Shown here: in pieces, positions 1-28,120 of the stretch
Layout of the letters: every line of letters begins with the position of its first letter
How positions within the stretch are numbered: position 1 is the stretch's first letter
Origin: a virus
Strand: one strand, 5' to 3'
DNA length: 28,120 nucleotides
Virus record (IMG/VR): IMGVR_UViG_3300006919_000315
Location: 1 to 28,120 of that record
Program-made: the position numbers and the translations under genes
Notes under the pieces: generated by a model
The model's database searches: none
The model's input: the letters and a program-made list of their open reading frames with translations, nothing else
What the model was told of the DNA's origin: nothing

Positions 1-984
1 GCAATCACAGGTCGTGGTGCGGATCTTTTAGTTATTGATGATCCTCATTCTGAACAAGATGCCATGTCACCAAAAGCCTTAGAATCGGCTTACGAGTGGT
101 ACACATCTGGACCGCGACAGCGTTTACAACCAGGCGGAATTATTGTGATAGTAATGACAAGATGGAGCACTAAAGATTTGGTTGGCAAAGTTCTAAATAA
201 ACAAGGCGAAGACCATGCTGATAAATGGGAGGTAGTTGAGTTTCCAGCAATCATGCCAGACTCAGAAGATCCTTTATGGCCAGAGTTTTGGAAAAAAGAT
301 GAATTATTAGGTGTCAAAGCATCCTTACCCATATCTAAATGGAACAGTCAGTGGATGCAAAACCCTACCGCAGAAGAAGGATCTATAGTTAAAAGAGAGT
401 GGTGGAATAGGTGGGAAAACCCAGATATTCCAGATTACTCTTACGTCATACAAAGTTACGATACTGCGTTCTCAAAAAAAGAAACAGCAGATTATTCTGC
501 TATAACGACCTGGGCAATATTCAATAGAGAAGAAGACGCAGATGAAATAATACTACTTGACGCAAAAAGAGTGCGTTGTGACTTTCCAGAGTTGAAACGC
601 ATGGCTTTAGAAGAATATAGATATTGGGAGCCGGATTGTGTTCTTATTGAAGCAAAAGCATCTGGAACACCGCTTACGCATGAACTAAGAAGAATGGGAA
701 TACCTGTTACTGCTTACTCACCAAGTAGAGGTCAAGACAAAATAGCAAGAATGAATAGTGTCGCACCCATGTTTGAGTCTGGTATGGTATGGGCACCAGA
801 GCATGATTTTGCAGAAGAAGTCATAGAAGAAATGGCGTCATTCCCATTTGGAGATTATGATGACTATTGCGATAGTGCTACAATGGCCTTGATGCGTTTC
901 CGACAAGGCGGTTTTGTATCTTTACATGAAGATTACCAAGATGAGGTGCGATTATTAAAAAAGAACAGGACAGTTTATTATTGA
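1..984 (+). CDS. terL: Phage terminase large subunit, C-terminal part (5' end cut by window)
   Basis: This is the DNA-packaging motor and nuclease that fills the prohead through the portal. The frame is open from base 1, so the start and Walker A lie outside the window. The visible part begins with a Walker B strand, LLVIDD (residues 9-14 of the fragment), then PHS. The RNase H-like nuclease domain follows: an acidic SYDTAF strand (Asp about 154), VLIEAKASG (Glu about 217) and the late acidic cluster DYDDYCDSA (Asp about 288 and 291). These fit the three-carboxylate nuclease site of the family. The next gene starts inside its stop codon (TTGA). Adjacency to a portal gene supports the call. 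The remaining doubt is only which terminase subfamily it belongs to. Confidence 0.95.
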   Translation, partial: AITGRGADLLVIDDPHSEQDAMSPKALESAYEWYTSGPRQRLQPGGIIVIVMTRWSTKDLVGKVLNKQGEDHADKWEVVEFPAIMPDSEDPLWPEFWKKDELLGVKASLPISKWNSQWMQNPTAEEGSIVKREWWNRWENPDIPDYSYVIQSYDTAFSKKETADYSAITTWAIFNREEDADEIILLDAKRVRCDFPELKRMALEEYRYWEPDCVLIEAKASGTPLTHELRRMGIPVTAYSPSRGQDKIARMNSVAPMFESGMVWAPEHDFAEEVIEEMASFPFGDYDDYCDSATMALMRFRQGGFVSLHEDYQDEVRLLKKNRTVYY

Positions 985-1157
985 AAATTTATTTAACTAG
1001 GTTTGTTTGGGATGGCAAAGAATATGGCGGACCTAACATACATGCAGAAACCATCGAGATAGCAGAGGCTATTGCAGAACTAAATGGTTTAATTGTAGAG
1101 GGCGAACTAACAGATATAGTTGGAATGGAAAAAGATGAAGCAAGAGTGATACACTAG
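981..1157 (+). CDS. Small conserved-type hypothetical protein, TTG start
   Basis: A 58-residue frame fills the gap between terminase and portal. The only upstream start is TTG at 981, overlapping the terminase stop (TTGA), with AGGA at 967-970 as a weak ribosome site. The product begins KIYLTRFVWDGKEYGGP and continues with an acidic helical segment (AETIEIAEAIAELNG). It has no signal peptide or membrane segment. The coupled start and otherwise gene-tight spacing favour a real gene. I do not recognise a function. A chance frame of this length cannot be fully excluded. Confidence 0.6.
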   Translation: MKIYLTRFVWDGKEYGGPNIHAETIEIAEAIAELNGLIVEGELTDIVGMEKDEARVIH

Positions 1158-1163
1158 GTAATT

Positions 1164-3653
1164 ATGGCGATAGACAAACAATTAGGCACAGAAGATAATC
1201 CAGATGTAAGAGTACAAGGCTCTGCTGTTGAAATACCTCTTGATACCACAAGAGAAGATCAAATAAGAGAAGCTGCGGAAATACTTGTAGAAAATGAAAA
1301 TTTGTTTATTGACGAAGAAATACAAGGCACACAACCGCAAGAAATGGATTTCAATTCTAATCTAGTAGATTTTTTAGGCGAAGACATACTGCAAAGCATT
1401 TCAAACGATTTACTTAGCTCAATCAAAAGCGATAAACAATCTAGATCTGAATGGGAAAAGACCTATACCGATGGCCTTAAATATTTAGGCATGAAGTTTG
1501 ACGATTCTAGGTCGCAACCATTTGAAGGTAGTTCTGGCGTGGTCCATCCTATTTTGGCAGAGGCCGCTACTCAATTCCAAGCACAGGCTTACAAAGAAAT
1601 GTTGCCAGCAAAAGGACCTGTAAAAACAGAAATAGTTGGTGCTCGCACAGTAGAAACAGAAAATCAAGCAGAAAGAGTCCAAGAGTTTATGAACTATTAC
1701 ATTATGAATGTAATGGAAGAGTATGATCCAGAGTTAGATCAGATGTTGTTTTATTTACCATTAGCAGGATCTACATTTAAAAAAGTTTATTTTGATTTTG
1801 TTCTAAATAGAGCAGTTTCTAAGTTTATACCGCCAGAGGATCTTATTGTGCCTTATGAAGCACCAGACATAAGTTCAGCCGAAAGAATTACTCATGCTAT
1901 TAGCATGTCAGCTAATGAGATTAAAAAACAACAACTGTCTGGATTTTACGCAAATGTAGACATAGGTTCTGAAAGTTATTCAGATGATCTCTCTGATATA
2001 GCAGAGGCCATAGATGAAATACAAGGCGTTTCACCATCGTATAAAGAAAATAGGAATAGAACAGTTTATGAAGTACATACTGTTTTGGATATAGAAGGTT
2101 TTGAAGATGTAGACGAGCAAGGTAATCCTACTGGACTTAAACTACCTTACATAGTCACCATTGAAGAGGACTCAGAAAAAGTATTATCTATTCGCAGAAA
2201 TTATTTACCTAATGATCTACTTAAAAATAAAATAAATTATTTTGTGCAATATAAATTTATGCCTGGTCTTGGTTTTTATGGGTTAGGACTGTCGCACATG
2301 ATTGGCGGTCTATCAAAAGCATCGACCTCAATACTAAGGCAGCTTATTGACGCGGGAACATTAGCAAATTTACCAGCTGGTTTTAAAGCTAGAGGTATGA
2401 GAATCCGAGATGAGGATGATCCACTACAACCAGGCGAGTTTAGAGATATAGATACTACAGGCGGATCTTTACGAGAAAACTTAATTCCGTTACCTATTAA
2501 AGAACCTAGTAATGTATTGATGCAATTACTCGGTATATTAGTAGACTCTGGTAAACGATTCGCCGCTATAGCAGACATGAATGTTGGCGACATGAACCAA
2601 GCTATGCCAGTTGGAACTACTGTCGCTTTGCTAGAGCGTGGCACAAAAGTAATGAGTGCCATTCACAAAAGGTTGCATCATTCACAAAAAATTGAATTTG
2701 GCTTGATGTCTAAAGTTTTTGCTGAGTTTTTACCACCTGTTTATACTTTTCAAGTTGGCACAGGACCAAGTGAAATAAAACAACAAGATTTTGATGACAG
2801 AGTAGATATTATTCCTATATCAGATCCTAATATTTTTTCACAAAGTCAAAGAGTTACATTAGCACAAGAGCTTTTACAAATGGTGCAATCTAATCCAGAA
2901 ATACACGGACCGCTTGGTATTTATGAAGCATATCGCAGAATGTATGCTGCTTTGGGTGTCGATAATGTTGAATCATTATTACAACCACCACCAGATATGA
3001 CACCAAGACCAGTAGATGCTGGTACTGAAAACTCTGGACTTTTGATGGGACAACCTGCCCAGGCTTTTCCAGAACAGAATCACCAAGCGCATTTAGAGGC
3101 ACACAAAAGTTTGTTTTTAACCAATATCGTTAGAGAAAGTCCACAAGTGCAAGCCTTAATTATTAGTCATTGCATGCAACATTTACAATTCTTAGCTACT
3201 CAAATGGCAGAAGAACAAATGCCAGAGGAAACAAAACAACAAATGGCTCAGATACAAGCACAAATGCAACAAGTATCACCAGAAGAAGCACAAATGATTA
3301 TGCAACAAATGCAAATGGTCATGGAACAATTTAGCTCTGCAATCATGGCTCAATTAGCTAGTGAGTTTTTACAATCAATAGGAATGAGCAACAGTGAAGA
3401 TCCTTTAGTAGACATTAGAAAACAAGAATTAGATCTAAAAGACAAAGAACTAGATATGGAATCTCAACAATTTGAGGCAAAACAACAGCAAAGAGCACAA
3501 GAAAAAATGCTCGATGCTCAATTACAACAAGAGCGTATGGGTGTGCAAAAAGACATTGCAGATGATAAACTCGAAGTAGCAATCGATAGATTGAAACAAA
3601 ATGCTGATTTGAAATTAATTGAATTAGAAAATAAAATAAGAGGCTTACTATGA
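1164..3653 (+). CDS. Portal protein (P22-like, long form)
   Basis: This is the predicted dodecameric portal at the head vertex, through which DNA enters and leaves and to which the tail attaches. It is 829 residues, in the size range of P22-type portals. The N-terminus is acidic (residues 1-70). The core has portal-like segments such as SSGVVHPILAEAATQFQAQA, YYIMNVMEEYDPELDQML and PLAGSTFKKVYFD. After about residue 660 the protein turns into Gln/Met-rich long helices (MQHLQFLATQMAEEQ, then repeated QQMQ), ending in a charged coiled coil, as expected for a barrel that projects into the capsid. It follows terminase, the usual order. The ATG at 1164 has only AGG at 1156-1158 as a Shine-Dalgarno site. 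The next gene overlaps its stop (ATGA). Confidence 0.9.
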   Translation: MAIDKQLGTEDNPDVRVQGSAVEIPLDTTREDQIREAAEILVENENLFIDEEIQGTQPQEMDFNSNLVDFLGEDILQSISNDLLSSIKSDKQSRSEWEKTYTDGLKYLGMKFDDSRSQPFEGSSGVVHPILAEAATQFQAQAYKEMLPAKGPVKTEIVGARTVETENQAERVQEFMNYYIMNVMEEYDPELDQMLFYLPLAGSTFKKVYFDFVLNRAVSKFIPPEDLIVPYEAPDISSAERITHAISMSANEIKKQQLSGFYANVDIGSESYSDDLSDIAEAIDEIQGVSPSYKENRNRTVYEVHTVLDIEGFEDVDEQGNPTGLKLPYIVTIEEDSEKVLSIRRNYLPNDLLKNKINYFVQYKFMPGLGFYGLGLSHMIGGLSKASTSILRQLIDAGTLANLPAGFKARGMRIRDEDDPLQPGEFRDIDTTGGSLRENLIPLPIKEPSNVLMQLLGILVDSGKRFAAIADMNVGDMNQAMPVGTTVALLERGTKVMSAIHKRLHHSQKIEFGLMSKVFAEFLPPVYTFQVGTGPSEIKQQDFDDRVDIIPISDPNIFSQSQRVTLAQELLQMVQSNPEIHGPLGIYEAYRRMYAALGVDNVESLLQPPPDMTPRPVDAGTENSGLLMGQPAQAFPEQNHQAHLEAHKSLFLTNIVRESPQVQALIISHCMQHLQFLATQMAEEQMPEETKQQMAQIQAQMQQVSPEEAQMIMQQMQMVMEQFSSAIMAQLASEFLQSIGMSNSEDPLVDIRKQELDLKDKELDMESQQFEAKQQQRAQEKMLDAQLQQERMGVQKDIADDKLEVAIDRLKQNADLKLIELENKIRGLL

Positions 3654-3952
3654 CAACATCATATAAATTAGAAGCGATTAAGAAACTTAAAGCTGAAAAA
3701 AAAGCTGAAAGAATCAAAGAAGCCGAGGACTTAAAAGCTGCTCAAGAGGCAGAAGAAAAAAAGCACCAGGCAAATCTTAAAAGAATAGCTAACAAAATGG
3801 CACAAATTGAACAAGGCTTACCTGTAGAAAAGGAAGTTGTTGTGGAAGAAAAGCCAGTTGTTAAAAAAGCTCAAGCTAAAAAGAAAACAGTTTCTAAAAA
3901 ACCAACAAAAAAAGCTCCAGCTAAAAGAGGCAGACCAAAGAAAAAATCGTAA
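3650..3952 (+). CDS. Lysine-rich protein with C-terminal AT-hook
   Basis: The product has 100 residues in two parts. Residues 1-50 form a charged, probably coiled-coil helix rich in Lys, Glu and Ala. Residues 60-100 form a Lys/Ala/Pro tail like a histone H1 tail, ending KRGRPKKKS. RGRP at 93-96 flanked by basic residues is a canonical AT-hook core, which binds the minor groove of AT-rich DNA. Its ATG overlaps the portal stop (ATGA), so translation is probably coupled. The position between portal and co-chaperonin puts it in the head-assembly block. A DNA-binding or condensing role is inference. The lysine richness could alternatively serve RNA or acidic-protein binding. Confidence 0.8.
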   Translation: MTTSYKLEAIKKLKAEKKAERIKEAEDLKAAQEAEEKKHQANLKRIANKMAQIEQGLPVEKEVVVEEKPVVKKAQAKKKTVSKKPTKKAPAKRGRPKKKS

Positions 3953-4135
3953 ATGGACGAAATAGATTTAATGGCTAAAATCAAAAGATTGATTGAAAGC
4001 AGAGAAAAGCAAATACAAGAAACTTTAATGTCTGGCGGACTAAAAGATATAGAACATTATAAATATTTGCAAGGAGAGCTTTCTGCTTTATACTATATTG
4101 CAAACGAGATAAGCGATATAGGAAAAGATATATGA
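3953..4135 (+). CDS. Small helical hypothetical protein
   Basis: The product has 60 residues and looks almost wholly helical: DLMAKIKRLIESREKQIQET, then MSGGLKDIEHYKYLQGELSA. It lacks Cys, a signal peptide and a membrane segment. The ATG follows directly after the upstream stop (TAAATG) and the end overlaps the next ATG (ATGA), so it sits inside one translationally coupled run. It resembles small proteins often found just after portal genes in marine phages. A role in head assembly is inferred from position alone. Confidence 0.75.
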   Translation: MDEIDLMAKIKRLIESREKQIQETLMSGGLKDIEHYKYLQGELSALYYIANEISDIGKDI

Positions 4136-4575
4136 GTTCAGAAGCAGTAGAAAACAACATAATGGCAAAAAAAGTGGCAGAGGCCTATGTGGATCCCGAA
4201 GAAGTGGTTTTAAATCCAGAAAAGTTAGATGCTTCAATATTAGAACGTATGCCACAACCAACAGGGTGGAGAATGTTAGTGCTACCCTACGCTGGTAAAG
4301 CAAAAACAGAAGGCGGTATTATACTTACAAAAGAAACAAAAGATCGTGAGGCTCTAGCAAGTATAGTAGCTTATGTTGTCAAAAAAGGACCACAATGCTA
4401 TAACGATAAGGCTAGATTTGGAGATGAACCTTGGTGTGAAGAAAAACAATGGGTTTTAATTGGACGTTACTCCGGTTCAAGATTTAAACTTGAAGATGGT
4501 GCGGAGGTTAGAATCATCAATGATGATGAAGTAATAGCCACCATTCTCAATCCAGATGACATAGTGAGCTTATGA
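4132..4575 (+). CDS. groES: GroES-like co-chaperonin (viral Cpn10)
   Basis: This is a predicted lid for the host GroEL chamber, as T4 gp31 is for capsid folding. It has 147 residues: about 40 unlike the family, then a Cpn10-like body. Residues 43-52 (PTGWRMLVLP) match the first strand. The mobile loop KTEGGIILT (about 58-66) has the GGI(I/V)L motif that docks to GroEL. The C-terminal half (WVLIGRYSGSRFKL, then a strand ending PDDIVSL) matches the GroES 'GD.V.f..y.G..... DIlavv' pattern. A 20-residue insertion (about 86-106) replaces part of the roof region. No GroEL is visible, so host GroEL is probably used. It lies just upstream of the scaffold-like and capsid genes. Confidence 0.8.
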   Translation: MSSEAVENNIMAKKVAEAYVDPEEVVLNPEKLDASILERMPQPTGWRMLVLPYAGKAKTEGGIILTKETKDREALASIVAYVVKKGPQCYNDKARFGDEPWCEEKQWVLIGRYSGSRFKLEDGAEVRIINDDEVIATILNPDDIVSL

Positions 4576-5495
4576 CAACAGAAAACGAAGTAAAAGAAGT
4601 TCAGCAACCAGAGGTTGATGAAATTGAGGTAGAAGTGACTGAAACCGAAGCGTCGTCCGATGCTTCAAATGAAGACGAGTTAGAAAATTATACGAAAAGT
4701 GTTTCTAAACGTATTAATAAACTTAACGCGCGTAATCGTGCAACAGAAGAAAGAGCTGCAAAATTAGAAGCTGCTTTGCAACAAAGAGAAGCAGAGGTTC
4801 AAAATTACTATCAACATGCAGTGCAAGCACAACAAACTATACTGCAAAAAGAAGAAGAGGCAGTTGAGGCTAAAGAGAGAGAAGCAAATGACCTTTACAA
4901 AAGAGCTCACGCTGCTGGTGATGCAGATCTTATGTCAAAAGCCGACAGTTTAAAATCTGAGGTTTCTATACAAAAAGAAAAAATTAGAGTTGCAAAACAA
5001 AAACAGGAGCAAACAGCACAACAGTCGCAATATGTTCCTTATCAACAACAACAACCGCAACAAGTACAACAAGCTCAACCAGAACCAAAGCCAACAGAAC
5101 AGGCTTTGAGTTGGCAAAAACAAAATCAATGGTATGGTCAAGATGCTGAACCAACACAATATGCGTATTTCACGCATGTAAATTTGGTTCAAGAAGGCTA
5201 TGAACCAGACTCAGAAGAGTATTATGATGAGTTAAATTCAAGAGTTTACAAAGTTTATCCGGGTTTACAATCCGATAATGCTGAACAAAGTGAGGGCAGG
5301 CCCGCTGTGCAAAGAGTCGCCTCCGCTTCCGTAGGAAGTCGGCAAAAAACACAAGGCAAAAAGAACGGCGTATCTTTCACAAAAAGTGAAGTCGAAACGC
5401 TCCGTGGGATTAAACCGCATGGCATGGCAGATGACGTATGGTTGAAATCCGTTGCTAAAGAAAAACAAAAAATAGCTAACAGGGAGGCAAAATGA
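4572..5495 (+). CDS. Putative scaffolding protein (acidic, coiled-coil, Gln-rich)
   Basis: The product has 307 residues. The N-terminus is very acidic (residues 1-45). Residues 45-150 form a long charged coiled coil (SKRINKLNARNRATEERAAK and following heptads). Residues 150-185 are Gln/Pro-rich. The C-terminal part is basic and ends in a Lys-rich helix. This acidic-coil-basic layout and the position before the capsid gene fit a head scaffolding protein, which binds capsid protein through a basic C-terminal end. No protease motif is seen. The ATG overlaps the GroES stop. Family membership is not proven by sequence motif, so the call rests on composition and position. Confidence 0.65.
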   Translation: MTTENEVKEVQQPEVDEIEVEVTETEASSDASNEDELENYTKSVSKRINKLNARNRATEERAAKLEAALQQREAEVQNYYQHAVQAQQTILQKEEEAVEAKEREANDLYKRAHAAGDADLMSKADSLKSEVSIQKEKIRVAKQKQEQTAQQSQYVPYQQQQPQQVQQAQPEPKPTEQALSWQKQNQWYGQDAEPTQYAYFTHVNLVQEGYEPDSEEYYDELNSRVYKVYPGLQSDNAEQSEGRPAVQRVASASVGSRQKTQGKKNGVSFTKSEVETLRGIKPHGMADDVWLKSVAKEKQKIANREAK

Positions 5496-5971
5496 CAGAA
5501 GCTAATAATGAAGGAATACAATCCAGAAAATCTCGTGAATCCGAGAATCACGCTAAACAAACTCGAAGACAACCATGGAGGCCAGTAAGAAAACTTGAAA
5601 CTCCTCCGGCACCAGAAGGGTACGAATATCGTTGGATAAGAGAATCCATGTTGGGCCAAGAGGATAAAGCAAATGTGGCAAGAAGAATCAGAGAGGGTTG
5701 GGAACTCGTAAGAGGAACTGACTTACCTGCTGAATATTCTTACCCAACTGCTGATACAGGAAGACACGCTGGCTTAGTATATAGCGAAGGCTTACTATTG
5801 GCGAAAATACCTACAGAAACTCGTGAGGAGCGTAATGCTTATTATGAGGATCAAGCTAGAATGAAGAAGGAAGCATTGGACAATAATATGTTTAATGAAT
5901 CCGCAAAAGATAGCAGATATGTAAAGTATGACTCCGATAGAAAGTCTAATGTTACTTTTGGAAAAAAGTAA
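5492..5971 (+). CDS. Conserved head-module hypothetical protein
   Basis: The product has 159 residues. The N-terminal 40 are basic and disordered, followed by a compact core with EGYEYRWIRESMLGQEDKAN and RRIREGWELVR, then a helical, polar C-terminus. The 'YRWIR...N...R.REGWE.VR' pattern recurs in small proteins just upstream of capsid genes in marine phages, and their function is unknown to me. A good Shine-Dalgarno GGGAGG precedes the ATG, which overlaps the previous stop (ATGA). It has no signal peptide or membrane segment. It could be a minor head or scaffold-associated protein. Confidence 0.75.
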   Translation: MTEANNEGIQSRKSRESENHAKQTRRQPWRPVRKLETPPAPEGYEYRWIRESMLGQEDKANVARRIREGWELVRGTDLPAEYSYPTADTGRHAGLVYSEGLLLAKIPTETREERNAYYEDQARMKKEALDNNMFNESAKDSRYVKYDSDRKSNVTFGKK

Positions 5972-5993
5972 TTAACGATTAGGAGAAAATCTT

Positions 5994-6581
5994 ATGGCAA
6001 ATAAAGATGCCGCATTTGGTTTAAAACCTGTTCGTGAGATGGGCGGAGCACCTTATTCTGGTGGTCAGTCAAGATACAGAATCGCAAGTGGAGCTACAAC
6101 TCCAATATTTCAAGGCGATCTTGTAACTCAACTGACAGCTGGCGTAATTGGCAGACACACCGCAACTGGAACTGTTCCTATTGTCGGAGTGTTTAACGGA
6201 GTTTCATACACCGATCCAACCACGGGCGAACAAGTTTTTAACAACTATTATCCTGGCAGTATTGCTGCTTCGGATATTATTGCAAGCGTCATAGATGATC
6301 CAAATATTGTGTTTGAAGTGCAAGCAGATGATACCTTCCCGGTAGCAGATCTGTTTGGTAACTTTGACATTGTTGATGGTTCACCTGTTGGCGATACTAA
6401 GTCTGGAAGATCCAATCTTGAGCTAGATGTAACAACTGGTGCAACAACAGCTACGTTACCGCTCAAATGTATTGACATCTCCCAGGATCCCGATAACGAC
6501 GATGTTGCATCGTCAAACACCAATGTTCTTTGTGTGATTCAAAACCACATCATGGGACAAAAAGGTGCTGGTTTAGCATAA
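5994..6581 (+). CDS. Putative capsid-associated or decoration protein
   Basis: The product has 195 residues and is predicted to be mainly beta: ANKDAAFGLKPVREMGGAPY at the N-terminus, then alternating Gly/Thr/Val strands. It starts with AGGAG before ATG 5994 and lies 15 bases before the capsid gene. Size, beta richness and position next to the capsid gene suggest a virion surface or cement protein, but there is no diagnostic motif. Related proteins beginning 'MAN.DAAFGL.P' are common beside capsid genes in marine phages; that is recalled, not searched. Confidence 0.65.
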   Translation: MANKDAAFGLKPVREMGGAPYSGGQSRYRIASGATTPIFQGDLVTQLTAGVIGRHTATGTVPIVGVFNGVSYTDPTTGEQVFNNYYPGSIAASDIIASVIDDPNIVFEVQADDTFPVADLFGNFDIVDGSPVGDTKSGRSNLELDVTTGATTATLPLKCIDISQDPDNDDVASSNTNVLCVIQNHIMGQKGAGLA

Positions 6582-6596
6582 GCGAGGTAAATTAAT

Positions 6597-7514
6597 ATGG
6601 CTATTTCAAGAGCACAATTAGCGAAAGAGCTAGAGCCTGGTCTAAACGCACTTTTCGGTATGTCCTATGACCAATATGACAGAGAGTATGAAGATATTTT
6701 TGTCATTGAGGATTCAAATAGAGCATTTGAAGAAGAGGTGTTAGTTACCGGCTTTGGTTCCGCACCAGTAAAATCAGAAGGTCAAGGAGTTATTTTTGAC
6801 AGCGCATCTGAAAGTTACAGCGCAAGATATACCCACGATACAGTGGCGTTAGCTTTCGCTCTTACAGAAGAAGCAGTTGAAGATAATCTTTATGACAGTC
6901 TGGGTAAACGATATGTTAAAGCATTAGCAAAATCTATGGCTAACACTAAGGAAGTCAAAGGTGCCGATGTTTTAAACAATGCTTTCTCATCTAGCTTCAC
7001 AGGAGGCGATGGAGTATCACTTATTAACAGCTCACACCCACTTGCAGGTGGAGGTACAGCTGCTAACAGAGCTACTACTATGGCTGACTTGAATGAGGCT
7101 TCATTAGAAGACGCATTAATTGATATATCTACATTTACAGATGACAGAGGTTTAACTATTTCTGTGCAAGCTGACAAACTTGTGGTTCCACCACAATTAG
7201 TGTTTGTTGCTGACAGAATATTACAGTCAAACCAAAGATCTGGCACAGCTGATAATGACATCAACGCAATCAAAAACACAGGTGTTTTACCTGGTGGTTA
7301 CGTTGTAAACCATTATCTATCTGATCCAGATGCTTTCTTTATAATGACATCTGTGAACGCTATGGGCGAAGGTCTAAAAATGTTCCAAAGATCTCCAATG
7401 GAGACATCAATGGAACCAGACTTCTCTACAGGCAACATTAGATATAAAGCAAGAGAAAGATATTCATTTGGCTTCTCCGACTGGAGAGGTATCTATGGAT
7501 CTCAAGGTGCATAA
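6597..7514 (+). CDS. Major capsid protein (HK97-fold type)
   Basis: The product has 305 residues. Segments such as VALAFALTEEAVEDNLYDSL and YVKALAKSMANTKEVKGADV match the long spine-helix region of Mu gpT-like or HK97-fold capsid proteins. LVVPPQLVFVADRILQS and a Gly-rich P-domain follow, then a final beta strand set ending DWRGIYGSQGA. GAGG precedes ATG 6597. A strong terminator 42 bases after the stop fits a highly expressed gene. No linked protease or long propeptide is visible, so maturation may be protease-free. Confidence rests on size, fold-like pattern and position. Confidence 0.87.
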   Translation: MAISRAQLAKELEPGLNALFGMSYDQYDREYEDIFVIEDSNRAFEEEVLVTGFGSAPVKSEGQGVIFDSASESYSARYTHDTVALAFALTEEAVEDNLYDSLGKRYVKALAKSMANTKEVKGADVLNNAFSSSFTGGDGVSLINSSHPLAGGGTAANRATTMADLNEASLEDALIDISTFTDDRGLTISVQADKLVVPPQLVFVADRILQSNQRSGTADNDINAIKNTGVLPGGYVVNHYLSDPDAFFIMTSVNAMGEGLKMFQRSPMETSMEPDFSTGNIRYKARERYSFGFSDWRGIYGSQGA

Positions 7515-7523
7515 TTTGAAGTC

Positions 7524-7550
7524 GTAATACACTTTATTACTCAGTATTAC
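7524..7550 (+). repeat. Perfect 7-base inverted repeat before the capsid terminator
   Basis: GTAATAC (7524-7530) and GTATTAC (7544-7550) are exact reverse complements around a 13-base loop. This could form a weak AT-rich hairpin in the mRNA just upstream of the terminator. An alternative shorter pairing, GTAAT with ATTAC at 7536-7540, competes. It may protect the capsid mRNA 3' end or be chance. Confidence 0.4.
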
Positions 7551-7555
7551 AATTT

Positions 7556-7582
7556 AAAGGGCCTTAATTGGCCCTTTTTTTT
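7556..7582 (+). terminator. Rho-independent terminator after the capsid gene
   Basis: The stem AAAGGGCC pairs with GGCCC plus the following T residues, around the loop TTAATT. A run of eight T (7575-7582) follows. The five G-C pairs and long T tract make it the strongest hairpin in the first 10 kb. It closes the capsid transcript and separates it from the promoter at 7609. Confidence 0.9.
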
Positions 7583-7608
7583 GGTCGCAATTAATTAAAA
7601 ATAATGTA

Positions 7609-7657
7609 TGTAAATAGTTGCACAAAGTTGCAATATTTAGTATATTAACTATGTGGG
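7609..7657 (+). promoter_or_regulatory. Promoter/operator element, copy 1 (paired AGTTGCA boxes)
   Basis: This intergenic element recurs at 27545-27593, ungapped, with 39 of 49 bases identical. AGTTGCA occurs at 7616-7622 and again at 7626-7632, exactly 10 bases apart, so both boxes face the same side of the helix. A sigma70-like promoter fits: TTGCAC (7618-7623), a 17-base spacer, then TATATT (7641-7646), with transcription starting near 7653. The second box lies within the spacer, where a bound protein would block or alter polymerase binding. CTATGTGGG (7649-7657) is perfectly conserved near the start point. The downstream gene starts at ATG 7689 behind GGAGG. Promoter assignment is inference; the repeat itself is seen. 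Confidence 0.8.
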
Positions 7658-7688
7658 AAATGAAATTAACAACAAAAACGGAGGCAAA

Positions 7689-8102
7689 ATGATAACAGTA
7701 TTTCATGCAAACAAGTTTGGTGATAACACCAAGGGTTACACAAAAGTAGCGGAGGTTGATGTCGATACGATAAACGAGGCTTTTCAATTAACCAACAATA
7801 TTAACGGCTCTTGGTCAAGAGGTCCAGAGTTTGAGTTTGACGGCGATAAGATTGTTAATGGCGACTATGATCCAAGAATTAAGGTCACTACAGATCTTGT
7901 AATTAGCAAGAGAACTGGCGAGCCTATGGGTTTAAGATCTACTTCTAGTGGTGACGTTATTTTTGACAGCAGCAAGTATTGGTTCTTAGTTCCAATGGGT
8001 GCTGGCAGAACTGGTCCAATTTACAAAACTCATGGTGACACAGTTGCCATAGACAACTTTGATATTAACGGCTTTATTTACAACGAAAAGGAGGTTGCGT
8101 AA
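7689..8102 (+). CDS. Hypothetical protein, first gene of the island operon
   Basis: The product has 137 residues. A GTG further upstream (7653) is in frame but lies at the predicted transcription start and has no ribosome site. ATG 7689 has GGAGG at 7680-7684, so I choose it. The protein is polar and beta-rich: MITVFHANKFGDNTKGYTKV at the start, then GGC-rich turns and YWFLVPMGAGRTGPIYKTHG. It has no signal peptide, membrane segment or recognised motif. It is preceded by the paired-box promoter and overlaps the next gene (TAATG). A regulatory or metabolic early protein is possible, but I recognise no function. Confidence 0.85.
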   Translation: MITVFHANKFGDNTKGYTKVAEVDVDTINEAFQLTNNINGSWSRGPEFEFDGDKIVNGDYDPRIKVTTDLVISKRTGEPMGLRSTSSGDVIFDSSKYWFLVPMGAGRTGPIYKTHGDTVAIDNFDINGFIYNEKEVA

Positions 8103-8623
8103 TGATAGAGAATATAATTTACAATAAAGACTCAGCTGACAACGCAGTTGTGGTTGATGATTACCCTTGGGGTTATAAACTTAGAACCAAGAGAAAGTAT
8201 TGGATTGAAACAACTAAAAGAGGTGACAGACTTTGTTACCAGACTTTGAATCCAAAAACTGACAAGTGGTGCGCTGTTAAGAAAAGCACTTACAGCGGTA
8301 TCATGGTTCTTTATGAAAATGAAGATGGACATATTAAGACCATTGGATTAGATCCTCAGTGGTCTAAAGAAGAAGGACTTGCAAATTTTCTTAATTATGT
8401 TGATGAAACTAAGTTGACTGATGCACAAAGAGCTAAGATTTGTGAAACCAAGACAATTCATCATTGTCAGAAACTTGTAAAGGTTGAGTGTGAAATCAAT
8501 CCTCAAAGAACTCCAGAGGAACAAGCAAAACACGATGCTGAACAAAAAGAAATTAAAAACAAACTAAACAACTATGCTAATCATGTGTACAACAAATGTT
8601 TAGTAAAAAATGGTATAGCATGA
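8102..8623 (+). CDS. Hypothetical protein, second gene of the island operon
   Basis: The product has 173 residues. The ATG overlaps the preceding stop (TAATG) and has a strong AAGGAGG (8088-8094). The N-terminal half is beta-rich with many aromatics (YPWGYKLRTKRKYWIETTK, YSGIMVLYENEDGHI). The C-terminal half is helical and charged, with TPEEQAKHDAEQKEIKNKL. Five Cys are scattered without a zinc pattern. No membrane segment is seen. It is co-transcribed with the 137-residue protein and the HAD enzyme. Function unknown; a small DNA- or RNA-related accessory protein is only a guess. Confidence 0.85.
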   Translation: MIENIIYNKDSADNAVVVDDYPWGYKLRTKRKYWIETTKRGDRLCYQTLNPKTDKWCAVKKSTYSGIMVLYENEDGHIKTIGLDPQWSKEEGLANFLNYVDETKLTDAQRAKICETKTIHHCQKLVKVECEINPQRTPEEQAKHDAEQKEIKNKLNNYANHVYNKCLVKNGIA

Positions 8624-9132
8624 CACAAATAACTAAAATATTTGTTGATATGGACGGAGTGCTCGCTGATTTCGTGAGAGGAGTCGAGGGACCTAAATAC
8701 TTAAATGGTCCCTTGGTCAGCGAGCAAACCTATGACTCAAGAAAGATAGAGCTCAGTAACAGAGGTTTATTTAGAGATCTACCGATTATGCCAGGCATGC
8801 TTAAACTCATTAACTATATCAAAGAGTCTGGCATTGATTGGGAAATACTCACAGCTTCTGGCTCTTTAAACAGAACAGTAGTGACTAACGACAAAATCTA
8901 TTGGATAAGAAAACATGTAGATCCAAAAGTAATTATCACAGCAACCATAAAGGGCGAAGATAAAGCTGCTTTTGCAAGGCCTAGTCATGTTCTAATAGAT
9001 GACAGAAAATCAAATATCAAAGCCTGGACACAGGCTGGTGGTATCGGTGTTTTGCATAGAACCGCAGACGATACTATAGATCAACTAAAATCATATAAGC
9101 AACCTCCTGTTGCAGAGATACTCGCTCAGTAG
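8620..9132 (+). CDS. HAD-family 5'(3')-deoxyribonucleotidase-like hydrolase
   Basis: The product has 170 residues from ATG 8620, which overlaps the preceding stop (ATGA). An ATG at 8596 would add eight residues but lies deeper inside the upstream gene. Motif I is FVDMDGVLADF, with nucleophile Asp10 and acid/base Asp12. Motif II is ILTASGS (Thr79 or Ser80). A Lys near 112-115 could be motif III, and VLIDDRKSNI (Asp127, Asp128) is motif IV. The DxDGVLADF form is typical of the NT5C/YorS-like deoxyribonucleotidases, which dephosphorylate dNMPs. It could adjust the nucleotide pool early in infection. Substrate is inferred from motif type only. Confidence 0.85.
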   Translation: MTQITKIFVDMDGVLADFVRGVEGPKYLNGPLVSEQTYDSRKIELSNRGLFRDLPIMPGMLKLINYIKESGIDWEILTASGSLNRTVVTNDKIYWIRKHVDPKVIITATIKGEDKAAFARPSHVLIDDRKSNIKAWTQAGGIGVLHRTADDTIDQLKSYKQPPVAEILAQ

Positions 9133-9158
9133 TATTATCTAAGATGTAGAACTAATTG

Positions 9159-9179
9159 TTGCGGGCATGGTGTCCGCAA
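9159..9179 (+). other. Intergenic hairpin without T tract
   Basis: TTGCGG (9159-9164) pairs exactly with CCGCAA (9174-9179), extended by a G-T pair, around a seven-base loop. No T run follows, so it is not a typical intrinsic terminator. It lies between the end of the island operon and the next structural gene. It could be an RNA processing site or a weak stop. A promoter in this gap is also possible, but its boxes are poor. Confidence 0.4.
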
Positions 9180-9203
9180 TGGCTAATTTATAGGAGGCTG
9201 ATT

Positions 9204-9914
9204 ATGACTACACACTTTACTTCGGGTGTTACCAATGTTTCTTCTGACGGAACATTAGGTAAATTAAAAGCTCCCGCACCACACAAGTATCATTCATACT
9301 TTAATGATTTTGATACTTATTTAGCGTCCGATTGGACAATCACAACAACTGAGGATGGCACAGGATCCGCGACAGAGGCTTTAGCCGATGGCGATGGTGG
9401 TGTTTTGTTAGTAACAAATGCTGCTGGCGATAATGACCATGACTTTTTTCAGTTGGTAAAAGAAGGCTTTAAATATGAAAGCGGCAAACAGTTAGCGTTT
9501 CACGTTAGATTTAAAACTAACGATGCAACACAATCTGATATTGTTGCTGGTTTACAGCTTACTGATACTACACCATTAGATGTAACAGATGGTATCTTCT
9601 TTTTAAAATCAGATGGAGCTGCAACTATTAGCTTTATCGTTGAAAAAGATAGCACACAATCTACATTGACTTTGCCTAACTCATTGGCAGATGATACTTT
9701 TATGACTTTAGGTTTTGTTTATGATCCTAAAGATCAAAAGTTTCATGTGTATCAAAACAATGTATTAGCTGGCACAGTGGTTAGCACAAATGCTCCAGAT
9801 AACGAAGAACTAACAGTTTCTTTCGGTATTCAAAATGGCGCTGCTGCTGCAAAAACCTTGAGCGTAGATTACATTGGTGCACACAAAGAACGTACAGCTG
9901 TAACTGAGCTGTAA
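9204..9914 (+). CDS. Concanavalin A/jelly-roll-like virion protein
   Basis: The product has 236 residues. An in-frame start upstream at 9156 is rejected because AGGAGG (9192-9197) stands seven bases before ATG 9204. The protein is beta-rich throughout. Segments such as FNDFDTYLASDWTITTTEDG, QLAFHVRFKTN, GIFFLKSDGAATISFIVEKD and FVYDPKDQKFHVYQNNVLAG read as strands of a lectin/glucanase-like jelly roll. Such proteins are often head decoration or surface proteins in marine phages. Position after the capsid block fits this. Sugar-binding is possible but unproven. Confidence 0.7.
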   Translation: MTTHFTSGVTNVSSDGTLGKLKAPAPHKYHSYFNDFDTYLASDWTITTTEDGTGSATEALADGDGGVLLVTNAAGDNDHDFFQLVKEGFKYESGKQLAFHVRFKTNDATQSDIVAGLQLTDTTPLDVTDGIFFLKSDGAATISFIVEKDSTQSTLTLPNSLADDTFMTLGFVYDPKDQKFHVYQNNVLAGTVVSTNAPDNEELTVSFGIQNGAAAAKTLSVDYIGAHKERTAVTEL

Positions 9915-9924
9915 GGAGTAGATA

Positions 9925-10329
9925 ATGGCTGATACAGTAACAAGTCAGACTATCCAAGATGGTGAAAAAACAGCAATACTGAAATTCACCAACGAAAGCG
10001 ATGGCACCGGCGAGGCTTCCGTAAAAAAAGTTGATGTTTCTGCTCTAAGCAAAGACAGCAGAGGAAGATCTTGCAGTTCTGTATCTATATCAAGAATATA
10101 TTGGGCCTGTAGAGGCATGGGCGTTGACATTGAGTTTGACGCTAGTACCAATGTATTAGCGATACCATTACCTGCGGATAGCACAGGTGACGAATACTAT
10201 GATTTATTTACTGGTATTCCAAACAATGCAGGATCCGGGGTGACGGGTGATATAGACTTCACTACTGTTGCACACAGTAACGGCGATGCTTATTCGATTA
10301 TCTTGGTTTTAACTAAGAACTACTCATAA
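9925..10329 (+). CDS. Small beta-rich putative structural protein
   Basis: The product has 134 residues, starting at ATG 9925 behind AAGGAG. It begins ADTVTSQTIQDGEKTAILKF, reads as alternating strands, and ends IILVLTKNYS. A central segment, SISRIYWACRGMGVDIEF, is the most conserved-looking part. It is followed at once by a terminator, which suggests high expression, as for a virion protein. No motif identifies its exact role; decoration or head-tail joining are possible. Confidence 0.7.
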   Translation: MADTVTSQTIQDGEKTAILKFTNESDGTGEASVKKVDVSALSKDSRGRSCSSVSISRIYWACRGMGVDIEFDASTNVLAIPLPADSTGDEYYDLFTGIPNNAGSGVTGDIDFTTVAHSNGDAYSIILVLTKNYS

Positions 10330-10336
10330 ATACTAG

Positions 10337-10360
10337 GGCGGTCTTACGGCCGCCTTTTTT
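10337..10360 (+). terminator. Rho-independent terminator
   Basis: The stem GGCGGTC (10337-10343) pairs with GGCCGCC (10348-10354), with one G-T pair, around the loop TTAC. Six T follow. It is GC-rich against an AT-rich background and therefore strong. The next gene's ATG lies only four bases after the T run, so that gene needs readthrough or an unseen promoter. Confidence 0.9.
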
Positions 10361-10363
10361 GTT

Positions 10364-10660
10364 ATGGCATTAAAGAGTAAAAAAGATTCAAGATTAGCAA
10401 GAGCTGGAGTTAGTGGTTTTAATAAACCAAAAAGAACTCCAAAACATCCGACTAAATCGCATGTTGTAGTTGCTAAACAAGGTGACAAAATAAAAACAAT
10501 TAGGTTTGGACAGCAAGGAGCTAAAACAGCTGGTAAACCAAAGGCAGGCGAGTCCCGCAAAACAAAAATGAAAAGAAAATCATTTAAAGCTAGACATCGT
10601 AAAAATATACAAAAGGGAAAAATGTCGGCAGCATATTGGGCTGACAAGGTGAAATGGTAA
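10364..10660 (+). CDS. Small basic hypothetical protein (RFGQQG...AAYWADKVKW type)
   Basis: The product has 98 residues and is very basic. The sequence reads GFNKPKRTPKHPTKSHVVVA, then IKTIRFGQQGAKTAG, and ends KMSAAYWADKVKW. This combination is a small family I recognise from many marine phages and some giant viruses, without a known function. The ATG lies directly after the terminator and has no Shine-Dalgarno sequence; the next in-frame ATG (10568) would delete the conserved part. High charge suggests nucleic acid contact, possibly inside the capsid. It starts a cassette of five basic genes. Confidence 0.8.
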   Translation: MALKSKKDSRLARAGVSGFNKPKRTPKHPTKSHVVVAKQGDKIKTIRFGQQGAKTAGKPKAGESRKTKMKRKSFKARHRKNIQKGKMSAAYWADKVKW

Positions 10661-10661
10661 T

Positions 10662-11126
10662 ATGGCTAAAAAGAAATTAAACAAAGTTATTAAGGGTTTG
10701 AAAAAGGCCAGTAAAACTCATGCAAGTCAAGCTAAAACGCTTGAATCAATCAAGATGAAAAAAGGTGGTGGTGCTAAATCCAAAACACCAGATAACGTAG
10801 CTAATCCATCTATTTATGCAAGAGCTAAAGCTAAAGCAAAAGCAAAGTTTGACGTATATCCGTCGGCTTATGCAAATGCTTATATGGTTTCAGAATACAA
10901 AAAAATGGGCGGTAAATACAAAGGTGCTAAGAAAAAAGCTGCTGGCGGTGAAATGAGTTTAAAACCGATACCGGCTGAAAACAAAGGATTACCAAAACTA
11001 CCAAAAAAAGTTAGAAACAAAATGGGTTTCATGCAAGCTGGTGGTGCTGTGAAAATGGTCCAGGGCAGAGGTTGTGGCGCTATGATGCAAAGCAAACGTA
11101 AGAAAACAAGAGTGCCGAGCGCTTAA
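10662..11126 (+). CDS. Basic Gly/Lys-rich protein with PSxYxxAKxKAKxKF...PSAYANAYMV motif
   Basis: The product has 154 residues. The N-terminus is Lys-rich. The core NPSIYARAKAKAKAKFDVYP then SAYANAYMVSEYKKMGGKY (about 48-86) is a motif seen in many marine phage and giant-virus proteins. The C-terminal part has FMQAGGAVKMV, then RGCGAMMQ and a basic tail. KKGGG and AAGGEM are also present. Function unknown; the charge suggests interaction with DNA. It overlaps the next gene by one base (TAATG). Confidence 0.8.
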   Translation: MAKKKLNKVIKGLKKASKTHASQAKTLESIKMKKGGGAKSKTPDNVANPSIYARAKAKAKAKFDVYPSAYANAYMVSEYKKMGGKYKGAKKKAAGGEMSLKPIPAENKGLPKLPKKVRNKMGFMQAGGAVKMVQGRGCGAMMQSKRKKTRVPSA

Positions 11127-11416
11127 TGAAAAAGAAAAAAGATCCGAGGGTAGGTACAGGTAAAAAACCCAAAGGATCTGGCAGAAGGCTTTACACGGAT
11201 GAAAACCCAAAAGATACAGTTAGTATTAAATTTAAAACCATGAAAGACGCTACTGCTACAGTAAATAAAGTAAAAAGAATCTCAAAACCTTTTGCTAGAA
11301 AAATACAAATATTAACTGTTGGCGAGCAAAGAGCTAAAGTTATGGGAAAAACAAGCATAGCTAATATATTTAAAAAGGGTAAAGAACAAATTAGGAAAGC
11401 TCATGGCAAAAAGTAG
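11126..11416 (+). CDS. Small basic hypothetical protein (GTGKKPKGSGRRLYTDE type)
   Basis: The product has 96 residues, with KDPRVGTGKKPKGSGRRLYT near the start and KISKP..ARKIQILTVGEQR-like spacing in the middle: VKRISKPFARKIQIL and TVGEQRAKVMGKTSI. It ends with a basic helix. I recognise this family from marine phages, with unknown function. It starts by TAATG overlap with the previous gene. Co-occurrence with the other four basic genes suggests a shared role. Confidence 0.8.
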   Translation: MKKKKDPRVGTGKKPKGSGRRLYTDENPKDTVSIKFKTMKDATATVNKVKRISKPFARKIQILTVGEQRAKVMGKTSIANIFKKGKEQIRKAHGKK

Positions 11417-11717
11417 CGGCGGACTTACTGAGTGGTTTAAGCAAGACTGGGTAGACATCGGAGCACCAAAAAAAGGTGGTGGCTTCAAAAAGTGTGGCAG
11501 ATCAAAACAAAAAGCAGATGCCAAAAGAAAATACCCAAAATGCGTGCCAGCTGCAAAAGCTGCTAGCATGAGCAAAAAACAAATTAAATCAGCGGTAAGA
11601 AGAAAACGATCCAAAAAACAAGGTGTTGGCGGTAAACCAACCAACGTCAAAACTTTCGCTGCAAAAGGTGGTATGATAAAATCAAAACCTAATATGGGTT
11701 TATATGGCAGGAGCTAA
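11403..11717 (+). CDS. Small basic hypothetical protein (GGLTEWFKQDWVDI / YPKCVPAAKA type)
   Basis: The product has 104 residues. It starts at ATG 11403, inside the previous gene by 14 bases, behind AGGA. The N-terminus SSGGLTEWFKQDWVDIGAPK, then KKCGRSKQ, YPKCVPAAKAASMSKKQIKS and GVGGKPTNVKTF form a family pattern I recognise from marine phages and giant viruses. Two Cys (KKCGR, PKCVP) could bind a metal, but two alone are few. It ends with an AAKGGMIKSKPN segment that resembles the next gene's repeats. Function unknown. Confidence 0.8.
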   Translation: MAKSSGGLTEWFKQDWVDIGAPKKGGGFKKCGRSKQKADAKRKYPKCVPAAKAASMSKKQIKSAVRRKRSKKQGVGGKPTNVKTFAAKGGMIKSKPNMGLYGRS

Positions 11718-11720
11718 ATT

Positions 11721-12011
11721 ATGAAAAATTCTAAATATATGGCTAAAGGCGGTGCAATGAAAGGCACAAAATATATGTCTATGGGTGGAGCAGCAAAATC
11801 AGAAATGAAAGCTAATCCAGGCATGGGTAAAATGCCTAAATCAGTTGTAGCAGCACTTGAAGGTGTCGGTACTAGAGCACAAGGTCAAGCTAATGTTTTG
11901 AAAGGTGCAAAAGGCATGGCTAAAGGCGGTGCTATGAAAGGTACAAAATACAAAGCAGGTGGTGGCGCTATGAAAGGTACAAAATATAGAGCTAAAGGCG
12001 GAAAGGTTTAA
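11721..12011 (+). CDS. Repeat protein of KGGAMKGTKY units
   Basis: The product has 96 residues, made largely of short repeats: KYMAKGGAMKGTKYM, then MAKGGAMKGTKYKAGGGAMK and GTKYRAKGGKV. It is rich in Lys, Gly, Met and Ala and is probably disordered. AGGAG (11709-11713) precedes the ATG. The middle (NPGMGKMPKSVVAALEGV) is more ordered. No known function. The GG-hydrophobic pattern recurs in nearby genes and in the large ejection-type protein at 18038. Confidence 0.75.
   Translation: MKNSKYMAKGGAMKGTKYMSMGGAAKSEMKANPGMGKMPKSVVAALEGVGTRAQGQANVLKGAKGMAKGGAMKGTKYKAGGGAMKGTKYRAKGGKV
11742..11987 (+). repeat. Three 33-base coding repeats
   Basis: Units at 11742-11774, 11919-11951 and 11955-11987 encode AKGGAMKGTKY (AGGGAMKGTKY in the third). 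They differ at a few, mostly third, codon positions. The last two are in tandem with a period of 36 bases; the first is separated by a unique segment. Third-position drift means selection on the peptide, not the DNA. Confidence 0.85.
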
Positions 12012-12031
12012 CACCTTGTATATTAAATTAA

Positions 12032-12724
12032 GTGGCGTATTTAATATCAAACATACCGCAGTTTAAGTGCTGGGTTAGAAAAGAATTTACCGCAAATCAT
12101 CAAAACTATCATGGTGAGTATTTGCATGCTTTGGCTATAGCTGTAAATACAATTCCAGATAGATCTTTATCATTTCAAGTAGTTTTTACAGGATGCGAAA
12201 TAGATAGCGAAGAAGACGCTCCAAATGTTCATGGTGGCGCTATGTGGGCTCGAATGCCTATTCAAGCACTTGTAGCAGATATACCTCTTCAAGAATGGCC
12301 AACTCCAATGGAAGATCATTTAGCTCAACCTTGGGACTGTCTTAGCCATCATCATAGCGTTGTAGTTTTAGATCGTGTTAGTTCTAGTCCTTGGTACTGT
12401 AAGATTGATGGCGAGTTTTACCTGGGTAAATACATGTTTACAGTAGATTACACCGAACATTCTATTGCAGATGATCCAGCACAACACAAACAATCGCATG
12501 TGCTATACTTGACGGACGCTGGTCCTTATACTGGCAATTTTGTTGCATTACCAAATAATCGTGTAAGAGCAACGAATCCAGCGCTGTGGCGAACAGGAGA
12601 GGGTGCTCCAGATTTTGCACCTTCGCAATGGGTTCACTCAGCAGAGCAGCACGAGAGCTATACAGATCCGACAATTACATTTGACAATTTGTACGCTCCA
12701 CAAGAAGATATAGATGAGGAATAG
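12032..12724 (+). CDS. Conserved tail-module hypothetical protein, GTG start
   Basis: The product has 230 residues. The start is GTG 12032; no ATG lies near it and the ribosome site is weak. It is soluble and aromatic-rich, with LSFQVVFTGCEIDSEEDAPN, HGGAMWARMPIQALVADIP and QPWDCLSHHHSVVVLDRV. The last has three adjacent His, which may bind a metal. SHVLYLTDAGPYTGNFVALP follows. This pattern is familiar from marine phage tail clusters, without a known role. A cysteine pair (C53 region and PWDCL) is noted. Position at the head of the connector genes suggests a virion or assembly protein. Confidence 0.75.
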   Translation: MAYLISNIPQFKCWVRKEFTANHQNYHGEYLHALAIAVNTIPDRSLSFQVVFTGCEIDSEEDAPNVHGGAMWARMPIQALVADIPLQEWPTPMEDHLAQPWDCLSHHHSVVVLDRVSSSPWYCKIDGEFYLGKYMFTVDYTEHSIADDPAQHKQSHVLYLTDAGPYTGNFVALPNNRVRATNPALWRTGEGAPDFAPSQWVHSAEQHESYTDPTITFDNLYAPQEDIDEE

Positions 12725-12726
12725 TT

Positions 12727-13422
12727 ATGGCAACATCTGGAAGTAAAGATTTTGAGCTAGACGTAGCTGATTACGTTGAAGAGGCTTTTGAGCGTTGTGG
12801 CATAGAGTTGCGCACTGGTTACGATCTTAAAAGCTCTACAAGAAGTCTGAACTTAATGCTTGCAGAGTGGGCAAACAGAGGTTTGAACCAATGGTCTATT
12901 AAAGAAAAAACAGTAGACATGGTTAAAGATACCAAAACCTACAACATAGACAGCACTAATGCTACGGCACCTATTGATGTGTTAGACGTGTTTATAAGAG
13001 AAACTGTTGGATCAGATGCTACTGATATACCTATGACCAGGCTTAGTAGAGCTGAGTACGCACATATCACAACAAAATCTACTACAGGCAAACCCAACCA
13101 ATTTTTTATTAATAAACAATTAACACCGACTATTTCGGTTTGGCCAGCGCCAGACAAGTCAAGCACCTACACAATACACATGAACGTCCTAACAAGAATG
13201 GACGACGCAGACGCAGGAGCGAACACGCTTGACCTACCATTTAGGTTTTATCCTTGTTTGGCAGCTGGTCTTGCATATTACTTATCATTAAAAAGAGCAC
13301 CAGAGAGAACACAAATGTTAAAAGCCTTGTACGAAGAAGAGTTTGCAAGAGCTTTAGCACAAGACGAAGATCGTGCATCTTTTAGAGTTTCACCAAGTTT
13401 GAGGAGTTATAACAACGCATAA
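12727..13422 (+). CDS. Putative head-tail connector / P22 gp4-like tail accessory protein
   Basis: The product has 231 residues. It begins with FELDVADYVEEAFERCGIEL and TRSLNLMLAEWANRGLNQW, the usual helical entrance of gp4-like connectors. A beta region follows (ISVWPAPDKSSTYTIHMNVL), then helices ending LKALYEEEFARALAQDEDRA. This arrangement fits ring proteins below the portal in P22-type podoviruses. It precedes a probable adaptor and a tail nozzle gene, in the expected order. Whether it is the exact gp4 equivalent is unproven. Confidence 0.7.
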   Translation: MATSGSKDFELDVADYVEEAFERCGIELRTGYDLKSSTRSLNLMLAEWANRGLNQWSIKEKTVDMVKDTKTYNIDSTNATAPIDVLDVFIRETVGSDATDIPMTRLSRAEYAHITTKSTTGKPNQFFINKQLTPTISVWPAPDKSSTYTIHMNVLTRMDDADAGANTLDLPFRFYPCLAAGLAYYLSLKRAPERTQMLKALYEEEFARALAQDEDRASFRVSPSLRSYNNA

Positions 13423-13733
13423 TGGCTTTTGCATCTGGTAAATTTTCTTACGGCATCTGTGATATAACAGGGTTTCGCTATAAATTAAAAGACATGCGTA
13501 AAACCTGGGATGGCTTATTAGTTGGTCCAGATCAGTGGGATCCTAAACATCCACAGCTTATGCCGAAACCATCTACTCAAGATCCGCAAGCTGTTAAAGA
13601 TCCTAGACCAGATACCAGTGACGACAATGCAAAATTTTTGGTTTATACCAATGTGGGCGATGGTAAATTAGGCTCTGTATTAGATACTTTTTCAATCACG
13701 GCAGGCGTAGGTGAGGTTACAATAACGACATGA
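13422..13733 (+). CDS. Small conserved tail-module protein (CDITGFRYKLKDM...HPQ type)
   Basis: The product has 103 residues. The start overlaps the previous stop by one base (TAATG). It contains YGICDITGFRYKLKDMRKTW then GLLVGPDQWDPKHPQLMPKP. The 'CD.TGFRY......W.GLLV....WD.KHPQ' pattern is a small family I recall in podovirus tail clusters. Function unknown; possibly a connector component. No membrane segment or signal. Confidence 0.75.
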   Translation: MAFASGKFSYGICDITGFRYKLKDMRKTWDGLLVGPDQWDPKHPQLMPKPSTQDPQAVKDPRPDTSDDNAKFLVYTNVGDGKLGSVLDTFSITAGVGEVTITT

Positions 13734-14374
13734 GTTTTACACTAGGCACATTAAAAACAGCAATACAAGATTACTTAGAGGTATCTGAGTCAACTTTTAC
13801 AACTCAGCTGCCTACCTTTATAAAAGAAGCAGAAGATCGTATTTTTTCTTTTGTGCAATTACCAGAGCAACGTAAAAATGTCCAAGGCACAGTAACCACT
13901 GGCAATAGGTTTCTAGCTACACCAACAGATTTTTATTCACCTATGAGTTTGGCTATTATCAGCTCAGACACATACGATTACTTAGATTTTAAACACCCAT
14001 CATTTATCAAAGAGTATTCTTCTGGAACGACAAGAGCAACTCCAAAATATTATTCTTTATTTGATGACACAGCTTTTGAGGTTTCGCCTATCCCGGATGC
14101 GGATTACACAGTGGAACTTCATTATTTACATAAACCAGTATCTCTTACCAATGGTAGTGACAGCGGTACAACTTTTTTATCTACAGATTATCCGGACGCT
14201 TTGCTGTACGGATCTTTAGTAGAAGGAGCTATCTTCCTTAAAGAACCTACAGACGTCGTTACTCAGTTAGAGGCACGATTTAAGGAGGCGGTAGCTAGAA
14301 TGAAAAATATCTCAGAAGGTCGTGGCACACGCGACGAATATCGGTATGACTCAGTACGCTCCAATGTGAGCTAA
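13730..14374 (+). CDS. Putative tail adaptor protein
   Basis: The product has 214 residues. It starts with a helical segment (FTLGTLKTAIQDYLEVSEST, LPTFIKEAEDRIFSFVQLP). A beta part follows (FEVSPIPDADYTVELHYLHK), then a helix (TQLEARFKEAVARMKNISEG), ending RDEYRYDSVRS. This helix-beta-helix layout fits the adaptor ring proteins between portal and tail nozzle (the SU10-type adaptor is the comparison I have in mind). The ATG overlaps the previous stop (ATGA). Fold identity is inference from the pattern. Confidence 0.65.
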   Translation: MSFTLGTLKTAIQDYLEVSESTFTTQLPTFIKEAEDRIFSFVQLPEQRKNVQGTVTTGNRFLATPTDFYSPMSLAIISSDTYDYLDFKHPSFIKEYSSGTTRATPKYYSLFDDTAFEVSPIPDADYTVELHYLHKPVSLTNGSDSGTTFLSTDYPDALLYGSLVEGAIFLKEPTDVVTQLEARFKEAVARMKNISEGRGTRDEYRYDSVRSNVS

Positions 14375-14958
14375 TGAGTCGCATAGAGCATTTAGAAGGT
14401 AAGACAGTTGCAATAATAGGCTTGGGTGTGTCACAAGTTGATTTTGCGATTGGTTTAGAAAACAGCAGAGAATGGGACGAAGTTTGGTGTATTAACTCAG
14501 CAGGCTTGGTTTATCCGGCAGACAGAATATTTGCATTAGATCCAGCAAGTAGATTTTTTGATAGTAATGATGCAGGCAAACAAACACATGCCATGAAAAA
14601 ACTTATGGCTACTTCGGATGTGCCTATCTATACTTGTGAGTTAGATCCGCGTATAAAAAACGCAGTTCGTTACCCAGTAGAAGACGTATGTAATGAAACT
14701 AAATGTGCTTATATGAATACAACTGTAGCATTTGCCATTGCTTATGCTTTATATAATAAGGTTGGTCGTATAGATTTATTTGGTATTGATTTTTCTTATA
14801 AAGAAAACATGCACTTTGCAGAAGCAGGCAGAGCGTGTGTGGAGTTCTGGATTAGTAAATGTATGAGTGCTGATATACTTGTTGGTATTAGTGGCAGATC
14901 TACAGTATTGGACTCTAATGTGCCAGCTACAGAAAACTTTATGGTTTTCACAGATTAG
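14374..14958 (+). CDS. Rossmann-like hypothetical protein, apparently frameshifted near its end
   Basis: The product has 194 residues as read. The N-terminus KTVAIIGLGVSQVDFAIGLE resembles a nucleotide- or sugar-phosphate-binding strand-loop. WCINSAGLVYPADRIFALDP, YMNTTVAFAIAYALYNKVGR and IDLFGIDFSY follow. The general pattern recalls MptE/DUF115-like or glycosyltransferase-associated domains, but this is uncertain. It ends abruptly after ENFMVFTD. The -1 frame from base 14940 continues as YGFHRLDKPLVAVPHEGK for another 50 residues. One extra T after 14938-14940 would join them smoothly. So the gene is probably 14374-15092 with a one-base loss. It overlaps the previous gene (TAATG). Confidence 0.8.
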   Translation: MSRIEHLEGKTVAIIGLGVSQVDFAIGLENSREWDEVWCINSAGLVYPADRIFALDPASRFFDSNDAGKQTHAMKKLMATSDVPIYTCELDPRIKNAVRYPVEDVCNETKCAYMNTTVAFAIAYALYNKVGRIDLFGIDFSYKENMHFAEAGRACVEFWISKCMSADILVGISGRSTVLDSNVPATENFMVFTD

Positions 14959-15092
14959 ACAAACCATTAGTAGCTGTGCCGCATGAAGGCAAATTTATTA
15001 TTGGTCCTTATGATGAAATAAATACGCAACTAGAAGAATATGGTCTAAAAATTAATGAGGATGTAGTTCCTCCAGAGCCATATAAAGGTTAA
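14940..15092 (+). pseudogene. Out-of-frame C-terminal tail of the Rossmann-like gene
   Basis: This stretch has no start of its own. Read in the -1 frame from 14940 it encodes about 50 residues, including HRLDKPLVAVPHEGKFIIGP and TQLEEYGLKINEDVVPPEPY, then TAA at 15090-15092, two bases before the next ATG. It fills exactly the only unexplained gap in this gene-tight module. That supports a lost base at the TTT of 14938-14940 rather than a true intergenic region. The site lacks a classical slippery heptamer. Confidence 0.7.
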
Positions 15093-15094
15093 AT

Positions 15095-15382
15095 ATGAGT
15101 GTAGAAAGCGATTTTGTATTAGGTAAAGTAGAGGTTCATTCAACAGAAAATAAGGGACATGACGCCGAATTTTGGGCAGCACAAGCTACTAAGAAAATTT
15201 GCGACATTTCAGACAACGCTCCAGCACATGTTAAACAACAGGCTTTGGCTTTTCAAAACCAAGTTTATACTGTAATCTTATATACTATAAAAAATGCGAT
15301 TAAGTCACAGAACACGACTTACTCAAATTTATTAAAAGAACAAGGCCATGAAGACATGGCTAAAATATTGAAGGAGCTATAA
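15095..15382 (+). CDS. Small helical tail-module protein
   Basis: The product has 95 residues. It opens SVESDFVLGKVEVHSTENKG then HDAEFWAAQATKKICDISDN, followed by a long helix (QALAFQNQVYTVILYTIKNA) and an acidic tail. A 'HST.N.GH..EFWA' pattern is one I recall from podovirus tail clusters, with no known role. The hydrophobic VYTVILYTI part is too short and interrupted for a confident membrane helix. It overlaps the next gene by one base (TAATG), with AAGGAG before that ATG. Confidence 0.75.
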   Translation: MSVESDFVLGKVEVHSTENKGHDAEFWAAQATKKICDISDNAPAHVKQQALAFQNQVYTVILYTIKNAIKSQNTTYSNLLKEQGHEDMAKILKEL

Positions 15383-15807
15383 TGGCAATTACATCGGCAA
15401 TATGCACAAGTTTTAAACAAGAGCTACTTGTTGAAGGGCATAACTTTACAAATGGAGCTGACTCGTTCAAATTAGCTCTATACACAAGTTCTGCTACTTT
15501 AGGAGCTGGCACGACTGCGTTTGTTACTACAGGCCAAGCGAGTGGCACAAACTACTCATCTGGTGGTAGCGCACTGACAAATGTCACGCCAACGACTTCT
15601 GGAACAACAGCTATCGTTGACTTTGCAGATTTAACCTTTGGTACAGCAACAATCACAGCTAGAGGTAGTTTAATATATAACACAAACAACTCAAATAAAG
15701 CTGTGTGTGCGATTGATTTTGGAGGCGACAAAACATCGACCGCTGGCGATTTTACAATAGTTTTTCCTAGTGCAACTGCTACAGGAGCTATTATTAGATT
15801 GGCGTAA
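15382..15807 (+). CDS. Beta-rich putative virion protein
   Basis: The product has 141 residues. The N-terminus has AITSAICTSFKQELLVEGHN and FKLALYTSSATLGAGTTAF. Thr/Ser/Gly-rich strands follow (VDFADLTFGTATITARGSLI). The pattern 'FK..L......F......FKLAL......L' is a common small phage structural family. AAGGAG precedes the ATG. It lies between a tail helical protein and the tail nozzle. Probably a tail or fibre-attachment protein, but not certain. Confidence 0.7.
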   Translation: MAITSAICTSFKQELLVEGHNFTNGADSFKLALYTSSATLGAGTTAFVTTGQASGTNYSSGGSALTNVTPTTSGTTAIVDFADLTFGTATITARGSLIYNTNNSNKAVCAIDFGGDKTSTAGDFTIVFPSATATGAIIRLA

Positions 15808-15836
15808 GATCACAGCAGATATGTTAGACTCTAAAT

Positions 15837-17729
15837 ATGCCGCTGACCAAATTAAACTTTAAACCTGGAATCAACAAAGAAGAAACCGATTACTCAAACG
15901 AAGGTGGTTGGGTTGACGGCGATAAAATTCGTTTTAGAAAAGGTAGAGTAGAAAAGATCGGTGGTTGGGAAAAGTTTTCGCCATCTTCTATTATAGGTTC
16001 TGCTAGAGCACTACATTCTTGGATTTCACTTGGCGGTTCTCGCTATTTAGGTATAGGTACAACCAATAAGTATTATGTAGAAGAGGGTGGTACTTACAAC
16101 GATGTTACACCGATAAGAAAAAACACCACAAATGCTGCGACCTTCGCAGCTACAAACGGATCTTCAACGCTTACTGTGACCGACGCTAGTCATGGAGCTG
16201 TTAATGGTGATTTTGTAACTTTTTCAAGCGCTGTTTCTTTAGGTGGCAATGTCACTGCTGCTGTTATAAATCAAGAGTACCAAATTGATTTGGTCACGGG
16301 TGACAATACTTATGAAATTACTGCAAAAGATACTTCCGGTGCGACAGTAACGGCAAACTCAAGTGACTCTGGTAATGGTGGTTCTGCTACAGATGCGGTT
16401 TATCAAATAAACTCTGGATTAGATAATTACGTTGAATCTACTGGTTGGGGTGTTGGCACTTGGGGTGCTGGATCATGGGGAGCAGCAACAGCTTTATCAG
16501 ACATAAACCAACTAAGGTTGTGGACACACGATAACTATGGAGAAAATTTAATTATAAATCCCAGAGCTGGCGGAATATATCGTTGGGTTGAAAACGATGG
16601 TTTAACAACAAGAGCAGTAGAGTTATCAACTGTAAGTGGTGCAAACTTAGTGCCTACTAAAGCCTTACAAGTAATCACATCTGAAACAGATAGGCATTTA
16701 ATAGTGCTAGGAGCAGATCCCATAAGCGGTAGTTCAAGAACAGGTACTTTAGATCCTATGTTAATAGCCTTTAGTGACCAAGAAAATGAATTACAGTTTG
16801 AGCCTTTAAGTACTAATACAGCTGGTTCTTTAAGATTGTCCTCTGGTTCTTCTATAGTCGGTGGTATAAAAGCAAGACAAGAAATACTTATCTGGACAGA
16901 TACATCTTTATACTCTATGAATTTTATAGGACCACCTTTAACATTTGCTGTTAATTTAATTAATGAGGGAGCTGGACTACTAGGGCCTAAAGCAGCAGTA
17001 AATACACCAAAAGGCGTATTCTTTATGTCGAAAAAAGGTTTCTACTACTACAACGGCGCAGTGCAAAAACTACCATGCTCTGTGCAAGATTATGTTTTTT
17101 CTGACCTTGATGAAGGCCAAGCGTTTAAATGTTTCGCAGGTTTAAACGAAGAGTTTTCCGAAGTGTGGTTTTTTTACCCATCTCTAACAGATAATGAAAC
17201 CGAAATATCCAGATATGTAATTTTTAATTATGAAGAAAATAGTTGGAGCGTAGGATCATTAGAAAGATATAGTTGGTTAGCAGCTGGTGTTTTAAACAAA
17301 CCATTAGCAGCAGGCGAAGCCTCATCTACTAAATTTATTTACGAACATGAAAAAGGTTTTAACAACGACACTGATCCTATGGATGGTGTATTTATTGAAT
17401 CAGCAGATATAGACATTGCGGACGGAGATCGTTTTGTATTTTTAAAACGCATCTTACCAGACATATTGTTTGTGAATGATGTAGGCACCAGCCAAGATCC
17501 AGCAATAAATGTTGTGGTGAAACGCAGAGATTTTAGCAATCAAACTTTATCAACAGACTCAACCACACAAATTAAGTCGACAAGCACTTTTGGATCACTT
17601 AGATCTAGAGGTAGGCAGTTTGTCTTACGTTTTGAAAGCGATGACGACAACACAGCGACCGACAGAAAAAATTACAAATGGAGATTGGGTAACACTCGTG
17701 TAGAGATACAGCCATCGGGGAGAAGGTAA
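15837..17729 (+). CDS. P22 gp10-like tail nozzle / stabilisation protein
   Basis: The product has 630 residues. The N-terminal PLTKLNFKPGINKEETDYSN and GGWVDGDKIRFRKGRVEKIG are typical of the family. LRLWTHDNYGENLIINPRAG then IYRW, and KAAVNTPKGVFFMSKKGFYY, are further hallmarks of this beta-propeller-like nozzle. Residues about 97-200 form an inserted Thr/Gly-rich beta domain (TNGSSTLTVTDASHGAVNGD and after), commonly found inserted in such proteins. The protein would close the portal channel after packaging. Position right after connector-type genes agrees. The ATG has no clear Shine-Dalgarno site. Confidence 0.8.
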   Translation: MPLTKLNFKPGINKEETDYSNEGGWVDGDKIRFRKGRVEKIGGWEKFSPSSIIGSARALHSWISLGGSRYLGIGTTNKYYVEEGGTYNDVTPIRKNTTNAATFAATNGSSTLTVTDASHGAVNGDFVTFSSAVSLGGNVTAAVINQEYQIDLVTGDNTYEITAKDTSGATVTANSSDSGNGGSATDAVYQINSGLDNYVESTGWGVGTWGAGSWGAATALSDINQLRLWTHDNYGENLIINPRAGGIYRWVENDGLTTRAVELSTVSGANLVPTKALQVITSETDRHLIVLGADPISGSSRTGTLDPMLIAFSDQENELQFEPLSTNTAGSLRLSSGSSIVGGIKARQEILIWTDTSLYSMNFIGPPLTFAVNLINEGAGLLGPKAAVNTPKGVFFMSKKGFYYYNGAVQKLPCSVQDYVFSDLDEGQAFKCFAGLNEEFSEVWFFYPSLTDNETEISRYVIFNYEENSWSVGSLERYSWLAAGVLNKPLAAGEASSTKFIYEHEKGFNNDTDPMDGVFIESADIDIADGDRFVFLKRILPDILFVNDVGTSQDPAINVVVKRRDFSNQTLSTDSTTQIKSTSTFGSLRSRGRQFVLRFESDDDNTATDRKNYKWRLGNTRVEIQPSGRR

Positions 17730-18041
17730 ATGAGCAAGCTCTTGCCAACCAACTTACCTTTTGCTACAGGCGAAACAGTTTCAGCAGATACATTTAATAG
17801 ACTAATAAGAATATTAGAAATAAACCTTGGTTCAGTCGATCCAAATGCCATACAAGTCTTTAATTCTACAGAGGTAAGTGAATTGCAATTTGCTACCGGA
17901 GCGATTATATTTAACAGTACGACAGAGGTTCATCAAGCCTTTGATGGTACAGAGTTTAGGAATCTGTATGAACATCAAACATACTTGACAGGATTATCTG
18001 CTACAATGAGTATAGGTAGTGTAACAGTGAGTACGCCATGA
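17730..18041 (+). CDS. Small conserved tail-module protein
   Basis: The product has 103 residues. It opens LLPTNLPFATGETVSADTFN then RLIRILEINLGS. A beta part with FATGAIIFNSTTEVHQAFDG follows. The ATG comes just after the previous stop (TAAATG) behind GAAGG. The 'F..GE.VSADTFNRL.R.LEI' pattern recurs after nozzle genes in marine phages. It resembles a tail-fibre adapter, but this is a guess. The next gene overlaps its stop (ATGA). Confidence 0.7.
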   Translation: MSKLLPTNLPFATGETVSADTFNRLIRILEINLGSVDPNAIQVFNSTEVSELQFATGAIIFNSTTEVHQAFDGTEFRNLYEHQTYLTGLSATMSIGSVTVSTP

Positions 18042-20188
18042 GTGCATTAGAAGACAGTTTAAGAAAAGTTTATAAATTACCACAAGCAAAACCAAGATTA
18101 ATGGATGGCTCACCATTACCAGAGGGAATGGTGCCAGGACCGACTAGAACCATGGAGTACAGAGATGCGAACCAAAATGGTATAGAAGATAGAGATGAGG
18201 GTATTTATCTGCCAAAAGATTTAGTGCCAGAAAGTAGTAGACCACAACTGACAGAAGCACAAAAAGAATATCGAAGAAGATTTTTTGTAACACCACCAGA
18301 AGGCGGTTTTCGTAATATGGATCCTGGATTCTATAAAAATTTTCCAAAAGCTATGCCAAGTGATACCGATCCTTTAGATGATATGGATGAAGAAACAAGA
18401 CAAGAATTACAAAACTTACTTGGTAAAGCAGGACAAAAAGCACAAGCACCATTAGCACAATTAGCAGAACAACTTGCTATGGCTGGTGAGGGCGAAGATA
18501 CAGCATTAGCGCATTTGCGACCAGGCGAGATAGTTATACCGCCAGAGTTTATGGATGATGCAGGTTTTGAGAGTGCATTAGAAAAGAAATTTGAAGAATT
18601 TAATATAAATCCAGAAGAAGCCGTTGTTGGCGCTGGTATCGCTAGTCTAAATCCGCAGACAGGCCTTGAACAATTTGGTTTCTTTAAAAAGCTAGGTAAA
18701 AAACTTAAAAAGGTTGTTAAAAAAGTTGCACCTATCGCAGCTTTCATACCTGGAGTTGGTACAGCTCTCGGTGGCGTTCTTGGTGGTATAGGCGGTTTAG
18801 CAACCAAGATTCCTGGCATCGGTGGTGCTTTAGGTAGTATTGGAAGCACTGTTGCAGGAGGTATTGCTAAATTAGGCATACCAGGCATTTCATCTATAGC
18901 TGGTGGAACAGCAGGAGGTTTTAGTGGTATTTTACCTGGACTACAAAACCCGTTGGCTGGTGGTATGTTTGGTAAGACAGGTAGCGTTTTTGCAGGTGGT
19001 CCAGAAGCAGGTAAAGGTTTAGCTAATAGATTAGGTTTTGGTAGTGGCACTCCACAGCAAGTTGCAAAAGCAGCTTTAGATTCATTGACGGAAACACAAA
19101 TAGCAGAAATGGATCCCGCAGATTTAGAACAACTAAAAACCACGGCTGCGGGTGGCAACAGCATATTTAATAGAATCCTTGGTGGCAATCAACAACAAAG
19201 CACAAGCACAGGTGGAGGTTTTCTATCTGGTTTAAGCGACTTTGGAAAAACAGCTGGTATTGGAGCATTAGCTGCTGGTTTAGGTAAACTTGCGTATGAA
19301 GACGCTAAAAAACAAACAGGTGTGCCTTTAACTCCACTTACTACTATGAGTCCGACTGGCAGATACAATATCGAAGCTGAAATAGCAAGACGAACAGGAC
19401 AACCAACACCTAACCCAGTTGAGTTTGGTTTATTACCAGAGGGCACCATACCAGAGCTATCTGGAGGCAAACCAAAAGGTATGATGTATGGCGGTCCTGT
19501 AGAAGATCTTACAGGTGGTATGGCTATGGGCATGCAAGAAGGTGGAGCTGTTGATATGGGTGAACAAACAACAGCACAAATGATAGAAGAGGCTATGGAA
19601 ATTGTAAGATTAGCAGAACAAGAACCTCGTATTAAAGATATGCCAGAATATCAAGCAGCACTAAATTTATTAGGCGTCGGCGGCATTGGTTCAATAAACC
19701 CTATGCCTTTAGTTCCAGGTGCTAAACTTGGATTTGAACAAGGTAAGTTAGCAAATCAAAAATTAAAAATGAGAATGGGTAGAGCGGCTAAAGCAGCACA
19801 AGATAAGCAAGAGGGTATAGCATCTTTTGGACCTAATTTACCTATGGGTAAGGGTATGATGTACGGAGGTCCTGTAATGGCTTACGCTCAAGGTGGAGCT
19901 GTTGCCTTGCAAGAGGGTGGTGAGCTTGATCCAAGTCAATTCCCTAGAATGGACGGCGACATAAATGGTCCAGGAACAGAAACAAGCGATGATATACCAG
20001 CTATGCTTTCGGACGGCGAGTTTGTTATGACAGGCCGAGCAGTAAGAGGTGCTGGTTCTTACGAGATGCAAAAAGATAACAAGGGTATTATTAGTTTGAT
20101 ACCAAGTTTTAATGAAGACAGAGAAAGAGGTATGGACCTTATGTATAAGATGATGGACACTTTCGCTGGCGAAGCTAAACCGAGTTAG
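18038..20188 (+). CDS. Large putative ejection/internal virion protein with membrane-active segment
   Basis: The product has 716 residues. The N-terminal 130 are polar. HLRPGEIVIPPEF (about 166-178) follows. Residues 213-242 are FGFFKKLGKKLKKVVKKV followed by APIAAFIPGVGT. This is a cationic amphipathic segment that runs into a Gly/Ile/Ala-rich hydrophobic stretch to about 295. Two related GMMYGGPV...QEGGA/E segments start near residues 482 and 607. The C-terminus has GTETSDDIPAMLSDGEFVMT, a motif found in many phage tail or ejection proteins. Its place before the other Gly-rich large genes supports a role in DNA delivery across the envelope. Function is inferred from composition and position. 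Confidence 0.65.
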   Translation: MSALEDSLRKVYKLPQAKPRLMDGSPLPEGMVPGPTRTMEYRDANQNGIEDRDEGIYLPKDLVPESSRPQLTEAQKEYRRRFFVTPPEGGFRNMDPGFYKNFPKAMPSDTDPLDDMDEETRQELQNLLGKAGQKAQAPLAQLAEQLAMAGEGEDTALAHLRPGEIVIPPEFMDDAGFESALEKKFEEFNINPEEAVVGAGIASLNPQTGLEQFGFFKKLGKKLKKVVKKVAPIAAFIPGVGTALGGVLGGIGGLATKIPGIGGALGSIGSTVAGGIAKLGIPGISSIAGGTAGGFSGILPGLQNPLAGGMFGKTGSVFAGGPEAGKGLANRLGFGSGTPQQVAKAALDSLTETQIAEMDPADLEQLKTTAAGGNSIFNRILGGNQQQSTSTGGGFLSGLSDFGKTAGIGALAAGLGKLAYEDAKKQTGVPLTPLTTMSPTGRYNIEAEIARRTGQPTPNPVEFGLLPEGTIPELSGGKPKGMMYGGPVEDLTGGMAMGMQEGGAVDMGEQTTAQMIEEAMEIVRLAEQEPRIKDMPEYQAALNLLGVGGIGSINPMPLVPGAKLGFEQGKLANQKLKMRMGRAAKAAQDKQEGIASFGPNLPMGKGMMYGGPVMAYAQGGAVALQEGGELDPSQFPRMDGDINGPGTETSDDIPAMLSDGEFVMTGRAVRGAGSYEMQKDNKGIISLIPSFNEDRERGMDLMYKMMDTFAGEAKPS

Positions 20189-20190
20189 TT

Positions 20191-22191
20191 ATGGGTTTGT
20201 TAAGTAATTTAAAAGCTAGGTTTGACAGAGCGGGCATACGTCCGAACGTTACTATAACACCAAAATTAACACCATCGCTTCCTCGTGAACCTGCGATTGA
20301 ATTGCCTAAAATACCAAGGCGTCGAATAGGATTGCCACCAAGAAACATTGGTAGAATAAGAGAAGATGTTGGAGGTATTGTTGAAAGGTCTTTACCTGTT
20401 GGCGAGCCAATACCATTCGTGCCGCCAACAATACAACCAGATCCAATGCCTATTGCAAGTCCTATGCCCATGCCTATACAACAACCCATAGCGACAGAAC
20501 CGCTAGAGCGAATAGATATGCCCAACAAAAGAGATTTCATGTCTATTGAAAGATTGCCAAATAATTTTGCAACGCCCATACAAATAGATGTGGGTGGTCC
20601 AGCACTTGCACCTGCTCCTCCAAGATTGGATCCCATAAAGTCAGCAGCAATGCCAATAGAAGATGTAGTTATAAATGTACCACCAGTATCAGATATGCGG
20701 GCTAGACTGCCTATTGCTAGACCAATATTACGAAAAGAAGATATTGTTCCCATAAGACCAAGAGAAGAATTAATTGATGCGGGTGTAATAGCACCTCCAC
20801 AACTACCACCTAAACGTGATGATTTCATGTCAATTCAAGGTCCATTTAACACGGAAGGACAACAGATTACAGTACCACCTGTTGATAATAATCCACCTAA
20901 ACAGGATGAAGTATTTTTAGCAAATCCAGCTCCAGTGACACAACCAGAGCCAGTAACACAACCAGAGTCTACAACTGTAGCGGCTAATCAACCTACAGAA
21001 ACAACGGCACCTGTAAATGTATCAAATCAAGATCCTTTTGCTAGTAGCGTAAGACAAGTAGCTTCCGGGTTAGATCCACTTACAGAACAATTATTGTTTG
21101 GCATTGGTGGAAAAGGCGGATTCATTCCAGGAGCTATGCGAGCTGCTGAGAGAACTTTTTATGATGACGAGGGTAATCCTATTGTCATTGATGAGAAAGT
21201 TGCAGGGTTTAGTCCAGATCAGATGGCCGCTATGCAAATGCAAAGAGATGCTCTTGGTTTACAAGATCCTTATTTACAACAAGCAGCTGGAGCTTATGGT
21301 GCTGGCACACAAGCATTAGAAGAAGGCTTACAAAGAGGCAGAACCGCTGCTCTTGGATCTTTGGCTGCTACGACCGGTGGTGTAGGCTCATTACAAGCTG
21401 GATTAGGTGAGTCAGCAGATATTCTTAGAGGAACTATGGGTGGTTATGATCCGAGCATGACCAGTAGATTTTACGATCCTTTTGAAGACAGAGTAGTACA
21501 ACAAACCATACAAGATGTTATGGAGCAAGGCGCAAAAGCTGATATTGGAGCTTTGGCTGGCGATATTGCAAGAGGCGGTCAGTCTGCATTTGGCTCTAGA
21601 GCGCGTTTAGGCGCCGCAGAGCGACAAGAAGCTTTAGGAAGGGGATTATCAGAAGCACTTAGCGGAATACGCTCAAGAGGCTTTACAGAAGCTCAGAGAA
21701 CAGGTTTAGGAGAGTTTGCTCGTCAAAAAGCAGCAGAACGAGCTGTATCTGGCGGTTTAGCTGGATTAGCTGGTCAAGGATTTGGTGGATCGCAAGCGTT
21801 AGCAGGTGCTCTTAGCGGATTAGGACAAACCGAACAAAACATAGGGCAGCAAAGATTTAAAGGTCAGTTTGGTCTTGGAAGTAGTTTACAAGGCCTAGGA
21901 GCGCAGGCAGCAGGCGCATCCGCATCTGACATAGCTGCTCTTTATGGCATGGGCACACAACAACAAGGACAGGCCCAGCAAATGTTAGATGCTCAACGTA
22001 GAAACTTACAACAAAGACAAATGACTCCGTTGCTACAGTATCAAGCGTTACAACCATTTGTAAGCATGGCACCAGCTGGTCAGTTCCAAACTATCACAGA
22101 TTTTACACCTAGACCGAGTGCAATGATGACAGGTATTGGTACAGGTTTACAGGCATTTGGTTCTTTGGGTAATCTGTATGGAGGAAAGTAG
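20191..22191 (+). CDS. Pro-rich internal virion / ejection-type protein
   Basis: The product has 666 residues. The N-terminal 280 are Pro-rich and disordered, with a duplicated KRD(D)FMSI segment near residues 113 and 208 and a short PVTQPEPVTQPES repeat. From about 290 it becomes helical and Gly/Ala/Gln-rich. A distinctive part is SRFYDPFEDRVVQQTIQDVM, then ARGGQSAFGSRARLGAAERQ. That central helical motif is familiar from podovirus injection proteins. No catalytic lysozyme motif is seen. The next gene starts with GTG inside its stop (TAGTG). Confidence 0.65.
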   Translation: MGLLSNLKARFDRAGIRPNVTITPKLTPSLPREPAIELPKIPRRRIGLPPRNIGRIREDVGGIVERSLPVGEPIPFVPPTIQPDPMPIASPMPMPIQQPIATEPLERIDMPNKRDFMSIERLPNNFATPIQIDVGGPALAPAPPRLDPIKSAAMPIEDVVINVPPVSDMRARLPIARPILRKEDIVPIRPREELIDAGVIAPPQLPPKRDDFMSIQGPFNTEGQQITVPPVDNNPPKQDEVFLANPAPVTQPEPVTQPESTTVAANQPTETTAPVNVSNQDPFASSVRQVASGLDPLTEQLLFGIGGKGGFIPGAMRAAERTFYDDEGNPIVIDEKVAGFSPDQMAAMQMQRDALGLQDPYLQQAAGAYGAGTQALEEGLQRGRTAALGSLAATTGGVGSLQAGLGESADILRGTMGGYDPSMTSRFYDPFEDRVVQQTIQDVMEQGAKADIGALAGDIARGGQSAFGSRARLGAAERQEALGRGLSEALSGIRSRGFTEAQRTGLGEFARQKAAERAVSGGLAGLAGQGFGGSQALAGALSGLGQTEQNIGQQRFKGQFGLGSSLQGLGAQAAGASASDIAALYGMGTQQQGQAQQMLDAQRRNLQQRQMTPLLQYQALQPFVSMAPAGQFQTITDFTPRPSAMMTGIGTGLQAFGSLGNLYGGK

Positions 22192-23006
22192 TGGCTATCA
22201 GCAGAGCACAAATACCAGAGCAAGTAGACATATTTGAAGAAGGCGGAGGCGTAGGTGACGTTGCTTCTTCTTTGACGCCAGAGGATATTATTGCTTTGTA
22301 CGGCGCACAAACTAACGCACCAATCACAGCAGCAGATATTCAAGCACAAGCAGCAGAAATGTCTGGTTTGTTTCCAGAGCCAAAAAAACAAAATATTTAT
22401 GATTTAGCATCTGCTGTAGGCGCAGGTTTGGTTGGAGCTGCCTCAGATCCGCGTGGATTAGGTGCTGGCCTTACTGCTGGCTTTCAATCATTTAATGAAA
22501 GAGCAAAGAAAATACAAGCAGAAAAAGATGCTATAAAACAACAAATGACTATGCTTGCGTATGAACAAGTGCAAGCCAAACGAAAAGAGCAAGCTGAAAC
22601 CTCTAACGAAGTTTTAAAAATGCAATTTAAAGCAGCTTTAGAGGGAAACGAAGGCGTTAGCTTTGGTAATTCAGAAAGAGGCAAGGCTTTAGCTTTTATA
22701 GCAGCAGCAGAGCGAGATCCGTCCTTAAAAACGATACCAGATCCGGAAAATCCTGGACAAATGATACCAAACCCAGATTACACAATAGCTGTTGCAATCG
22801 CTAAACAAGAAAGAATTGTTAATACAGATGAGGGTGCAATAAGAGTGCCTGGCATAGATATAGATACTATTTTTCCAAATGTAAATACATTACAGCCTAG
22901 GATTGTAGATGGAGTAGAATACACGCCTGTAGCTGGCGAAACAGAAAAAGATACAGGCAAACAAATTTACATGACTCCCGATGGCAAAAAGGTGGTATTA
23001 GACTAA
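22191..23006 (+). CDS. Putative internal virion protein, GTG start
   Basis: The product has 271 residues from GTG 22191, which overlaps the preceding TAG. It begins MAISRAQIPEQVDIFEEGGG. A helical region (KKIQAEKDAIKQQMTMLAYE) and a beta C-terminus (RIVDGVEYTPVAGETEKDTG) follow. The opening MAISRAQ is also the opening of the capsid protein at 6597. The coil region suggests an elongated internal protein. It overlaps the next gene by one base (TAATG); the two may act as one unit. No enzymatic motif. Confidence 0.7.
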   Translation: MAISRAQIPEQVDIFEEGGGVGDVASSLTPEDIIALYGAQTNAPITAADIQAQAAEMSGLFPEPKKQNIYDLASAVGAGLVGAASDPRGLGAGLTAGFQSFNERAKKIQAEKDAIKQQMTMLAYEQVQAKRKEQAETSNEVLKMQFKAALEGNEGVSFGNSERGKALAFIAAAERDPSLKTIPDPENPGQMIPNPDYTIAVAIAKQERIVNTDEGAIRVPGIDIDTIFPNVNTLQPRIVDGVEYTPVAGETEKDTGKQIYMTPDGKKVVLD

Positions 23007-23620
23007 TGCAACAAGTAAGAGAGATAGGCGAAGATCAAATACTTAGGGAGGGTGAAACACCACCAATAATTGCAGGTACAAAACCTAAAAAAAGTCCTTA
23101 CACTGAAACACAGAACAAAGCAGCTACATTTGCCTTGCGTATTGAAAAAGCCGTAAAACAAATAGAAGATTTAGAAAATGCTGGTTTTAATCCAGTCAAT
23201 ATGCGTGATTTTATTGTAAACGAAGTTATACCTTTTACACCAAAAGCTGTTGATAACTTTTTTAGCAGTCCCGAATACAAACAATATATGAGAGCTAGAA
23301 ATGATATTGCGACCGCTCAGTTAAGGTTTGAGTCTGGTGCGGTTATTGGTGAAAGTGAAGTTCAGTGGATAGATTTAACTTACTTTCCGGAATTTGGCGA
23401 TGACCAACAAACTATTTTAGATAAAAGAGAAGCAAGAAGAAGCGCTTTATCTAACATGATTGGAATTGCTGGTGGCGCATACGATGAGTTAAAAGAAAAA
23501 GCAAAGACAAATGAATATGGTTTTGAACAAGAATCAGCTTTGGATGAACTAAAAAAAAGAGCTGAAAACGATCCAGAGCTAAAACAAAGATTAATTGAAA
23601 AAGGTTTGATTGATGAGTGA
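23006..23620 (+). CDS. Putative internal virion protein with ESGAVI..E.....YFPE..D motif
   Basis: The product has 204 residues. It contains YKQYMRARNDIATAQLRFES then GAVIGESEVQWIDLTYFPEF, followed by DDQQTILDKREARRSAL. This 'R.ESGA.I...E......YFP..GD....I..K...R' pattern is one I recall at the C-terminus of internal or ejection proteins in many proteobacterial podoviruses. The ATG overlaps the upstream stop (TAATG). The C-terminus is a charged coiled coil. It may be the second half of a protein split from the 22191 gene. Confidence 0.7.
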   Translation: MQQVREIGEDQILREGETPPIIAGTKPKKSPYTETQNKAATFALRIEKAVKQIEDLENAGFNPVNMRDFIVNEVIPFTPKAVDNFFSSPEYKQYMRARNDIATAQLRFESGAVIGESEVQWIDLTYFPEFGDDQQTILDKREARRSALSNMIGIAGGAYDELKEKAKTNEYGFEQESALDELKKRAENDPELKQRLIEKGLIDE

Positions 23621-26054
23621 TAGTAGAAAAAATACTTACGAAACATTAGAAGACAGCGCTTTAATTGAAATGGCGTTAGGCTCTAATGTAGTCGACAGAG
23701 AAAATGCCTATGAAGATATGCTCATTGAAAAGCTATCTTTAGAAAAAATAAAAAGCGGTATAGATAGAACCACAGGTGCTCCAAGTAATGTAAGGTTTAG
23801 TGTTGGAGCTGCTCAGAGTCCAGAAGATAAATTAGCTACACTCCAAGTATTTTATCCAGACGCTATGCGTGTAGAGGACTTAGATCCACAAAACGGAGCT
23901 ATGGAGTTTGGTTATGGCAACTTTGCTTTTACCAATCCCGAAACAGGAAAGCTAACTTTATATGATGAATTTAATCCAAAGTTTTTAGGCATACCGATAC
24001 CAACAGGTAGAGATTTTCTTGATGCTGGTCCAGAGGTAGCAGAAACAGCAGGAGCCATTGGCGGTTTGATTGGCGGCGGTCTTGCTGGAGCTGGAGCAGG
24101 ATCTTTAGCTTTGCCTGGAGGCGGTACTATTAGTGGTGGTGTTGCTGGTGCCATAGCAGGAGAGGGTTTAGGATCTGCGACAGCAAGAGAGTTATACATA
24201 GGTATTGCAGATGTTTTTGGCGAAACAGTAGATACTAGAAATCTTGGTGAAAGAGCAGTAGATTTTACACAAACAGCTACATTCAATGCTGCTGCTGGGC
24301 CAATACTTAGCAAGACTTGGCAGGGTATTAAATATGTAGGTGGTCAACCTATAAGATATATGACAGGTGGTACCTCACCAGCAGCCAAAGAAACTTTAGA
24401 AGCGTTTGATTCAGTAGGCATAACAAACCCAACAGCAGGACAGATTACCAGTAATCCAACTTTAAATTTAATTGAAGAAGGTTTAAGTGCCATGCCTACC
24501 TCCACAAAAGTTATGCACCAAAACGCTGCTCAAACTGTTGCTGAAATTGATACCTTTGCTAAAGAGTTAGCAAAAAAATATGGAGGTATTAGGACTACAG
24601 ATGAAGCTGGTTTAGCTTTAATGACAGGTGCTAGAGCAGCAAGACAAAGATATACCAACACAATAGACCAAATGTATAACAAGGTAAACATTGGATTAAA
24701 CCAAGACATTTCTTCACAAGCAAAACACACACAAGAATTTGTTAAAAAATATATAGCGCAATCTAAAACTGCAACTGGTGAAGATACACTAAAGCCCGTT
24801 ATGGAAATGGCAGCAAAAGTTTTAGCAGATGCCGACGCAGGTGTTTTAAATTACAACAACCTTAAAAACTTTAGAACTTATTTAAGAGAAAATTTAAGCT
24901 CTGCAACAGCAGCCGGTGCTAAATTAGATGCAACTGGAACTAAAATGAAAGAGCTCTACGGCTATATATCTTTAGATCTTGGGGATTTAGTAGAAGAGGC
25001 TGGCAATGATGTTTCTAGGCTTGCTTTTAGAGAGGCCAATGAATATGTTGCAAAAATGCAGGGTGACGTTGGTGCTATTACATATTTAGATAATGTAATT
25101 GCTAAAGGCGATGTAACTGCAAACAAAGCGTTAAAGTATGTTTTGACTGGCGCTAAAGATGGTGGCGATGACTTATTAAGACTTAAAGAGGTTCTGAAAC
25201 CAGATGAATACAATGTCATGTCGGGTTATATGCTTGGTAGGATGGGCATGCCAACTCCGGGTGTATCGCAAGGTGTTGAGCTTGGAGCAGAGGGCGTTGT
25301 AAAAGAGGGTGCTGAATATATAGCCGAGCAAGGATTCTCACCAAAAAGATTTCTTACTAATTGGAACTCTTTAAGTAAAGAGGCCAAAGAAGCATTATTC
25401 AAAGGAACTGAGTACGAAGATCTTATACCAGAATTAGATAATTTGGTATTTACAGTAGATAAAATAGGCCTTGCAGCACAACAAATGGCAAATCCAAGTG
25501 GTACTGCTAGAGTTGCAGGCACAATAGCTTACTTTACTGGGGGTTTAGGTGGTGGCGCTGGTGTTAGCTACGACTTTGGGTTAGGCGCATTAGCTGCACC
25601 TTATATGAGCGCTAGACTAATGACTAACAAAAATTTTGTGCGATGGCTAACAGAAGGTTTAGAAAAAACAGCTTACGATCCAGAAAGCTATGGGCAACAC
25701 ATTAGAAGGCTTTATCAAATCTATGAGCTAAACCCAGAGATTAGAGAAGAGGTCAGAGCAATACTTGAAGGACAACAATTTGAAACACTAGAGCCGATTG
25801 AAGACAGAAATGCTGCTAATGTGCCACCTGTTACTACAGCTGTTCCGAATGAGCAATCTTTTAGAGAGGTTACAAATCCAGAGATTGCTGGCAAACTTTT
25901 ACCAGATGTAGAGCTTGCAGAACAAGTGGTTGGGTTTGAAGCACCACAGGTTAGTAATCCAGAAGTTATTATGTCGCCAACAGTTTTACCAGATGAAGCA
26001 GACAGAGAGATTGCTATGCGTCAACAAGCCGGTGGGATTGGTTCTCTAGGGTAA
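23613..26054 (+). CDS. Large putative DNA-ejection protein
   Basis: The product has 813 residues from ATG 23613, inside the previous gene by eight bases. A TTG directly before it is an alternative. Residues 144-200 are Gly/Ala-rich and hydrophobic (ETAGAIGGLIGGGLAGAGAG then SLALPGGGTISGGVAGAIAG), like membrane-inserting parts of ejection proteins. The middle is mostly helical (ARAARQRYTNTIDQMYNKVN, LKNFRTYLRENLSS). Another Gly-rich stretch lies near 640-665. The C-terminal 110 residues are acidic and Pro/Val-rich. Last and longest of the four-gene ejection group. No lysozyme or peptidase motif recognised. Confidence 0.65.
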   Translation: MSDSRKNTYETLEDSALIEMALGSNVVDRENAYEDMLIEKLSLEKIKSGIDRTTGAPSNVRFSVGAAQSPEDKLATLQVFYPDAMRVEDLDPQNGAMEFGYGNFAFTNPETGKLTLYDEFNPKFLGIPIPTGRDFLDAGPEVAETAGAIGGLIGGGLAGAGAGSLALPGGGTISGGVAGAIAGEGLGSATARELYIGIADVFGETVDTRNLGERAVDFTQTATFNAAAGPILSKTWQGIKYVGGQPIRYMTGGTSPAAKETLEAFDSVGITNPTAGQITSNPTLNLIEEGLSAMPTSTKVMHQNAAQTVAEIDTFAKELAKKYGGIRTTDEAGLALMTGARAARQRYTNTIDQMYNKVNIGLNQDISSQAKHTQEFVKKYIAQSKTATGEDTLKPVMEMAAKVLADADAGVLNYNNLKNFRTYLRENLSSATAAGAKLDATGTKMKELYGYISLDLGDLVEEAGNDVSRLAFREANEYVAKMQGDVGAITYLDNVIAKGDVTANKALKYVLTGAKDGGDDLLRLKEVLKPDEYNVMSGYMLGRMGMPTPGVSQGVELGAEGVVKEGAEYIAEQGFSPKRFLTNWNSLSKEAKEALFKGTEYEDLIPELDNLVFTVDKIGLAAQQMANPSGTARVAGTIAYFTGGLGGGAGVSYDFGLGALAAPYMSARLMTNKNFVRWLTEGLEKTAYDPESYGQHIRRLYQIYELNPEIREEVRAILEGQQFETLEPIEDRNAANVPPVTTAVPNEQSFREVTNPEIAGKLLPDVELAEQVVGFEAPQVSNPEVIMSPTVLPDEADREIAMRQQAGGIGSLG

Positions 26055-26058
26055 GGTT

Positions 26059-26310
26059 ATGGCCCGCAACTACGCGCAGAAATATGCAAACTATCATTCT
26101 CGACCAGAGCAAATAAAAAGAAGATCCTCACGCAACAAAGCAAGACGCCTGGCTATCAAGGCAGGCAAGGCAAAAGTCGGCGATGGCAAAGACATTCATC
26201 ATAAAGACGGCAACCCTTTGAATAATAAAAATGGTAATTTAAGATCTATGAATAAAAGCAAAAATAGATCTTTTGCTCGGACTAAAACGGCTCGAAAGAA
26301 AAGAGTTTAG
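26059..26310 (+). CDS. Small HNH-like protein lacking the final histidine
   Basis: The product has 83 residues and is very basic. The core DIHHKDGNPLNNKNGNL (45-61) matches the HNH pattern of phage homing nucleases (H47 H48, then N55 N56 and N60). The third His, normally near 'THSEN', is replaced by MNKSKN (64-69). The rest is Lys/Arg-rich. It could be a small nicking enzyme with altered chemistry, or a DNA-binding relic. It starts five bases after the ejection gene, without a clear Shine-Dalgarno site, and its stop overlaps the convergent minus-strand gene. Confidence 0.75.
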   Translation: MARNYAQKYANYHSRPEQIKRRSSRNKARRLAIKAGKAKVGDGKDIHHKDGNPLNNKNGNLRSMNKSKNRSFARTKTARKKRV

Positions 26311-26552
26311 TTTGACGCCTCAGAAGCTCGTATAATCGCTCCTACGACCTCATAATCAAAGTCATAACCCATGTGGCTATCCTCACCTATAACTACCTCT
26401 AAGTTGCGAGATATGAGCCGCATAAGAGCTGCTTGTTGGTGTAAGGTAAGTCTGCTAAATACGTCAATAACTTCTTGGGCCTCTAATACCGGTTTATACG
26501 ATTGAGGTTTTGGTTTGTCTGGTTTGGACATCTTGTTTTTAAATATGTTCAT
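26307..26552 (-). CDS. Minus-strand hypothetical protein
   Basis: The product has 81 residues from ATG 26552, or 74 from ATG 26531, which lies just after the upstream stop. Neither has a good ribosome site. It opens with a Lys/Pro-rich part (KPDKPKPQSYKP), then an amphipathic helical region (EAQEVIDVFSRLTLHQQAAL). It ends acidic (DFDYEVVGAIIRASEASN). It is co-directional with, and directly downstream of, the ribbon-helix-helix gene, so it probably shares that transcript. Function unknown; a regulator partner is possible. Confidence 0.65.
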   Translation of the reverse strand: MNIFKNKMSKPDKPKPQSYKPVLEAQEVIDVFSRLTLHQQAALMRLISRNLEVVIGEDSHMGYDFDYEVVGAIIRASEASN

Positions 26553-26739
26553 GTTCGGATAAGCTCATAAGTCTTTTGTGTTCTTTCTGTATCAATACTT
26601 TGAGCTGATCTATCTTAGATCTGTGCTCCATATCGCAAATTGATTGCAGAAGATCATAAGTAGCTGGATCAACAGCCAAACTTTTCCTTATTTCTTTTCC
26701 GTCTTTTTTATGGTCCATATTGTCTAAGTCTGTATTCAT
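26539..26739 (-). CDS. Ribbon-helix-helix-like candidate transcription regulator
   Basis: The product has 66 residues from ATG 26739. A TTG at 26787 is upstream in frame, but a TATAAT box on this strand (26772-26767) would then lie inside the gene. Residues 17-23 (IRKSLAV) fit the beta strand, 24-37 (DPATYDLLQSICDM) fit helix A, HRSK the turn, and 42-55 (KIDQLKVLIQKEHK) helix B of the Arc/MetJ fold. Such proteins bind paired short boxes as dimers. It stands 0.8 kb from the paired AGTTGCA boxes at 27552. The link is inference. The downstream gene starts inside its 3' end. Confidence 0.65.
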   Translation of the reverse strand: MNTDLDNMDHKKDGKEIRKSLAVDPATYDLLQSICDMEHRSKIDQLKVLIQKEHKRLMSLSEHEHI

Positions 26740-26766
26740 TTGGTTAATTCTATAACTTTTAGCACA

Positions 26767-26772
26767 ATTATA
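26767..26772 (-). promoter_or_regulatory. Minus-strand -10 box (TATAAT)
   Basis: On the minus strand the sequence reads TATAAT, a perfect sigma70 -10 hexamer, about 28 bases before ATG 26739. No good -35 lies 16-18 bases upstream. It supports the shorter start of the ribbon-helix-helix gene. Alone, an AT-rich hexamer is weak evidence. Confidence 0.45.
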
Positions 26773-26794
26773 CAAATAAATATTCAAATTTATC

Positions 26795-26803
26795 TGATAT
26801 ACT
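26795..26803 (+). promoter_or_regulatory. Extended -10 promoter directly before the oxygenase ATG
   Basis: TGATATACT is an extended -10 (TG, one base, TATACT), ending seven bases before the A of ATG 26811. Transcription would therefore start at or next to the initiation codon, giving a leaderless mRNA. No Shine-Dalgarno sequence is present, which agrees. No -35 is recognisable, as allowed for extended -10 promoters. Confidence 0.5.
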
Positions 26804-26810
26804 AAAAACC

Positions 26811-27524
26811 ATGTATCAACTAAAAAATTACTTACTGAGCATGCAGTCGCATTGGATGATTAACCATACGACATATAAGGCTGTCCAAGACACTTTGCCA
26901 GACATAGTAAAGTTTAAAGGTCAGCAGGGTATGGAGGATATGGGCAAAACTCCAATACACAAAGTTATAAAAAAGATACATCCAGAAATATATCGAGTGC
27001 CTTTGTTTCGCCGCAAATTTTGTTCTATGTTAATCAACGAAATTGAACACATGAAAAAAGAAATACCATTTGAGGCTAATACAGATGAGGACCAGCTGCG
27101 CCAAATACCAGAGATTGTATTGCGTGAACATGTCCCGGAGTTATATCGCAGCATGTGGTTTGTGGTACAAAGCGTACTCAACCCTATGTTCAATGCGATA
27201 TGGCAAAGAGATTGTAAAGATCCGTCAACGATACAAATAGCTAACTATAATCTCAAAGATAAGAAACAAGGTGCTTGGCACCATGACGAAAGCGCTGATA
27301 TTTCGGTGGTTGTGCCGCTCAATACTGGTAAGTATAAAGGCGGTGGCACCGCGTTTCACAACTACGGCGAAATAAGTCCGTTGCCAACGGGCCATGCGTT
27401 GATTTTCCCAAGTTTCATCAATCTGCATAAGGGCCTGCCAGTCGAAAGCGGTGATAGATACCTGTTGGTTTTTTGGCTACATGATCGTCAAAGAATCATA
27501 GAATTGTACGAAAACTACCTCTAA
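26811..27524 (+). CDS. 2-oxoglutarate/Fe(II)-dependent oxygenase
   Basis: The product has 237 residues. The C-terminal half has the double-stranded beta helix pattern: iron ligands H157 and D159 in GAWHHDES, the distal H206 in FINLHKGLP, and R216 in GDRYLLVFWL, which should bind 2-oxoglutarate. The N-terminal 130 residues are helical and unlike known motifs. Enzymes of this family hydroxylate proteins or nucleic-acid bases; the substrate here is unknown. Such genes are common in marine phages. The gene seems to be expressed from its own promoter, lies divergent from the ribbon-helix-helix gene, and has no ribosome site. The start ATG 26811 is supported by the -10 placement. Confidence 0.85.
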   Translation: MYQLKNYLLSMQSHWMINHTTYKAVQDTLPDIVKFKGQQGMEDMGKTPIHKVIKKIHPEIYRVPLFRRKFCSMLINEIEHMKKEIPFEANTDEDQLRQIPEIVLREHVPELYRSMWFVVQSVLNPMFNAIWQRDCKDPSTIQIANYNLKDKKQGAWHHDESADISVVVPLNTGKYKGGGTAFHNYGEISPLPTGHALIFPSFINLHKGLPVESGDRYLLVFWLHDRQRIIELYENYL

Positions 27525-27544
27525 AAATAACTGTTATTATTGTC

Positions 27545-27593
27545 TGTAAATAGTTGCATATAGTTGCAACTTATGGCATTATATCTATGTGGG
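27545..27593 (+). promoter_or_regulatory. Promoter/operator element, copy 2 (paired AGTTGCA boxes)
   Basis: This is the second copy of the element at 7609-7657. AGTTGCA lies at 27552-27558 and 27562-27568, again 10 bases apart. The second box extends to a perfect palindrome, AGTTGCAACT (27562-27571). A promoter can be read as TTGCAT (27554-27559), a 17-base spacer, then CATTAT (27577-27582). CTATGTGGG (27585-27593) is conserved exactly, at the same distance as in copy 1. The gene downstream starts at ATG 27628 behind AAGGAGGG. Confidence 0.8.
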
Positions 27594-27627
27594 AATTTTA
27601 ATTGAAAACAAAAAAAAGGAGGGTGTA

Positions 27628-27924
27628 ATGGTTGATGAAAAAATATTAACAAAAACAATTAGCAATGGCACTGATTGTTGTGATTATAGGTTGGTCAAAT
27701 ACAAAATAAATGGCAAGTGGACAAAGCCATTGCTAGAACATAACCAAGAAAAAGGCACAAATGGTGATTGGGACGGCTGGCACATGACTGAGTTGTTTGA
27801 GCACTTTAGTCATGGTGATATAGCCTACATGAATAAAAAGTTTGGTATGCAGTTTGGTATTGGTTGTTATGACGAAGAGTTAATACAAACAGACGAACTT
27901 GTTGAGTTCAAGGAGGGTAAATAA
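27628..27924 (+). CDS. Hypothetical protein, first gene of the right-end operon
   Basis: The product has 98 residues from ATG 27628, which has AAGGAGGG (27617-27624). An in-frame GTG at 27589 lies at the predicted transcription start and is rejected. It has an aromatic, polar composition: YRLVKYKINGKWTKPLLEHN, GDWDGWHMTELFEHFSHGDI and KKFGMQFGIGCYDEELIQTD. An adjacent CC pair (TDCCDY) is present. No membrane segment or known motif. It overlaps the next gene by one base (TAATG), with a second strong AAGGAGGG. This layout mirrors the island operon at 7689. Confidence 0.85.
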   Translation: MVDEKILTKTISNGTDCCDYRLVKYKINGKWTKPLLEHNQEKGTNGDWDGWHMTELFEHFSHGDIAYMNKKFGMQFGIGCYDEELIQTDELVEFKEGK

Positions 27925-28120
27925 TGTTTGATGTAATTAGTTATGACGAACATGGCAACGAAGATAAAGCCATGGCAAAGAAACTCAAAGACGGATTTGC
28001 AAAAGTCTATGACAACATGTGCAAAGAATGTCTAGGCACTGGCAAAAGGAAGATCACTTTTGAGGATTGCTTTGGTAATCCAGTGCCAAAGAAGACTGTT
28101 TATTTAAAATGCAACTGCAA
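27924..28120 (+). CDS. DnaJ zinc-finger-like protein, N-terminal part (cut by window end)
   Basis: The ATG overlaps the previous stop (TAATG) behind AAGGAGGG (27910-27917). Sixty-five residues are visible. C33-x-x-C-x-G-x-G40 (CKECLGTG) is the signature repeat of the DnaJ central zinc domain, and a second pair, CNC (63-65), follows. The rest is outside the window. It may be a free zinc protein that assists folding, or the N-terminus of a larger enzyme that carries such a domain. The first 30 residues are acidic and helical. Confidence 0.75.
   Translation, partial: MFDVISYDEHGNEDKAMAKKLKDGFAKVYDNMCKECLGTGKRKITFEDCFGNPVPKKTVYLKCNC

Follow-up and report, generated by a model that had tools for sequence, protein, structure and literature searches.

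The stretch of DNA analysed here, in the following simply called the window, comprises 28,120 bases of an IMG/VR virus record and carries genes almost entirely on the plus strand, among them terminase, portal, a GroES-like gene, capsid and tail genes. Terminase, portal and tail genes were named by position and by comparison with annotated relatives, and the capsid gene matches phrog_371 and the Pfam family Phage_capsid_4. An HNH gene lies at 26059. The capsid protein is 57-63% identical to those of DSL-LC04, the Pelagibacter phages HTVC023P and HTVC027P and the Roseobacter phage CRP-902, among others. At the DNA level, a megablast search with positions 6500-10500 returned no match among named phages.

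Between the major capsid gene and the next structural gene, here called D (9204..9914, plus strand), lies an island of three small genes, A, B and C; this place will be referred to as slot 1, and all features described in it are on the plus strand. Its left border is an intrinsic terminator 3' of the capsid gene (hairpin and T-run, 7556..7582), whose hairpin starts 42 nt past the capsid stop. A preliminary description of the sequence had already pointed out this terminator and called it strong. Of 59 unique loci of relatives, 57 have a terminator at the corresponding place, compared to 0.25% of shuffled ones; in the two loci that failed the call, L061 and L062, the T-runs are shorter. The slot promoter follows at 7618..7657 and consists of TTGCAC (7618-7623), a 17-nt spacer, TATATT (7641-7646) and the conserved element TATGTGGG (7650-7657), which sits around the expected transcription start. 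A direct repeat, AGTTGCA in two copies, begins at 7616. Next comes the A-rich 5' leader of the first slot gene (7658..7688), with a GGAGG ribosome site at 7680-7684. In most occupied close relatives the first slot gene begins 171-181 nt past the capsid stop.

Gene A (7689..8102, 137 aa) is an exchangeable ORF without a family. It is joined to gene B (8102..8623, 173 aa; located in slot 1 here, in the second slot described below in L117) by the sequence AAGGAGGTTGCGTAATG at 8088..8104, which contains the end of A (KEVA and stop), the ribosome site AAGGAGG and the start of B. Gene C (8620..9132), the last gene of the slot, overlaps B through ATGA. Strong GGAGG sites had been ascribed to the whole island; they are present for A (GGAGG) and B (AAGGAGG), but C has no Shine-Dalgarno sequence. 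ORF calling was mechanical and put the start of C in the wrong position for several loci, including the window. The G+C content is 39.9% for A, 34.3% for B and 39.6% for C, while the 28 structural genes have a mean of 39.2% (sd 2.7); a foreign origin argued from base composition was dropped, since the slot genes are not conspicuous in this respect. No terminator with a solid T-run was found between C and D in the window, only the hairpin of the D leader followed by CTAATTTATA. In the case of L026 and L055 the cassette end carries a terminator, and slot 1 of L006/L007 contains one more promoter-like copy as well as one more terminator.

The nucleotide-metabolism gene of the preliminary description is C. 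It scores 35.6 bits against NT5C (Pfam cut-off 24.8) and matches phrog_2643, annotated as 5'-3' deoxyribonucleotidase, with an E-value of 2.7e-33; its DxD motif VDMDGVLADF aligns with a solved 5'(3')-deoxyribonucleotidase, 4l57. By these matches, C is a predicted 5'(3')-deoxyribonucleotidase of the HAD type. Distant relatives of C are common in phages (113 records, each below 60% identity). A and B gave no family match in profile searches including Pfam and PHROG, nor did A in NCBIfam. A was found at 26 loci in viral_contigs, with weak relatives in the Methylophilales phages Melnitz, and B at 68 loci; no relative of B was confirmed among bacterial and archaeal genome contigs. The predicted structures of both are poor (pLDDT 64 and 60), and Foldseek searches with these models returned nothing at an E-value of 0.001 or better. 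Ubiquitin-like matches to A were rejected, with E-values of 0.8 or worse.

Gene D forms the right border of the slot and adjoins the capsid gene in relatives with an empty slot. A promoter-like site of its own (TTGCAG, 17 nt, TATTAT; 9110..9138, plus strand) overlaps the end of C, and its -10 element is conserved in relatives, the empty-slot ones included. This site is followed by a putative structured leader RNA of 62 nt (9142..9203, plus strand), with one hairpin at 9158-9180 and a second, short hairpin holding the ribosome site. The leader alignment contains 21 of 33 distinct sequences; the 12 left out were eight near-duplicates and L035, L061, L062 and L073. In these 21 leaders, the two helices comprise 13 pairs and show 99.6% pairing, counted over 263 cells; pairing falls to 58% or less when the partner is slid by 1-3 columns. 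Double changes number 75, compared to 26.8 in shuffled alignments, and the covariation score is 0.734, compared to 0.233. RNAalifold found the first helix unaided, with 8 of its 9 pairs covarying. A covariance model built on the alignment found nine places with E-values below 0.001 in 48 sources, at most one per genome and each before D. The search took in L062 and L073, both absent from the training alignment and both found, and left out L035 and L061. The leader of L035 taken alone does not fold into the same hairpin, which counts against the structure. An Rfam scan over 7400-9400 gave two sub-threshold matches only, and no family score of meaning for the D leader.

As the second helix holds the ribosome site, it may control translation of D. 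Moreover, with its own -10 element and leader, D could be preceded by a cassette without being cut off by it, so that the structural units may be read on with or without the cassette. The presence of a promoter-like site, GGAGG and a leader hairpin at D also means that the features of the island do not all contrast with those of the structural genes, contrary to what had been proposed.

To follow the slot in relatives, 59 non-redundant loci, each holding capsid and D, were compiled, with the best 80 of at least 600 loci of the capsid scan being used. Because some of these loci were reached by way of A, B or the promoter, counts of these three are inflated in the set, and a subset of 30 unique loci reached via the capsid alone serves as the fair sample. 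The capsid-D gap measures 90-171 nt in 15 of the 59 loci and 500-2558 nt in the other 44. Among the 30 capsid-reached loci, 15 are empty, and C, B and A occur in 5, 2 and 1, respectively; this presence/absence comparison was the check proposed beforehand, and the outcome named as refuting, constant presence of the three genes in relatives, was not observed. The picture differs in the close clade, defined by a capsid identity of 88% or more. Here 35 of 35 loci have an occupied slot; 32 of them contain C, 21 contain B and 9 contain A, and the exact A-B-C set is limited to the window, L219 and L085.

Named phages display further states of this place. HTVC023P, DSL-LC04 and CRP-902 look empty, with the next gene about 130-155 nt past the capsid gene. 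One or two small genes occupy the place in HTVC027P and 023Pt_psg01; in HTVC027P, with a capsid 58% identical, these are gp60 and gp61 directly 3' of the capsid gene gp59. In the Caulobacter phage GB2A, an annotated homing endonuclease lies exactly between capsid and D. Empty, small-gene and endonuclease states together mark the place as a site of insertion that is general in the group. A homing endonuclease or another mobile element might also be what brings the cassette in, a view to which the GB2A gene and the HNH gene of the window lend some substance; in the close relatives, none of the slot genes was recognised as being of this kind, and we regard this mode of entry as very improbable.

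The promoter is not restricted to slot 1. A 90-nt pair spanning promoter and leader (7589-7678 and 27525-27614, 74% identical) connects it to the right end of the window, where a second slot promoter (27554..27593, plus strand: TTGCAT, 17 nt, CATTAT, TATGTGGG) precedes an operon of R1 (27628-27924) and R2 (27924 to the window end), hence 27628..28120 on the plus strand; a variable chain of small genes follows in relatives. This place will be called slot 2. The resemblance to the right-end operon that had been pointed out, including the shared element, was borne out by the 90-nt pair and goes deeper than had been noted, with promoter, kind of content and some gene families in common. A scan with the bare consensus was rejected as evidence, as 18 sites were found and 27.6 were expected by chance. 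The exact pattern of the full promoter was found in 43 stretches of a viral collection, each of 42 nt though 39-44 nt were permitted. With up to three mismatches, 10 of 22 records contained the promoter (14 sites), and the reversed control pattern gave 0. A looser signature was present in 31 of 33 occupied close slot-1 loci and in 24 of 24 slot-2 loci, compared to 1.3% of shuffled stretches, and -10 positions 2 (A) and 6 (T) were kept in 55 of 55 loci. The slot-2 loci were 26 unique ones minus L298 and L329, which show another context after their oxygenase gene; slot-2 gene lists end at the first long reverse gene. By this conservation and fixed spacing, the island probably does have its own promoter, as first suggested.

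All 12 sites with the full signature in six contigs and the window lie within slot 1 or slot 2. In slot 1 the promoter is located about 105 nt past the capsid stop; in slot 2, at the right end, it comes about 30 nt past a 2OG-Fe(II) oxygenase gene. The promoter was not seen in the stretch of HTVC027P examined. In G002 and G001 the slot-2 operon heads toward a block of reverse-strand genes. We read these as genes for an exonuclease, an oxygenase and a protein resembling SSB, and a gene further on as primase-helicase-like. The divergent start of this replication block in both carries a different sigma-70-like promoter without TATGTGRG; the shared promoter is therefore not a general early promoter. 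The AGTTGCA repeats, spaced by 10 bp, were considered as an operator co-varying between the slots of one genome and set aside: in G003 and G012 the repeat is present in slot 2, and slot 1 does not show it in that form.

Position and promoter type make early expression of the slots fairly probable. An opposing explanation would be a late or constitutive operon under an ordinary sigma-70 site, with genes for head assembly or lysis; the structural gene D shares the -35 core (TTGCA, 17 nt), which fits such an operon. It is harder to reconcile with the right end, where the promoter recurs next to the replication block and some of the genes are shared, and with the lack of any structural family among 78 representatives of the cargo families. 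We consider a late or constitutive operon rather unlikely.

The 78 representatives gave 7 PHROG and 7 Pfam matches, with single representatives matching NT5C, DUF2958, LPD29, Transglut_core3, DUF4296 and a RusA-like resolvase family. One weak match, to the restriction alleviation protein Lar, had an E-value of 0.008. DUF2958 and LPD29 are met in mobile elements and phages and are linked to restriction avoidance. PADLOC, which models defence systems and not anti-defence, matched 0 of the 78. A counter-defence or host-takeover role would be the usual expectation for such genes.

Exchange between the slots can be described at the gene level. The slot-1 gaps contain 143 called ORFs and slot 2 contains 93 ORFs from 24 loci; they form 89 cargo families, 39 in slot 1 only, 39 in slot 2 only and 11 in both. 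The closest cross-slot pairs are those of B (97%), K16 (93%) and K14 and K11 (both 92%). At the DNA level, cross-slot blocks correspond to about one gene plus its junctions: L204 and L150 have 163 nt at 94% in common, spanning K11 and its two junctions, the block common to G002 and L150 is 405 nt around K24, and the one common to G012 and L217 is gene K9 exactly. A longer match, 864 nt at 88%, extends over the slot-2 promoter, K16 and B of L117 and slot 1 of L145. Inside slot 1, homology between the window and L118 (97% for the capsid, 99% for D) covers positions 1-175 of the gap and returns from 583 on, which on comparison of the two sequences is the replacement of gene A alone.

Homology blocks tend to end at gene starts. 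Ends fell between -25 and +15 nt of a gene start in 73 of 142, 70 of 160, 110 of 139 and 36 of 43 cases, the largest values from 200 sets of random placement being 23, 24, 32 and 12; these counts come from 491 pairs, with L026 and L055 left out, and since the pairs are not independent they are descriptive. Further clusters of edges were seen where C ends and shortly past the terminator. Of the 160 left edges in slot 1, 62 are 450-530 nt away from a gene start on its 3' side and coincide for the most part with the end of C, ahead of D; some 20 right edges precede the first gene by 90-120 nt. Breaks are thus not all at gene starts.

These patterns bear directly on the moron interpretation given in the preliminary description. 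Morons are accessory transcription units with their own promoter, located between genes that are adjacent in relatives, and an insertion between such neighbours is what was found here. In its classical form this explanation holds that a self-contained cassette was inserted once between capsid and D and has been inherited as a block; the independent promoter, the relatives with empty sites and the close clade, in which C is last in 32 of 35 loci and the slot is never empty, are all compatible with it. A single inherited block is disfavoured by single-gene replacements and by content that varies gene by gene among phages with 97-99% identical capsid and D proteins. Furthermore, 11 families move between the two slots, and the cassette of the window has no terminator of its own. 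Altogether, we judge inheritance as one block to be quite unlikely. Regarding the moron interpretation as a whole, the accessory cassette holds up, and this reading of the island is supported by the sequence comparisons; occupation of all 35 close relatives, with C in 32, indicates a standing slot with changing content in that clade, not comings and goings of whole cassettes. With zero empty slots among these relatives, gain or loss of the entire cassette would be old.

A recurrent element, AAGGAGGTKGCRTA-ATG, was found between internal slot genes. It has a full Shine-Dalgarno sequence, the upstream protein ends in KEVA, and stop and start overlap by one base. With up to two mismatches this junction is present at 53 of 164 internal starts, where it joins 42 distinct family pairs from 29 upstream and 24 downstream families. 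None of the 32 structural starts of the window has it, even when four mismatches are allowed, and in G013, G002, G001 and G003 all 8 copies before a start codon are in slots. The junction is not unique to these phages, as at least 119 stretches, including many from other phage contigs, contain the pattern.

The latter count would suit another explanation, by which AAGGAGGTKGCRTA-ATG is a strong ribosome site only, selected repeatedly for translational coupling and unused by recombination; AAGGAGGT, the full complement of the 16S 3' end, was also counted in its favour. Because a perfect Shine-Dalgarno sequence could arise repeatedly, the GCRTA spacer is the better test. Among starts equipped with GGAG, this spacer directly precedes 51 of the 118 internal ones, 1 of the 53 that belong to first genes and 0 of the 140 outside the slots. 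Its absence from all 140 outside starts and from 52 of the 53 first slot genes is difficult to explain by ribosome binding, as are the homology blocks that end at junctions. A role as ribosome site only nevertheless has a real probability, at clearly less than an even chance.

The open-access literature searched gave no description of the slot, promoter or junction, and we compared the arrangement with known systems. It is like the morons of tailed phages in its own promoter, as judged by conservation, and in its insertion between neighbours, and unlike them in gene-by-gene shuffling, in two sites under one promoter type, in the lack of an own terminator in the window and in a G+C content that does not deviate. 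The lambdoid nin region, in different phages, likewise consists of small genes that overlap one after another, and their similar boundary sequences have been proposed to promote exchange; we know of no second slot under the same promoter there. PeSL cassettes carry a promoter and a stem-loop at each shuffled unit. In T4-type phages, early promoters and short shared sequences of PeSL cassettes are reported to be tied to small-gene shuffling (PMC4503421). Shuffling of small genes without annotated function, linked to promoters and short shared sequences, is common to these cassettes and to the slots; here, in contrast, one promoter per gene chain is the rule and the shared sequence is a translation junction.

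In the case of cluster K mycobacteriophages, the start-associated sequence SAS is reported to have the consensus GGGATAGGAGCCC with a Shine-Dalgarno core and to lie just before non-structural starts only (PMC3203893). The junction is similarly placed a few nt before the start and confined to non-structural genes (0/32 and 0/140 elsewhere). It differs from SAS in its consensus, AAGGAGGTKGCRTA and not GGGATAGGAGCCC, in encoding the last residues and stop of the upstream protein, and in its tie to two promoter-defined slots with cross-slot exchange. Finally, in archaeal viruses a shared regulatory sequence was reportedly used to find and predict anti-defence genes (PMC11065993). Many small genes under one conserved regulatory sequence are a feature in common, whereas viruses and promoters are archaeal there and the role of the slot genes would be assigned by analogy; this study is the closest precedent for gene finding by the slot promoter. 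By analogy, the slot appears to work like a moron slot with an SAS-like start signal, and recalls PeSL shuffling and lambdoid boundary sequences. As an own terminator, a promoter per unit and the SAS consensus are lacking, we set it apart from morons, PeSL cassettes and SAS as a variant.

Our preferred explanation, to which we assign a probability of roughly 0.7, assigns the island the role of slot 1 in an accessory regulon with two slots and unit-by-unit gene exchange, in marine phages of a podovirus-like group. The conserved terminator is predicted to end capsid transcription, after which the sigma-70-like promoter would start a separate operon of small, translationally linked genes; at the right end of the genome, a further operon has the same promoter at its head. 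In both operons, genes are singly replaced, added or moved between slots; the breaks lie at gene starts, and it is here that the standard junction (Shine-Dalgarno sequence, GCRTA spacer and overlapping stop/start) recurs between unrelated genes. Both slots would be transcribed by the host RNA polymerase, probably early. Their genes may counter host defences or adjust host metabolism, with C presumably hydrolysing deoxynucleotides. The uniform promoter, leader and junctions would allow any incoming gene to be expressed at once and could supply short homology for recombination. A more far-reaching version, which we advance tentatively, is that two slots, a private promoter, interchangeable units and a junction serving as recombination handle amount to a plug-in trade by which a phage population would pass accessory, probably counter-defence, genes around inside single genomes and from one genome to another; if so, promoter and junction could find such genes by sequence alone.

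For these phages, the two-slot regulon would show how host-facing genes can sit inside the most conserved structural block without disturbing it, owing to a terminator on the left, an own promoter and an independent start of D on the right. The unit that was exchanged, its limits and the slot that supplied it are all directly readable, which makes phage mosaicism testable down to single genes. Promoter and junction would further provide a sequence handle for dozens of small marine-phage genes that are candidates for counter-defence or host takeover.

Strong covariation was detected among aligned relatives in a two-hairpin leader RNA upstream of D, the structural gene that forms the right border of slot 1, the accessory-gene site behind the capsid gene. 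The leader lies at 9142-9203 in the window and at 18756-18818, 8280-8342 and 6956-7003 in the related viral loci L222, L219 and L062, respectively. The ribosome site of D sits within the second hairpin, a covariance-model search of the relatives returned at most one copy per genome, and an Rfam search of window positions 7400-9400 assigned the leader to no family. It is a candidate for an element that controls how a virion protein is translated. In the case of L012, L014, L059, L060, L070, L074, L076 and L080, the N-terminus of D differs and is preceded by another conserved leader, consisting of AGCTTGATGAGG, a short hairpin, TTTCCATTAA and AAGGAGTTCATA, which was seen at full length in part of these loci.

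Slot 1 itself also varies. In L026 (5489-7336) and L055 (151-1986 of the stretch between capsid gene and D), the chain of small genes is replaced by one 616-aa gene, helicase-like by eye, with its own terminator.

Further genes were identified in the window. A GroES-like co-chaperonin gene (4132-4575), annotated in named relatives too, lies between portal and capsid, and a small Gly/Lys-rich gene contains imperfect repeats (KGTKYMAKGGAM) at 11719-12022. Slot 2, the right-end operon with the matching promoter, is immediately preceded by a 2OG-Fe(II) oxygenase gene, both in the window (26811-27524; phrog_61, E 1.2e-25) and at the right end of the related contig G002. More oxygenase-like genes were noticed by eye in relatives.

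Left of the terminase, G002 (reverse complement, 1-8800) carries genes that, by eye, resemble those for CsgG, curlin, FecR and adenylate cyclase. HTVC023P-type pelagiphages are reported to have a viral curli region that includes FecR and cyclase (PMC9599517).

Among named phages, a relative of slot-1 gene A (137 aa) was found only in the Methylophilales phages Melnitz (H37-H40; 38% over 62%, E 5e-7), where distant relatives of the slot-1 deoxyribonucleotidase gene C are present as well. From these similarities, a host or exchange link with marine Methylophilales phages is possible.

Follow-up and report, generated by a model that had tools for sequence, protein, structure and literature searches.

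A three-box promoter array shared by two cargo slots and a probable ribbon-helix-helix gene in a group of marine podoviruses

In phage P22, Arc represses the ant promoter from an operator that lies within the promoter itself, shutting off an early operon. Other proteins of the ribbon-helix-helix (RHH) fold control their own synthesis: ParR of plasmid R1 autoregulates from repeats flanking its own promoter (according to references listed in PMC5016525), and RelB represses its own promoter (PMC2812701). For abundant marine phages that have not been cultured, promoters and regulators are little known. The nearest isolates belong to the HTVC023P-type pelagiphages and related podoviruses, in which the terminase, capsid and stabilisation genes are arranged much as in the phages studied here; their stabilisation protein is about 30-38% identical, and the word "promoter" is absent from the paper on that group (PMC9599517).

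Here we analyse a window of 28,120 nucleotides (IMG/VR record IMGVR_UViG_3300006919_000315, positions 1 to 28,120) that, like many of its relatives, is a fragment. We argue, with a probability of about 0.6, that a phage-encoded RHH protein represses its own gene as well as two operons of swappable cargo, the latter through operators made of three boxes.

A paired element and the promoters that contain it

The first-pass annotation of the window had pointed to an element occurring twice, and recomputing the ungapped match between 7609-7657 and 27545-27593 gave the same 39 identities in 49 positions. Each copy holds a pair of AGTTGCA boxes, starting at 7616 and 7626 on the left and at 27552 and 27562 on the right; the 10 bases said to part them are counted between box starts, which leaves 3 bases between the boxes themselves. 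CTATGTGGG follows at an equal offset in both (7649 and 27585). Single AGTTGCA words also exist outside the pairs, as had been remarked, and we counted 16 such matches. AGTTGCANNNAGTTGCA is present exactly 2 times in the window, and exact pairs were found in 0 of 300 first-order Markov surrogates. Also, AGTTGCA is the sole heptamer with more than one period-10 tandem in the window, a case that none of 200 first-order Markov surrogates reproduces. The recurrence of the paired element is not due to chance. A search of the window for Rfam families found none.

Both elements are intergenic. Downstream of each come a leader rich in A and T, the sequence GGAGG and a start codon ATG (7689 on the left, 27628 on the right). 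The interpretation of both as sigma70-type promoters in which the first AGTTGCA doubles as the -35, followed after 17 bp by a TAnnnT-type -10, is well supported. On the left (plus strand), box 1 (AGTTGCA, 7616-7622) holds the predicted -35 TTGCAC (7618-7623), box 2 (AGTTGCA, 7626-7632) falls within the spacer, and the predicted -10 TATATT (7641-7646), a hexamer that a consensus scan finds as well, stands 17 bp past the -35. The start region CTATGTGGG, with a predicted +1 at about G7653, is followed by the A/T-rich leader and the Shine-Dalgarno GGAGG (7649-7688 in all). The right site, on the same strand, is built alike: box 1 (AGTTGCA, 27552-27558) with the predicted -35 TTGCAT (27554-27559), box 2 (AGTTGCA, 27562-27568) in the spacer, a predicted -10 CATTAT (27577-27582) 17 bp past the -35, and CTATGTGGG (predicted +1 at about G27589), leader and GGAGG at 27585-27627. 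The two thus have a -35, a spacing within 16-18 bp, a -10 of the TAnnnT type and a Shine-Dalgarno sequence downstream, with hexamers matching at four to five of six positions.

The position of the -10 is best seen across 32 seed sites. Counted from where the first box begins, their columns 25-30 keep the pattern YATWWT, in which A2 and T6 hardly vary. Such a hexamer, with TTGCAN 17 bp upstream, indicates a sigma70 -10 for which the first box serves as -35. We had also considered TATGTG, 16 bp past the second box, as the -10, and gave it up in view of this conserved YATWWT at columns 25-30 of the seed sites.

A weaker third box, overlooked in the first-pass annotation, lies one turn upstream of each pair: GTATGTA at 7606-7612 in the left array and GTCTGTA at 27542-27548 in the right one, both on the plus strand. 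The two boxes originally described are real, but the array has three, and CTATGTGGG, which had been set beside the boxes, is the predicted start region and not a box. As far as the aligned sequences can tell, the array is well described as three boxes with core TRYA in exact 10-bp steps, one upstream of the -35, one on it and one in the spacer, the commonest form of the box being AGTTGCA. Since sigma does not read the spacer base by base, the conservation of box 2 calls for another protein.

Conservation of the array in two cargo slots

An exact scan of IMG/VR with AGTTGCANNNAGTTGCAN{14,18}TATG returned 89 stretches which, a few chance matches aside, represent one and the same cassette, TTATTGTGTGTAAAT-AGTTGCA-NNN-AGTTGCA-(16 bp)-CTATGTGGGAA-leader-GGAGG-ATG. 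A position matrix made from 32 unique sites has 114 matches in the fetched loci and 0 in reversed controls. We also gathered from relatives the intergenic DNA that follows the oxygenase gene and the capsid gene. In total, 87 unique three-box sites were recovered from IMG/VR, which bears out the proposal that the element is conserved in related phages. Nor is the three-box pattern scattered over random coding sites: only two slots per large relative carry it, with 0.0-0.1 matches expected from controls. A relaxed two-box scan also matches coding DNA, for example at 4072 on the minus strand of the window and at its counterpart in relatives, so that it takes three boxes, and not two of relaxed core, to diagnose the element. 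The data also fit the suggestion that the element is specific to phages: 84,980 bacterial and archaeal genomes, 257 Gb in all, contain the exact pattern of two boxes plus TATG no more often than chance predicts (3 matches against about 7.5 expected for random sequence). Our literature search found no description of the motif.

What relatives keep is the period. Among 20 cluster representatives of the cargo promoters, less than 80% identical, 90% have a TRYA core at offset 19/20, 100% at 29/30 and 95% at 39/40, the first of these being the box one turn upstream of the pair, and 40 pairs of cores are spaced by 10 bp, against a mean of 1.2 and a maximum of 4 after shuffling. The words themselves vary (AGTTGCA, ATGTGCA, ACTTGCA, TTCTGCA, TCCTACA, TTATGCA) and the core still recurs every 10 bp. 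This is so even in the distant relatives L205, with GTTTGCA, AGTTGCA and ATTTGCA, and L199, with ATGTGCA, ACTTGCA and TTCTGCA. When the left and right sites of the same genome are compared, identity is 83% over the array, 44% over the spacer tail and 39% over the -10; being the part most alike, the array is the feature that unites them. Its geometry is not universal: L263, L265 and L266, a distant clade whose RHH protein has diverged, have their boxes at a greater distance upstream of the -10 and adjacent to a -35 of TAGACA.

The 87 sites are found in few places. The right slot, after the 2OG-oxygenase gene, accounts for 51 and the left slot, after the terminator of the capsid gene, for 33, while 3 have too little upstream DNA to be placed; all 84 placeable sites are in one of the two slots. 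This distribution is not an artefact of having fetched loci by their capsid or oxygenase genes, because the loci found by scanning for the motif only divide in the same manner (22 right, 14 left, 3 unplaced), with every placeable one in these two slots. The genes that come first after the promoter are small and belong to 40 product families, 4 of which occur in both slots.

In the window, the left slot is bounded upstream by an intrinsic terminator after the major capsid gene (7556-7577, plus strand; a stem of 8 pairs and then a T run), directly before the promoter, and relatives have it at the same position at their left slot. The promoter heads an operon (7689-9132, plus strand) of two genes with no assigned function (7689-8102 and 8102-8623) and a 5'-3' deoxyribonucleotidase gene (8596-9132). 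Several relatives lack the left insert and pass from the terminator straight to the next structural gene. This slot therefore holds, as a moron would, an insert with its own promoter between genes that are adjacent in relatives. At the far end of the insert there is a hairpin (9156-9182) without a T run, which looks instead like the following gene's leader. The right operon (27628-28120, plus strand) has two genes with no assigned function, 27628-27924 and another that starts at 27924 and runs off the end of the window. Comparison of these loci shows two slots and turnover of their cargo, and the best reading of the two promoters is that they are fixed docking points for swappable cargo operons.

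The predicted RHH gene and its own promoter

The gene that we propose as the regulator adjoins the right site, just before the oxygenase gene and on the opposite strand. It is predicted to encode an RHH protein of 66 aa, from an ATG at 26739 (26539-26739, minus strand), whose N-terminal strand, RKSLAVD, is nearly invariant. The AlphaFold model (pLDDT 83.9) has an extended N-terminal segment followed by helices 18-31 and 35-57, that is, a beta-alpha-alpha topology in which the strand appears only as an extended segment, the model being of a monomer. Its top Foldseek matches are nearly all RHH proteins (Arc, CopG, MatP, AmrZ, ParG, antitoxins), with probabilities up to 0.99 and E-values of about 0.1, not unusual for a chain so short. 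Pfam RHH_1 matches weakly in 3 of 31 members (best E 0.03), and a profile search of the PDB with the protein matched no RHH chain. Given such E-values and the PDB result, the fold rests on the topology and the weak RHH_1 matches; the modelled structure, though no significant sequence match, supports assigning the product to the RHH fold, as an Arc/CopG-like protein. Relatives of the protein were not detectable in 50,697 annotated phage records.

One copy of the RHH gene is present in each of 15 of the 17 large records, and absent from the other 2, both partial contigs in which our searches did not see the oxygenase region. As the gene is a neighbour of the right site, this co-occurrence is partly a matter of synteny. 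A conserved partner gene of 81 aa lies in the same operon (26307-26552, minus strand); sequence and structure searches with it gave no family, toxin-like sequence or fold match.

On the opposite strand to the cargo promoters, a related promoter that the first-pass annotation had overlooked precedes the RHH gene (26747-26777, minus strand). It has boxes ATTTGTA (26771-26777) and TTGTGCT (26761-26767), the second imperfect in the window, a predicted -35 TTGTAT (26770-26775) and a predicted -10 TAGAAT (26747-26752). The ATG follows the -10 by 7 nt in the window and by 6-8 nt in most relatives, so a leaderless mRNA is predicted. The same -35/17/-10 geometry (TTGTA or a near form, 17 bp, TAnnnT) is present in 57 of 57 sequences. 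One turn past the -35 core, in the downstream direction, a TRYA core occurs in 18 of 21 representatives, compared with 11% (99/916) of the other TTGnA/YAnnnT sites in these loci. The RHH gene would thus carry an operator layout over its own promoter, as expected of autoregulation.

This array in the same register at the protein's own promoter is the main reason to favour the RHH protein as the binder of the boxes, a role that the sequence layout makes likely. The regulon of two operons answering to one factor that had been envisaged is supported, but not in its extent, as the promoter of the likely regulator gene is probably a third member.

Proposed regulation of the cargo operons

The predicted promoter geometry, the period of the three boxes, their conservation and the linkage to the RHH gene form the firm part of our reading, as judged from sequence comparison. 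Mechanistically, RHH dimers would bind the boxes side by side on successive turns of one face of the DNA, and the protein bound over the -35 and the spacer would exclude sigma from the -35. As it accumulates, it would repress its own gene, limiting itself, and shut off both cargo operons after an early burst. We infer both the timing of this shut-off and the repressive effect itself, which is the weakest step of the reading; repression is favoured because the promoter hexamers look adequate unaided. A broader proposal, to which we give even odds, is that this widespread group of marine podoviruses keeps two universal docking sites where new small genes would come at once under timed RHH control: a plug-in regulon in which the operator words evolve and the helical spacing stays fixed.

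The same promoters and the same protein could also work in the opposite sense, with the RHH protein activating, aiding polymerase at a weak -35 and turning the cargo on later in infection. RHH proteins can also activate, as described for AmrZ (PMC3325190). The -35 hexamers are indeed imperfect (TTGCAN, 4/6), and in L263, L265 and L266 the array is upstream of the -35 or at its edge, a frequent position for activators. However, a protein bound at the spacer box would in most cases get in the way of polymerase, the good -10 elements and the 17-bp spacing leave no obvious need for an activator, and the RHH promoter shares the box layout, which is typical of autorepression. Activation appears unlikely to us.

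Alternatively, the boxes could be bound by a host factor. Response regulators of the OmpR/PhoB type usually bind direct repeats that recur every 10-11 bp across the -35, and direct repeats one helical turn apart that overlap the -35 are what we see. Against a factor of this type speak an RHH promoter of the same layout and an RHH gene in 15/17 large records. Also, the chance-level frequency of the exact pattern in the bacterial and archaeal genomes makes a host factor less likely, and we hold this explanation to be rather improbable.

Third, the sites could be plain sigma70 promoters with their leaders, kept alike because homologous recombination exchanges the cargo between flanks that genomes share, and no regulator would bind the boxes. 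The conservation does extend through the leader to the Shine-Dalgarno sequence, as seen in relatives of the left site, and ends at the gene; the cargo differs widely, with the four families shared between slots. But recombination leaves unexplained why second and third boxes with drifting words keep an exact 10-bp step, why the RHH promoter has the same layout yet heads no swapped cargo, and why spacer tail and -10 differ between slots when the array does not, so it is a very doubtful account. Finally, the sites could be promoters for a T7-like, single-subunit RNA polymerase encoded by the phage. Such promoters usually show as an extended conserved motif that recurs at the heads of operons, as it does here. 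We rejected this reading as extremely improbable, since RNA_pol (PF00940) was not found in the 17 large related records, which are possibly incomplete (a T7-like phage used as control matched with E 2e-109), and the sites fit a sigma70 -10.

With repression by the RHH protein as the preferred reading, the conserved operator connects a probable regulator with two slots, which hold at least 40 families of small genes, mostly of no known function. This cargo could plausibly serve host takeover or counter-defence, and the motif offers a direct means to find it in metagenomes. Boxes that drift at a fixed period are also a natural data set on the evolution of RHH operators.

One close comparison is P22 Arc, which is also a small phage RHH protein with its operator inside a promoter, and is the top Foldseek match. 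It differs in using two half-sites where we find three direct boxes at 10 bp, and identity is too low for a profile match; the RHH protein here would, moreover, control two distant cargo operons in addition to itself. The plasmid autorepressors CopG, ParR and ParG resemble our case in having an autoregulated RHH gene (here by sequence layout) and direct repeats over a promoter, but our sites are at phage cargo operons and not at a centromere, and in contrast to ParR/ParG partition no ParM/ParA motor was noticed in the ORF lists of two relatives. RHH antitoxins such as RelB are among the Foldseek matches and share the arrangement in which a short RHH gene overlaps another small one, whereas the partner at 26307-26552 has no toxin-like match and the targets include unlinked operons. 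Like phage morons, the left slot combines a terminator, its own promoter and cargo between structural genes, and is missing in many relatives; unlike morons, the cargo shares a single type of promoter, linked to a probable regulator of the phage, and is inserted at just two fixed slots. Taken together, these analogies are best read as an Arc/CopG-style autorepression that would have been applied to moron-like cargo slots.

The divergent RHH and 2OG-oxygenase genes

Upstream of the 2OG-oxygenase gene, in the stretch at 26795-26811 (+) that is kept in close relatives, an extended -10 element (TGATATACT) ends 7 nt 5' of the ATG (26811), and from its sequence the oxygenase mRNA looks leaderless, like that of the RHH gene, the proposed regulator (26539-26739, -). 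This promoter region and the RHH promoter (26747-26777, -) are divergently oriented. The 81-aa partner gene of RHH (26307-26552, -) encodes a core, LTLHQQAAL.RLISRN, strongly conserved among relatives, and family and fold searches with its product returned no match.

Probable regulon promoters in related phages

Two promoters of the three-box type, ~480 bp apart, occupy the left slot, after the capsid gene, in records G003 (L176) and G002 (L182). The first in G002 carries AATTGCA at both strong boxes, as if the two had changed together. A two-box promoter also precedes a gene of 77-78 aa at ~9716 (+) in L177 and ~12039 (-) in L186, whose product begins MEEFNTLYFTWEEGP and MAKETLFFTWEDGP, respectively. 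Apparently leaderless, this gene is a possible additional regulon member, beyond the window.

A structural-gene leader and curli-like genes

In the stretch 9156-9203 (+), a hairpin lies within the leader of the structural gene beginning at 9204; relatives have similar leaders, and an Rfam search of the window found no family. Judged by eye, proteins encoded at ~759-4005 of L177 (record G003) resemble the components of curli secretion, with a CsgG-like, a FecR-like and a CsgA-like (repeat) type among them; such a set has been reported from pelagiphages (PMC9599517).
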